Assembly: GCA_948144175.1 (NCBI GenBank)
Contig: CANXME010002486.1
Location: 5,345,001-5,409,000, forward strand
Direction of reading: 5' to 3'
DNA from: Closterium sp. NIES-65
Lineage: Eukaryota; Streptophyta; Zygnematophyceae; Desmidiales; Closteriaceae
Length of the DNA: 64,000 nucleotides
Part shown: piece after piece, positions 1-64,000 of the stretch
How positions within the stretch are numbered: the stretch's first letter is position 1
Layout: each line of letters starts with the position of its first letter
Translations under genes and position numbers: made by a program
Notes under the pieces: model-generated
The model's input: only the letters and a program-made list of their open reading frames with translations
Told to the model about the DNA's origin: nothing
Database searches by the model: none

Positions 1-123
1 CACCACCACCACCACCACCACCACCACCACCACCACCACCACCACCACCACCACCACCACCACCACCACCACCACCACCACCACCACCACCACCACCACC
101 ACCACCACCACCACCACCACCAC
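1..123. repeat. CAC/GTG trinucleotide repeat
   Basis: An uninterrupted CAC repeat runs from the window edge to about 123. In the minus-strand frame of the PAS gene it encodes about 40 consecutive Gly residues, so it is probably coding. Confidence 0.9.
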
Positions 124-3100
124 CAGCGACAGAACCAGCAGCAGCAGCAGAAGAAACAGCATCAGGGGCAGCAGCACCAGACTTGGCAGTGGCAGTGGCA
201 GTGGCACCACTCCAGCTAAGAGACACAGGAACAAGGGAGCGAGGCACGTTAAAGCTGAAACTGCTCCTTGCTTCCGCTCCCACTCCCGCTGCCACTGCTG
301 CTGCTGCTGCCTCTGAATCCTCCTCCTCCTCCCTCTCCTCGCCTCTCGCCCCGTCCCTCACCCCTTCTTCCTTCTCTTTCGCCCTGCTCTCCCTGCTTTC
401 CGGCATCAAAGATTTCTTCTGCCCGGAAGGTAAACCTGAATTGCTTCTGAGGAGTCCCAGAAGCTGCCCTGGGGGTGAGGAATAATCTCCTGCATTTAAG
501 GAGCTATTTCCCGCAATCGTGGGGCTGTGGCTGGGGGGGAAGGCGAAGGAAGACGCAGGTGCATCATGCACAGCCAAACCCTGGGCGGCGGAAGCATGGA
601 CAGAGGAACTCTGCTGCTTGTTTAGCACCTGCTGCCTGTCCTTCCCCCCACTCCCTCCTCCACCACCACCACTGGCATCACCACTAGCACCACCCTCTCT
701 GTTGCTCCACTCACTCCCTCTCGCACGCTCCCCAGTCGCCCTCCCCTCCTCCTCACTCCAAAACCCCGCCATACCCGTTACAGGCAGCTCCATCTGCCCC
801 ATATCAACCGCCTCCACCCCCAGCTGCTCACTCGCTATAAGATTCCCCGACCCGCCGCCCCTGAACCCTGTGTGTTGAGTCGACTCAAAACCCAGCCCAC
901 CGCCCCTGAACCCCGTGACGCCACTGCCACTGCTGCTGCCTGTGTGACCGCTGCCCGTGTGACTGCTACCTGTGCGGCCGCTGCCTGTGTGGCTCCTACC
1001 TGTAAGGTTACTACGAGTTGTAAGGGTGCTGCCAGGAAAGCGGCTGCTGGGGGGTTGACTGTCAGCACGAGTAAAGCTGGTGCGGCTACTCCCTATGCCA
1101 CTGCTGCTGCCAAAGCCCCTGCTACTGCCGGTGGTAACAGTGGTGGGGGTGGTGGTGGTAACCAGACTAGAGCTGGCGTTGATGCTGTCGGGAGGATCAG
1201 CAGCAGCAGCAGCAGGAGCAGCAGACAGGGGGGCAGCCGAAGGGAGAGTAACAGAAGAAGGAAGAGAAGAAGGAGGAGGAGAAGGTTCCCATGACGAGGT
1301 GGTGGAAAACGGGGATGAGGGTATTGCATCGAAACGCCCCTCAATTTCCGAGCTAATCGGTCCACTTCTTCCCCCTCTACCACCACCACCACCGCCACTA
1401 CCGAAACTACCACCTGCTCTTGCCCCTCCACCCCTCACTCCCCCCTCCTCTCCTACTCCGTCACTTGAGTCAAACCCCGTTATAAGCACATCACCGCCTC
1501 CTTTAAACCGGCCCATATCCGTTCCAGACGCGGTTCTTTGCTTGGTGAACCGTCTCACACCCTTCCCCTCCTCTCCTTCCGATTCAGACATCGCCGCAAG
1601 GGGGTCTAGAGCGTACGGCGAGGTGGACGGGGTGGGGCTAGAAACCCTAAATGGGGAAGTTCCCCCGGAAAGTGTGAACGAGCCTCCGGGGGTGCCGGGA
1701 TACGAGGCCAGAGCGGACAATTCGCCTGATTTACCCTTCGATATCCCATCCGCCTCTCCTACATGCGCGGAAAGCGCAGAAAAGTGAGGATTCCGCTGCG
1801 AAATGCTTCCCCCTTCGGAAGGGACTCCCCCTGCTGCTCCGCACCTTACCCCCCCTCCGCCTCCTCCGTCCCCCCCGCCGAATGCGCCTTCCCCCGCACC
1901 TAGAAGCGCCGCCGCGGCAGCAGCAGCCCCGGCGGACGAGGCAGAAGCGGCGGCGGGTGCAGCGGCGGGGCACGTGAGGGTGAGGGGGAGCGCGACGGAT
2001 TCGATTTGCGCCGACTCTAGGCGCTGCACGACCGCGCGCCAGTCGCTGAGCGGGAAAGGCGCGGCCAGGCGGAGAAGAGACGTCTGGGGAAGGCGGAAGG
2101 GGGATGAGAAGCGGGAGGAAAGCGGGAGAGGAAAGGCAGTAAATACACAGGAGGGGGAGCAGAAGGGGGGAAGGGAGTGAGCGGTGGGGTGAGGGGGGAA
2201 GATGGGGAATTCAACTTCAGCTCTCAATCATGGGTGGATGGCGTAGGTAGTGGAAAGCCGTTGCTGCGCGGCGAAAAATGGAGCATTCGGGGCGCGGAGG
2301 AAAAGGATTGAGGAGAATTACTTCTGGTTTTATTTTGCAAACAAAAATACAAGCAAAAAAACAAACAAACAAACAAACAAAAGCCGAAAAAGGGGGGGGA
2401 GGGGCATAACGGGTTTCACAAATTTTAGAATTCCGGTCCACATAAATCGAGAACCAAGGGGGGACGTCGAATCACGACGTACCGGGAGGATATGCGCTGA
2501 AACATTGGGTGATCGATAGCAAGCGAGGAATTCGCTATATCTTAAAGCCAGCGGCGAACGCATAGCCACCGTCACAAATGCCATACATTCGAGGACGCCA
2601 CAAGAAAAAACGAAACGGAAAAAAAAATGGAGAAATAACAAAACAAAGCAAAAAAAAAAAGACTGCAACAGAAAACGCAAGAGCCAGACAAACGGAGGTG
2701 CAGACCCACCGATAGCAGCTCGTCGCGCGAGTAACCGAGCGCCCTGACCGCTCCTTTACTCGCGTGGATGATCGCGCCGTCGCCGGGCCGCAGCACGAAC
2801 TGCACCGAGTGCGAATGCCCCACCACTATTCCCATCGTCGACATCCCGGCGACCTCTGAATCTCGACCCGTGTGCGTTGACAGTATAGTCGGTCTCTCAA
2901 CATAATTTACTGTCGACATTTCGGCAACTGTACTCACTCGATCCTCCAACTTGGAGTCAATCAGAACCCTGCTATTATTATGACCATTTATGCTAGTACG
3001 ATAACTCAAAGTATCGGATAAACTCTTATCTTCATTGACACTAACGGGTGTGACAGTTGCGCGCGGGGACGCGAACGAGGGGATTCGTGGACGGCCTGCT

Positions 3101-3280
3101 GCCGGGTCTAATCGGAGCGCCGTTGGACGAAGACGCTGTTGGGGAGGCCGGCCGCTTGGCCGCGCGCTGCTGTCGCTCCTCCTGCCGCTGCTGCGACTGT
3201 TGGTTCTGCTGTTTCTGATGCTTTTCCTGTTGCTGCTGTGAGGCTTTCGTGCGAGAGAATATGCCGGTTGAAGGAGCCAT
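1..3280 (-). CDS. PAS-domain protein, 3' part beyond the window
   Basis: Three exons are inferred: 3280-3046, 2855-2710 and 2083-1; the last stays open to the left edge. The start chosen is the Met of MAPSTGIFSRTKAS at 3280, followed by a Gln-rich stretch. Across the 2084-2709 intron (GTGGGT donor, CCCCAG acceptor) the frame gives a PAS-like block: SVQFVLRPGDGAIIHASKGA, then ALGYSRDELLS joined to TSLLRLAAPFPLSDWRAVV. PAS domains are sensor or dimerisation modules, often signalling or regulatory. The remaining roughly 620 codons of exon 3 are Ser-, Gly-, Ala- and Glu-rich without a recognised domain and end in a poly-Gly run at the edge. The first intron (2856-3045) is less certain than the second. 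The plus-strand frames over this region are shadows. The specific family is not recognised. Confidence 0.62.
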
Positions 3281-4657
3281 GGCGAAGGCCTGACAAGAGA
3301 GGGTCAAGCAGATGGAACTGCCTGAGGTTAAAACTAAGTGTAGATACTTCAAACTCTTATGGGTTGTTAAGATCAGCAAATGACAATGCTACGCCCTTGA
3401 CACAAGTTGTACAAAAAAAACAGCGACTGGGACTGAGGACGACAGAGGCGGTGTGACGGGGGATGCATATGGTACACAAGTGGAAAACAAGCAAACCAGA
3501 CGAACACAACAAAGCTGCGTTGACATTGCCAAGCCAAGCCACACACAGCTGAGGGCACTTGGAAAGGCGAGTCGGAACACGGAATAAATTGAGTTTTTAG
3601 TTCGGAAGGATGAACAAGACCTAGCGGGATGAGATAAAATTGAGACATTCTGTTGCTGTTCTACAGTAACAAGACAGTTCATGTGAGTCCAATAGTCAAA
3701 GTATCTTCGATAAATGGTCCGTCCTTGGGACTTCGTCCGGTGGCCTGACGACGAGCAAGCGGGGTGTGTTCCAAGACAAACTCGTCCATCTGGGACATTC
3801 ATCAGTATGGACTCTGAAGTGAATTGTTGGGAAACACGAGAAGAGTCTGCTCCACACTCTAAAGGCTAGTCGCAACCGCGTGGAAGACTTGACCGTGAAT
3901 ACGGTGTAGCCAAGATCTGCTAAGACTTGTTTTGTTTCAGATCTAGTATACCTGACTATCGACATATGAAATCCCTGTGAAAGGGATTTTGTCGATAAAG
4001 TGTAACGGCTGTGGTCCCTGTCTCATAAAGCCTCAGCTGCAGCACATCAGGATCGCGGATCTCCCGTTGGCGGATTTCGGGGATTGCGCCATCCCTCAAC
4101 CGCTGACGAAGATCCCATATGATCACGGCGTCAGGGACGTTGCGAAAGGTGCCTGGACCCAATCGCTTTGTTCACGAATGAAGGGTTTCTATGGGCGATG
4201 TTCGCAGAGGTCCTCCTTCACTAGGTTACCAGCGTTCGTTGCATTTCTGCTCGTTGAGGGGAGTTGCGTTGCTACGTGTGAGGGAAAGGGTGCTGTCGAA
4301 TCCAAAGCACAGAACTTGAGTCTGTTCGCCGTACTGTAGTTAGGGCGGGTCACGGTTTTACGTACCAGGTTCGTTTAAAGCGGTCAAGTACGGTTGAAGA
4401 CGATTCTGAGTTTTTACCGATGCAAACCGTTTGTTTTTTTATGTTTTATCGTACTGAACCGCATGAAACGAATCAGGAACAATTTTGCAACCACCAGAAA
4501 TTCGCAGCGATCGCACGTTCGCAACTGTGTCAACTCACCCTTCTAGCTCCCATTCTTTCCGCGGTAGTGCCGCCTTTATCTCCGCACCGCCATCGATATC
4601 GTCACCTGCACCATCGTACCATCATCCTTACAAACGCATTTATCTCCCACCATCGAT
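3281..4657. promoter_or_regulatory. Intergenic region between divergent genes
   Basis: This 1.4 kb lies between the inferred starts of the PAS gene (minus) and the RING1-like gene (plus). No gene, repeat or clear TATA element was recognised. By position it must contain both promoters and 5' leaders; the frames in it are short and look random. Confidence 0.4.
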
Positions 4658-7600
4658 ATGGTTTCGGCAAAAAGGCCGACGCCCGACACACAGGAGTAAG
4701 TCTCTTTCATGGCTCAAGTGGGACTCGAAGAGCGATTCGTTCGTTTCCGCCAATCTCTGAGTAATAATCGTCGTTTTCCGTCAGACTCCCTGAGCAGTTC
4801 GTTCTTTTCCGTAAAGTTTTGAGTGAAATTCTCGCAATGTTGCTGTCGACGAGTGTTGCTGCGATCTAATAGCAGCGAGAGAGATGCAATCTCTCAACCT
4901 CCGACGTTTGAGGCACCTCATAAATCGTCTAGATTCCCAATTAGTATCACATGTTAGCCCCCCCACTGCTGATTCATGGAATCGAATTGTCGTTCTCGTT
5001 AATGTCTCCATATCTCATCCTGAATGCGACCAGTTCCCGCTTATTGCCACCTATTTTTTTCGAATTGCCACGAGTTTTTTTCTAACTGCTACAACTTTTC
5101 CCTAATAGCCACCGAATTTTCCTAGAAGCTATCAATATTCTCCATGTGCTACAATTTTTTTCCAAAAGCTACCAATGTCCCCTAAGTACTACCAATTTTC
5201 CCCACACACCGATTCACCAGAAATGCCACCATTTTCGCAACGCTGTGGTTTCCACCCTTTCTCGCTACAGGATGGTCTCCATATCACTTATAGACATCAG
5301 GAAGGAGCTACAGTGCCCCATATGCCTTGGTGAGATCTACAGTGCCCCATATGCACATTACTTCTTTTTTTTTTGTCAATTAGGGTTCAGCTTTTCTTCT
5401 GAACTGTTACATTTTTGCATACATTACTATACATATATGTATTCACTGAGTTAATGAAAGGCATCTGCAGCCCACCTGTCCACGTTAGACAACTCATACG
5501 TATACATACGTATAGTTTCTAGGAACTCTGAGTCTATCCTCAGTCGGTGTTACCCCGTGTTTGCGGTTTCTGCATGGCTCGAGTTGCACTCGTGGCGGTC
5601 TCCCATTGCTCGACAGGGATCATCAGGCGGACACGCACAGTGATGGAGTGCTTGCACCGCTTCTGTGGGGACTGCATCGACAAGGCCATCAGGCTCGGGT
5701 GAGATGCACGTCAGGCTCGGGTGCGAAGGACGTCAGGCCCGGGTGAGGTAACGTCAGGTTCGGGTGAAATGGATGTCAGGTTCGGGTGAAATGGATGTCA
5801 GGTTTGGGTGAAATGGATGTCAGGTTCGGGTGAGATGGTAGACAGGGATCATCAGGCGGACGCGCACGGTGATGGAGTGCTTGCACCGTGTCTGTGGGGA
5901 CTGCATCGACAAGGCCATCAGGCTCGGGTGAGAGGGACGTTTGGCTCGGGTGCAGTGGAGGTCAGGTCAGGTTCGGGTGAGATGGACATCAGGCTTGGTT
6001 GTCATGGAGGTCAGGCTCGGGTGAGATAGAGGCCTGGCCCAGCCTAAGAAAGGTCAGGTGAGATGCAGGCTCGGTTGAGATGAGATGCAGGTTTGGGTGT
6101 GATGGAGGTCAGGCTTGGGTGAACTTCAGGCTTAGGTCGGGTTGGTTGGGATTCAGGCTCGGATGCAATGATATCTGAATTGAGATAAGGCAAGGTTAAG
6201 ACTAAGGCGAAGGGTGGGACGAAGGCGAAGGTGAGGTGGAGGAGGGTTGGGGGTGAGGTGGAGGGTCGGGTTAGGTGGAGGATTGGGTGAGGTGGAGAAT
6301 TGGGTGAAGTGGGGTGGAGGTCTGGTTGAGGTGGAGGTTTGGGTGAAGTGGAGGGTTGGGTGAAGTGAGGTTTGGGTGAGGTGGAGGGTTGGGTGAGATG
6401 CAGGAAAGGTTGAGATGGTGTCTTTGTCTTCATCCCTCTGATTCGTTATAGCTCATGTAGAGTTGTTTTTTTTTTGTAACTTTCAATGGACGGTTAAGAA
6501 CCGCCCTTCTCCTCCACCTCCCCCTTCCCTCTCTCCCCCCCCCCCCCCCCCCCTTCCCCCCCCCCCCCGCCCATGCATGCAGCAACAACGAGTGCCCCTC
6601 GTGCCGCGCGCACTGCGCCAGCAGGCAGTCACTGCGCGCCGACCCGCGTCTGCTGACTTGACAAATAGTACCACACTACCCCATCGCTCTCCCCGCCACC
6701 CCACCTCCATGCAGCAACAACGAGTGCCCCTCGTGCCGTGCGCACTGCGCCAGCAGACGGTCACTGCGCGCCGACCCGCGATTTGATGCGCTGGTGGCTG
6801 CTGTGTTCCCCAACAGAGACAGGATCGAGAAGGAGGTGGGTGGAAGGGGTGATGCTAAGAAGCAGGAGGGCTCTGTGAGGGGGTATCTGAGGGGTCGGTT
6901 CAGTGGAATGTTGTAATATCTTGATTAACAGCATAAATTGGCTGGAATGGTAAGTGTGTGATCTCTCCTCGCTTGCTCGTTTCTCTCACTTTCTCCCTCC
7001 CTTGTCTCACGTTGTTCGGGAAACGACACTGCATATAGAAGAGGCCAGGCGCAATGAAGATGCCAGCTTTTGAGTCAACTCAAACCCACTCCCTTTCTAA
7101 AACTCTCTCCCTCTCGTCCTCTCTTCCTCGCTTTCTTGCTCCTGCTCCCTCTCTTGCTCTCCTGATGTTCATTAAAACCGGAGTCCCAAACAGCCCAAAA
7201 CTGCCTCAACCTTCCTAACTTTGGCTGGGGGTTATCTGGTAGATGACAGTCAACTTCGTGAAGTGTGGGAACGATTTTGACGATCCGAAATCACTGTACT
7301 AGCAACGACCACAGCAGTTACGATTTCGCCCAATGAAGTTGCTGTAAATCCGAAATTCGATGCGAAGGGGTTCACGAGTTGCATTCGGGATCTGGTAACC
7401 CTCGCGACAGTATATCACTCAGCGAGCTGTGGCTTCCAGTTTTGGCACTCACCCTAGTTCGCGAGCCAGTTGCGGCTCTTTTCCCAACCAACCTTCCTAA
7501 CTTTGAAACCTATGAGACTCCGGTTTTAAACGTGACACGGCATACAGAGGAGGCCAGGCACAATGAAGAGATCAGATTTCAAGTAAACTCATAAGCCACC

Positions 7601-10600
7601 TCCCTCTCGTCCTCTTTCCGTCACTTACTCTTTCACTCACTCGTCTCCCGTTGTTCAGGAAATGGCATTGCATACAGAGGAGGCCAGGCGCAATGAAGAG
7701 GTGAGCTTACTCCTCTCAATCTTAGTGACCCATCCTTCCCTTACGTTACGTCCCATCCTACTCCCCCCCCCCCCCCCCCCCCAATCTTCCCCCCGTACTT
7801 CCCCATCTCCATCTTCCCCCCGTACTTCCTCCCCCCCATCTTCCCCCGTACTTACCTATCCCCATCTTCCCCCCGTACTTCCCCATCCCCATCTTCCCCC
7901 CGTACTTCCCCATCCCCATCTTCCCCCCGTACTTCCCCATCCCCATCTTCCCCCCGTACTTCCCCATCCCCATCTTCCCCCCGTACTTCCCCATCCCCAT
8001 CTTCCCCCCGTACTTCCCCATCCCCATCTTCCCCCCGTACTTCCACCCCCCCATACTTCCCATCCCCATCTTTCACTTAGTCTCTCCCTTGTTCTCTGCC
8101 TCCCCCTCCCGTGTGCCTTGTTCGTTCCTCTCGTCCCGTTCTTCACAACACTTCAGCTCACTATGATGACCAACGTGTTTCCTCGTTGCGCAAACCCCCT
8201 TAGATAAAGAGGTGGCTTTGAGTCGACTAAGTGACTTTTGAGTCGACTCAAAAGTCTCATCCCGTTCTTCACAACACTTCAGCTCACTATGAGGACCAAT
8301 GTATTTCCTTCTTGCGCAAGCAACTATGAATTGAACGTAGAAATGGCACCACCACCACACCACCATCACCACCACCACCACTCCCTGTCCTTTTCACGTT
8401 CAACTCCCATACATGGCCTGGTAACTCCGCCCTTTCCCTCCCTGTTTCTCATTTTCTTTAGTCGACTCAAAAATTCGACTCACAAAGTAGATTCAAAAGT
8501 CGACTCGAAAGCCATCCACGTCCAGGCAACTCCGCCCTTTCCCTCCCTGTTTTTTTTGTATCAGAGGCGCATTAAAGAGGAAATTTCTCGCCGCCAGGCT
8601 CAAAGTTTCTGAGTCGACTCGAGTGAACTCAAAACCCCTTCCGTGGTTACCTTCCCTAACCTCCTCCCTCCCTCCCTCCCTCCCTCTCTCTCTCCCTCCC
8701 TCCCTTCCTCCCTCTCTCTCCGCATCAGTTCCAAAGGCGCATAAAGGAGATCTCTCGCCGCCAGGCGCAAGTCTTCAACCGCCGTCGCCCCCCCTCCTCC
8801 TCCTCTCTCTCCCTTGCTGCCCCTGATGCTTCTGATGCTGCCAATGGTGGTGATGCTAGCGCTGCTGCTACCAGTAGTGGTGAGGTGAGGTATAATACCA
8901 ACACCACCACCGCCACCACCACCACTGCTGCTGCTTCTGGTAATGACCTTGGTGCTGCTCGTGTTTGCACTGCTATCAAGAAAAGGAAACGAGACGAATC
9001 AATGTTGGGAGGCTCAAGTGGGAGTCAGAGCGTTGGTGGTAAGAGTGGTGTGCCTGGTGGCGAGTGGAGTAAAGAGAGGAGGAGAGTGAGGATGGTGGGG
9101 AGTTGTGGAGAGGAGGGAGAGGAGGAGGAGGAGGAGGAGGAGGAGGAGGAGGAGGAGGAGGAGGAGGAGGAGGAGGAGGAGGAGGAGGGGGAAGAAATTG
9201 GGGGAGGAGTGAAACACGAGAAACAGTCAGTGGAAAGGACAGAGACGGAGGAGGAGGGAGAGGAGGAGGACGAGGAGGGAGAGGAGGAGGGAAGGAAACT
9301 AGAACCTGAATCAGAGGGGGAGGAATGTTTTCAGAAAGAGGAGGAAGAGGAGAAGGAGGAGGAGGACGAGGAGGAGGGGGTGGAGAGGGAGAAGGAGGAG
9401 GATGAGGAGAAAGAGGGGGGAGAGGATGAGGAGATGGAGGAGGAGGAGGTTATAGTGGTCACTGCAGCAGTGCAGAGGAAACAGAAGCGGTCTGCTAAAG
9501 CAGGAGAGCAGAGGGGACAGAAGAGGGGATTCAGAGATGAGAGAGAGGTGAAGGGAGAGAGAGAAGATTTCAGCATGGGAGCTGGCGAGGGTAATATGGG
9601 AAGAAAGAAGGTGAGGCAGGGGGGAGTGAGAGACGCTGGGATGAAGCATGGTCGGGGACAGCATAGGGGGTCAACAGCAGCATCAGCTATAGCAGGAGCA
9701 GCAGCAGCAGCAGGAATAGCAGGAGTAGCAGCAACAGCAGCAGCAGAAGCATCACTAGCTTCAAACGGTCGTCGCATGCACCTGCCGACAACAGCTGAGC
9801 TGGCATCAGCAGTCCACGTGGCACCTGCACTGCCAGCTGGCACCCGGGGCGAAGCAGCAGCTTCGGCCCGAGCAGGAGTAGCAACAGGAGGAGGACAGGC
9901 AGGGAAGAACGTAGAGGCTGGAAGCGGCTTGCAGCCACTGCAGGTGCAGCCCAGGGCGATCCGCTGCCCCCGTGCTGCTCTGCTTGCACGCGCTCTGGTG
10001 GAGGAAAACACGTCTTCCTCCACAATGCCACAGGCTCCTCAACGCTATGGTGATGCTGCTGTGGCGCCTTCACGGGCATTAGTTGGGAGTGTGGCCGGCA
10101 CGTCTGATTTGGCTTGCCGGGATGGTTTGCAAACTCACTGTCTGGCTGGTCAAGGGGGTGTTAACGGGAGCGTTGCTGGTCAAGGGGGTGTTAACGGGAG
10201 CGTTGCTGGTCAAGGGGGTGTTCACGGGAGCGTTGCTGGTGAAGGGGGTGTTAACGGGAGCGTTGCTGGTCAAGGGGGTGTTAACGGGAGCGTTGCTGGT
10301 CAAGAGAACGTTCTTGAGCAGATGATGAGGCTTGTGGGTGGCGGATATGGGGTTTTCAAGTCATGTGGAGGGCTTTTGCGACGCAGGGGTAGCGGTTTTA
10401 TTGGGGAGGATAGAGGGATGTCGCGACAGCAAGAGAGGGAGGTTAGGCAAGGACCAAAGCAGGAGCAAGGCCAGGAGGAGAAGCAGCAGGAGGAGAAGCA
10501 GGCGCAGCAGGAGCTTGGGGAGCAGTATTCGGATTTGGTGCATCTGCAAGTGGTGCTTCAGCAGTGCGGGACAATCGCAGCTAAAAGAAGCTTGTTTCTT

Positions 10601-10663
10601 TGCTGCTCTCCTGCCCTCCCTGTAGCTGAACTTGTTGAGAGGGCCATCAATGAGCCACACTAG
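4658..10663 (+). CDS. RING1: RING1-like Polycomb (PRC1) RING-type E3 ubiquitin ligase
   Basis: Exons inferred: 4658-4695, 5271-5329, 5617-5698 (or its copy 5846-5927), 6715-6835, 7659-7700 and 8729-10663, all phase-consistent, about 758 aa. The N-terminus MVSAKRPTPDTQE leads into IDIRKELQCPICLG, IIRRTRTVMECLHRFCGDCI and NNECPSCRAHCASRRSL, a complete C3HC4 RING with the flanks typical of plant RING1 proteins, which ubiquitylate histone H2A in PRC1-type silencing. Next come FDALVAAVFPNRDRIEKE and an Arg/Glu-rich helix. The last exon carries a KKRKR basic patch, a long acidic Glu tract, Ala-rich and tandem-repeat segments, then HLQVVLQQCGTIAAKRSLFL, which resembles the start of a RAWUL domain. 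The domain may continue in a further exon near 10705-10798. The region between RING and RAWUL is much longer than in land plants. Most internal exons have extra copies in the introns. Confidence 0.85.
5617..5698 (+). other. RING exon, copy 3a
   Basis: An 82-nt exon with AG acceptor (GACAG) and GTGAGATG donor. It encodes the central RING segment MECLHRFCGDCIDKAIRLG with all expected zinc ligands. Entry phase 1 and exit phase 2 match the neighbouring exons. Confidence 0.8.
5699..6420 (+). repeat. Minisatellite built on a splice-donor sequence
   Basis: Degenerate units of about 20-25 bp of the type GTCAGGCTCGGGTGAGATGG run through the intron on both sides of exon copy 3b. The core CAGGCTCGGGTGAGATG equals the last bases of exon 3a plus its donor. 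Units past about 6100 drift to GAGGTGGAGGGTTGGGTG variants. Confidence 0.75.
5846..5927 (+). other. RING exon, copy 3b (duplicate)
   Basis: A second 82-nt copy of the RING exon, 229 bp downstream, with the same GACAG acceptor, a GTGAGAGG donor and the same phases. It keeps every zinc ligand; the visible protein change is HRFC to HRVC. Including both copies would break the frame, because exit phase 2 does not match entry phase 1, so they can only be used alternatively. Confidence 0.78.
6535..6568 (+). repeat. Poly-C tract in RING1 intron
   Basis: A nearly pure C run, interrupted by TT, lies about 15 bp before the exon 4a echo. Such a pyrimidine run would act as a polypyrimidine tract for that copy's AG. 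Confidence 0.85.
6583..6656 (+). repeat. Partial upstream copy of RING1 exon 4 (4a)
   Basis: It begins with a GCATGCAG acceptor and encodes NNECPSCRAHCASRQSLRAD, then departs from the true exon after DPR and meets a stop without a donor. The complete exon lies 132 bp downstream at 6715-6835. Confidence 0.75.
7020..7061 (+). repeat. Copy of RING1 exon 5 (5a), degenerate
   Basis: It corresponds to the exon encoding MALHTEEARRNEE at 7659-7700. The AG acceptor is lost (CGG in place of CAG) and the exon end diverges after GAAGA. Confidence 0.65.
7529..7571 (+). repeat. Copy of RING1 exon 5 (5b), degenerate
   Basis: A second diverged copy of the 42-nt exon. The coding core reads HTEEARHNEE, but no clear acceptor or donor remains. 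Confidence 0.65.
7780..8065 (+). repeat. 27-bp minisatellite in RING1 intron
   Basis: At least seven near-identical 27-bp units of the form CCCCCCGTACTTCCCCATCC lie in the intron after exon 5, preceded by shorter degenerate units and a poly-C run at about 7760. The long Pro/His/Leu or Gly/Lys frames across it are artefacts of the repeat. Confidence 0.88.
8217..8640. repeat. Cluster of GAGTCGACTC palindromes
   Basis: Several intact or slightly mutated copies of the palindrome TTTTGAGTCGACTCAAAA occur here (about 8217, 8237, 8458, 8480, 8500 and 8609). The same motif recurs elsewhere in the window (about 873, 7071, 53613, 63954 and 63979). Confidence 0.7.
8565..8611 (+). repeat. Upstream partial copy of RING1 exon 6
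   Basis: It follows TTTTTTTTGTATCAG, a good acceptor, and encodes RRIKEEISRRQAQSF before a stop. The functional exon starts at 8729 with QRRIKEISRRQAQVF. It is a 5'-part copy upstream of the real exon. Confidence 0.7.
8655..8725 (+). repeat. CT-rich low-complexity tract
   Basis: CCCT/CTCT repeats lead directly into the CGCATCAG acceptor of the last main RING1 exon at 8729, so they double as a long polypyrimidine tract. Confidence 0.8.
9109..9190 (+). repeat. GAG trinucleotide repeat encoding poly-Glu
   Basis: An almost pure GAG repeat in frame in the RING1 last exon gives about 25 consecutive Glu. Further Glu/Asp-rich segments follow to about 9450. Confidence 0.9.
10136..10310 (+). repeat. 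30-bp in-frame tandem repeat (AGQGGVNGSV)
   Basis: Five near-identical 30-bp units encode AGQGGVNGSV, one with His and one with Glu variants, inside the RING1 last exon. The units keep the frame. Confidence 0.88.
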
Positions 10664-10704
10664 TACTTTTCCCTGTTTTCCATATCTGCTCCTTCCCAAC
10701 TAAG

Positions 10705-10798
10705 GTTTGTGGTGCGAGATGAAGTTAACAATCTGGTTTTGCACTTTTCTGTGAAGCATTGGCTGGAGCCCCAGGGAGGGAGCAGTAGTAGGAACTAG
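10705..10798 (+). CDS. Possible terminal exon of RING1 (RAWUL end)
   Basis: After CCCAACTAAG the frame FVVRDEVNNLVLHFSVKHW runs to a stop and resembles the end of a RAWUL domain. The preceding main exon stops at 10663, and no phase-2 GT donor that would join the two was found, so the link is unproven. It may be an alternative end or an intronic relic. Confidence 0.35.
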
Positions 10799-11367
10799 AA
10801 AAGTGATATCTGGTGTGTAATAATATATTGGATAGTTCGAATAAAGATTTCCACCTGTGCGGATTATCAGAAAGGATGAAATCGGAGAGATTCTGCAAGA
10901 GCGCGGCGCGGCATTCCCCACCCCACATTTACCAATATTGGCATTTTTTTTCATTGGGGGTGTCACTCAGCACTTCACTTCGGTTTTGCATGGGTCATTA
11001 CGGTCAACAGCGGTGAAGAACCTCAACCGTTTTAAACCGTGTGATAACCCACAGAACCAGGCTGGACGATCTGGTGGACGAAGACCCAAAACAACCTAGA
11101 GATCCTATATTTCAGTTCAACAGTCGATAGTTCCTTCATTCACTGAAAGATGCTTCTGGTTTCCAAGTCTCTCTGAGTTGCTGCTTCTCTGCCTGATTCT
11201 CCGCTGCGCGAGTGTGAACGCTGGAGTAAGGCTCCCTCGAAATTCACGACGGCCCAGCTCCCTGGAAGAATTTCAGAACGGGATTTGAACTGTCTTTTGT
11301 TACAGAGTGACGAACTCATTCTGTGTCAGATTCCGAATCTGAGGCTGCTGTATCTCACGTTGGCATC
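10799..11367. other. Intergenic region
   Basis: This is the 3' flank of the RING1-like gene and the 5' flank of the next gene. No coding or repeat structure was recognised. TTTTGTTACAG near 11303 could be an acceptor for an untranslated first intron of the next gene. Confidence 0.4.
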
Positions 11368-12273
11368 ATGGCAGTCAAGTCCACCACTTCCACCTCGCCA
11401 TTGCTAGTACCCTCGTCGCTGAACGAAGACTCTTTGGAATCCATGAGCAGCCAGCTAGCAGCGTGGTTTCTGGACCCCATTTGGACGGACAAAGCTCCTG
11501 ACATGACGGTCACAATCGGCCCAAACGCGCTCTGCCAGCTAGACGGCACTGCAACCGTCGCGTTTCCTCCCGATGCCGTATTCAGCCTCGTGTGCGACCC
11601 CTACAATCGCCGCGTGTTCAGGAACATCAAATCGGTGTGGAACCACCACGTCGTGCGTGACTGTAACGGGGTGAAGGAGGTCGAGATGGACATGGCGTTT
11701 TCGTTTCAGCTGCCGTTCTTTACTGGCACGTTCGACGCACACATGCGCATGGTTCAGGACAGGCCTAACCGCACCATGAACTTCGCCCTGACTCGACCAG
11801 GCTTCATGCGGAAATTTGAAGGATTCTGGAGAGTCGAGCCTCTGCCTGTCCCTGCATCGTCTGCTACATCGTTACCAGACAATTCCAGCTTCCGCCGATG
11901 CGAATCTACAGAATCAAGCGATGGCATCACGAGCTTCGACGAAAGCAGCACTAGCAGCGACGAATCCGACGAAGCGCCAGACGTGAAGACGGGTACAGGC
12001 GGATCGAATCCGACTGCACCTGACGGATTTCGTCTGGCTTCCCGTCTGGTGCTCTGCCAAATTGTCCAGCCGTCAGTTGCACCGCCATCCATTTTCAAGC
12101 GGTGTCTTCACAGTCTCCTGCAGCTGGCCACGAGGGACGTGCTGCTGGTCTTCCAGCAGGAAGCTGCTCGTTTGAGAGCAGCGCGAGGGGAGGAGGTGAG
12201 GGAGGACGCGAAGAAGACGGGGGTTACGTCACTGACGTCTAGAATGTGGAGTATATTGAGTGTAAAAGCTTGA
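11368..12273 (+). CDS. START/SRPBCC-like protein, plant DUF220-like
   Basis: A single-exon frame of 301 aa from ATG (MAVKSTTSTSP). The open frame extends 15 codons further up, but only with a GTG, so this ATG is preferred. The segment FPPDAVFSLVCDPYNRRVF, then RNIKSVWNHHVV, TGTFDAHMRMVQDRPNRTMN and GFMRKFEGFWRVEPL matches the layout of plant DUF220/polyketide-cyclase-like proteins, which form a helix-grip fold thought to bind lipids or other hydrophobic ligands. A Ser/Asp-rich insert at about residues 175-225 separates this from the C-terminal LASRLVLCQIVQPSVAPP block and a basic helix. No signal peptide is evident. The ligand is unknown. Confidence 0.72.
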   Translation: MAVKSTTSTSPLLVPSSLNEDSLESMSSQLAAWFLDPIWTDKAPDMTVTIGPNALCQLDGTATVAFPPDAVFSLVCDPYNRRVFRNIKSVWNHHVVRDCNGVKEVEMDMAFSFQLPFFTGTFDAHMRMVQDRPNRTMNFALTRPGFMRKFEGFWRVEPLPVPASSATSLPDNSSFRRCESTESSDGITSFDESSTSSDESDEAPDVKTGTGGSNPTAPDGFRLASRLVLCQIVQPSVAPPSIFKRCLHSLLQLATRDVLLVFQQEAARLRAARGEEVREDAKKTGVTSLTSRMWSILSVKA

Positions 12274-12486
12274 TGGTCCAGCTTTGCTGTTGCTGCCGCT
12301 GTTACTGCTGGTATTTCACTGTAAAACCCATTGTATGCTTTCTTACACTCGGCCAATCTACACAGACTGTTACCTAGACACTATAATTCAGTACAACAGA
12401 TGCTTATTCTAGTGTTTCAGGTATCAATAGTCTTGACTATTGAGGCGTTTGTTGAGTGTGATGCAGGTGTTGCTGTTGCTGATGAT
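12274..12486. other. 3' flank of the DUF220-like gene up to the LTR nest
   Basis: The likely 3' UTR and short spacer end at ATGAT (12482-12486), the left target-site duplication of the outer LTR element. Nothing else was recognised. Confidence 0.6.
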
Positions 12487-12763
12487 TGTTATGAGATGTA
12501 CTAAGAGTGCGCGGAAGACTTTATAAAAAGGATGTCGAATCCAGGATCTCAAGAATGATAAAGAGGCATGCATTTATAGGGTCGAAACCGTGGTAGGCGA
12601 GGACCTCGGGACGTGGATGGGTTTGGAAGTGTCGCGATTGGTGCGGGGCGACTCGGGGGTGGTTCGGGCCGAAGTGTAGGCCAAACCTCGAAACTGACGC
12701 GAAGTGCTCGGGGTCGTCCTCGCTAGGAGCAGCCTCTACAGTAATAAATTCGTATTCATTACA
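12487..12763 (-). repeat. LTR (3') of the outer element
   Basis: The complete 277-bp LTR is bordered by the ATGAT target duplication on the left and by the polypurine-tract complement CTCTCCCACCTTCT on the right. Confidence 0.88.
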
Positions 12764-14245
12764 CTCTCCCACCTTCTAAATAAGGTGCCCTTATATGTAG
12801 GCGAGTCTTGCAGTAGCGTGAAAACTGCAGATCTCGGTCGAAAACCGATCTGACGGTGCGGAAGCATGTTGACTTTCGAGTTGACGCGTGGCTGAGCGCG
12901 TTGACCAGGCGAATTTCAAAGAGTTGGGATGTCAGCCGTTGGTACTGCCGATGTCGATCGGGCGGTTCGAAAGCGAATGTCGATTTGAAATCTTTCGACG
13001 AAGGAAGACCGTTGATGTCGCCGATGTGTATCGGATGGCTCTGATGAACGTCATGTCGGCAGGAAATCTGACGCGTTGTCAGAGATCGATGAATCTGGTG
13101 CCGTCGATGCCGATGAAGCCATCGCGTGCGTCCGTCGTGCTGGGTGTGTCGGACGAACTGTCAGAAATAACTGCCGAAATGTCAGAGACCTGCCAAGAAC
13201 AGTGCGTGAGTACTCTTTCTCTCCCCCGTGGGAAGATAACTGCTGCCCACAAAATGTGCACAGCTGCACGGGCACAAAAACCACAACCACCCTGACGTAG
13301 AATACCAAGTATTATGGCCGTCCGCCTGAAATTCAGCCGCTGTGCAGTCGAAATTGCTGTCGGTGGCGAAATTTTCACTGTCGAAAATCCCGAAAATGTC
13401 AAGGGTAAATTCTGTTGAAGTCCCTTCGAAATAATATCGTTTTTGCAGGAACTCGGCATGAAGAATTTCTTCGTGTTGTCTTGTTGTCACGACTATTGCT
13501 GCAGCATCCCTCGTGACTGCCACCTCGAAAACCCCCGCGTGGCAGTATCGAATCACTTGACTGCTGCCCAATCTCCAGTTGGCAGCTGCTGCAATCCTGA
13601 AATTGCTGCCGTTTGTCTTGTTTGCAGGCGAAAATCCTCGCTGTAGCTTCTCAAGCTGTCGATGCACCCGGCCGTCTTGTCCAGGCTCGCCGAGGCCCTT
13701 GTCGCGTTGCTCCGAAAACTCCCGGGCAGGGACGAAAACAGCTGCTGCTCTTCCCCCTGACCTTGCCAATATTTTTTCAAACACGAACTTGAACTGCCGA
13801 TGACGTCAACTGCATTATAGGTGTTGTCGTGACTCGCCGAAAACCTCCGGGCAGGGGCGAAAACAGCTGTCGCCTTCTCCCCCCCCACCTGTTGCAAAAT
13901 TGTCCCTCGTGTTGCGGCTGGTACCCCCGAGCAGCTTCCGATTTGAACGGCTACACACTTTGACGACGAGTGCCTTCGCGCGCTTAATCAAGCAACACTG
14001 CAGTCGGCCGTCGGCACGGATACTGTCAGCGACAGCCCTGACTCCGTTAAAAAAAAACTATTTTCGGAACTGCTCGTTGCACCCGTAAATGTCGGAAATT
14101 TCCACACCACGTAAAGTCTTGGTCGCCTGCAGGTTGCCCCCCGAAAGAACCGGTGTGTCTAGCGTGCCCACCCGTCGCCATTTTTCTCTCCATGGTTAAC
14201 CACACTAGCAACCCACCAACAGGAGGTGCTCTTTCGTGCGGAACC

Positions 14246-14377
14246 TGTCAGAATATTATAGCTTATGCTTTTCTGTAGGCTATAGTGGGGTATCCCATAG
14301 GGGGTACAACCCAATTAGGGTTAGTACTTGTACCCACTTCACTCATAGTTCATTTCATTCTCGTTCTATTCTTCTCA
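14246..14377 (+). repeat. 5' LTR of Copia A
   Basis: 132 bp, TGTCA to TTCTCA, preceded by target duplication GAACC and followed directly by the primer-binding site. Confidence 0.9.
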
Positions 14378-14504
14378 TGGTATAGAGCAGGTTCCCCTGT
14401 GGGAACTGTGCTTAGGGCCCACCACTTCGAACCTTTTTTTTCCTGCCCGGAGCGCGCTCCGGGCTCTCTCTCTCGATCTGTCGACCTACCCTACGGCTCC
14501 TAGA

Positions 14505-15320
14505 CGCCCGCGCGCCGCCCTCAGACGCCCGCGCGCCGCCCGTCCCGGCCCTTCGACGCCCGCGCGCCGCCCTTAGCCGCCCGCGCGCCGCCAGTCTCGG
14601 CCCCTAGACGCCCGCGCGCCGCCCATCCAGGCCCCACGCCGCCCGCGCGCCGCCCTTAGCCGCCCGCGCGCCGCCCGTCAGGCCCCGAGCCACCGTCGCG
14701 CCACCCTTAGGCGCTCGTGCGGCGCCCGTCCCGGCCCGTCGGCGCCGTGTGCCGCCCGTCAGGCCCCGCGCCACCCGTCGCGCCGCCCGTTCTGGCCCGT
14801 CGACGCCGTGCGCCGCCCGTCCCGGCCTCACGCCACCCGTGCGCCGCCCATCCCCGCCGCGCACAGCCATCCCGGCCCCTCGGCGCCCGTGCGCCGCCCG
14901 TCCTGGCCCCTCGCCACCGTCCCGGCCCCAAGCCACCCGTGCGTCGCTCGTCCCGGCCCCACTCCCAGCCGCCCGTGCGCCACCCGTCCCAGCCGTGCGC
15001 CGCCGTCCTGGCCCTGCACCGCCCGTGCGCCACCTGTCCCTGCCGCACGCCGCCGTCCCGGCCCCACGCCGCCCGTACGCCGCTGTGACACCCAACCGCC
15101 CGTGCCAACCGCGTCACCCGAGCCACCCGCGTCACCCGAGCCACCCGAGCCACCTGCGCCGCTGAGGAGCCGAGCCGCACAAGCCGCCTGTGCCGCTGAG
15201 TGCCCGAGCCGCCCGAGCCGCCCGAGTCGCCCGAGCCGCCCGAGCCGCCCGAGTCGCCCGAGCCGCCCGAGCCGCCCGAGTCGCCCGAGCCGCCCGAGCC
15301 GCCCGAGTCGCCTGAGGAGC
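14505..15320 (+). repeat. GC-rich tandem repeats in the Copia A leader
   Basis: Degenerate units like CCCGCGCGCCGCCCGTCCCG run to about 15090, followed by pure GAGCCGCCC/GAGTCGCCC units (about 15115-15315). The Arg/Pro/Ala frames on both strands here are artefacts of the repeats. Confidence 0.85.
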
Positions 15321-18300
15321 CGAGCCGCTGGTCCCGCGGAGCTGCTGTTGCTGCTGGGCCGACCGAGGTGCTGTGTTGCCGTGTTGCTGTGCTGCTGAGC
15401 TGCCCGACCCGTCCTGTCTGGTGAGACCGTCGACTGCTGTCATGGCTACCCCCAGTGTCCTTGCTTTTGACGCTGAGGGCCGCGCCATTGACTTTGAGGT
15501 CTGGGTCGACGACCTGCAGCTGTTCTTGCAGTGCGATAGGGTAGACGACCTTTCTCTCTTTGACCTTACCTTTGGCGCCGTCCCTGCCCCTGCTGCTGAT
15601 GCTGACCCCACTGTTCGCTCCAAGTGGTCCACACGCGATGCTGCTGCACGTCTTGCTGTGCGTTGCCACCTGCCTACCGCTGAGCGTGCACACTTTAGTC
15701 AGTACAAGAGTGCCCAGACCTTGTACGACGCTGTAGTTGCGCGCTACTCCTCCCCTGCCACTGCTGCACAGAGCCGCCTCATGCTCCCCTTCCTCTTCCC
15801 TGACCTTGCCGCCTTTCCCACTGTCGCTGATCTTATTACGCACCTCCGCACTAGTGACACCCGCTACCGCGCTGCGCTTCCTGCTGACTTCTGCGCCAAG
15901 AACCCTCCCCCCATGTACATCACTCTCTACTTTCTAGTCACTCGTCTCCCTGACTCCCTTCGTGTAGTCAGGGACCACTTCCTCGCGGTCTGTCCCGCCA
16001 CTCTCACAGTCGACAGCCTTGAGAAGGCCGTCCTAGCGGCGGAGAAGAGCATCGTCGCTGTAGGAGCCTCTCGAGGTGACCCCCGCGCCCCCATCTTTGA
16101 GGGGTGTTCTCCTTCCCCTCTCTTGCCCTCTGTAGCCTCTACCGCTGCGGCCGACCTCGTTGGTCTTGAGTCGGTCGGTGCGGCGTCTGCCCCTAGCGGG
16201 AGACGCCGCTCTGGCAAGGGCAAGGGGGGCAAGGGAGCGGGTGGGGCCAGCGGGGGCGGTGGAGGTGGAGGCGGCGGAGGGAGTGGGGGTGGCGGTGGAG
16301 GTGGTGGCGGGGGTGGGGGTGCTAGTGGCGGCAGTGGAGGCGGAGGTGGCGGCGGCGGTGGCGGTGGGAGCGGAGGTGGCGGAGGCGGTGGCGGTGGAGG
16401 AGGAGGCGGGGGTGGCGGTGGTGGAGGTGGTCGGAGTGGCGCTTCGCAGCGGAGCAGCACTGGAGGTGGTCAGCGCCAGCAGCAGCAGCAGCAGCAGCGT
16501 TCTCGCGACGTCCCCACCCCTCAGCAGCTTTGTGAGTGGTACACGCAGCGTCAGCGGGGTGGGAGTTTTGGTCCTTGCACCTACGTTCTTCGCACTGGCG
16601 ACCGCGCTGGAGAGCAGTGTGGGGGTACCCACTCCGCCCAGCGCTGCTTTGGCCGCCTGACGGACGCTTGGCGCCAGCAGTTCCCGGAGGCCGCGGAGAT
16701 CCCCCGCTGGGGAGAGCTGTCTAGGGCTGGTGTAGCTATTTTTGATCTTGACTTTGATGCTATCCTTCTTGCTATGTATGCTGTGACCATTAGTGATGAG
16801 GGAGACTGTTACCGGTGTTTCCCGCCCGACCCGGGCATTGAGGCTGCTGCTCTAGGTGCTAGTGCGTCTGTGCTCTCAGGTACTGGTGAGGCTGCTCTCT
16901 CAGGTACAAGTGAGTCTGCGCTCTCAGGTACTGCGTCGACCTCTGCCTCCCACACCTTCACCCTTGACTCTGGAGCGTCTCGCTCCTTCTTTCGGGACCG
17001 CACCACACTCACGCCGCTTAGTCGGCCGGTTGCAGTGTCCCTGGATTACCCCTCTGGGGGTCCTGTCCTGTCTCACTTCTCCACAGTCCTTCCGTGTCCG
17101 GCGGCTCCCTCTGGCACCCTGTCTGGTCTCTACCTCCCCTCGTTCTCTACGAACTTGGTGAGTGGTGCTGACCTACGGGATGCAGGAGTCCACAAGTTCA
17201 CCCCTGCTCGTCAGCGAGTGACGCACTGCACAGAGGCTAGCAGAGGTCGTCACCTGGCTACGTTTACACGTCAGCCAGGGTCGAGCCTGTACACACTGAC
17301 CACTCCTTCTCCTCCAGTTCCTGAGTCTGGTAGGGTCCCTTCGTCAGGTCAGGTGTTTGCTGCAGCGTCCAGGTCTGGTCCTGAGTCTGCCCCCTGTTCG
17401 TGTCGTCGCCTGTCTCACGAGACTCTCCTCTGGCACCACCGCCTGGGTCACCCCTCTCTGTTTCGGCTCAGAGGCAAGGCCTTCCGTCTCCTTGTCTCTG
17501 GTCTCCCCAGGTCCCTCCCCCCCCTTCCTCAGGGCCCTGGCCCTGCCTGTGTCCCCTGTGTCGAGGGACGCCAGCGTGCTGCCCCTCACTCCTCCCAGTT
17601 TCCTCCGACAGAGGCTCCGTTGCAGACGCTTCACATGGACGTGTGGGGCCCTGCCCGCGTCCGTGGACAGGGTCACGAGCGCTACTTCCTGTTGGTGGTT
17701 GACGACTACTCGCGTTACACCGCGGTCTTCCCGTTGCGCAGCAAGGGTGATGTCACTGAGATGCTGATCGACTGGATCCGCGCAGCTCGTCTCCAGCTCA
17801 GGCAGAGCTTTGGCTCGGACTTTCCTGTGTTGCGTCTGCACTCGGACAGAGGCGGAGAGTTCTCCTCTGGCCTTTTGCGTGCCTACTGTCGTGCGCGAGG
17901 CATCCGTCAGACCTTCACGCTTCCGGACTCACCGCAGCAAAATGGGATTGCAGAGCGCCGCATTGGCATGGTCATGGACGTCGCTCGTACGTCTATGATG
18001 CATGCGGCTGCCCCCCATTTTCTGTGGCCGTTTGCGGTCAGGTACGCAGCGCATCACATCAACCTCCACCCCAGGGTCTCCAGGCCGGAGACCTCCCCAG
18101 CCCTGCTGTGGACGGGGAAGGTTGGCAATGCGTCCGCGTTCCAGGTCTGGGGATCTCGGGCGTTTGTCCGCGACTTGTCTGCGGACAAGCTGTCCCCTCG
18201 CGCTGCTCCCTGCGTCTTCCTGGGGTTCCCCCCCGACGCCCCTGGGTGGCAGTTCTACCACCCCACCTCTCGCCGTGTTCTGTCCTCCCAGGACGTCACG

Positions 18301-20217
18301 TTCGACGAGTCCGTCCCCTTCTACCGCCTCTTCCCCTACCGCACTCCTTCTCTCCCACCGCCACCGCACTTCCTTGTGCCAGGTCCCCCCCCGGTAGACC
18401 CCCTTCCCCCTCAGGGTCCTGCCCCTTCAGGTGTGTCCCAGGTAGATGCAGTCGAGCCGGTAGAGGTTGCTGGTGACTCAGGTACTACTGGGGGTGCTGA
18501 GCCTGGGGGTGCTGAGCCTGGGGGTGCTGACTCTGGGAGTGCTGAGTCTGGGGGTGCTGAGCCTGGGGGTGCTGAGCCTGGGGGTGCTGCCTCTGGGGGT
18601 GCTGAGCCTGGGGGTGCTGACTCTGAGGGTGCTGCGCGCGTGGGTGGTGAGCCTGGGGGTGCTGAGCCTGGGGGTGCTGTGTCTGGAGCTGGTGCCGAAG
18701 ATGACCACTCTTTGGGTGCTGCTGCACATAGCCGCTCAGCGCGACTACGAGCTCCACTCTCTTGACTTCAGCACTGCTTTCTTGCAGGGTAGCCTGCACG
18801 AGGAGATCTGGCTGCGCCGTCCACCTGGCTTTACTGGGACTTTCCCTCTTGGCACCCAGTGGAGCCTCCGACGGCCAGTCTACGGTCTCCACCAGGCACC
18901 GGGTGAGTGGCACGACACACTGAGGACTACGCTTGCGGCTCTTGGGTTTTCTCCCTCTACTGCTGACCCGTCGTTGTTTCTGCGCACCGACACTTCTCTG
19001 CCGCCGTTCTACATCCTCGTGTACGTCGACGACTTGGTCTTTTCCACAGCGGACACTGCTGGACTCGCCTACGTGAAGTCCGAGCTGCAGAAGAGACACA
19101 CGTGCACAGACCTGGGTGAACTGCGCAGCTACCTTGGCTTGCAGATCACTCGGGACAGAGCACGCCGCACCATTACCTTGACTCAGTCACACATGGAGCA
19201 GCAGGTCCTTCAGCGCTTCGGCTTCACGTACTCCTCGCCTCAGGCCACTCCTCTGCCTACTCGCCACTCGCTCTCAGCTCTGCCTTCGGATGAGTCCGTA
19301 GAGTCGAGTGGCCCGTACCCAGAGCTTGTTGGCTACCTCATGTACCTGATGACCTGCACTCGACCTGACCTTGCATACCCTCTTAGCATTCTCGCACGCT
19401 ATGTTGCTCCTGGGAGACACCGACCAGAGCACATGGCTGCAGCGAAGAGGGTGTTGCGCTACTTGTGCAGTACGTCGGGCATGGGGCTAGTGCTTGGAGG
19501 GCGGAGTCCAGTGGTCCTCACTGGGCACGTGGACGCTTCTTGGGCTGACGACCAGGCTACGCAGCGGTCGTCGCAGGGTTACACCTTCAGTCTTGGTTCC
19601 GGCTCTGTTTCGTGGCGGGCTACTCGCTCGTCTTCTGTTCTCGGCTCCAGTTGTGAGGCTGAGATCTACGCCGAGGCCATGGCTGCTCAGGAGCTTCGCT
19701 GGCTCACCTACCTGCTGACTGACCTTGGAGAGCCGCCTCGTTCTCCTCCAGTGCTGTACGTAGACAACAAGGCCATGCTGGCCTTGTGTCGAGAGCAGCG
19801 CCTGGAGCACAGAACGAAGCACATTGCTTTTCGGTACTTTATTGCTCGTGAGCTGCAGCAGCGTGGTCAGTTGCGACTTGCGTACGTGGCCTCTGAGGCC
19901 AACACTGCTGATGTTTTCACCAAGGCACTTCCGCCTTGTGATCATCAGCGTTTCTGTACTCAGCTGGGACTTGTCCCAGTCTTGCCTCACTTGCTCACCT
20001 CTTGACCTTACTTGTACTCTTGCATATATATATACCTGCTCTTCCTTGTTTAGACTTATATATATATGTCTCCTCCTGCATGTGAACTGGCCTTGTGGCC
20101 TTGATCTTGTGCTCAGACTGTGTGGTGACGTTGTGATCCACCCTGAGCTTGCTTTGGTTTGCTTTGCTTGACTGGTCTTGTGACCCCTTGTTCTCCCCCA
20201 CTTTTCCTATGGGGGTG

Positions 20218-20349
20218 TGTCATAATATTATAGCTTATGCTTTTGTGTAGGCTATAGTGGGGTATCCCATAGGGGGTACAACCCAATTAGGGTTAGTACT
20301 TGTACCCACTTCACTCATAGTTAATTTCATTCTCGTTCTATTCTTTTCA
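20218..20349 (+). repeat. 3' LTR of Copia A
   Basis: 132 bp, preceded by the polypurine-like TATGGGGGTG and followed by GAACC. Confidence 0.9.
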
Positions 20350-22496
20350 GAACCCGGAGTCATGGGTCTACCGGGACCGAATTTCACGGAACCTAGCCCG
20401 CATCGACGCCGCAGATCTCGCCGTAGAAGTTCCCCAGCTGGCTTCGAAGTACACTGTAAACCGCTGAAACAGCTGGCGAGCAGACGTTCAACCGTCTCCC
20501 ACCGTTGGAATAAAACCCTGAAAATCATGGTTGTTGAAGCAGTCCCGAAGTATTTTCCGCCGCATAACCCCGACGTTTCCGCCGTTGACCCTGGTACTCC
20601 GACGTTCACCCGTCTTTGTACCCGTCGAAATTACTTAGCAAATCCTAGGTATCCTTGGCGATACACCGCTCGCTGCGCCTCCATGTAACAATATCAAACC
20701 CTTTCGGGGGTCTACCGAATAGACTCCGAAATTCGCGGTGGATTGGTGTACGAGCTTAACCTTTCACTCTGGAGATCTGCTGGAGCACCCACAAATTTCC
20801 CTCCATTTTTGTTTTTGGCTTCACCCCCCGACAATTTTGCTTGCCGCCGTTCACCCAGCGTCCGCTTTTGTCGGATGAGGTTTATCTCCGTGTTGCCCGC
20901 AATTTTTCTGACATTCGGTGAAGGCGCGAATGCAATCGTAGCCGGGTCATGTTTATCGGATCAAACAGTCGGTTCGGCCGCTTCGTTGCCCACCGCGTCT
21001 ATCGCATTTAAAACTCCACAGCTTCGGAAAGCCCCTTCTTCGCCGCTACACCATGTCGGGTAGACCGTTGAATTAGGAGAAACTCTGACAGCTGCACCAA
21101 CTGCTTCAGCTCCGACTTTTTTGGCGGGGTAACTGCCGCCGATGGTCCGGTTTTGTCGGGGCCGGGACAGTGTCGCTCCCAGAAATTTTCTTGTACGCCC
21201 TGCCGTCGAACCAGCGTCACCCGCGCCTTTCTAACCAGCACAGGGCTAAAACACAGTGCCCCACCTTTGGATCCAGTGGCCAATAGGACTTACACCTTGC
21301 CTTCGAGGCCTTCTGGGCGTGAGGTATGTGAAACGTTGGTAGACTTTGGTCGGTAGGGAGCTCCTTCTGCCACCGCCGCTTAGCCGCAAATCTCGGCCTC
21401 AGCAAAAAGTCGTCGCAGTAGGTCGTTTTCTCCCCTCCTGAAGCTCGGAATCCGTTTCTCTCGCCAGACCCGAATTTGTCGCAACTCCGTTTATTGTAGC
21501 CGGTAGACCTGGCGAAATTCGCGGGTCTAGTCGCTGCGGCAAACCGTTGTCCTCGTCGGTGTACTGCCCCGTCTGCGACACAACTTCCCTTGATCAGGGG
21601 GAATCTGTGCCGCCTGAAGTACAGTGTCGGTTGCTGCTGTTGCTCCGAAGATTTCCGCCGACTTTGTTGCAGGCGCAGAAGTGACCCTAACGAAAACAGT
21701 CTAGTCGTACGCGGCTTTTTCCGAACTTTTCGGCGGTTTGAAAATAACTTCCGTCCCACACTGTGCCGCTCCTGCCGAAAACGCCAACGACGCACCCTCC
21801 TGTAGCCACACCGGCCACACCCGGACTGGAACGACGGTAGACCCCCGCTTTCTTCGGGTAGTTGTCACGCCGTCACTCCGCGCCGCTGCATTTTCTGACG
21901 CAAATCACCATGCGCCTGGCTGCTCGCACAGCAGTCGTTTTCCACGTGCTGCTACCCGAAATCTTCGTGCACAGTGACCACGATCGTCACTTGTCGAAGA
22001 CCTCCAACGGACTGATGCGCGATGTGACGAAGATGCTCGACGCCACGTGCTGCATGCAATCCGTTCCGAAATTGTCGCGCGCATTTGTCGACCACATGCC
22101 GACGCAACTCGCACGACGATCTTGCTTCCGGTATCTTCGGACGTGCACTGACAGAGATCCTGTCGACGTCAGCTGCCACACAAATTAACTCCGAAAATGC
22201 CGAAACGAATACGGTTAACTCACGCATTAACTGCGACGACAGCAAAAGCTGTCCGCCATCCGGGGGGAGGGAGGCCACGGTCCATCTCGACCGTCGAGGG
22301 CAAGGATCCGTCGGTGCAGCAGGAGCGCCCGTAAAAACATGGCCGCTAGGAGCAACTATCCGTTCTCCTGGCCGGCTACTGCGTTGCTCCTGTCACCACG
22401 GCATCCTTCCCTGTCCCCCCCCCGAGGGGTAATACACTCTAAACAACGGGGAACCTAGGAACTTAGGCTCTGATACCAGGTGTTATGAGATGTACT

Positions 22497-22922
22497 TGTT
22501 GGAAACAATAAGTCCTAAGTGCGCTTCTGTCGTATCAAAATCCAAGGTACCAAGCGAAGCAGTCCCAATCGAAGCATCGAGTCAACCTCGGAGGTTAGGG
22601 TAACCGCCTGGAGGTTACGAGAAAGTCAAAGGTCGCTGACCTTTGACTCGACAATTACAGCACGACAGTTAAGGACACACAACTGACTCGTTACAGAGCA
22701 GTTGCCCGAGTCGCGCTATATCGAACCGCAACAGCAATACAGTTATCTATTCCCTGTACTCTTATATAAATCCTTGTATTTGCTTGTTTAATTCAATCAA
22801 CTTTGCTCTCACACACCAGTGCAAGGTCGGTTCAAATTCTTCACTAAACGCTTCCGCTGTTACAACAACTTCACCTAGAGTTATCCCTTGCAAAGATCCT
22901 AAGGGGCTATCTCAGCCCAACA
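22497..22922 (+). repeat. 5' LTR of Copia B
   Basis: 426 bp, followed immediately by the initiator-Met-type primer site. It contains TATATAAATCC near 22764, a plausible TATA box for the element. Confidence 0.92.
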
Positions 22923-22926
22923 TGGT

Positions 22927-25900
22927 ATGAGAGCAGACAAGGGAAACTCTACTCTTTTTTCAATATCATTACAAGACATGGCAACAAACAAGGAAAGGAG
23001 CTCCCCTAATGGCTCCTCGGGCACTACTCCTACTCCACCGTCAGCCTCTGGCCTGCAGACAGAAGAAGGCACGGCAACAAGACCAAGAGGAACGTCAACC
23101 GAGACCCCCATGAACCACCCTTCGGACTTTGACCAGAACATGATGGAGAAATTTTTCTCCTTCATGTCCTTCTACGAACAACACCAGCAGTCGGGACCTG
23201 CACAAACACACAACAGCAACAACGGAGCGACACCCATGAGTCTTGATGGGTCGTCATATGCGCGAGGAAACCAGCAGCAGCAACCTACCTTTGCTCCGTA
23301 CGAGCGCGGGTCAATCAGCTTCGTGCCCCACCCGCAACCTTCACCTGGACAAGAAAGACCACTGGACGCACTTCAAGTTCAGTCGCAGTTTGCACACGTC
23401 TTAAAACTGCAAACGTCAAGACCCTTCGACGGCAAAGACTTCTTTACCTGGTCCTTTGAATTCGAGCTGATGATGGAGGGCGCGCAGATACTCGGCTTCT
23501 TCGACGGGTCCCTGCAGTATCCAGCCAACGGGACACAACATGAAAAGCAGCAGTATACGTATCAATCAATGATGGCGTATACAATCCTATTGAGGAATGT
23601 GACACCAACTCAGCAGCAGAACATTCGCTCTTACCGGACCTTCGGCAACTCGGCGGAGCTCGCGTACAGCCATCTGAAGAACCTGTATCAAGCAACAGAC
23701 AGTGTAAACCAGAGCAGGTTAATGGCGCAGTTGACGACAGTCGAAATGAAACCAGGAGAAAAAGGACTGGCGTATATCAGCCGATGTCGCGAACTGCGCG
23801 ACAAGCTGCTTCGATGCGGAGGGTCAATCTCTGAAGACGCCTTCGTGACAGTCATCATTGGTGGGCTTGGTCCTCAGTGGCGCGCCACCAAAGCCATTCT
23901 TCGAGCCCACGGAAGAATCTCTGAAGCTGCACTCTGCGCCGAAATACATGCCGAGCAGCAAGATATGGACCTGCAGGAAGAACGACACAGGAAGAAAACG
24001 ACAGTATCAGAGTTCGCATTCCACACTCAACGACGACACAGCAATTATAACAACCGACAGCAGCAACCGAAGATAGTAACTCCCTTCTGCCACATCTGCA
24101 AGACTTCAGGGCACCCGCGCACACACTGCCCGAATCGTCAGCAATCAACGGCACCACAGCGACAACTTCGACCTTCAAGCTCCCAAATGGCTTCAACACA
24201 AGCAAGTGCGACGACCACTATTCAAGCTTCAACGACTTCACCCGGACAACCTGCACAAGGAGCAAGAAATATAATCAACTGCATGACGAAGATAACCGAT
24301 TCATGTACAACCGAATCACCACCACACTACTCACCGGAAGAAGAGCTTGACAACAGAACGCCTCGCCGTGAGCTACTCCAGCCGAATCCAACGTACGCCG
24401 CCATCGCTCAAAGTGAACCGTCCGGCCAAGACACCTGGTTCTTGGACAGTTGCTGCGGGCAACACATGTGCTCGTCCGGGCGTTTCGTACAACGCGAACA
24501 TCGACTCCAACGGGAAGTGATCATCACGGTTGCCAACAACCAAAACCTGCGCACACGAAGACAAGGAGTGGTACAGCTTCAGTCAAGAGAAACAAATGTC
24601 ATACTGCACATGTCTAAGGTACTCATCGCTGAAGGACTCGGCTACAACTTACTGAGCGTTAGCCAGTTGATGGCGAAAGGAATTCATCTGGAAGCCGACA
24701 GCACGACCCAGGAGTTCAAACTTTACCACGGGAGAGGCGGTCTCTACATCGGGAAAGCAGTGCTGAAGAACAACGTCTTCGTCCTCGACTTCGTTCCTGA
24801 CCTGGGCACTGCAGACAGCGACGCCATCGTGAATTTCACTGACTGGACACACCCTCCGGATCTCGACCCCGACTTCAGCCCAGGAGGCTTCTGGTACTCG
24901 CACACCATTCCTGAAGCAGAACGAACACGAGCATTAGCAACAATTCGACAATCGGCAGCAGTAACAACATCGGCAGCAGCAACAACATCAGCAGCAGTAA
25001 CAACATCGGCAGCAGCAACAACATCAGCAGCAGTAACAACATCGGCAGCAGCAACAACATCAGCAGCAGCAGGAACAACGACACCAGTCACGGTCGACGA
25101 AGCACCACCAACACCCGCGAAACAGCTGAATCCGACTCAACGTGAAGTCCACCGAAGCGCCAACCTCGTCGCCAGCTTTTACTCCAACTCCGACGCATAT
25201 CAGCGTTCACCTGGACACCGTGCCTCTGAAGAGATCTGGCACGCACGAACAGGACATCCAAGTAACACGGTTTTGAATAACACGATAAGAGCAGGAGTCC
25301 TTGACAAAGATTCTCTACTTCTACCCGATGGCAGAGAACTCCAGAAGGCACGAGGGACTTGCCTTATATGTCCCGAAGCTGACTTACCTCATCGACCGTT
25401 TGCTTCACATCACAACCCGAGCGCTCCAGCGTACGCACCACTCGAAAAAGTCTACAGCGACATCCTCTACAATCGCGAGCCAGGACAAGTCAACTACAAG
25501 TACACCATCACCTTCATCGACGCCGCCACTCGATACGTCTGGCATCGCAACCTACCCAGCCGCGACATGGCGCTCGCAGCATTCGCCGCCTGGCTACCGA
25601 TAGCAGAGAGAGAGTCTGGAACACAACTGAAAAAATTCCAGTCAGACGGAGGTGGCGAGTACACCTCTCACCGCTTCAAGCAGTTCTTGGCGGAAAGGGG
25701 GATCAAGCAACTCCTCTCCCTTCCTTACGCACATCAGCAGCAAGGTGTTGCAGAACGACTGAACAGGACCCTGCAGAACAGCATGCGCAAACTATTACGT
25801 GGCATGCGGCTACCCAACCACCAGTGGCCAGCAGCAATGGACCACGCTGTCATGCTACACAACTTGTTGTCGTCGTCGTCACTCCCGAACAACGCATCAC

Positions 25901-28155
25901 CGCATCTGCTGTGGACAGGGAAGCAGGGCAGCACGAAAATGTTACGAGTTTTCGGGTGCATGGTACAGTACAGACCCCCAGAAGCACGAGCGGGAAGATT
26001 TTCGCAACGGGCACAGTGGGGACTACACCTCGGCACCGAGAAAAATTACAACGCATGGAAAATCTTCGACGTCCACACAAAGGAAACAGTAGCAGCACGT
26101 GACGTGATCTTCTACGAAAGACTCACCCTTCAGACGTACCTCGCCAACTTGCACGAGAATCGGGACCTCACCAGTGGTTTTCGTGGTGACCGAGCCTTCG
26201 CGTCAGCAGCGGACGAAGCAGACTGGGATGAACAGAACGTCGACAACGCCTCAGAAGACGCCGGACCTCTCCCATACTGCTCCGTCGACGTGCCCATGGA
26301 TGAGGATAATCCTCGCGACGGTAACAACGCCGAAATCTTCTACCGTTTCGCCGACGATGGTTACGTAACACCTGTGACAGTCAACACCAACGAAGCAGAA
26401 AGGGTAGGGCCAAATTTCATGCCCGACCCAGAAACGGGAGACGAAGCAGCTTATCCCGAGGATCCAGAACTCCCTCGATACTCACAGACTGGGCTGCAAA
26501 TCCTCGGCCTCGTCACCGCAGTCCACGGGAACACACGCAGCTCGCTTCCTAAGGAGCCTGCAACGGTTCAGCAGGCTCTGGGGGGGGAACACAGGGAGAA
26601 ATGGCGTGAAGCCATGGATAGAGAACTGAAGGCATTAGAGGAACGCAACACTTGGAAGGTTGTTCCCGTAAGCGTGGCACGGAACAAAACCATCCTTACC
26701 GGGAAATGGGTCTTCCGCATCAAGACGAAAGCAGACGGCACGATCGAAAAATTCAAAGCACGCTGGGTCGTACGTGGATTCGACCAAGAGCAAGGACGAG
26801 ACTTCACCGAGACCTTTGCTCCAGTCAGCCGCCACACGTCACTCCGAATTCTCCTCGCCATTGCCGCCATGAAGAAGAAGAAGTTACGGCAGATCGACGT
26901 CGCGAATGCCTTCCTCTACGCACCTGTGGATGCAGAAATCTACGTCGAGCTCCCGCACGGTTCCCACGGCGAACCCAACCGAATCTGTCAACTACTTAAG
27001 TCGCTCTACGGGATCAAGCAGGCACCGCGACTGTGGCAGCAGTACCTGCACGCCCGTCTCATCCGCATCGGCTTTAGTCAACTACCTCACGACCAAGGCA
27101 TGTACCGCCTCACTAAGGGAAGCGACTACGTTCTCCTGATCGTCTACGTGGACGATCTCCTCTACATTGGGTCAACCGACGGCATCGCCACGTGGTTCGA
27201 AGGAGAGCTCCAGAAAGACCTCACGCTCACGGTCTCCTCCACCGTTACACAGTACCTCGGGCTCAACATCCGCGAAGAAGAAAACGCCATCTATCTAAGC
27301 GCCGAGAAATACGCCGACACCATCGCGAAACGTTTCAGCCTCACACCAAGCGCCATCTCCACGCCCTACCGCTACACATCAGGAACCGAGAAGGAACGAA
27401 CTACTCTACTCAAGCCCGCCGGCATACGCGACTATCAGAAGAAGCTCGGATGCCTGCTATTCGCCGCCGTCACCTGCCGTCCTGACTTATCCTACTCCGC
27501 AAGTCAGCTCGCCACCTATCTCAAGAAGCCTGAAGCTGAACACCTGGCGGAACTTGATCGCGCTCTCCACTACTTCGTCAGCACCGCGACGATCGGGCTA
27601 ACCTACCACAAGAGCGCAGCTACACCGACTAAGCTAATCGGCTACGTCGACGCCGATCACGCCGGCGACACCGACAACAGGCGCTCACGCACCGGCTATG
27701 TCTACCGCCTTGAGCCTATCGGTCCTATCTCCTGGCAGTCGAGCAAGCAGGAGTTAATCGCACTATCTTCAGCAGAAGCAGAATATATTGCACTCTGCTC
27801 AGCCACCAAGGAGGGACTTTACCTTCGCGAACTACTGGAAGAAGCGAAGCTAGCCGAGTTACCCAGCTTCACCGTGTTCTGCGACAACCAGTCAGCAATT
27901 CGCATCGCCAACAAAAACGGCTTCGCAAACAGGACGAAACACATCGCCCTGCGCTATTTCTTCGTGAAGGACGAGATAGAAAAAGGGAAACTCGATCTGT
28001 CATACTGTCCAACATCCGAGATGGCAGCCGATTACTTGACCAAGAAACTCGGCAAGCAGAAGTTCGAATACTGCATGATGCTGACTGGACAAGGCCACGT
28101 CACCAGCAGTAACACTCCAGAAGCGAAGGGGAGTGTTGGAAACAATAAGTCCTAA
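22927..28155 (+). CDS. Copia B gag-pol polyprotein
   Basis: One frame of 1742 codons; the second Met (MATNKERSS, 22978) is the more natural start because the first overlaps the primer site. Parts in order: gag with a UBN2-type region and a CCHC knuckle (CHICKTSGHPRTHC, about 24.09 kb), protease (WFLDSC, about 24.44 kb), GAG-pre-integrase (HARTGHPS, about 25.24 kb), integrase (FQSDGGGEY about 25.64 kb, QQGVAERLNRTLQ about 25.74 kb), reverse transcriptase (FAPVSRHTSLRILLAIAA about 26.82 kb, YVDDLLYIGS about 27.15 kb) and RNase H (ALSSAEAEYIALC about 27.76 kb). Single-frame gag-pol is usual for Copia. A short Ala/Thr repeat lies at 24.95-25.08 kb. Confidence 0.92.
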   Translation: MRADKGNSTLFSISLQDMATNKERSSPNGSSGTTPTPPSASGLQTEEGTATRPRGTSTETPMNHPSDFDQNMMEKFFSFMSFYEQHQQSGPAQTHNSNNGATPMSLDGSSYARGNQQQQPTFAPYERGSISFVPHPQPSPGQERPLDALQVQSQFAHVLKLQTSRPFDGKDFFTWSFEFELMMEGAQILGFFDGSLQYPANGTQHEKQQYTYQSMMAYTILLRNVTPTQQQNIRSYRTFGNSAELAYSHLKNLYQATDSVNQSRLMAQLTTVEMKPGEKGLAYISRCRELRDKLLRCGGSISEDAFVTVIIGGLGPQWRATKAILRAHGRISEAALCAEIHAEQQDMDLQEERHRKKTTVSEFAFHTQRRHSNYNNRQQQPKIVTPFCHICKTSGHPRTHCPNRQQSTAPQRQLRPSSSQMASTQASATTTIQASTTSPGQPAQGARNIINCMTKITDSCTTESPPHYSPEEELDNRTPRRELLQPNPTYAAIAQSEPSGQDTWFLDSCCGQHMCSSGRFVQREHRLQREVIITVANNQNLRTRRQGVVQLQSRETNVILHMSKVLIAEGLGYNLLSVSQLMAKGIHLEADSTTQEFKLYHGRGGLYIGKAVLKNNVFVLDFVPDLGTADSDAIVNFTDWTHPPDLDPDFSPGGFWYSHTIPEAERTRALATIRQSAAVTTSAAATTSAAVTTSAAATTSAAVTTSAAATTSAAAGTTTPVTVDEAPPTPAKQLNPTQREVHRSANLVASFYSNSDAYQRSPGHRASEEIWHARTGHPSNTVLNNTIRAGVLDKDSLLLPDGRELQKARGTCLICPEADLPHRPFASHHNPSAPAYAPLEKVYSDILYNREPGQVNYKYTITFIDAATRYVWHRNLPSRDMALAAFAAWLPIAERESGTQLKKFQSDGGGEYTSHRFKQFLAERGIKQLLSLPYAHQQQGVAERLNRTLQNSMRKLLRGMRLPNHQWPAAMDHAVMLHNLLSSSSLPNNASPHLLWTGKQGSTKMLRVFGCMVQYRPPEARAGRFSQRAQWGLHLGTEKNYNAWKIFDVHTKETVAARDVIFYERLTLQTYLANLHENRDLTSGFRGDRAFASAADEADWDEQNVDNASEDAGPLPYCSVDVPMDEDNPRDGNNAEIFYRFADDGYVTPVTVNTNEAERVGPNFMPDPETGDEAAYPEDPELPRYSQTGLQILGLVTAVHGNTRSSLPKEPATVQQALGGEHREKWREAMDRELKALEERNTWKVVPVSVARNKTILTGKWVFRIKTKADGTIEKFKARWVVRGFDQEQGRDFTETFAPVSRHTSLRILLAIAAMKKKKLRQIDVANAFLYAPVDAEIYVELPHGSHGEPNRICQLLKSLYGIKQAPRLWQQYLHARLIRIGFSQLPHDQGMYRLTKGSDYVLLIVYVDDLLYIGSTDGIATWFEGELQKDLTLTVSSTVTQYLGLNIREEENAIYLSAEKYADTIAKRFSLTPSAISTPYRYTSGTEKERTTLLKPAGIRDYQKKLGCLLFAAVTCRPDLSYSASQLATYLKKPEAEHLAELDRALHYFVSTATIGLTYHKSAATPTKLIGYVDADHAGDTDNRRSRTGYVYRLEPIGPISWQSSKQELIALSSAEAEYIALCSATKEGLYLRELLEEAKLAELPSFTVFCDNQSAIRIANKNGFANRTKHIALRYFFVKDEIEKGKLDLSYCPTSEMAADYLTKKLGKQKFEYCMMLTGQGHVTSSNTPEAKGSVGNNKS

Positions 28156-28559
28156 GTGCGCTTCTGTCGTATCAAAATCCAAGGTACCAAGCGAAGCAGT
28201 CCCAATCGAAGCATCGAGTCAACCTCGGAGGTTAGGGTAACCGCCTGGAGGTTACGAGAAAGTCAAAGGTCGCTGACCTTTGACTCGACAATTACAGCGC
28301 GACAGTTAAGGACACACAACTGACTCGTTACAGAGCAGTTGCCCGAGTCGCGCTATATCGAACCGCAACAGCAATACAGTTATCTATTCCCTGTACTCTT
28401 ATATAAATCCTTGTATTTGCTTGTTTAATTCAATCAACTTTGCTCTCACACACCAGTGCAAGGTCGGTTCAAATTCTTCACTAAACGCTTCCGCTGTTAC
28501 AACTACTTCACCTAGAGTTATCCCTTGCAAAGATCCTAAGGGGCTATCTCAGCCCAACA
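28134..28559 (+). repeat. 3' LTR of Copia B
   Basis: 426 bp, nearly identical to the 5' copy and followed by GTACT. Confidence 0.92.
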
Positions 28560-28564
28560 GTACT

Positions 28565-28825
28565 AAGAGTGCGCGGAAGACTTTATAAAAAGGATGTCGA
28601 ATCCAGGATCTCAAGAATGATAAAGAGGCATGCATTTATAGGGTCGAAACCGTGGTAGGCGAGGACCTCGGGATGTGGATGGGTTTGGAAGTGTCGCGAT
28701 TGGTGCGGGGCGACTCGGGGGTGGTTCGGGCCGAAGTGTAGGCCGAACCTCGAAACTGACGCGAAGTGCTCGGGGTCGTCCTCGCTAGGAGCAGCCTCTA
28801 CAGTAATGAATTCGTATGCATTACA
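28565..28825 (-). repeat. LTR (5') of the outer element, main part
   Basis: 261 bp of the other LTR; the remaining 16 bp are at 22481-22496 on the far side of Copia B. ATGAT follows at 28826-28830. Confidence 0.88.
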
Positions 28826-29086
28826 ATGATGCTCGTGCTGGTATTAGTGCTGGTACATACTGTATACGGTACGTCCACACATCTGTTCCTGTGCTAATGC
28901 GTACATCAAATGTTCCAAGTCTAAACTTCCAAGTGTGCGGCAGTACTTTGTCAGTTATTCAACCATTGCACTAAGTCTCACAACAGAACCATTTTCCATT
29001 CCCACCCTCTGCCCAGTGCAACCTAGCAGTTCAAATTTCCAGGCCCAACAGTAAATTAAAACTCAGTAACCAAGGCACCAGCATCT
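28826..29086. other. Spacer between LTR nest and RH3 3' end
   Basis: It starts with the right ATGAT target duplication and runs to the stop codon of the helicase gene; probably its 3' UTR. Nothing else was recognised. Confidence 0.5.
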
Positions 29087-29413
29087 CTACCTGCCAGCCA
29101 CCACAGGACAGTCTGCCGCCCTGTGCCCAGGTTGCTTGCACAAGAAGCAAACCCCTGAAAACCCTCCTCCCGCACCCCCGCGACCATACGACCCGCCGGG
29201 TGCGCTGCGCGTGCGCTCCAAGGGGGATGGGGTGTAGTATCCATCACTGTCCTCACTCTCCCACGCATCAGAGGTGAAATTGCGGCGGTTGACCAACCCT
29301 CCGCCAGCCGGGCGGCGATCCCGGGAGGAGAATCGGTCGCGATCTCCACCGAACCTGCTGCCGCCGCTACTGCGCCTGTCACCCACATCACCCCAGCTGC
29401 CAGACCTGATATG

Positions 29414-29469
<56 letters not shown>

Positions 29470-32400
29470 AAGAGTAGAGGGAAAAGGACGCGGATATGAG
29501 ACACGTGAGGTATCAATTTGGTTTGGTGGCAAATGCACATGGAGAGGAGTATGAAGAGGTGCAAGCAGGAGAAATGGAACAGGCAAACACAATATTGTGG
29601 CACCCCCTGCCACGGTCGCCCCGCCTCCCTTTCTCCCTGACCCCAGCACACGAGAAGCTGTCCCTTTCAACCGCTTCCCTTATAGCATACTTCAACATAC
29701 CATAAAATCACACCACTTACCTCTCTCTCCTGCCGCCGTCATCGCGCCTGAAACCCCTGTCACGGTCGCCTCCTCTTCCTCCCCTGTCCCTGTCCCCTCC
29801 GCGAGAGTACCTGTCGCCTCCGCCCCTCCCCCTGTCCCCTCCCCTGGCTCCGAACCGCCCGTAATTGTCCCTGTCCCTGCCTCCTCGCACATCATCATCC
29901 ACCAGCGTGGGCAGCTGAGAGGCACATGGGAGGGATGGGCAAGGCAAACAGACAGCACCGCGCAGGGGAGAATGGAACAGAAGCATGAGTTCAGGTGTCC
30001 ACTTCTACCCAGACCACCTGTAGTTGTCCCTGTCCCTGCCGCTGTGAACATCATCATCCACCAATGTGGGAAGAGGAGGAGCAGAGGGCACATAGGATGG
30101 GAGATGGGGATGTAAAAGCATGAGTACAGGTGTCCCCTTCTATCCAAACCGCCCGTAGTTGTCCCTGTCCCTGCCTCCGCCCTGCACATCATCACCCACC
30201 AGCGTGGGCAGCTGAGAGGCACATGGGATGGGCGCAAAAATATGAAGGCAGAGGGAAGGGGGGAAATCAGCCTCGGCATTTTCTAGTGATACATCCCTGT
30301 CACTGCCACCACGAGCGTCAACATGTACCAGCATGGGCAGCTGACGGGGGGACGCACACACCTTGTTTTCTAATATAAGATATCAGACATATTTATTATC
30401 AACATAAGCTATCAACACAAATGCTCTTTAAGACAAAGCAGAACCGCGCACCCACCTGGCGCGGGATGTCAAAGACGTCGCCATTGTCAATCTTAAGGCT
30501 CAGCAACTCCTTTGCCACGTCCTCTGGCAGGTCAAACACGGCTCCCTCCACCTGAAAGGAGGGAGGGCGTGACAGAGAGGGAGAAAGAGGGGATTAGAGA
30601 GAGGGAACGAGGGGGAGAGAGAGCAAGCTTGCGACAAAAATCTTGAAACTGGGCAGATCTTTGACCGCATTGTCTGGCAAGTCAAACACCACTCCCCATC
30701 CCCCGTCCTTCTAAATCCACGCACTCACATCTCGCTCGCCCAGGATCTTGATCTTCCCGACATTGTCCACCGCCCGGCAACACATGACTCCCTCCCCACC
30801 CACTCATGACCCATCCATCCCCATCCCCCAGTCCAGCCAAAACCAGCCCACTCACATCTCGCTCGCCCAGGATCTTGATCTTCCCAACATTATCAGCAGC
30901 GCGGCGGCAGATCTCCCCGAGAGTCCCCATGACCGCGCGTGGGGAGATGAGCGGGCCGTTGCGGCTCTTGGCCGTGCGGATCACGCGCACAGTCACATAC
31001 CCCTCCTCGTGCGTCAGCAGCGACCGGGCGGCGGGCGGCTGGCTGAACCCGCTCAGGTGGGCGATCGCGGCAGCTAGCGCTATCGGGCCGCGCTCCTCGA
31101 GAAGCTTCTCGGCAGTTTCCAGGAAGGACTCCGCGAGTTCAGGGTGGACCCGGTTGATGAGGGCAGCGGATTGGTTGGCCGAGGCTTGAAGGACATCGTC
31201 GGGGTGGGGCGGGGAGGCCTTCTCAAACTTGCAGCCGATGTCCCGCTCTATCATGCGCAGGGACCGGAGCTGGTTGGGGGAAGGAAGGGGGAAGAGGAGG
31301 GAGAGAGGGGCATGGGAAGATGAGTGCGGCGGACTGGTTGGCAGAGGCTTGGAGCACGTCGTCCGGGTGGGGCGGGGAGGCCTTCTCAAACTTGCGACCT
31401 CCAAACTTGCATGTCCACAGGTGTGGTGCATAACATCTAATGTAGTCACATCCGTGTACATGAGGAGGATGGTGCTCCCGGTCTTGCCCGCTCGCCCCGT
31501 TCGGTGCACCAAGGCTTATGAGTCCACTAAACTCCTTACATACACAGTCCCACCTTTCACAATCACACAATCAACCTCACCTGCGAGTCCGTATACATGA
31601 GGATGGTGCAACTTTACAAGCACACGCCATAGTCACATCGGTTAGCATCACACACCTGCGAGTCAGTGTACATGAGGATGGTGCATCCAGTCTTGCCAGC
31701 TCGCCCCGTTCGCCCCGACCGATGCACAAACGTCTCAGGGTCGTTGGGGATCTCGTAGTGAATCACCTGGCCGGGAAGAAAGCACAGGGGGAATGAACGG
31801 GTGTTGGAGCGTGGGTGGGGGGGAGTGAGTGGAAGTCTAAGTTCACTGATGCACAGATGTCTCAAGGTCGTTGGAAATCTCATAGGCAGGGAGGGGGGAC
31901 GAGGGAGGGGGGAGGAGGGAGCGGGAGAACACAAATGACAACAATTCCAAGCCGCAGACACTTATGTGCGGCTACACAGGTATGGAGGGGGGAGGAGGGA
32001 GCGGGAGAACAAGAATGAAAACAGTTCCAAGCCACATGGAGCTTTGTCCACATATTATTTTTGGTGGCTTGGACACTTAATATCCACATGGAGCTTTGTC
32101 CTTATAAATGGAGTTCTGTCCAGAGTATCACCTCCTTCCTTGAAGCTCACTAACCATGGTTTCTTCCTCTAGGAACCTCTACGGTTCATAGACAAGCAAG
32201 CACTGTCCTTTGTCAGGTCAGAAAACCGCCCACACTCACGAGGTCAACAGTAGGGACATCGGGCCCTCTGGCAGCCACATCAGTCGCCACGAGCACCACG
32301 AGCATGAGGCCGTCTCTGAACGCCTGCAGCGTGCACTCCCTCTGCTGCTGGGGGATGTCCCAGTGCAGCGCCTCACAGCCCACCGAGCGACCCAGTGCAT

Positions 32401-35400
32401 TCCCCCTGTTCCCCCCTTTCTCCCGTGCCCCCATACCCCCCTTCAACTCACGAGGTCAACGGTAGGGACATCGGGCCCTCTGGCAGCCACATCAGTGGCC
32501 ACGAGCACCACGAATCGCCCGTCCCTGAACGCCTGCAGGGTGCGCTCCCTCTGCTGCTGGGAGATGTCTCCCCGTGAAGGGCCTCACAGCCCACCGAACG
32601 ACCCACGGCATCATCCCTTTCCCCCCATTCCCCTCCCTCTCCAACTCACCAGGTCGACGTTGGGGATATCAAGCCCTCTCGCCGCCACATCAGTCGCCAC
32701 CAGCACCACGAATCGCCCGTCCCTGAACGCCTGCAGCGTGCGCTCCCTCTGCTGCTGGGGGATGTCCCCGTGCAGCGCCTCACAGCCCACCGAGCGACCC
32801 AGCGCCATGGCGACCTCGTCCGCGTCCTTCTTGGTTTGCGTGAAGACAATCGTCTTGCCACCCATGGCGTGGACCTGGCGGTGTGTGGGGGAGGGGGGAG
32901 AAGGGGAGGATATGGGGGTGTCACCAGCAGCGCCATGGCCACCTCGTCCGCGTCCTTCTTGGTCTGAGTAAAGACGATGGTCTTGCCACCCGGAGCATGG
33001 ACCTGGGTTAAGGGAGTAATTAAGGAGGGTAGATAAGCAAATATGGAATGGAGCGCTATGTCAGGCATCCCCGCACAGCAGACATAACTTTTGGGCATAA
33101 CGTTATGTCAGGCACTGAGACGAACTCTCTCTTTGACAAACTTCCCCTTCAACTAACTCCCCCTTTGGCTGTGCCCAACACCATATCCAACCGCTCTGCA
33201 CTCCTCACTACCGCATACCGTGATGCGGTCAATGAGAATGGAGCGCATGGATGCGTTGGGCGCGCGCACGCACAGCAGGCATAAGGCTCTCCCTTTGACT
33301 GTGCCCAAAACCGTAGCCAACCGCTTTGCACTCCTCACGAACACGTACCGTGATGAGGTCGACGAGAATGGAGCGCTTGGATGCATTGGGCGCGCGCACG
33401 CACAGCAGGCGAATGCCCTCCGCGAGCTTCTCCTCCTGCTCGCCCACCTGCGAGGCACATACAGAGAGGGGGAAGGTGGGGGAATGGACGGTGAGGGGCG
33501 GGGCGAGCAGTAGACCTGCGCACGCACAGCAGGAGAATGCCCTCCGCGAGCTTCTCCTCCTGCTCGCCCACCTGTGGGTATGTGGGAAGGGGAGTCGGTT
33601 AGGGGAGAAGGGAGGGTGAGTAACGGGGTAAGCAGTGGCCCCCAACGCAAAGAGGGCGAACACGCACAGCAGGCGAATGCCCTCTCCTCGTCCTCCTCGT
33701 CCTCCTCACCCTCCTCACCCTCTCCTCCTCATCCTCCCCCTCATCCCCTTCATCCTCCTCATCCTCCTCGAACCCCACCGCCAGCATCTGATCCGCCTCG
33801 TCCAGCACCATAAACTGAATCTCCCTCACTCACTCCCTCACTCTGCCTCACTCACTCCCTCACACTGCTACGGAAGAGGAGGAGAAGTAGGGAGAGGGGG
33901 CCCATCGGGTCGATGGTGAGCGGGCTGGTGAGATACTTCCGGCTGAGTTTCTTGACCCACGACCCCCTCCACCGACTATAACCCCCTCCCACCGCACAGA
34001 ACAGCTCACCAAATCGATGGTGAGCGGGCTGGTGTGGTACTTGCGGCTGAGCTTCTTAACCCAAGAAGGCATGGTCGCCGAGAACAGGCTAATCTGAATG
34101 CGCCCGCCTACACGACCCCTACCAAGGGAACCGACCTCAACCCCCTCAAACACAGGAATTGCACAGCTCAACCCACCAGGTCGATTGTAAGCGGGCTGGT
34201 TAGGTACTTCCGGCTGAGATTCTTGACCCAAGACGGCATGGTCGCCGAGAACAGGCTCATCTGAATGCGCCCGCCTTCCGGCAAGTTCTCCATGATCCGC
34301 TCCACATCCTCCTCGAATCCAACGGCCAGCATCTGATCCGCCTCGTCCAGCACCATGAACTGGATCTCCCGCAGGCTCAGCGTGCCGCGCTCGATCAGGT
34401 CGATCAGGCGCCCGGGCGTGCCCACGACCACGTCGACGCCGCGCTTGAGCTGGCGCATCTGCGCTTCGATTGAGACACCGCCGTACACGCACGCCGTGGA
34501 GAGGTTCGGCGCGGACTCGCAGAACTCGCGCTCCACCTGCTTGGCTAGCTCGCGCGTCGGCGCGAGGACCAGGCAGCGGGGCGCGCGGAACGGGCGCCTG
34601 TGGGTGCGGAACGGGATGAGGGGGGTTGGGGGGGAAAGGGGAAGCGGGAGAGAGGGGGGAGGGAGAGGGGTAAGAAGGGAGCATGGGTTAGTGATAGGCT
34701 GGAAAAGGAGTGCGCGAGGAGAGGAGGGGATGATAGTCATCTTTGACTCAATCTTTGGTGACTCTGCATAACTGAGGTGTTTTTTTCATCAGCCGGCAAC
34801 ACGTTCGTTTCGATCTAAACCGATCTGAATCTTTGTAACGAATAGACATGAAACGTGAACTTCTTCGTCTTTCTAAAGTTCTTAACCAATCAAGTACGTA
34901 AACACACGCTGTTTCATCCACTGACTGCACTAGTGAGCCGCCTTATGACGGAGACGGCCATCTTGGGACAGAGGGCAGAAAAGGAAACCAAAACAAGTAG
35001 GAAAAAAATCAAATCTAGGTTACAAACACACAAAAACAAAAACAAAAAACATAACAAAAAAAAAACTCACAACGCACATTCAGACAGCTAACAGCTAACA
35101 CTTTCAAGCCACGCACCTGCCGTTGTTCTCCTCGATCTCGCGCGTGATGCGCTCCAGGATGGGAATGCCGAACGCCAACGTCTTCCCCGTGCCCGTCTTG
35201 GCGCGCGCGATGATGTCGCGCCCCTCCATCGACGGAGCCAGCACCGCGTGCTGCCATTGGCGGAGCATAAGGGGAAGGGTTTGGGACGAGGTAAGGTGGA
35301 AGAGCGGGAAGAGTGGGAGGGATGAGAGAGGTTACAGGGTAGAGTCAACTGGACACGCGCAGTGATGTTGCGCCCCTCTAATGATGGCGCAAGCACCACG

Positions 35401-36344
35401 TGATGCGATTACCGGAGCACGGAACTCATACTCAAAACCCGTCAAACCCTCAGCCGCGATTGCATGAAAGGCGGACAAACAACGGGCATACTACGAATGA
35501 AAACGATCCAACTGGATCAAGATGAATGCCCAGACTGATCTTTAGGTCATACCTGAATGGGGAAGAGCCGTGCGATTCCTCGCTTCAGCAGCGACTGCTC
35601 AAGAATTGTCGCGAGGCCGAGGCTCTCGATCGCTAGCTCATCCCTGTCCACGTCAGTATCGGACACGTCAACCAGCACCACCTCTCCCTCCTCGTCGCTG
35701 CTCCCCTCATCCTCGCTATCAAAAACCTCCGCTTCCGAATCGGATGTTAAACCCCGAGGAAACTCCCGCCCAACCCCTGAACCCGCAGATGATCCGCTCT
35801 TGGCGCGGGCCTGGTACAGCGCCTCAAGCGCGCGTGAACCAGAGCCGTCGGATTCGGAATCGGACGACGAGGATTCAGAAGACTCATCAAGAGTGTACTC
35901 CGATGTCGGCAGCACTGCACCCTGGCGGACGGCGGGAGTTGCGCCAGCGACAGCGGAGCGGGGGGCAGAGGCGGAACCGATAGGGCTTGCGCTCGCGGAG
36001 GAGTCGGAAGAAGACGCGTGCGCGGAAAAGGTAGACGCGAGACGCGTCGCAGCTCCGCTTGGGTGCGATGATAACAACGAGTCCCGAGAAAGACCGCCTG
36101 AGAAGAAAGATGAACTAGAGAAGGGACTTGCCCGTTGCGATTGGCTTCTGAGAGTCGACGACCATTGCAGGCAGGTGAAAGAGCCCGAAGCGTGCGCGCC
36201 GTGAGTAGCGGCGTTGTTTGCGGCCAGCAGGGCTGCCTGAGTGGCTTCTATGGAGGTGGCGGCGCGGGAAAGGCCCCGTGATGCGACGGACGCTCCCCGT
36301 GAAGCGATCGCCGTCGTGGTCGCAGCGGATGAGGCGACTGCCAT
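29087..36344 (-). CDS. RH3: Plastid DEAD-box RNA helicase, RH3 type (GUCT and zinc-knuckle)
   Basis: Ten phase-consistent exons: 36344-35553, 35250-35117, 34597-34177, 33447-33349, 32874-32650, 31766-31656, 31269-30856, 30551-30456, 29914-29721 and 29405-29087; about 934 aa. After a Ser/Ala-rich N-terminus that could be a transit peptide and an acidic region come the Q-motif area (LFPIQ), [25 protein letters not shown], then [35 protein letters not shown] and [11 protein letters not shown], a full helicase core. A GUCT domain follows ([20 protein letters not shown]), then [11 protein letters not shown], Gly/Arg repeats and a CCHC knuckle [14 protein letters not shown] at the C-terminus, exactly the RH3 order. 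RH3 proteins act in plastid group II intron splicing and ribosome assembly. Nearly every intron holds partial copies of adjacent exons. Confidence 0.92.
29413..29466 (+). repeat. GA dinucleotide microsatellite
   Basis: About 25 GA units in the last intron of the RH3 gene (29406-29720), a few bases from the acceptor of the last exon. On the sense strand it is a TC tract, so it serves as polypyrimidine tract. Confidence 0.92.
30008..30345 (-). repeat. Three upstream copies of the 5' part of RH3 exon 9
   Basis: Copies near 30010-30062, 30145-30215 and 30288-30345 repeat the exon 9 start (LPTLVDDDV then [10 protein letters not shown]) to varying length. All lie in the intron upstream of exon 9 (29721-29914). 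The copy at 30145-30215 retains CTCTCAGCTGCCCACG, a usable acceptor. Confidence 0.75.
30728..30790 (-). repeat. Downstream copy of the 3' end of RH3 exon 7
   Basis: It repeats [13 protein letters not shown] and the GTGAG donor of exon 7 (30856-31269) within the following intron. Confidence 0.8.
31325..31410 (-). repeat. Upstream copy of the 5' part of RH3 exon 7
   Basis: It encodes [20 protein letters not shown], as exon 7 does, but lies in the upstream intron. Confidence 0.8.
31428..31615 (-). repeat. Two downstream copies of the 3' end of RH3 exon 6
   Basis: 31428-31515 repeats [14 protein letters not shown] plus MYTD; 31577-31615 repeats the end MYTDSQ with a GTGAGG donor. Both lie downstream of exon 6 (31656-31766). 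Confidence 0.78.
31845..31885 (-). repeat. Upstream copy of the 5' part of RH3 exon 6
   Basis: A short diverged copy of the [12 protein letters not shown]-coding part, upstream of exon 6. Confidence 0.6.
31925..32055 (+). repeat. Short tandem duplication in RH3 intron 5
   Basis: A segment of about 70 bp (GGAGGAGGGAGCGGGAGAAC, then AATTCCAAGCCG) is repeated twice with substitutions in the intron between exons 5 and 6. It shows no coding resemblance. Confidence 0.6.
32236..32605 (-). repeat. Two downstream copies of the 3' part of RH3 exon 5
   Basis: 32236-32400 and 32447-32605 both repeat the [14 protein letters not shown] to VDLV portion with its donor (CTCGTGAGT). They differ from exon 5 (32650-32874) by scattered substitutions, for example LDIPN to PDVPT. 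Confidence 0.85.
32932..33008 (-). repeat. Upstream copy of the 5' part of RH3 exon 5
   Basis: It begins with a CCCAG acceptor and encodes [20 protein letters not shown], matching the exon start, in the upstream intron. Confidence 0.85.
33217..33290 (-). repeat. Downstream copy of the 3' part of RH3 exon 4
   Basis: It repeats [16 protein letters not shown] as a diverged version followed by a GTATGCGG donor, downstream of exon 4 (33349-33447). Confidence 0.78.
33515..33685 (-). repeat. Upstream copies of the 5' part of RH3 exon 4
   Basis: 33515-33575 begins at CACAG and repeats [18 protein letters not shown]; 33650-33685 is a shorter piece of the same. Both lie upstream of exon 4. Confidence 0.75.
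33770..34115 (-). repeat. Downstream copies of RH3 exon 3 segments
   Basis: 33770-33830 repeats the DEAD-box segment ([20 protein letters not shown]); 33896-33965 and 34008-34115 repeat the exon end (KKLSRKY, then TSPLTIDLV) with a GT donor. All lie in the intron after exon 3 (34177-34597). Confidence 0.8.
35355..35420 (-). repeat. Upstream copy of the 5' part of RH3 exon 2
   Basis: It repeats [14 protein letters not shown] against [14 protein letters not shown] of exon 2 (35117-35250), in the upstream intron. Confidence 0.78.
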
Positions 36345-38020
36345 CGCTGCGCGGCTGCGACGGTGGAGGAGAATATATTGGCGTGAAGCCACGGTGAACC
36401 TTTCACTAGAAGGTTTCAGCACAGCCTCTTTTGCGAAGCCCGATTGACAAACTTTCGGAGTGTGTAAACACCGGCAGGTGTTTAGAAGCACACAGAAACT
36501 CCTCTCTGCAAACTAATTCTTTCACTGATACCGCGTAAGGTAAGCTCCGAGGATGCGGAGCACAAGGACGGAGCTTGAGCTGAAAGAGTTACTGGCAGAA
36601 ACCTCGACAGTCGAGGCACGGAAACTAGAAAAGAAGGATTGTGACGGATGGGTTTCGATATTTAGGAAAGCGTGATGGGAAAAACGGGAAGCAGATGGGG
36701 TAAGGGGAAGCGACGAGTCTCAGAGGAGGACGTGGCCTCGAGATTACTTTCTGGGGCAGGTTTCGATTCAAACATACCTTCGCTCACTCTAGTAGCACGC
36801 TTCGGGCTGCCCAGTTGCGGCTTTTGATCAAGCATCAGTGGTGCCCAAATGCCTGCGCTAGCAAATTCCTGAAGGTCGACATGGCATAGCTCAACCAGTC
36901 CCCTCCGTCCTCCTAGGAAAATTGCGGAACCGCTTGTCAGCCTACGCCGCGTGGCAACTTGAATATCCCAGCATGACCGCCGCGGTCAGCGAAGGCCAGC
37001 AAGTGAAGCTAGTGGGCATCCGATTGGTCGACGAATTTCATGGATTACGCACGGGCAGCAGTTGCTTTTCCCGAGAGCGTCTTGTGTGGCTGAAATTCTC
37101 GAGGAGCCTGGCTTAGGCACGGGAATCAAGCGAAACGGAGACGCGCAAGCCCTGGCTGCCACCACGTCGACGAGCCGACATGTAGATGTTCCACGTCACT
37201 ATCTGTTTCACGAATATGGGTCTGGTGTAGATTGTTAGCATAAAACTAAAACAAAAGCAACTGATTAACACCCACTACCATCCCCAAGGTAACACCCCAA
37301 TCTGTTCAGCCTGCTTCTTGTCCAGTCTACCTGCTAGATGTATTCTATATCATCAAACCTCTTTAGGCTTTATTCGTGTAGCTAAAAATCAGTTCATGTG
37401 ACAGTCAAAATGCACCAATCCATGTGTGGCTGGCTGATTTCCAACCTGGTAGTACCATCCCACATTCTTTTCCAAACACTGCCAGACCAACCAGCTCATC
37501 GTTGTGCCGCAGCTGCCACTGTTGCTGCTCCAGCTGGTGCCTCCACAAACACGGATGTCTGTCAAAGCTATTTACCAGCCAGCACAAGCCCGAATAACCT
37601 CCTTCCCACACCTCCTCCCCTCCTCCACCCACCCCTCTCCCCGTCTTGTTTAATTGGCCAATCACATCGCAGCAGTTTCTACTGATCAAGCACATTAGGC
37701 ATGTGCCGCATCGGCGAATTGAGGCAAAAACAATCAAACCCAGCAGCAGGTAGCAGCAGGTAGCGGCTCCTTGACTCTACACACAACTCAAACACCATAA
37801 CCAAGCCCCACACCAGACTCTGCATTAGCTGCTGAGACGCCCCACCCTCTGCAAACCACCCAATCACCTTATAATGGTTAATTTGCAGAGCGAATGTCGC
37901 AAACAACCCCATCACCAGCCTCCCAAGCTTCCGAGCCTACGTTTGACCAACCCTTGCTGCACTCTCCGAGCCGCCTAAAAAAACCAAGAAACTACTCGTC
38001 CCACCACCTGTCTCTTGAAT
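36345..38020. other. Intergenic region upstream of RH3
   Basis: The 5' flank of RH3 and distal 3' flank of the next gene. Frames are short and show no recognisable product. No repeat family or RNA gene was seen. Confidence 0.4.
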
Positions 38021-38024
38021 CTAA

Positions 38025-38395
38025 TGGAGTCACCAAATCAGCTTGTCATGGCTGCTCTGCAGCTTGAATGCCTTTTTCAGCCCATCCCCAGCACTCTATT
38101 GAACCCCCCACAGCAAAAATGTCCCTTTTCCAACTTCTGCGATCCCAATCCCCCCAACAGCTCAACCAATCAGCTTGTCATGGCTGCTTTGCAAATTGAA
38201 CGTCTTTTTCAGCCCCCTAGCCAGCCTCCCCAGGGCCCCCGCCCAGCCCAGCTCCGATCGCGCCGCCAGCTGGCCGCCCGCCATTGGGCATGGACGTGTT
38301 GCGGGTGAACAACCTTCCTGCCGCCTGTGCCGGAATGCCCACGTATACCCGGTCCATCAACCGCAACCCCTGCATGCCAAAACCCTCGACCCCCA
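38025..38395 (-). repeat. Downstream copies of the 3' end of the neighbouring gene
   Basis: 38155-38395 repeats the end of the gene at 38442-41617 (RVYVGIPAQAAGRLFTRN, SMPNGGRPAGGA, then a diverged tail); 38025-38090 is a shorter copy of the last bases around the stop. Both lie just beyond the stop at 38442. Confidence 0.85.
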
Positions 38396-38441
38396 AACCC
38401 CAACCCTCTAGCCCCCCCTTAGAACTCAAATCAAATCACCC

Positions 38442-41400
38442 TCACCCAATCAGTTTATCATGACTGCTCTGCAGGTTAAACGTCTTTTTTAGCCCCCGAG
38501 CCAGCCTTCCAAGCCCCCCGCCAATCCCAGCTCCGACCGCACCGCCAGCTGGCCTTCCCCCATTGGGCATGGACATGTTGCGGGTGAACAACCTGCCTGC
38601 CGCCTGTGCCGGCATGCCCACGTACACACGGTCTATGAGCCGCGACCCCTGCATGCCAAACCCGGACCCTGACCCAGCAGTGGAGAACGAGCGAGCGTGA
38701 TCGATTGGTGGCTGGTTCAGCCTACTCCTAGGAGTCGTGGCACCTGCTGCTGCTCCCCCTCCTCCTCCTGCTCCTGCTGCCCCCCCCCCTGCCCCCGCCC
38801 CTCCAACTCCTCCTCCTACTCCACCAGCACCGCCACCAGCAGCACCGCCGCAAGACCCATCCCCTCCGCCGCCCTTCCCTTCTTTCACAGCAGCGGCAGC
38901 AGCAGCCATGGCCTGGGCCTTAGCCGGCCCCACCAGCACCCCTACTGACGCCAGCTGAGACGCAATCTCCTCCTCCCAAGTCAGCCCAGACGGGGCCAAA
39001 TTCCCCACCTGTCCCCGGATCTTCTCCCCTTCCCACGTCCCCCCACCGTCCTTCCCTCCCGAACGCCCCACCTGTACAGACCAAGCAGCTCTGGCTCGGG
39101 CTATCAGTCCGCTCTGGGCCGGGTTTCCCTCGCCTCCCCCTCCCTCTCCCCCTCCCGCTGCGGCTGCGTCATCAGGGGAAACCTTAGCACCAGACATGGC
39201 AGGGCTCTTTCGTCCAGACTGTTGTCCCGAGGGAACCCGGTTGCTGCTCCCGCTGTTCCCACTAGCTCCAGTCGGGCCCTGGCCGAACCCAGGCGTCTGC
39301 CTGGGATGCGGGCTGGTGAAGATGATCGGCGCAGCAACTGCCTGAACGATCTTCTTGGGGATGTTGAATACGAAATCCTCCCCGTCGTCGTCGTCGCCCG
39401 TCCCGTTGTTCCCAGACCCCGGCTTGCGAATGGTGAACACGAAATCGTCGTCGTTTTCATCGATTTCCTCCAGAGCGCTTTTGAGCCGGGCTGTGCCGCT
39501 GCCCTCGGCTGCCATTACAAAATCCGGAGCCTGATCTTCCTTGGTCAGAAACTTCTTAGGGGCACCTGGATGGAGGATCAGGATGAGTCGAGCTGGGACC
39601 ACTCCTCGGGAGTTCACCACCCATGATTTCATGGTCGTTTCGAGGGTTTCGCGGGCAGCTTCGGGCAGGTCGGAAGGTTTTGTGGGGGGGGAGGGGGTGG
39701 AGGCGGAGGAGAGGAAGAGGTTTCGGAGGGCTGTGAGTTTGCTGCGCGCTTCTTTGCGAGTGAAGCACTCGTATGCGGCTATGGAGAATATGTAACCTTG
39801 GTAGATGTGGAATAGGAACATCACTTGATCAAAGCCCTGCAGACGTAGAAAAAAAAAGGGAAACGGGGGGGGGGGGAGGGGTTGCAGGGGCAAGTGCAAT
39901 GTGAAACACTGGTACGTTGCTATGGAGAATATGTATCCCTTGGTAGACGTGGAATAGGAACATCACTTGATCAAAGCCCTGCAGACATGGAGAGGAAGGT
40001 GTTTAGGAGGAAGGAGGGAAGGTGGAAGAGGAGTGGAGGGGGGTAGGGGGGGTGGGGAAGGAGAAGGGGGGATGAGGGGAAGGGTCAAGTGCAGAAAGAG
40101 TTTTAGAAAGAACGAGCAAACTCGTATGGGGCTTTGGAGAATATGTATTCTTGGTATTTGTGAAAGAGGAACACCACTTGGTCAAAGCCCTGCTGTCATG
40201 GAGAGGACAGTGGTTGGGGGGAAGGAGGGAGGGGGAGAGGAGTGGAGGGGGGAGGGGGGAAGAGTGCGGGGGGCAAGTGTCAAAAGAGTTTTAGGAAGAA
40301 TATTGCACTCATGTGCAGCGATGGAGAATATGCATCCTTGGTGGATGTGGAATGGGAACATCACTTGATCAAAGCCCTGCAGACATGGAAGGGAAGGTGG
40401 TCGGTAGGAAGGGAGGAATGGGGAGCAGGGGTAGAGGGGGGGAAGACGGGTGGGAGGAACGGGGAAATGGGAGAGAGGGGTGAAGGGCGGGCGGAGAGGG
40501 GTGGGAGGAAGGGGGAAAAGGGGGAGAGGGGTGGAGGTTGGGGAGAAGGGAATGGGAAAAGGGGAAGGGGTTCGGAATTGCAGACTTTTATAATCCCCAA
40601 GTCTGTAGCCGTGTGTGGTTCCGCAAGATAAGCAGGAAGGTATGCATGATTAGGGTGTTATTGAGAATTCTCAAAAACAACCTGCAGCATCAAGGTACGC
40701 ATGATTAGGGTGTTTTTGAGAATTAAAAACACCCCGCAGCATCAAGGTACGCATGATTAGGGTGTTTTTGAGAATTCTCAAAAACACCCTGCAGCATCAA
40801 GGTACGCATGATTAGGGTGTTTTTGAGAATTCTCAAAAACACCCTGCAGCATTAAGGTACGCATGATTAGGGTGTTTTGAGAATTCTCAAAAACACCCTG
40901 CAGCATCAAGGTACGCATGATTAGGGTGTTTTTGAGAATTCTCAAAAACACCCTGCAGCATCAAGGTACGCATGATTAGGGTGTTTTTGAGAATTCTCAA
41001 AAACGCCCTGCAGCATCAAGGTACGCATGATTAGGGTGTTTTTTAGAATTCTGAAAAACACCCTGCAGCATCAAGGTACGCATGATTAGGGTGTTTTTGA
41101 GAATTCTCAAAAACACCCTGCAGCATCAAGGTACGCATGATTAGGTGGTACATAAACAACTCTGACAAAAAATAAAGAAGTAACTTATGTGTACAGAGGA
41201 GGAATATAGAGACGTATAAACGCTTCAATGCAAACTAAACAGGCAACAGAAATCAAGGACCAGCGGACGGGATATGCATTTTGAGAAGAGGGTAGCAAAA
41301 AGCAAGGACCAGCCCGACTGGGTTGAAACGCGAGGATGAAGGTGGGGAAGAGGGTAATTACAGGAGCTGCCTATGAGAATTCGAAACGAATGGAATCAGA

Positions 41401-41617
41401 CGGTGCGTCATGAAAACAAGGAGAGAAACAAGGCGAACGACAAGGCGAGAAACGAAGCGAGCTGACATACCCAGGAGAACCATTGCATGTTGTGAGGGAC
41501 CTTCGTCAGCGTTTTGCGAAGGAGTTCGTCGAATTCGCTGAACGGGCTGTGGGCGAGTAACAAATCAGTGCCGTGGGAAATGCCGAGACCCATTAAAAGA
41601 TCTGCAACCTTCGCCAT
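38442..41617 (-). CDS. Unknown protein with conserved N-terminus and low-complexity tail
   Basis: Two exons are inferred: 41617-41471 and 39836-38442, joining in phase 0 through a GTATGT donor and a CTGCAG acceptor, 513 aa. The N-terminus MAKVADLLMGLGISHGTDLL, SPFSEFDELLRKTLTKVP and MQWFSW, then GFDQVMFLFHIYQGYIFSIA and ECFTRKEARSKLTALRNLFL, looks like a folded mainly helical domain, but the family was not recognised. An acidic DDDFVF motif appears twice (DENDDDFVFTI and DDGEDFVFNI). The C-terminal half is rich in Gly, Ala and Ser. No signal peptide is evident. Three partial copies of the exon 2 start lie in the intron, and the 3' end is duplicated downstream. Additional small exons cannot be excluded. 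Confidence 0.6.
39898..40385 (-). repeat. Three upstream copies of the start of the unknown gene's exon 2
   Basis: Copies end near 39986, 40196 and 40383; two of them retain TCTGCAG then GGCTTTGATCAAGTG. They encode GFDQVMFLFH-like peptides (HVYQG, HKYQE, HIHQG variants). Each is separated by GGGGA-rich sequence. All are in the upstream intron. Confidence 0.85.
40641..41150. repeat. Tandem array of 55-bp units, most holding a perfect 30-bp palindrome
   Basis: About nine units start near 40641, 40696, 40748, 40803, 40858, 40912, 40967, 41022, 41077 and 41132 (the last truncated). Each carries GGGTGTTTTTGAGAA on one side of a central axis and its reverse complement on the other, flanked by CTGCAGCATCAAGGTACGC. 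The array lies in the intron of the unknown gene, so its transcript could form serial 15-bp hairpins. Confidence 0.92.
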
Positions 41618-43224
41618 GCTGCCAACTCCCCGTTAGGATCCGCAAATTCCGCTCTTCTTCTAGCGGGTATATGTATTTGACTGGCGGAAGAGACGATTAT
41701 AGTATCTGATCGTTGTTTGCCTAAGGCTGCACCATTATATGCACTATAAATTACACGAATTAGCTTCGGATTATAGGCGCTCTAATCTGCCGCCGCCGGA
41801 ACGCGATAAACTATTTCCGAAACTGCCAGATGACTACGATTTAATCGTAACAGTTCATCGCACGACATCGGAGGACTCAGCAGACGCAACCCGGAATGAA
41901 GCGCGTATATCTGTGGAACGAAAGGCGCCTCGCGAGTGTATTGACTGAAACGAAAGGGTCACTATTGAGCCATACGGTTGCGAAAATCATTGACGCGTCG
42001 CCCCTAGTGCACACACTTATCAACTTGCCAGAAACGTGTTCCGAGTACCGCCAGTTAGAGACTGTTGAGATGAATTTGCAATAAGCAGTAGAAACGAGCT
42101 TAAAAACCGTGGCCGAATGTGTTTGAAAGTCGACGATTACGTCAGCTTTGCATGCGCGGCCAGCTAAAAACGTTGACAGACGGTTTTACCCGCGAATGAC
42201 GAGTCTCCGTCGCACACGACGAGAAAAACGTTGGGAAGGTCAGGGCAGTGGCGAAAGGTAAATAACATACCCCCCCAAGGCAGCACATTCACACAGGCTG
42301 ACACTCACGACCACGCTGAGACGACCAGCAAGGAATCATGAAGGAAAAACTAAGGCTGTCTGAGGTAGGTGGAGCTTCGTTAACACTTCAGCAATGGGGG
42401 GACGAATATGTCTGCCAGCCTTCGTGTGTTCTGTTGTAATCCATCCCCTGGTCTGTTACTGGTCATTAATCAAACGCACGGGTACCCCAAAATAGAGCTA
42501 TCTGAACAGGTATTGAAGTTTACAGAACGTTGAACTGCGGTACGTGGTTCTGTTGTTGTCTCCAACCTCTCCATCAGTGATGTGCTTCCTCCCTTGGGAA
42601 TTGTCAACCACTCGATTCGAAGTGAATTCTCGCAATGATTTGAGTGGTGCAGGTTTGGGGTGGTGGTGAAGTACAGTACATGAGCTGGACCACAACCAAG
42701 GGTGTTGTTGAATGTTCTGTTGTCCGGTCTAGAGATGTTTCTGGGCAGACACCTGCTAGTAAAGTGCAGTTAAAAATCACTTGCGAAACAAATAGTTCCT
42801 GCTTTCCAGTGTTCGGGTTCACCACGTACGCCATACCGCCGTTGGTTTGTTTATTATGATCTCTGTTATTCTGTAATTTTGTTCATAAATGATTAAGATC
42901 ATAATATATTCCTATTCCTCTTCCAGTGTTTGGGTTCCAGCCCTAGCATTGGCATAGATCCACATTTGTGTATGAATCGTTAGAAACGGAATTAGCATTG
43001 GAGGATCTAGAAGAATATCAAATGCTTGCATGAAGCCTTGCGAAAGACTGAAGCAAATCTTCCGAATTTTACTGAATGGAAATCGCAAAAGGAGGAGTTT
43101 AATCTGTGCCACAAGCACGCTCCATAAATAAAGAAAACCTTGGGGAGGTTCATGCAGGGTCGGAATGGTATGAGGTGATGCTTCGTCTTCTGCTCGCAGC
43201 CATTCTCGTGGGACGCTCAGACAA
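41618..43224. other. Intergenic region without a supported gene
   Basis: It holds the promoter side of the unknown gene. A 69-codon plus-strand frame at 41739-41948 (MHYKLHELASDYRRSNLPPP) is divergent to it and might be a first exon, but no downstream exon was found. The rest appears anonymous. Confidence 0.35.
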
Positions 43225-43345
43225 GCCCGAGCATTATGTGGGCCAAGAACAGCAATTGAATGCTTTCCAAATAACTCCTAGGTGGTGTCCGTAGCAGCGT
43301 GTCAACATTGGTCATTTGCACAGCACGACTTCTTTTGCTGTGATA
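43225..43345. repeat. 121-bp direct repeat, left of fossil C
   Basis: It matches 51268-51388 over 121 bp without gaps and with about 7 substitutions. It abuts the left LTR of fossil C, with a 5-bp overlap at TGATA. Confidence 0.9.
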
Positions 43346-43473
43346 GAGGGTAGGTAAGTAAAGTTGACTATCGAGGGAGTTGGGTACAAGGATGAGAACC
43401 CTAAGGGGTTGTACCCTATATTGGATACCCCACTAAAGCCTAAACCTAATTATAAATCATACATAGTTCGACA
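43341..43473 (-). repeat. 3' LTR of fossil C
   Basis: About 133 bp, ending at TTCGACA and followed by CACCCCCATAGGG, the complement of the purine tract. Confidence 0.8.
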
Positions 43474-46400
43474 CACCCCCATAGGGAAAGTGGGGGAGAA
43501 CAAGAGGTCACAAGACCAGTCAAGAAAAGCAAAGCAAGCTCGGGGTGGATCACAACGTCACCACACGCTCCAGCACAAGCAAAGGGGTCACAAGACCAGT
43601 TCACATGCAGAGTTATATATGCAACAACAGTAGTACAGTGATCACTACCTAGCAAGAGTAAACATGCAGCTATACATATATAGATCACAATAAAACCAGA
43701 GTCTACAGCAGTTGAGGAAACGTAGGCAACAGGCCTAGAGCAGTGTAGAAGCGCTGATGATCACCAGCCGGAAGGGCCTAGGTGAACAGATCAGTAGTGT
43801 TGGCCCGGGTGGGCACGTGAGCGACACGAAGCTGACCACGCTGCTGCAACTCTCGAGCAAGGAAGTAACGCAGAACGATGTGCTTCGTTCTGTGCTCCAG
43901 TCTGTGGTCCTAACACAAGGCTACGGCAGCCTTGTTGTCGACGTACAGAACTGGAGGAGAACGAGGCCTCTCTCCCAAGTCGGTCAGCAAGTAGGTAAGC
44001 CAGCGTAACTCCTGTGCAGCCATGGCTGTGGCGTAGATCTCAGCCTCACAACTGGAGCTGAGAACAGAAGAGTAGACTGACAAGAAACAAAGCCAGAGCC
44101 AAGACTGAAGGTGTAACCCTGTGACGACCGCTGCGTAGCCTGGTCGTCAACCCAAGAAGCGTCCGAGTGCCCAGTGAGGACAACGTCGCCCCGTCCTCCA
44201 AGCACGAGCCCCATGTCTGATGTACTGCACAAGTAGCGCAGTACTCTCTTAGCAACATCCACGTGCACGTAGCGAGCCAAAAGGCCAAGAGGGTACGCAA
44301 GGTCAGGACGTGTGCAGGTCATCAGGTACATGAGGCAGCCCACTAGCTCTAGGTAAGGACCACTCGGCTCTATGGACTCGTGCGAAAGTGGAGCTGAGAG
44401 CCAGTGACCTGTAGCCAGAGGAGTGGCCTGTGTTGAGGACCAGGTGAAGCCGAAGCGCTGAAGGACCTGCTGCACCATGTGTAACTGAGTCAGTGTGATG
44501 GTGCGGCGTGCTCTGTCCCGGGTGATCTGCAAGCCAAGGTAACTGCGCAGCTCACCCAGGTCTGTGTACGTGTGTCTCTTGTGCAGCTCCAACTTCACGT
44601 GGGCGAGAGCTTCAGTGTCAGCAGTGTCAAAGACCAAGTCGTCAACGTACATGAGGATGTAGAATGGCGGCACCGAGGTGTCGGTGTGCAGAAACAGCGA
44701 CGGGTCAGCAATGGAAGGAGCAAACTCAAGAGCCCCAAGTGTCGTCCTCAGTGTGTGTCGTGCCACTCACGAGGCGCCTGACGGAGACCGTAGACCGACC
44801 GGCGGAGGCTCCACTGGGTACTAGGAGGGAACGACCTAGTGAAGCTAGGTGGGCGGCGCAGCCAGATCTCCTCGTGCATACTGCTTTGTAAGAGAGCTGT
44901 GCTGAAGTCAAGAGAGTGAAGCTCGTAGTCACGCTGAGCGGCGACGTCCAGCAGTACCCGAAGAGTGGTCATCTTCGGGGTGGGAGAGAAGGTCTGGAAA
45001 AAGTCAACTCCGTGTCGCTGACTGAAGCCTCGTGCAACGTAACGAGCCCTGAAGACAGGCGGAGAACCCGGCAGCCGCTTCACCCTGAAAATCCACATGC
45101 CATCGACTACGTTCGCCCCAGGAGGGGAAACTGCGTCGACGTAAGTGCCTGTGGACTTCCAGAATGCCATCTCTGCGTCCATGGCTGTTTGCCACCGAGA
45201 GGAGTACTCACCCGCAATCGCCTCAGTGTAAGAGCGAGGGGTCGGGATATCTGAAGCATCCAGGTCTCCCTTAGGGGCAAGCAGCATGGCCACGAGATGA
45301 GGCGCAGCGGTTGCAAGACACTCAAAGTCCTCTTGCCTGTCCTCGAGGACGTCCGTGCCAAGAACACACTCACCCCCAACGGACGGAGGACAGACAGACT
45401 CAGACTCAGCAACTAGACTAGCAGTGAAGTCGAGACGACAGATAGCATCTAAGTCAACAAGCTCAGACACTAAGGCAGACGCAGCAGCAGACTCAAACGA
45501 TGGGCCAGAGACAACAGTGGCTAGCAGACGCGTGACAGTAGGGTGAGCAGCACGAACCAGGTCAGACTCAAGCTCTGGAACGTCAGGCGGAGAAGAGGTA
45601 GGAGGGGACGGAAGGGAAACACGCTGCAGAGCAGAGGAAGGACGCAGTGCCATGAGGTGTGTGCTAGGGACAGCCGGCGGACGCTCACAAGGAACACGAC
45701 GACCAATACGACCTGTACGCACAGTGCGAACAGGCGAGACAGGACGAGATGCAGGCTCACGACGCTCAGTAAGACCTCCTGTCCACTCAGTGTAAGGAGA
45801 AGGAGCAAGCGGCGGTGAGCCAGGCTGTAACGGAAGGCCAGTAGAAGACAGGAGGCTAAGAACCTGGCAAAGCACAGAGTCAGGCGGTGGCAGGGACGAA
45901 GGCGATGGCGGAGCGAAGAACAGTCGCGGATGTGCAGTGCCACCAGCACCAGTAGCTCCAGCACCTCTAGCAGCTCCAGAACCTCCAACTCCAGCGCCTC
46001 TAGCAGCAGCACCTCCACCTCTAGCGCCTCCAGCAGCTCCAGAATCTCCAGCTCCAGCGACTCCAGCAGCACCACCTCCAGCTCCAGCGCCTCCAGCAGC
46101 AGCACCTCCTGCTCCAGCGCCTCCAGCAGCTCCAGAACCTCCAGCTCCAGCGACTCCAGCAGCAGCACCTCCAGCTCGAGCGCCTCCAGCACCTCCAGAA
46201 CCTCCAGCTCTAGCGCCTTCAGCAGTAGCACCTCCAGCTCCAGTGACTCTAGCAACAAGACCTCCAGCTCCAACGCCTCCACGAGCTCCAGATACTCCAA
46301 CTCTAGCGCCACCAGTAGTAGCACCCCCAGTACCGGCACCTCTAGCCTCAAGGTCCCCAACTCTAGGGTCAACAAGACCAGCGCCAAGGCCTCCAGCAGC

Positions 46401-48394
46401 AGCACCCCTAGAACCGGCACCTCCAGCTCTAGGGTCTCCAACGCCAGGGTCGACAGCACCAGCTGCAGGGCCTCCAGCCCCAGTACCTCCAGCACCAGCA
46501 CCCCCAGAACCGGCACCTCCAGCTCCTGGGTCTCCAACGCTAGGGTCAACAGCACCAGCTGCAGAGCCTCCAGCCCCAGTACCTCCAGCAGCAGCACCCC
46601 CATAACCGGCACCTCCAGGTTTAGGGTCTCCAACGCCAAGGTCGACAACACCAGCTCTAAGGCCTCCAGCCCTAGTGCCTCCAGCAGCAGCACCCCCAGA
46701 GCCGACACCTCCAGCTCTAGGAGTAGTACCAGTCCCGGCAGCTCCAGTACCTCCAGTATGAGCACCTCCAGGACCAGAGACACCAGCACTCCCAGCGCCT
46801 CCACGGCAAGCAGCTCCAGTAGCACGACTCCTCAGGCGGGTACGCGACGCAAGCCAATCTCGTGCCTGCTGTGGTGAGACAGGCCTGCGTTGTGAAATAG
46901 GACCCATAGGAACGCCAGCAGACTCAACACCCCTAGGCTCCGTACCTGCAGGCTCAGCACCCTCAGGCTCCGCACTCCCCTGCACCTCACGTGCACGCTC
47001 AGCACCCCCAGAAGCAGCACCCCCAACAGCACCTCCTGCAGTAGCACCTGAGTCGCTAGTGACCTCTACAGGCTCAGCCAGAAGGGGCGGGTCTAGCTAA
47101 GACACACCAGAAGGAGCAGGACTCTGAGGGGGGAGGGGGTCTACCGGAGGGGGACCTAGAGCGAGGAATAGCGGCGGGGGGGGGGGGGGGGGGAGAGGGG
47201 CAGTGCGGTAGGGGAAGAGATGGTAGAATGAAACCGACTCGTCAAAGGTGACGTCCTGAGAGGGGAAGACACAACGCAAGGTGGGGTGGTAAAACTGCCA
47301 GCCAGGCGCGTCTGGGACAAAACCAAGGAAGACACAGGGAATGGTGCGGGAGGAGAGCTTGTCCGCGGACGTATCGCGGTCAAGGGCACGAGCACCCCAG
47401 ACTCGAAAACGCGACGCATCGCCAACCTCCCCCGTCCAACGCAGTGTGGGCGAAGTCTCCGACAAGGAGACACGAGGCCAGAGGTTGAACTGCTGTGCGG
47501 CGTACCGGACCGCAAACAGCCACAGAAAACGGGGAGCTACCGCATGGATCAAGGAGGTACGATCAACCTCCATGACTAGCCAATGCGGCGCTCAGCAACC
47601 CCAGTTTGCTGCGGTGAGCCCGGAAGCGTGAACGACTGCTCGATGCCCTCCCCCTGATAGAAGGCCCACAAGAGGTCAGAGGTGAACTGACCACCTCTGT
47701 CAGAGTCAGAAGCAGGACAGGCAGGTCCTAGCAAAACCTGCGGTAGAGTCGGAGACGAACTTCTCGGATCCAAGGGATCAGGACAGCATGGACCTTACCC
47801 TTGGTGCGCAAGGGGAAGACCGTGGTGTAACGTGAGTAGTCATCGACAACCAGCAGAAAGTACCGCTCACCGCCTTGTCCACGAACGCGGGCTGGGCCCC
47901 ACACGTCCAGGTGGAGGGTTTGGAGAGGAGCCTCTGTCGGGGGAAACGAGGAGGAGTTAGGAGCGGCGCGCTGCCGCCCCTCGAGGGAAGGCGGCGCATG
48001 CGAGGCAGGGAGGGGAGGGAGAGACCTGGGAAGACCACACACAAGGAGGTGACGATGCATGCCACGGAGACGTGGCAAGGAGGGGTGACCCAGACGGTGG
48101 TGCCAGAGAAGAGTCTGGTGCGATAGGGCGCGAAACTCACAAGGGGAGGCTGCCAGACCTGACGCAGACACTTGGCCGACAGCAGCAACCTGAGGAGACA
48201 CACTCGTCAGTGTGTAAAGACTCGACCCTGGCCGACGGGTGAACGTGGTCATGTGACGGCTAGTCTGTGCACACGTGGAGATCACCACACGCTGCCATGT
48301 AGGGGTGGGGTATTAACCCCCACATCCTGAAGGGCAGCGTTGCTCACCAAGTTCGTCGAGAACAAGGGGAGGTGGAGACCTGACAGTGAGCTAG

Positions 48395-48745
48395 AACTTC
48401 GGGCGCTCAAATCTTGCCAACCGCCTGGAACGAAATGGAGCCACTTGTCGTGGGCGTACAAATAGTCTTAACAAGGGGAATACGAAAAAAAATGAGGCAT
48501 CAAATGCAGCAAACCAATCAGAGTGATGCGCTGGGCAGTCGGGGCCGTGTGCGCACCTATAATGAGCGTACCATGCAGAGTCCGGGCGCTCAAATCTTGC
48601 CAACCGCATGGAACGAAATGGATCCACTTGTTGTAGGCGTGCAAAATCGTCTCATCAAGAGGACTAGCAAAACAAATGAGGCATCAATGCAGTGGACCAA
48701 TCAGAGTGATGAGCCGGGCAGTCGGAGCAGTGCGCGCACGACACC
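48395..48745. repeat. Insertion of a 183-bp tandem pair inside fossil C
   Basis: Two diverged units start at 48401 and 48584 (GGGCGCTCAAATCTTGCCAA). They interrupt the protease-region sequence of fossil C and have no counterpart in Copia A. No terminal inverted repeats or clear target duplication were found. Confidence 0.7.
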
Positions 48746-50394
48746 GCCGGACACGGAAGCACAGTGGTGGACCGGGCAAGAACTGGGCCCCCAAAGGGGT
48801 CAGCAAGAGAGACGGCGACAAGCGCAGGGAGCGGTGTGAGTGTGGTACTGTCACGGAAGAAACAGCGAGAAGCACCTGAGTCAAGCGTGAAGGTGTGCAA
48901 GGCCTCAGCAGGCTCAGTACCGGAGAAAGCAGACTCGCCTGTACCTAAGGCAGCCGCCTCTATACCTGAGTCAGGTGTGAAGGTGTGCAAGGCCTCAGCA
49001 GGCGTAGTACCTGAGAGAGCAGACTCACTAGCACCTAAGACAGCAGGCTCTATACCCGGGTCAGGCAGCATACACAGGTAACAGACACCATCAGCACTAA
49101 CTTCCAATGCATACATAGCAGAGATAATAGCATCAAAGTCAAGAGCAAAAACATCTACACCAGCCTTCCACAGCTCATGCGAGCGAGGGCGCTCATACTC
49201 ATCGCCCATCTCCTCACGCCAGGCGTCGTCAAGGCGGGAGAAGCAGCAGTGCTAGGTGTGGAACCTGTTGCACGTCTGACCCTTGCGGTCACCTATGCGA
49301 ATGACATATGAGCAGCGACCACCACCCCCAGACTTCCCACGCGGAGCAAGCCACTCACGAAGCTGCTGGGGCGTCTGGGGACGTTGCTGGTGCTGCTGTG
49401 TCTGGCCAGTGCCAGTGCCTCCACCCCGACCGCCACCGCCGCCACCACCACCGCCCCGACCACCACCGCCGCCGCCGCTGCCTCCACCACCGCTACCGAC
49501 GCTACCACTCCCGCCAGCACTCCCACCACCAGCCCCTCCGCTACCTCCTCCTCCTCCACCTCCTCCACCACCACCCCCCCCAGAGCCACCTCCGCTGCCC
49601 TTGGCTCCCTTGCCCTTGCCGTTGCGGCTCCTCCCACTAGGAGCAGAAGCACCACCAGCAGACTCAGCACCAAGAAAGTCAGCAGCAGCAGCAGTAGCGA
49701 AGGAGGGGGCGAGGGGAGAGGGATAGCACCCCTCAAAGATGGGGGTGCGAGGAGCGCCGCGAGCAGCACCTACAGCAACAATGCTCTTCTCTGCTGCAAG
49801 GAGGCGCTCCTCTAGGAGGTCTACGGTGAGTTCGGTGGGACTGCGAGCGAGAAAATAGTCCCTGACCTAGCTCAAAGAGTCAGGGAGGTGGGTAACGATA
49901 AAGTGTAGGGCCCAGTACATCGGAGGCGGGTTCTTAGCACAGAACTCTGTGGGGAGGGCGGCGCGAAGGCGAGTGTCGCTAGTGCGAAGGTGGGTGATGA
50001 GATCGGCAACCGTGGCAAAGGTGGACAGCTCAGGAAACAGGTAGGGCAGCATGAGGCGGCTAAGCTCAGCTGTGGCAGGATAGGTGTATCGAGCAACTAG
50101 AGTGACGTATAGGCGTGAGCTCAGCTAACGGCAGGTGGTTGCGAGCGGCTAGGCGGGCAGCAGTGTCACGAGTCTGCCATTGGGAACGGGCACTAAGCTC
50201 AGGGGTGGCAGCGAGAGCGACTTAGGCACCAGGCGTGTGGTCATAAAGCGAGACATTGTCCTTGCTATCGCTCATTAGGAACAGCTGCAGGTCATCAAGC
50301 CAGGCCTCGAACTGAATCGGGCGACCCTCGGCATCGAACGACAGAACGCGGAGGGTGGCCATAGCTGCAGGCGCGGGACTAGCAGGGCAGAGCG

Positions 50395-50800
50395 ATTGCA
50401 GGCAAGCAGTAGTAGCAGCAGCGAGGAGGAGCAGCTGCAGCAAGTAGGAGCAGCAGCAGCAAGGAGGAGCAGCTGCAGCAAGTAGGAGCAGCTGCAGCAA
50501 GTAGTAGCAGCTGCAGCAAGGAGGAGCAGCTGCAGCAAGTATGAGCAGCTGCAGCAAGTAGTAGCAGCCGCAGAAAGGAGCAGCAGCTGCAAGGAGGAGC
50601 AGCAGCAGTAAGGAGGAGCAGCTGCAGCAAGTAGTAGCAGCTGCAGCAAGTAGTAGCAGCTGCAGCAAGTAGTAGCAGCTGCAGCAAGTAGTAGCAGTTG
50701 CAGCAAGTAGTAGCAGCTGCAGTAAGTAGTAGCAGCTGCAGCATGTAGTAGCAAGTAGTAGCAACTGTAGCAAGTAGTAGCACCTGCAGCAAGTAGGAGG
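50395..50800. repeat. AGCAGCTGCAGCAAGTAGT-type repeats in the fossil C leader
   Basis: About 20 degenerate 15-30-bp units lie just upstream, in element orientation, of gag. The Leu/Ala/Cys frames over them are artefacts. Confidence 0.85.
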
Positions 50801-51132
50801 GCCGAACCGCGCGCTGCCAGAAGGGCGGCGTGGCGGGGAAGGAAAGGCGGTGCGCGGGCCCTACAGGTGCGCGACGGGCCAGGCAGGGTCGCGCGCTGCC
50901 AGCAGGGCAGCGCGACTGGCTACCGAGGGCGGCGCGAAGGCCCTAAGGCGATGCGACGGGCGGGGCCAGGCCCTAGGGCGGCGTGACGAGTAAAAAAACG
51001 CACGTCGCGCGGCCAGCAGGGCGACGCGACGGGTGGGGCAGCTCGATAGGCAGGGTAAGGCTACAAAACACGAGACTTAACGGTGGGCCCACTAGGAAAT
51101 TAGGTCCTAAGACCTAACTGCTCTTTATACCA

Positions 51133-51267
51133 TGTTAGAGTAGGTAGGTAGGTGAAGTTGACTATCGAGGGAGTTGGGTACAAGGATGAGAACCCTAAGG
51201 GGTTGTACACTACATTGGCTATCCCACTAAAGCCTAAACCTAATTATAAATCATATATAGTTTGACA
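51133..51267 (-). repeat. 5' LTR of fossil C
   Basis: 135 bp between the primer-site complement and the right 121-bp repeat; TGTCAAAC to CTAACA on the minus strand. Confidence 0.85.
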
Positions 51268-51388
51268 GCCCGAGCATTTTGTGGGCCAAGAACAGCAATG
51301 GAATGCTTTCCTAATAACTCCTAGGTGGTGTCCATAGCAGCATGTCAACATTGGTCATTTGCACAGCACAACTTATTTTGCTGTGATA
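51268..51388. repeat. 121-bp direct repeat, right of fossil C
   Basis: The partner of 43225-43345. It starts at the first base after the right LTR. Confidence 0.9.
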
Positions 51389-52073
51389 TGGAGGGGAAAA
51401 GCAGTCTCTGAAGACTTCTGCAACCATTACGTCAGTTGCAAGTGTTATGTCAACAAAGACTTGTTTCTTTACAACACAAAGAGCCTGTGGACGTCTGTAG
51501 CCATTCGCTGTGAAGTTTAGCATCAATTCAGCATACGAGAGGGCGTGGGTGCAAACAAGTGCACAACGTTAGGTGCTAAAATCAGCACATCTCCTTCCTA
51601 CCATTTTAAGCAGCCTCATGACTCAACCAACCAGGTTATGCTATAACCTGTAGCATCTTTGGCACCAGGAACGGAGTCCTCCTACACTATAGCCTGCCCA
51701 AGCAGCAGCTAGAGTACCGATACCGGTACCGGTACGCCTCAAACACAGCTAGACTACCTTTCTACAGTAGTATAAGTACTATATCCTTCACACAAATGTA
51801 TAGCACTTAGCTTTTGGAGAGGATGCCTGAAACCCCGATTCCACACTGTCCCTGCTCCACCACCGTCCCTAGCTTGTGAGATGTCTCAAATTCCAGTGGT
51901 TGCAGCAGCCCTTTTTGTTTCCCCATACGTTGCCCCTGGCTGTGGCTCCTCTTTATTCGCTGCACTCTATGTGCTGTACTACGAGGTAAAGCACACGTAC
52001 TGTTCCAGTTGGCCATGTCCCCCTTCCTTCCTCCCCCCCCTCCCTTTTGAAAGTCACTGCCATGCCTTGTCTG
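51389..52073. other. Spacer between fossil C and the XTH gene
   Basis: No gene was recognised. A short CCGATACCGGTACCGGTACG repeat is at about 51716. The last part is probably the XTH 3' UTR. Confidence 0.4.
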
Positions 52074-54689
52074 CTACCAGGAGACGTCGGGTGCGGGGGA
52101 GACCACCTTCAAGTCCTCATACTCGCTGTGGGCGGATTCGGCAAAGCATTAGAGTAGAGGAGAGAGATGTGGTTTGAGATAAGATGCCATGGAAATGCGA
52201 AGCCCATGAACTACGCATATGCTGATGCCACGAGAGAAGTGAACGAGAATGGCGTTTTTAACACCAGTGAGTCATGATAAATGTAAACAAAAGCGCATTT
52301 TGTGTATATCCTTAGTGTTACTCACCCGATGTAGGGTTCGTTCCAGCCACGCCAGTCGCCCGACCATCGCCCGTCGAGCACATAGCTCGCATCCCAGATG
52401 GATGCATACGTGTACATGGGTTTCACTGGGTACGGCTCTCCATCCTTGCGCTTCGCCACGCGCACCACCTTTCCATCAATCTGCCATCTGGAGTGCGGGG
52501 AGAATGGAAAGCAGCGGATGAAGGCATTAAAGAGTCAGGCCAAGTTTACCTCAGAATTTTATTTTCACGAATCCGTTTGTTCTGTTGCTTTTGATTCACC
52601 TCGTAAGTCCACTTACATGATTTGATTCTCGTTCCAGAACATGGCGTATTCGTGGAAGTCCGACGAGCAGTCGAACCCTAACGGAATCAAAACCTCCCGC
52701 CCGCCCTTGCCGTCCACGTAGTAGTTTGTCTGCACCTGCCACTTGTCCTTTCCCAGGAACTCGAAATCGATCTCGTCCTGATCCCGGCTGCCTTCTAACG
52801 AGGATAACTGCAAGGCGCGAGAGTGACGTCAGCGGGGGGAGGTGGGGGGGGGGGGGGGGGGGGGGGGGGAAGGATTGGAGCAGGGGGGGTTGGATGGCGA
52901 ACCTTGAGAACTTCGAAAACGCGTCAACGTAGCGCCAAAAGGAAAGAAGATTGGAAGGGGCATCGAGGGGAATCAGCATTGCAGTCTCACTTGCGAGTCT
53001 GCAGACCGCCTTATAACGAGTATAACGGGAGAGCCAAAGAAAGAACGTACATAATAGGACTGCACCAGGCCGCTGATGTCCCCTTTGGGGCACTTGATCC
53101 GCGCGCTGAAGATGCCCGACGGGTACTGCACGTCTGTGCGCACGCGGCTTCCGCCTGCGGGGAAGAAGGAGGGGGAGGCCAGGGGAAGGGGGAGGGGGTG
53201 AGAGGCGGAACGCAGATTGAAAAGTGGCGATCCGCGCGCTGAAAAAGCCCGACGGGGTACTGCACGTCCGAGCGCATGCGGCTTCCGCCAGTGGTGGGGG
53301 GTAAAGGGGAGGCTGAGCGGCGGAGGGGCAAAGAAACTCAGAACTCGAGGCGGCAAAAACGACAAGCTGCCTGACGGGTACTGCACGTCTGAGCACACGC
53401 GTAGGGGAAAAGGCCAGGGGGATGGGGAGGAGGTAGGGAAACTTGGGGGGACGGAGGAAGAGGGGTGGAAGGTGGACACTTGGAATAAAGACTAGCGAGC
53501 ACAACAATCCTTTTCGGAACATTCCCCTTTGTATTCCCCCCTGTTTCCAGTTGACCGCTTCACCATACCCAACGCTAGCCCCACAGAGCCCTTGACGATT
53601 GCCGAGTCGACTCGTAAGTCACCTCATTCCCGTCGTCTCGTAAGCCATGTCATCATAGCCAACGGTATTACCACAGACCCCACACAGTACCCACGACTCA
53701 CGGCAAGGGGTTGACGTGTCCACCCGAATCTTCACATTGTTGCTGTCGACTTCCGAGAATTTCTCGCAGTAGTCGATCTCCAGAGGATCCAACGGCTCTG
53801 CTTCGCCCTTGGTGTCGATCGGGTCTACCTGGCGATCTTTCAGCCATTGGATCCGCTGCCAGTTGGCGTTGTCGTTTTTCTTCAGGTCCGGCATCAACAG
53901 GTTTGCTGCTGTCCGCGCCGCCTCCGCGAGCTCTGCCACCGACGAGTGTGGATCCGCGTTAAGGCACTCCTCGACAAGCGACCGCGCAAACGCGACTTTC
54001 CAGCCCGCTTTAATCAGCGCGCCTTTCTCGGCCAACTCAATCGCCTTGGGAATTTGAAAGTGCGCCCGAACCAGCAACTTCCCGCAGGAACTTGTCTCCT
54101 CCGCGCGCCTCGACGCTGTACCGAGAGTCGCCTCCATATAAGACAGCTGAAGGAGAACGCTTTGGGCGCGCGCCATGCCTTTAACGGGACCGTTGCTGCC
54201 GGGGCCAGTGGGCAGCGTGACAATCTCGCCGATTCCGTCACCAGAGTTGTTTTCGCCATCGTAACCTTTGACTTGGGCGGAATCGAGAACGACACCCGAG
54301 CCTCGCAAAGGGTGGTGACGTCCTTTCGTGCCGGTTCGGTGGCCCTTTTTCTTGCCGTTTCTGCTCTTGTGGCCCCCCTTTTTCCGCGTCGAGTTTCCGC
54401 CGTCCGCGGTGAAGTTTGCGAGGGCGGATTGGATCTGCGCCTCGATTTGCTGCTTCTCGGTTTTGGAGATGACTTTAAGAAGGTCCTTTTGCGTCATGAC
54501 AGGAACTTGGTCGGGCGGAGTGACCTGCACGTGCGCGTCGCAAGGCGCGACGATGAGCGACGCGAGGAAGACTGCCAGGAGCGGGAGGACTATCAGGAAG
54601 GTAGCATGCCTGCTACTAGGGCGGGGCGAGTTTGTTTGAGGGACGAACGACATTGTTTGAGATACGAGTGAGCCTGTGCGAGGACTCAT
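52074..54689 (-). CDS. GH16 xyloglucan endotransglucosylase/hydrolase-like enzyme with N-terminal extension
   Basis: Five phase-consistent exons: 54689-53702, 53154-53051, 52807-52617, 52487-52326 and 52125-52074; 498 aa. A hydrophobic segment FLIVLPLLAVFLASLIVAPC near the N-terminus is a signal peptide or anchor. A Lys/Arg-rich extension of about 270 aa follows. The GH16 part reads SRVRTDVQYPSGIFSARIKC, GDISGLVQSYYLSSLEG, then DQDEIDFEFLGKDKW, where DEIDFEFLG is the XTH catalytic motif (nucleophile and acid/base Glu), QTNYYVDGKGGRE and IDGKVVRVAKRKDGEPYP. XTHs cut and rejoin xyloglucan-type wall glucans outside the cell. The protein ends soon after SGDWRGWNEPYIG, without the usual Cys-containing XET C-terminal region. 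The start may also be the Met at 54653. The region beyond 53702 reads on in frame, so splicing there is inferred. Confidence 0.82.
52838..52872 (+). repeat. Poly-G tract in XTH intron
   Basis: An almost pure G run; on the sense strand it is a C run just before the acceptor of the exon carrying the catalytic motif. Confidence 0.85.
53220..53402 (-). repeat. Upstream copies of the 5' part of XTH exon 2
   Basis: 53220-53295 repeats GGSRMRSDVQYPVG with a CCACTGGCGG-type junction; 53355-53402 repeats the VCSDVQYPSG part. Both lie in the intron upstream of exon 2 (53051-53154). Confidence 0.82.
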
Positions 54690-55664
54690 GTTCGCTATGT
54701 GCTATGTTTCCGAAGAGACGAGAGCCGGACGGTGCGATGTAGTCGTGGTTAGTAGGAATGGAAGGAGGAGTTCGTAGAACGATGCGGCGGCTATGCTGGT
54801 GCAAATGGACTGCTCAACAAACCACCTGGGAACGGCCTTGAGTTGGCCTTAGAAACTGTGGTGAAAGCACCAAACGGGACGAATTTAAGTGTTCCTCGAG
54901 GAAGGGCGCTCATAGCTTGTTTCCGAGAAAGGTCAAGCTTCCAACCATGACCACCCGACAGCTTCAAGTGCTAGCGCTCGTGTGAACGAGCGGGTTCGAG
55001 TGTGCGCCAACCGCCAATGGAAAATTTATCAGTCACAAAATGGAAATGCTTGAGCTAGAAATGGGAGGCATCGACGAAATTCACAAACCCGCTTCAAATC
55101 TCCTCCCCGTGTAGACGTTGCCGTAATTCAAGTGTCCGCTGACAAAGACACATGCGGCTCCGCAATCCGTCCAAATTTACAAATTCACGGCTCGGGAACG
55201 GGCCGCGAAGCAAATAGAGGGGGACATTTGAAGGGCGGGCCTGGCTTGCATATCATCCGCGCTCCAGCATTGCGCGACCAGGTTGTAACCAACCAACCAC
55301 CCGTTCGTTTGGAAGCGCGACTCGGAAGTCAACTCAAAGCACCCAGCAAGTATCCAACCTAGAAGGCTGGGAAAATGGTTCCTTCTTTCGTCTGTACCTC
55401 CACGGGAGGGGAACGTATGGAAGGTTCGGGCAAAACAAACAAATTCTAGGAGGGGTAGCTGCCCCGCTTGACCAAGGCAAACGCCTCCCCCAGTTGTGGG
55501 GGTCAACAAATAGGGGTTGCTGGGGAATCCCGATTCACTTTCCGTTGGGATACTGCACATGCTCTATTTCGTAATGAGTGCGATTGCACAATGTCTACAC
55601 TTATTTACAAACACATGTAAGCATTACAGGTACAGGTATCTAGTTATTGTACAAACACACCTTC
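54690..55664. other. Intergenic region between XTH and expansin genes
   Basis: The 5' flank of XTH and 3' flank of the expansin, both minus-strand. No coding or repeat structure was recognised. Confidence 0.45.
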
Positions 55665-57924
55665 TCATACATGCAGTCCAGCAGTAACATCGATGTATCC
55701 GTCAAACAGTGGGTCATGGTGTTTTTCTTCTCGTGACAGTCTACCGTGTAAAACTGGTGCGTCCGCCACTCCCGCCGACATTAGCGTTTGTAACCTCGCT
55801 CGATTTGATGCTCTGAGTGTACCCATAGCACCAACACTTTTCAAGGAAGGAGGAGCCATGGGAGGTGTTGATCCTAAAGAGCTGAGCGTTGGTGGAGAGG
55901 GAGTAACCGAAGCAGAACCGGATCCTCTAGACTGATCGAAGGTTGCAGCACTTGGAGAGAGGAATCCAATTCCTTGGGTAGGTGATACTGGTGGTGCTGC
56001 CTTCTGCTGCCCAGGAGGAAGAGGCTCCACATCAGAAACAGCAGCAACTGCCACTGGTGCTCCTGGTGCTGCTGGTGGCAGCACTGGTTGTGACACTAGC
56101 AGAGGCGATGGTGGTGGTGGTGGTGGTGGTGGTGGTGGTGGTGGTGGTGGTGGTGGTGGTGGTGGTGGTGGTGGTGGTGGTGGTGGTGGTGGTGGTGGTG
56201 GTGGTGGTGGTGGTGGTGGTGGTGGTGGTCTAACTCTAGGCTTTGCCTTGAAATTGAGCCTGCTTTGATACGCCACTCCGAGAGACCAATCCGGAGGAAC
56301 AGCATTCAGAATCGTCAGCACCTCTCCGTTGCTCGCTGTCACTCTGAACGATAATGACCTCCCGCCATATTTCTTGCTCTTGGAGTAATACGCTCCCCAG
56401 TTGTGTTTGAACCGCTCCCAACCCATCCCACTTCCGTCGTTGACTTCAAACCCGGATATACTTCCAACCCCCGCCACATTATACACCAAAACTTGCAGAT
56501 AATAAGGGTTTCCGGTCATTAGGAAGATTATTCCGCCCTTTTTTCTGCAGGGAACGCGCCTCATCCGCGTTTTGAGAATCCCCGCGCCTCGAATCGGGGA
56601 CAGCACCTGCCAGGCAGGCTCACTCATATCCAGGTGCCGATGCGGAGCGTTACACACGCCGTTACCGCCTGGCGGGCACAGATTGGTAATTGTTATAATC
56701 ACACGCTTTCCAGAGCAGACGCGAAACCCGGGCGGCACGGCCGGCGATCCAAGACACTCGACTTCGTAACACGCGCCGCAAAGCAAACCATTGTTGAAAA
56801 TGCCAATAGATGCCGCAGCGGTCATGGTGCCGTAACCGGTGTTGTACAGGTTACCGTAACCGCATGCGCCGCCCATGGTGCCTGTGGCGTCAGGTTCGCC
56901 ATAGAACGTGGCTGCTGCTTTGTAATCCCAACGTCCCACACCGAACCCGCTGCTGTTGTTGATGCTCACGCTGCCGCTGATGCTGATGCTGCTGTTGCTG
57001 TTGCCTCTGGCGCTGCCTTCGCTGCCGCTGCTGCTGTTGCTGGTTACAGGAGGAGGGATGGGTGATAGAGTTCCAGACACAGTGGCATTGGGGGCACTGG
57101 ATTCAATAACAGGCTTTCCGGGGATGTTACTGCCACCGCCACCGCCACCGCCAACGCCGCTGCCACTGCTGCTGCTGCCGCTACCGCCGCCGCTGCTGCC
57201 GGTGCCGCCGCCGCTGCTGCCGCTGCTGCTACTACTGCCGCTGCTACCATTGTTGATGACAGGAGGAGGGGTGGGCGGTAGGGCTCCGGACACAGTGGCA
57301 TTTGGGGCAGTGGGATTGATGGCAGGCTTTTTGGGGTTGCTACTGCTGCCGCTGCTGCTGTTGGCTGTTCCGTTGCCCTGCCCAGTTGCTGAGCCTGCTG
57401 TCTTGCTGGTGACAGGAGGAGGGCTGGGTGACAGGGCTCCGGACACAGTGGCATTCGGGACAGTGGGTGGGGTGACAGGCTTTTTGGGGTTGCTGGTGCT
57501 GCCACTGCTGCCGCTACTGCTGCTGGCACTTCCGTTGCCTGGGACAGCTGAGCCTGCTGTGTTGCTGGTGGTACCAGTGGGTTTCGTGCTGTTACCCGTT
57601 TGAATGCTCACGCTGCTTTGACTGCTTTGACTGCTTTGACTGCTCTGACTGCCCTTACTGTTCTGACTAGACTGGCTTGTCTGGCTGCTTTGACTGCCTT
57701 GACTGCTTTGACTGCTTTGACTGCTCTGACTGCCCTGACTGTTCTGACTAGACTGGCTTGTCTGGCTGCTTTGACTGCCTTGACTGCTTTGACTGCTTTG
57801 ACTGCTCTGACTGCTCTGGCTGCTTTGGCTGTCGTTGTTGGCTCTACTGTCTCTGCTGCTCTGGCTGTTACTACTTGCGATGCTGCTGGCACTTCTCTTA
57901 CTGTCACTGCTGCTGCTGCTCCTG

Positions 57925-57995
<71 letters not shown>

Positions 57996-59282
57996 GCTGC
58001 TGCTCGTTGCACTCCCGCCCGCTGCTGCCCCGGTCGCTGTTTCCCCGCTTGTTGCTTGTTTCCCCGTTGCCTCCCCGCTAGGTCTCCCCTTTGCAACAGC
58101 AGTGCCAGCGGGGACGGGGGAAGGAATGGCGGGCACAGACGATTGGGGCGCGGAAGCTGCGGGCTTTGGCGGAGCGGGAGGCGCAGGCGGAGCGCTCGGA
58201 GTCCCGCCGGCGCGCTTTTGCCCACCAGGTGGTGCCGAATTTGAGGAACCTGCTGATCCTGTGGATACCCTTTGAGACGCTTCAAATGCCGCGGTTGTAG
58301 CCGACTTTTGAGGTGCCTCAAAAGTCGCTTCAAATGCCGCGGTTGTAGCCGGAGCTGCGGGAGTTGCGGAGGTTGCAGAAATTGCCGAGCCGCGTGGCTT
58401 GATGAGCGAAGAAAGACCAGTGGTGGCGAGGAAGGCGAGATACGGAAGCGCGCTCAACTTGCCGCCGCGCCGCTGTAGGACCCCCGCCCTTGGCAACGGC
58501 TCGTGTGAGTCGTCGATCATTCCACCTGTCGCGATTGTGGATGGCGACGTGCCGCTGAGGATTACGATCGGAGACTCTATGGTGGGGAAGAGAGCGGGAT
58601 TGCTGGGGGATAGTGATACCGGCGCCGTCACCGCCGCTGCCGCTTCCGACTCGTGTAACTCTCTAGCGACACGAATACGGGACTGTGGTGAGTTTACTCG
58701 CGGATGGTTAGAAGCTTCCCTCGACGCTTCAGACTTGTCGACCAACTCCCGCTGCTCGACCTCCCACGGAGGGATCGTTTGCGTATCGATTTCTGCTGTT
58801 TTCGCGACGTCGCTAACCGAACCGAGAAGTGGAGAGATCCGAGAATTTTCAAAGGAGAAATGCGCTAGAGCAAAGAAAATCGACGGGAACAGCGGCGTGC
58901 TTGCGAGCGTTGCGCGAGGCTTCTTGGCCGCGGAAGCGGAGCGGTTCGTAACAGCTATGCCGCTGTTGTGGGCGGCTGAGACGGAGCGAGAGTTTCGCAC
59001 GACCCCATGCCCAGCCGCTGCTGCTGCTGGCAGACGCGGCTCGATCTCATGCCCAGTCGCTGCCGCTGCTGCTGCTGCTGCTGCTGCTGCTGACACGTGC
59101 GGCGTTTGCGGCACGGAAGTTGCCTTAACCATAAGTTCATGCGCAGATGCTGCTGCAGATAGGCGCGGCTCGATCCCGATAAGTAGTAGTAGCGCAGCGA
59201 CGGCGTAAAGCGCCCAGAGCCTCAAATCGGCCCGGCTCTGGTAAGTAAGGGATGAATATGATCGAGAGCGGATCGCTGCCAT
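55665..59282 (-). CDS. Very long expansin-domain protein (alpha-expansin-like)
   Basis: A single exon of about 1205 aa from MAAIRSRSYSSLTYQSRADL (the frame extends 37 codons further up). LWALYAVAALLLLIGI is a signal peptide or anchor. About 700 residues rich in Ala, Ser and Pro follow, including a Ser run of about 40, SQSSQSSQ repeats and Gly/Ser linkers. The expansin part comes next: ATFYGEPDATGTMGGACGYG, NLYNTGYGTMTAA, CGACYEVEC, ITNLCPPGGNGVCNAPHRHL, DMSEPAWQVL, then domain 2 with PYYLQVLVYNVAGVGSI, HNWGAYY and SFRVTASNGEVLTILNAV. The HFD motif of land-plant expansins reads HLD, keeping the Asp. About 40 consecutive Pro follow, then a tail of about 130 aa. Expansins loosen walls without hydrolysis. 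The repeats suggest a hydroxyproline-rich, wall-anchored form. Confidence 0.88.
56109..56230 (+). repeat. GGT trinucleotide repeat (poly-Pro in the expansin)
   Basis: An uninterrupted repeat of about 121 bp encodes about 40 Pro on the minus strand, right after the expansin domain 2. Confidence 0.93.
57600..58005 (-). repeat. Ser/Gln repeats and poly-Ser tract of the expansin
   Basis: 57600-57835 contains 9-bp SQS-type units arranged in two higher-order copies (around 57610-57690 and 57690-57790); 57905-58005 is a CTG/CAG repeat read as poly-Ser on the minus strand. Confidence 0.85.
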
Positions 59283-60550
59283 ACGTGAGTTGCGGGAAGA
59301 AAAACCTTGGAAAATTTCTAATACGCGCAGCGGGGAAAAAAAATTGTTACGTCGTTCCGGAGAAGGAGCGACGCACGAGTGTTGCGTTACCACCAGAAGG
59401 AACTAGTCGTTCCTGTCCTGCGTTCAAAGATTTCTGAGTCGCCTAACAGGTCAGCTTATACCGAACATATCAATAAGAATCTTCGCTGCTAAATATTTCC
59501 AATAGCCCTGCGAACACCTTAGTCTGGACGAGAGTGGTAGATTGTTAGGGAAGCGATAGGACCGAGGAGTTCTTCTAATGCTACTACTACTATGGCTATT
59601 GGGACGCACGCCTGTGTACATAGCATGTTCTAACTTGCAGCATAACGACAGAGCACGAGCACTGTGAGAAGCGAAGAACAAAACTACTTCGATTCAGTAA
59701 GTAACCAGCAGGCATAATTGAGGGCTCAGTAGCCAGTTGTCAACCGTATTATGGGTTCAATATGCACCTGTGATGCTTCAAAGCGTTTCCTGACACCTCG
59801 GTAACTTGAACCTATGCCAGCCAGCGGCAGACGTGACGCACGTTTCAAGATTCGCGAATCTCGCCAGTTTCTCTCCAGGCTTATGGTCACAGCTGCTTTT
59901 ACGAGCCTGGCGTCGCCCCTGTCTCTGTGCACGTCGCGCCTATTTCTTCTGACAAACCACCATGAATGCAAGTCGAAAAACCAACGAGAAACGAGATTTG
60001 AGGAATCCTCTAGCTTATACTGCTAACTGGGACTGCTATCTTCCCCCATTTGAGGCAGGGGCGAATTTGGGTAATGTTGAAAATGTCGGCACCGCGACTC
60101 GTAAAGTGGGCGGATTTTGAAATCTGGAGGCTTCTTCTCCCCCCTGCACCACTCTTCGGGGGACCCGAACGGTCCGCTTAGTCAGCAAATAGGGCGCATA
60201 CGTGGCGCTGGTTGATGTCGGAACGTGACGGCCGCCGCGTTTCCCGCCCTTTCAACGACGATGGCGAAACGGGGCTCCAACGTACCTGTTCTCCGCTTAG
60301 CTGACGCAATTCCAAACACTTATATTCAGTGGTCGTGTAAGCCATTGAAAACCCTTCTAATAGCTAGCTGAAATTCATTAGCACTAAACAGGGAACCCCC
60401 TCAAGATTATTTGCAACGGTTATGATCAGGAATACGAGGAAGAATGAAGGGAAATAAACATCTCGTCAGCCCTAGGTCGTACCTATTGCTTAGATAGGAT
60501 ACTAATGCCTAAGATGCAATTGCACTGCACCCTACCATTAGAAAGGATTT
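59283..60550. other. Intergenic region between expansin and GT34 genes
   Basis: The promoter side of the expansin and 3' flank of the GT34 gene. No gene, repeat or RNA was recognised. Confidence 0.45.
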
Positions 60551-63500
60551 TTAGAAATCCAACTGTCTATTTTTCAGCGGATGCGAGTCGAACTCCGACG
60601 CCTTGTACGTAGTAAAGTTGATCTTCACAACTTGGAATGTATCCAAATGAAGGTGCTCATAACCAAACTTGCGTAACACTTGGTTGTCAGCAAAGTTGAA
60701 CGCCCTGTGATTCACAGGCAAGGAAAAAACGGTGAAGGAAAAAGAACACAAACATAGGACAAACCAAGCAAGCACTGGATCTGCAATAAACGTTTTATCC
60801 TATTGTTTCCTTGCCATTTTGTCTCCATCTTTGTACCACACCGCTCTCTCCTGCTACTCTGATTGACCCAAATTGCTGCAGGCTTGTAGTCTCAACAGTT
60901 ACCACTCAGCTTCGAATCAACCAGAGTCCTGAAGTGTCCTGACAACTTGCAGTGCGACCCTTCTCCAATCACCCACCTCTCCATGTCCACCCCCTAGCTC
61001 GCACCCTCCTCCATGCACTCACCTCTCCATGTTCTCCACACATCGCTGTGTCTCATACTCTATCTGGCCAGTCTTGCTGCACGACTGGTACCCCGCAAAA
61101 CTAGCATCTCACTAGTGCTCTCACCCATCCATGCACCCACCTCTCCATGTTCTCCACGCATCGCTGTGTCTCCTCGTACTCAATCTGCCCGATCTTGCCG
61201 CACGGCTTGCACCCCACAAAGTGGGTAATCAGCGGCCACCGGTGGTCTCCGTAACCCGGGTGGTACTTGTCCATCAGCTCCTCGTAGCTGTCAGCGGGTT
61301 GGGGGGGGGTTGGCGTGGGCGAGGTAGGAATAACAAGAGAAGGTGAGCATATCATTCACCAGAGGGCACCGGTGGTCGCCATACCCTGGGTGGTGCTTGT
61401 CCATCAGCTCCTCGTTGCTGTGGACATGAGGTGAAGGGGAAGGGGACGGAGGGTGGAAGGGGGGGGAAGAGGCAGAGGGAGAGGGAGCAAGGTATATGAG
61501 AGGCCAATGGTGGTCACCGTACCCCGGGTGGTGCTTGTCCATCAGCTCCTCGTAACTGTCAGGTGTGGAGGGAGGAGAACGTGTACTAGGGGAAGCAGGG
61601 GGCAAGACACACGGTGAGCAGTGGGGGGTAAGATTGTAATGAGCAGCCACCGGTGGTCACCATACCCCGGGTGGTGCTTGTCCATCAGCTCCTCGTAACT
61701 GTCAGGTGTGGAGGGAGGAGAACGTGTACAAGGGGAAGCAGGGGGCAAGACACACGGTGAGCAGTGGGGGGTAAGATTGTAATGAGCAGCCACCGGTGGT
61801 CACCATACCCCGGGTGGTGCTTGTCCATCAGCTCCTCGTAGCTGTGGTAATAAGGGGGGTTGTGGGGGTGGGAAGAGGGAGAGAGAGGGAACAGGGTAAG
61901 AGCACAATCCCCATCCCTTTCGTCAGCACATCCTTTGTAAGGCTCACTGAGGGGCGATGGTGGGCCGGACGGAGAACAGCACGAAGGAGCTCGAGCTCGA
62001 GCTCGAGCTCTCCAATTAGATGTGCTTGGCTCACACCAAGTGATAGTGGGACCTAGGCAAGGGAACATGTGCGGCAGCATGCGACTCACTGCGGGGCGAT
62101 GGTGGGGCAGAAGGAGTGCAGCATGAAGGAGCATCCAGGTGAATGCCCTTGGCGCACATGCTCATACACACTCCAAGCCCTTCGTGTCAGCACACTCTTG
62201 TTTCAACTGTTTTCAACTGTTTTCAACTGTTGTGACTCACTGTGGCGTGATGGTGGGCCAGAAGGAGTGCAGCATGAACGAGCTCTCCAGGTGAATGCCC
62301 TTGGCGTACTTCTCCGGGTGGTAAGCCATCATCCACACTATGGCGCTCTGATCATCTCCCTCAAACATGGGGCGGGTCTGCACGCGGGGCGGGGTGGTGG
62401 GAGAGAGGAGAGAGCGACAGGGGAAGGAGAGGGGTAAGAGCAGCAGAGAGCGGGAGGAGGAGACTGTAAGCCATCATCCACACTATCGCACTCCTGTGTT
62501 CTCCAGGTAGATGCCCTTGGCGTATTTCTCCGGGTGGCAAGCCATCATCCACACTATGGCGCTCTGATCGTCTCCCTAAAACATGGGGCGGGTCTGCAGG
62601 TGGGGGGGGGGGACGGAGAAAGGATAGGAGAGGAGGGCGACAGGGGGGAGAGAGGGAGAAGAGCAGGCGGGAGAGGACGAGACTGAGCAGCAGAGAGCAG
62701 CAGAGAGCAGGAGGTGAATGCAGCGGTACGAGATGCCTCACATCATACTACTGTTTGAGCGTCTGAGATCTTCAATAAATCACTTAAAAGGAGTGGCAGC
62801 ATCGACGGCTGATGTAATGCTTACAGAGAGCTCTTTGAACTGCGTCACGCCTGCTGCGTCCCTCATCGCCCCCTTCACCCCAAACTGCTGTTTAGAATGC
62901 AACTACGAGTGCATACCCGGTCAGTTGGTGGCTTACAGAGAGCTCTTTGAACAGCTTCACGCCTGCTGCATCCCTAATTGCCCCCTTCAGTAAGTGCTTA
63001 CGACGAGGTCGCACCAGAGAGTGAGAGTGAGGGAGAGAGGTTGGAATATGCAGGGAGAGGGGTCTTACAGAGAGCTCCTTGAACAGCTTCACGCCTGCTG
63101 CGTCCCTCATCGGCCCCTTCACTCCGAACTGCGCCAAGTCCTCCATGAAGTCAAGCGACCACTGGGGGGGAGGAAGAAGAGGGGAATGGGAGAAATGGGG
63201 AGTGAGAGGGATTCAGAGGTCCTGGGATCAGGAGCAAGAATAGGCAAGCCCCTTCACTCCGAACTGCGCCAAGTCCAGTCAAGCGACCACTGGGGGATGA
63301 GGGGGGAGTTCGAGAGAAGAAGGGGGTTTAAAAAGGTATTCAGAGGCACTGCAGTACGGAGCAAGGGAAGGCAGGCACCTTCACTCCGAACTGCGCCAAG
63401 TCCTCCATGAAGCCAAGCGACCACTGCGGGGGAGGAAGAGGGGAATGGGAGAAATGGGGGGTGAGAGGGATTCAGAGGTCCTGGGATCAGGAGCAAGAAT

Positions 63501-64000
63501 AGGCAAGCCCCTTCACTCCGAACTGCGCCATGAAGTCAGGCGACCACTGCGGGAGAGAGCAAGGGGAGGGGGGGCAAGGGGATGCGAAATGGAGGTGTGG
63601 AGGAAGAATCAGAACAAGGGAAGGCAGGTTCCTTTACGCCAAACTACGCCAATTCCTCCCTGAAATTCAACAACTTCACAGTGCAGGGAGTTTATGAGAA
63701 TTTTCAAAAACTCCCTGCAATTCATCCCTGAAATCCAGTGACTTAACAATGGGAGAGAGAGAAGAGGGGGGAAGCAAGGAGATGCGAGAGGAAGGCATGA
63801 GAGGAGGAATTGGAGCAAGCGAAGGCACACCCCCTTCACTCCGGACTGAGCCAACAGAAGACTCAGACTTGTAGGCGAAGAGATGGCCACAGGGCCGTGT
63901 GTATACGCGGGTATGGAGCTCAACAGGAGGCGGGGAGGGTGCTGGTGACATTGGAGTCGACTCAAAAGACACCTCGTTTTGAGTCGACTCAAAAGACACC
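60551..64000 (-). CDS. GT34 xyloglucan xylosyltransferase-like enzyme, 5' part beyond the window
   Basis: Four C-terminal exons are inferred: 63161-63069, 62377-62241, 61287-61141 and 60704-60551, all phase-consistent; earlier exons must lie right of 63161 or outside the window. The joined protein reads WSLDFMEDLAQFGVKGPMRD, GVKLFKELS, TRPMFEGDDQSAIVWMMAYH, IHLESSFMLHSFWPTITPH, YEELMDKYHPGYGDHRWPLI, THFVGCKPCGKIG, QRCVENMERAFNFADNQVLR, KFGYEHLHL. This matches GT34 enzymes (DDQSA, GDHRWP, THFVGCKPCG, FNFADNQ), which add xylose to the xyloglucan backbone or galactose to galactomannan in the Golgi. The DXD site would be upstream. Every intron carries partial copies of adjacent exons. Confidence 0.85.
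61020..61066 (-). repeat. Downstream copy of the 3' end of the GT34 GDHRWP exon
   Basis: It repeats ETQRCVENMER with its donor (GTGAGTG), downstream of exon 61141-61287. Confidence 0.8.
61357..61848 (-). repeat. Four upstream copies of the 5' part of the GT34 GDHRWP exon
   Basis: Copies ending near 61422, 61556, 61700 and 61845 each begin with a CAG acceptor and encode YEELMDKHHPGYGDHRW or close variants. The copies at about 61556 and 61700 belong to a 143-bp tandem duplication with almost identical flanks. Confidence 0.9.
61912..62125 (-). repeat. Two downstream copies of the 3' end of the GT34 DDQSA exon
   Basis: 61912-61978 and 62080-62150 repeat the SSFMLHSFWPTI portion with GTGAG(C/T) donors, downstream of exon 62241-62377. 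An AGCTCG microsatellite is at 61988-62010. Confidence 0.78.
62465..62600 (-). repeat. Upstream copies of the 5' part of the GT34 DDQSA exon
   Basis: 62500-62600 begins at an acceptor CTGCAG and repeats TRPMF, GDDQSAIVWMMA and PEKYAKGIYL; a short further piece is at 62469-62495. Confidence 0.8.
62812..62995 (-). repeat. Two downstream copies of the 3' end of the GT34 WSLDF exon
   Basis: 62812-62880 and 62935-62995 repeat RDAAGVKLFKELS with GTAAGC donors, downstream of exon 63069-63161. Confidence 0.82.
63245..63685 (-). repeat. Upstream copies of the 5' part of the GT34 WSLDF exon
   Basis: Copies near 63245-63295, 63376-63432, 63507-63556 and 63626-63680 repeat WSLDFMEDLAQFGVKG to varying extent; several keep a CGCAG or CCCAG acceptor. 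They are embedded in repeated GGGGAGGAAG intron sequence. Confidence 0.78.
63684..63722. repeat. Single palindrome related to the 40.6-kb array
   Basis: CAGGGAGTTTATGAGAA, then TTTTCAAAAACTCCCTG, forms an imperfect hairpin with the same GAGAATT.TCA core and a CCCTGCA shoulder as the array units at 40641-41150. Confidence 0.6.
63952..64000. repeat. Two GAGTCGACTC palindromes at the right edge
   Basis: GAGTCGACTCAAAAGACACC occurs twice in tandem, 25 bp apart. Confidence 0.85.

What the first reader, a model, noticed from the sequence alone, without database searches (positions are those of the whole stretch)
5617..63680. Exon-end echoes: partial exon copies in introns obey a positional rule in five host genes
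In the RING1-like, RH3-like, unknown (38442-41617), XTH-like and GT34 genes, introns contain about 30 diverged partial exon copies. Copies of an exon's 5' part, often with its AG acceptor, lie upstream of the real exon; copies of its 3' part, often with its GT donor, lie downstream. Tandem duplication across a splice junction followed by loss of use of the outer copy would give exactly this. What is striking is the density and repetition, and that splice sites are kept. I do not know this being described as a genome-wide habit. It could seed alternative splicing, decoy splice sites or intron growth.
Basis: partly seen in the sequence, partly recalled or inferred. Interest (0 to 1): 0.9.

Follow-up and report, generated by a model that had tools for sequence, protein, structure and literature searches.

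The report
Exon-end echoes in Closterium introns
In this green alga the introns of several ordinary genes carry partial copies of the neighbouring exon, almost always the exon's start on its upstream side and its end on its downstream side, which looks like repeated duplication across splice junctions that the cell tolerates by splicing at the innermost copy.

Summary
Confirmed and extended. The window lies on a 5,533,378-bp contig of Closterium sp. NIES-65. With gene models for the five genes, 45 same-strand exon copies lie in their own introns and flanks, against 2 inverted, 3 in other genes' introns and 0.2 per shuffle. 42 of 43 partial copies obey the rule (2 more are whole exons). In 20 further 10-kb stretches of the contig 37 of 37 filtered copies obey, in RPS10, a histidine kinase and a PPR gene among others; 9 of the 11 echo-bearing segments lie near the window. 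Splice AG/GT are kept about as often as nearby exon bases. Spacing is 120-152 bp in 28 of 45 units; intron length tracks copy number (rho 0.82). Junction-spanning tandem duplication explains the geometry; head-to-tail units survive in 21 of 67 adjacent pairs. Elsewhere homology mostly fades near the junction, even in young pairs, so duplication plus neutral decay is not enough; later exon-copy exchange is inferred. New variant of internal gene duplication.

The parts
5272..7700 (+). RING1-like gene, modelled exons 5272-5329, 5617-5698, 6715-6835, 7659-7700 (probably continues downstream)
   Evidence: open frame across 4 exons; Pfam zf-C3HC4_2 2.5e-12
29087..36344 (-). RH3-like DEAD-box helicase gene, 10 exons
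   Evidence: model identical to NIES-65 protein P0001
38442..41617 (-). gene of unknown function, modelled exons 41471-41617 and 38442-39836
   Evidence: no Pfam; 8 homologues listed, all Closterium
52074..54653 (-). XTH-like (GH16) gene, 5 modelled exons
   Evidence: Pfam GH16 1.1e-42
60551..63161 (-). GT34 gene, 3' part, exons 63069-63161, 62241-62377, 61141-61287, 60551-60704
   Evidence: Pfam GT34 8.9e-10
5841..5966 (+). RING1 E2 whole-exon copy, downstream
   Evidence: 90% over 126 nt
5984..6058 (+). RING1 E2 suffix echo, downstream (15 exonic nt)
   Evidence: 73%
6557..6648 (+). RING1 E3 prefix echo with AG, upstream
   Evidence: 90%
6982..7069 (+). RING1 E4 whole-exon copy, upstream
   Evidence: 81%
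7540..7578 (+). RING1 E4 near-whole copy (nt 12-42), upstream; the one exception to the rule
   Evidence: 90%
35356..35419 (-). RH3 E2 prefix echo, upstream
   Evidence: 78%
33994..34109 (-). RH3 E3 suffix echo with GT, downstream
   Evidence: 87%
33901..33963 (-). RH3 E3 suffix echo, downstream
   Evidence: 87%
33755..33828 (-). RH3 E3 internal piece (nt 225-298), downstream
   Evidence: 91%
33161..33280 (-). RH3 E4 suffix echo with GT, downstream
   Evidence: 88%
33518..33574 (-). RH3 E4 prefix echo with AG, upstream
   Evidence: 98%
33661..33715 (-). RH3 E4 prefix echo, upstream
   Evidence: 82%
32379..32589 (-). RH3 E5 suffix echo with GT, downstream
   Evidence: 81%
32234..32398 (-). RH3 E5 suffix echo with GT, downstream; a NIES-53 copy shares its lead sequence
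   Evidence: 88%
32935..33006 (-). RH3 E5 prefix echo with AG, upstream
   Evidence: 86%
31451..31503 (-). RH3 E6 suffix-side echo, downstream
   Evidence: 85%
31845..31885 (-). RH3 E6 prefix-side echo, upstream
   Evidence: 83%
30693..30778 (-). RH3 E7 suffix echo with GT, downstream
   Evidence: 85%
31330..31395 (-). RH3 E7 prefix-side echo, upstream
   Evidence: 91%
30673..30696 (-). RH3 E8 prefix-side echo, upstream
   Evidence: 88% over 24 nt
30143..30231 (-). RH3 E9 prefix echo with AG, upstream
   Evidence: 91%
30013..30073 (-). RH3 E9 prefix echo, upstream
   Evidence: 82%
30294..30344 (-). RH3 E9 prefix echo with AG, upstream
   Evidence: 80%
38161..38381 (-). unknown gene last-exon suffix echo, past the stop codon
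   Evidence: 86% over 221 nt
38030..38083 (-). unknown gene last-exon suffix echo, past the stop codon
   Evidence: 83%
39901..39986 (-). unknown gene E2 prefix echo with AG, upstream
   Evidence: 91%
40120..40193 (-). unknown gene E2 prefix echo with AG, upstream
   Evidence: 86%
40305..40390 (-). unknown gene E2 prefix echo with AG, upstream
   Evidence: 88%
53229..53289 (-). XTH E2 prefix echo, upstream; partly read as exon in NIES-65 model P0132
   Evidence: 90%
53364..53401 (-). XTH E2 prefix-side echo, upstream; read as exon in P0132
   Evidence: 89%
63248..63296 (-). GT34 E1 prefix echo with AG, upstream
   Evidence: 88%
63374..63480 (-). GT34 E1 prefix echo with AG and 60 nt of intron, upstream
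   Evidence: 94%
63507..63581 (-). GT34 E1 prefix echo with AG, upstream
   Evidence: 76%
63831..63854 (-). GT34 E1 prefix-side echo, upstream
   Evidence: 92% over 24 nt
62932..62989 (-). GT34 E1 suffix echo with GTAAG, downstream
   Evidence: 91%
62820..62888 (-). GT34 E1 suffix echo with GTAAG, downstream
   Evidence: 91%
62500..62656 (-). GT34 E2 prefix echo with AG, upstream
   Evidence: 84%
62466..62493 (-). GT34 E2 prefix-side echo, upstream
   Evidence: 93% over 28 nt
62080..62157 (-). GT34 E2 suffix echo with GT, downstream
   Evidence: 89%
61943..61992 (-). GT34 E2 suffix echo with GT, downstream
   Evidence: 82%
61360..61421 (-). GT34 E3 prefix echo with AG, upstream
   Evidence: 87%
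61491..61562 (-). GT34 E3 prefix echo with AG, upstream
   Evidence: 88%; in a 143-nt tandem array
61636..61705 (-). GT34 E3 prefix echo with AG, upstream
   Evidence: 90%; in a 143-nt tandem array
61779..61845 (-). GT34 E3 prefix echo with AG, upstream
   Evidence: 91%; in a 143-nt tandem array
60997..61080 (-). GT34 E3 suffix echo with GT, downstream
   Evidence: 83%

Best explanation
The echoes are the outer copies left by recurrent short tandem duplications (typical spacing about 130 bp) that straddled a splice junction or gene end in Closterium. A duplication of [intron end + exon start] leaves the spare copy upstream; one of [exon end + intron start] leaves it downstream; so the rule is geometry plus selection for an intact protein. 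The duplication is nearly harmless if the spliceosome uses the innermost acceptor and donor, the pair that bounds the shortest exon, as under exon definition (inferred). The spare copy stays in the intron, decays, lengthens the intron and offers a similar sequence for further misaligned exchange, so arrays grow and turn over. Shown: the copies, the rule, same-strand geometry, full-unit homology in a minority of pairs, constraint on the real exon with relaxed copies, intron length rising with copy number, recurrence in other genes of the contig and in gene models of other strains. Inferred: break repair or slippage as the start, exon definition, and later exon-copy exchange (possibly between diverged strains' haplotypes) to explain why homology mostly fades near the junction.
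For: 45 direct vs 2 inverted copies, shuffled 0.2 per pass; 23 of 24 exon-end families obey, binomial p 3e-6; 37 of 37 filtered copies in 200 kb of other sequence obey, 0 inverted. Homology at least 0.9 of the spacing in 21 of 67 adjacent repeat pairs; filler above all other-intron controls in 15 of 44 window units. Polarised codon-position changes, summed over echo pairs so that one change can count more than once: real exon 7:0:21, younger echo 11:17:21 of about 365 sites each. Intron length vs echo number rho 0.82; 14 echo-bearing introns mean 694 bp, 6 others 282. Many unused echo acceptors look usable: 16 of 17 AG sites reach the weakest real score against 7.8% of intronic AGs. Strain evidence: NIES-53, NIES-64, NIES-65 and Naga37s-1 models contain peptides that map to window echoes or their exons. 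6 of 10 informative site pairs in the GT34 E3 family are incompatible with one tree, as exchange would give.
Against: Intron flanks of copies are far less alike than the exon parts: 0.60 vs 0.80 identity, control 0.54; 14 of 43 above control. Neutral tandem decay simulated at exon identity 0.80-0.82 predicts 0.68-0.74. RPS10: a 132-nt exon prefix copy is 99% alike but about 155 nt of filler finds no match. Mismatches are 6.4/5.6/20.3% by codon position, more third-position bias than a neutral echo plus constrained exon should give; sibling echoes 6:3:15. 11 of 17 echo AG sites and 7 of 11 echo GT sites score below their own real site, so site strength, not only position, may guide the choice. 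Exon definition and the repair origin were not tested. The tree-conflict count rests on one family; the four other families with at least three copies had at most one informative site.
Confidence: 0.72

Rival explanations
1. Plain tandem duplication across junctions followed only by neutral decay, with introns that simply turn over very fast by indels in pyrimidine tracts (the first half of the best explanation without the second process).
For: Geometry; homology over at least 0.9 of the spacing in 21 of 67 adjacent pairs; younger echoes close to neutral; at the highest indel rate tried the simulated flank identity falls to 0.60-0.68 when exon identity is 0.76-0.80.
Against: 6 of 7 adjacent repeat pairs at 92% identity or more have homology over less than 75% of the spacing (not all of these were checked to be exon copies, and the seventh is the 55-bp array); donor-side fillers of GT34 E1, not pyrimidine tracts, show no homology, though one of the two passes the 40-nt test; third-position excess.
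Confidence: 0.25
2. Echoes arise by unequal exchange between diverged haplotypes, so the copy and its filler are alien from birth: exon parts similar with mostly synonymous differences, introns already diverged (a special form of the best explanation's second process).
For: Third-position bias; loss of homology 6-12 nt beyond the acceptor on average; RPS10; one strain of the complex shows hybrid origin with recombination between sequences of different origin (PMC10407611, section 8).
Against: RH3 E4 inner prefix echo is 98% identical with no third-position change in 18 codons while its filler is only weakly alike; no second haplotype could be read here.
Confidence: 0.2
3. Echoes are kept by selection as alternative or decoy splice units.
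For: 16 of 17 echo AG and 7 of 11 echo GT sites reach the weakest real site's score; several public gene models read echoes as exons; third-position bias.
Against: AG/GT kept no better than neighbouring exon bases; 11 of 45 echoes carry a frameshift or in-frame stop; 43 of 45 are partial exons; younger echoes near neutral.
Confidence: 0.08
4. Repair-mediated capture of nearby DNA that inserts exon fragments at random nearby places.
For: Short local duplications with spacers are known from vertebrates (PMC2671141); many echoes have unrelated filler.
Against: Random insertion gives both strands and both sides; inverted 2 of 47 in the five genes and 0 of 37 in the filtered sample, with no wrong-side copies there.
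Confidence: 0.04
5. Assembly artefact.
For: The assembly is from noisy long reads (PMC10407611, passages).
Against: 44 of 45 copies are 73-94% identical to the exon, so not duplicates of reads; echo peptides recur in gene models of NIES-64, NIES-53 and Naga37s-1, of which NIES-53 was sequenced on another platform.
Confidence: 0.01

Closest known systems
Tandem genomic duplication / internal gene duplication model of intron change (Rogers; Gao and Lynch 2009, not readable here, known through passages of PMC3443670 and the introduction of PMC4974935)
   Same: short segment duplicated in tandem, sometimes across an intron-exon boundary, with part of a former exon ending inside an intron
   Different: in what I read, discussed as single events that create a new intron; here introns are lengthened by arrays of copies at many junctions, at ~130-bp spacing, with homology often fading at the junction
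Potato RdRp case (PMC4974935, abstract and introduction)
   Same: duplication crosses an intron-exon boundary and reuses inherited splice signals
   Different: one event, creates a new intron with a donor from the previously exonic part of the first copy
Repair-mediated local duplications (Pace et al. 2009, PMC2671141, abstract and passages) and small tandem duplications at breaks (PMC8355091, abstract and introduction)
   Same: short local duplications, able to copy exons and splice sites
   Different: not tied to exon ends; the human set has 4 partial exon/intron donors among 824 events, and tandem copies were removed from it
Introners (PMC9860276, abstract start in a search listing)
   Same: act on introns genome-wide
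   Different: elements that copy themselves into many genes; here the repeated sequence is the neighbouring host exon itself

Membership tests
Internal (tandem genomic) duplication | direct-orientation adjacent copies of a local segment | tested here: met
   45 direct, 2 inverted; 37 direct, 0 inverted
Internal (tandem genomic) duplication | homology spans the whole repeated unit | tested here: inconclusive
   15 of 44 units, 21 of 67 adjacent pairs; not in 6 of 7 pairs at 92% or more
Internal (tandem genomic) duplication | creation of a new intron | not tested
   intron positions of relatives were not available
Repair-mediated duplication by capture (SDSA) | copies inserted nearby irrespective of strand and side | tested here: not met
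Introner-type element | same sequence family inserted in introns of unrelated genes | tested here: not met
   3 cross-gene hits among the five genes, one low-complexity, two of 21 and 28 nt
Functional alternative exon | transcript evidence of use | not testable with these tools
   no RNA reads; public models only

The most novel reading that the evidence does not exclude
Closterium runs a genome-wide concerted system: exon ends seed arrays of echoes at a preferred ~130-bp spacing, and misaligned exchange between exons and echoes, often between diverged haplotypes, keeps refreshing the exon parts while fillers run away. Introns grow by exon echoes, and the spliceosome must pick the innermost of several usable sites, making every such gene a natural test of exon definition.
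Probability: 0.35. Interest if true: 0.82.

Novelty: new variant of a known kind. Interest (0 to 1): 0.7.

Why it matters
It gives a visible record of how introns lengthen: 21.5% of intron sequence in the five genes is exon-like echo. It offers many natural constructs with duplicated splice sites for asking how splice pairs are chosen, and it warns that public Closterium gene models, including the NIES-65 XTH model P0132, appear to take echoes for exons.

Tried and rejected
Special retention of splice sites: rejected, about equal to neighbouring exon dinucleotides. Copies still under full coding constraint: not supported for the younger echoes, though a third-position excess stays unexplained. 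Outward ageing of copies: no clear gradient by eye in the identities. Detecting echo-bearing Closterium proteins by blastp against themselves failed even on a known case; a split-alignment scan of 25 Closterium proteins flagged P0002 and P0012 for echo repeats, P0009 for a simple repeat and P0135 for a domain duplication, and 2 of 65 sampled other proteins. Five stretches from other contigs gave 11 kept coding-like segments (6 dropped), none with copies; I did not check whether they hold host genes. In the 20-stretch sample, before filtering (E<1e-3, 25 nt), tallies were prefix-up 62, suffix-down 85, prefix-down 19, suffix-up 11, inverted 13; 23 of 82 segments were then dropped for internal repeats (12 of them had copies, among them L003:553-924 and a PPR segment, L011:8622-8855) and the cut raised to E<1e-5, 30 nt, giving 17, 20, 0, 0, 0. 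Pfam labels cover 30 of the 82 segments. Nine paper searches: three returned nothing, the other lists were mostly capped, and no listed title or abstract start described a genome-wide habit of this kind; the 'exon duplication' hit in PMC11096116 is in its reference list. Most subscription journals are not held.
Full report
What the window is. The window is G000:C2188:5345001-5409000 on a contig of 5,533,378 bases. The public protein P0001 of Closterium sp. NIES-65 lies on a contig of that same length and equals, over 934 aa, the RH3 protein I spliced by hand from 10 exons. So the RH3 exon boundaries agree with the public model and the species is settled. The other models (RING-finger gene, unknown gene, XTH, GT34) read in frame through all modelled exons and carry the expected Pfam domains, except the unknown gene, which has none; the 8 homologues listed for it are all from Closterium.

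The observation. I searched each of 25 exons, with 60 nt of flank, against its own gene region with all exons masked. This gave 45 same-strand copies, 2 inverted ones (low-complexity), 3 matches to introns of the other genes and 0.2 per shuffled pass. Upstream copies are 26 prefixes, 1 whole exon and 1 suffix; downstream copies are 16 suffixes and 1 whole exon; by exon end, 23 of 24 families obey (p 3e-6). The exception is a 31-nt copy of the 42-nt RING1 exon 4. The rule also holds at the 3' end of the unknown gene, where copies lie past the stop codon; there the stop codon overlaps a donor-like GGTGAGGG, and the NIES-64 model P0123 runs past it into the echo, so this is not a clean case without a splice site. 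Six of 20 introns carry no echo.

Not only these five genes. I took 20 stretches of 10 kb from the same contig, 10 beside the window and 10 at half-megabase steps, without looking at them first. A codon log-odds scan trained on the five genes marked 82 coding-like segments; 23 with internal repeats were dropped; of 59 kept, 11 have local copies, 37 in all: 17 prefix-upstream, 20 suffix-downstream, none wrong-sided or inverted. The unfiltered tallies, which include low-complexity arrays, are less clean (see Tried and rejected). Nine of the 11 segments are from stretches beside the window (L001, L003, L008, L009, L010), where the GT34 gene itself continues into L001; two are from one distant stretch (L011, at 1.0 Mb); the other nine distant stretches gave none. 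Pfam puts a host domain on 7 of the 11: GT34 (below its cut-off), ribosomal protein S10, three segments of a PAS/HisKA/HATPase histidine kinase, and two PPR segments (below their cut-offs); three had no hit and one (L009:9282-9899) was not scanned. Two host segments, with DDA1 and chorismate-binding domains, have no copies. Of 8 segments with retrotransposon domains one was dropped for internal repeats and none of the other 7 has copies. Five stretches from other contigs showed none, but I did not establish that they hold host genes. So the habit is shown for one contig and for public gene models of other strains, not yet for the whole genome.

Other strains. Public gene models contain echo peptides: NIES-53 RH3 has three E5-suffix copies where exon 6 should be, NIES-64 RH3 reads E3 and E4 echoes, a Naga37s-1 RH3 model carries a weaker E9-like match (45% identity, E 1.5e-7), and the NIES-65 XTH model itself reads sequence of both E2 echoes. 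One NIES-53 copy shares intron-derived lead residues with the outer E5 echo of the window, yet at the protein level is closer to the real exon (96%) than to that echo (81%). Some echoes are thus probably older than the strain split, and an assembly fault is unlikely. [quoted passage not shown] I saw the abstract, passages and sections 8 and 22).

Anatomy. Adjacent copies are spaced at a median of 138 bp, 28 of 45 within 120-152; pooled with six sample stretches the 67 adjacent repeat pairs show the same mode. Introns with echoes average 694 bp, those without 282, and length follows echo number (rho 0.82, 20 introns); 21.5% of intron bases are exon-like echo. AG is kept in 17 of 24 and GT in 11 of 14 testable copies, like neighbouring exon dinucleotides. 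By a small weight matrix, 16 of 17 echo AG sites reach the weakest real site and 6 of 17 their own real site; for GT 7 of 11 and 4 of 11.

Evolution of the copies. Where an older echo serves as outgroup, changes by codon position are 7:0:21 on the real exon and 11:17:21 on the younger echo (summed over pairs, so not independent): the exon is constrained, the echo close to neutral. But pooled mismatches are 6.4, 5.6 and 20.3%, and differences between sibling echoes are 6:3:15, a stronger third-position bias than neutral decay gives. 11 of 45 echoes have a frameshift or stop.

Mechanism. Direct orientation, side rule and homology over at least 0.9 of the spacing in 21 of 67 adjacent pairs show tandem duplication across junctions for at least a part. 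Yet on average homology is lost within about 6-12 nt of the acceptor: over 40 nt the exon side is 0.80 identical, the intron side 0.60, unrelated introns 0.54 (43 units), while a neutral simulation gives 0.68-0.74 at the same exon identity, and 0.60 only at the highest indel rate with lower exon identity. In RPS10 a 132-nt exon prefix copy is 99% identical while about 155 nt of filler finds no match. Six of seven adjacent repeat pairs at 92% identity or more have homology over less than 75% of their spacing (not all were checked to be exon copies). I therefore infer a second process: exchange between exon and echo, within the array or between diverged haplotypes, that refreshes the exon part and changes the filler. 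Support is thin but present: in the GT34 E3 family 6 of 10 informative site pairs conflict, and the two window E5 echoes share residues absent from the NIES-53 copies. The first two rivals listed are forms of this account with less or more of the second process, so the odds given are not exclusive.

Why it is tolerated. In my models the used site is the innermost of several; for RH3 the public protein agrees and for XTH the NIES-54 protein does, while the NIES-65 XTH model P0132 does not. Choosing the shortest exon is what exon definition does; choosing the shortest intron would take the outermost echo. This is an inference from general knowledge of splicing, and a testable one; stronger real sites may also play a part.

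Known or new. Tandem genomic duplication is an accepted route of intron change (PMC3443670, passages; PMC4974935, abstract and introduction; Gao and Lynch 2009 could not be read). Small tandem duplications can arise at breaks with overhangs (PMC8355091, abstract and introduction), and local repair duplications can copy splice sites (PMC2671141, abstract and passages). In nine paper searches I did not find a genome in which exon ends are echoed at many junctions with this rule and spacing. I file it as a new variant of a known kind.

Noticed in passing
22497-28559: Copia-type LTR retrotransposon with a 1750-aa open frame (RVT_2, integrase, gag) and end repeats 100% identical (rounded) over 426 nt, suggesting a recent insertion.
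   Followed up: partly
14246-20349 and 43224-51395: Two diverged copia-like copies in opposite orientation, 68-80% alike over several kb.
   Followed up: no
40637-41145 and 63682-63719: An array of about nine 55-bp units containing a palindrome in the unknown gene's intron; a 35-nt palindrome 89% alike lies upstream of the GT34 exons.
   Followed up: no
55668-59402: Single long ORF of 1245 aa with expansin domains and in-frame simple repeats; the self-comparison shows no local copies of it outside the ORF, a useful contrast.
   Followed up: partly
8236-8253, 63977-63994, and the histidine kinase locus in L003: The palindrome TTTTGAGTCGACTCAAAA recurs in introns and spacers, with related 13-bp repeats at 8460-8510.
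   Followed up: no
52074-54653: The Closterium XTH carries an N-terminal stretch of about 300 aa without a Pfam domain, found also in NIES-54 and NIES-68 proteins.
   Followed up: no
all intron echoes: Preferred spacing of 120-152 bp between copies is unexplained.
   Followed up: partly
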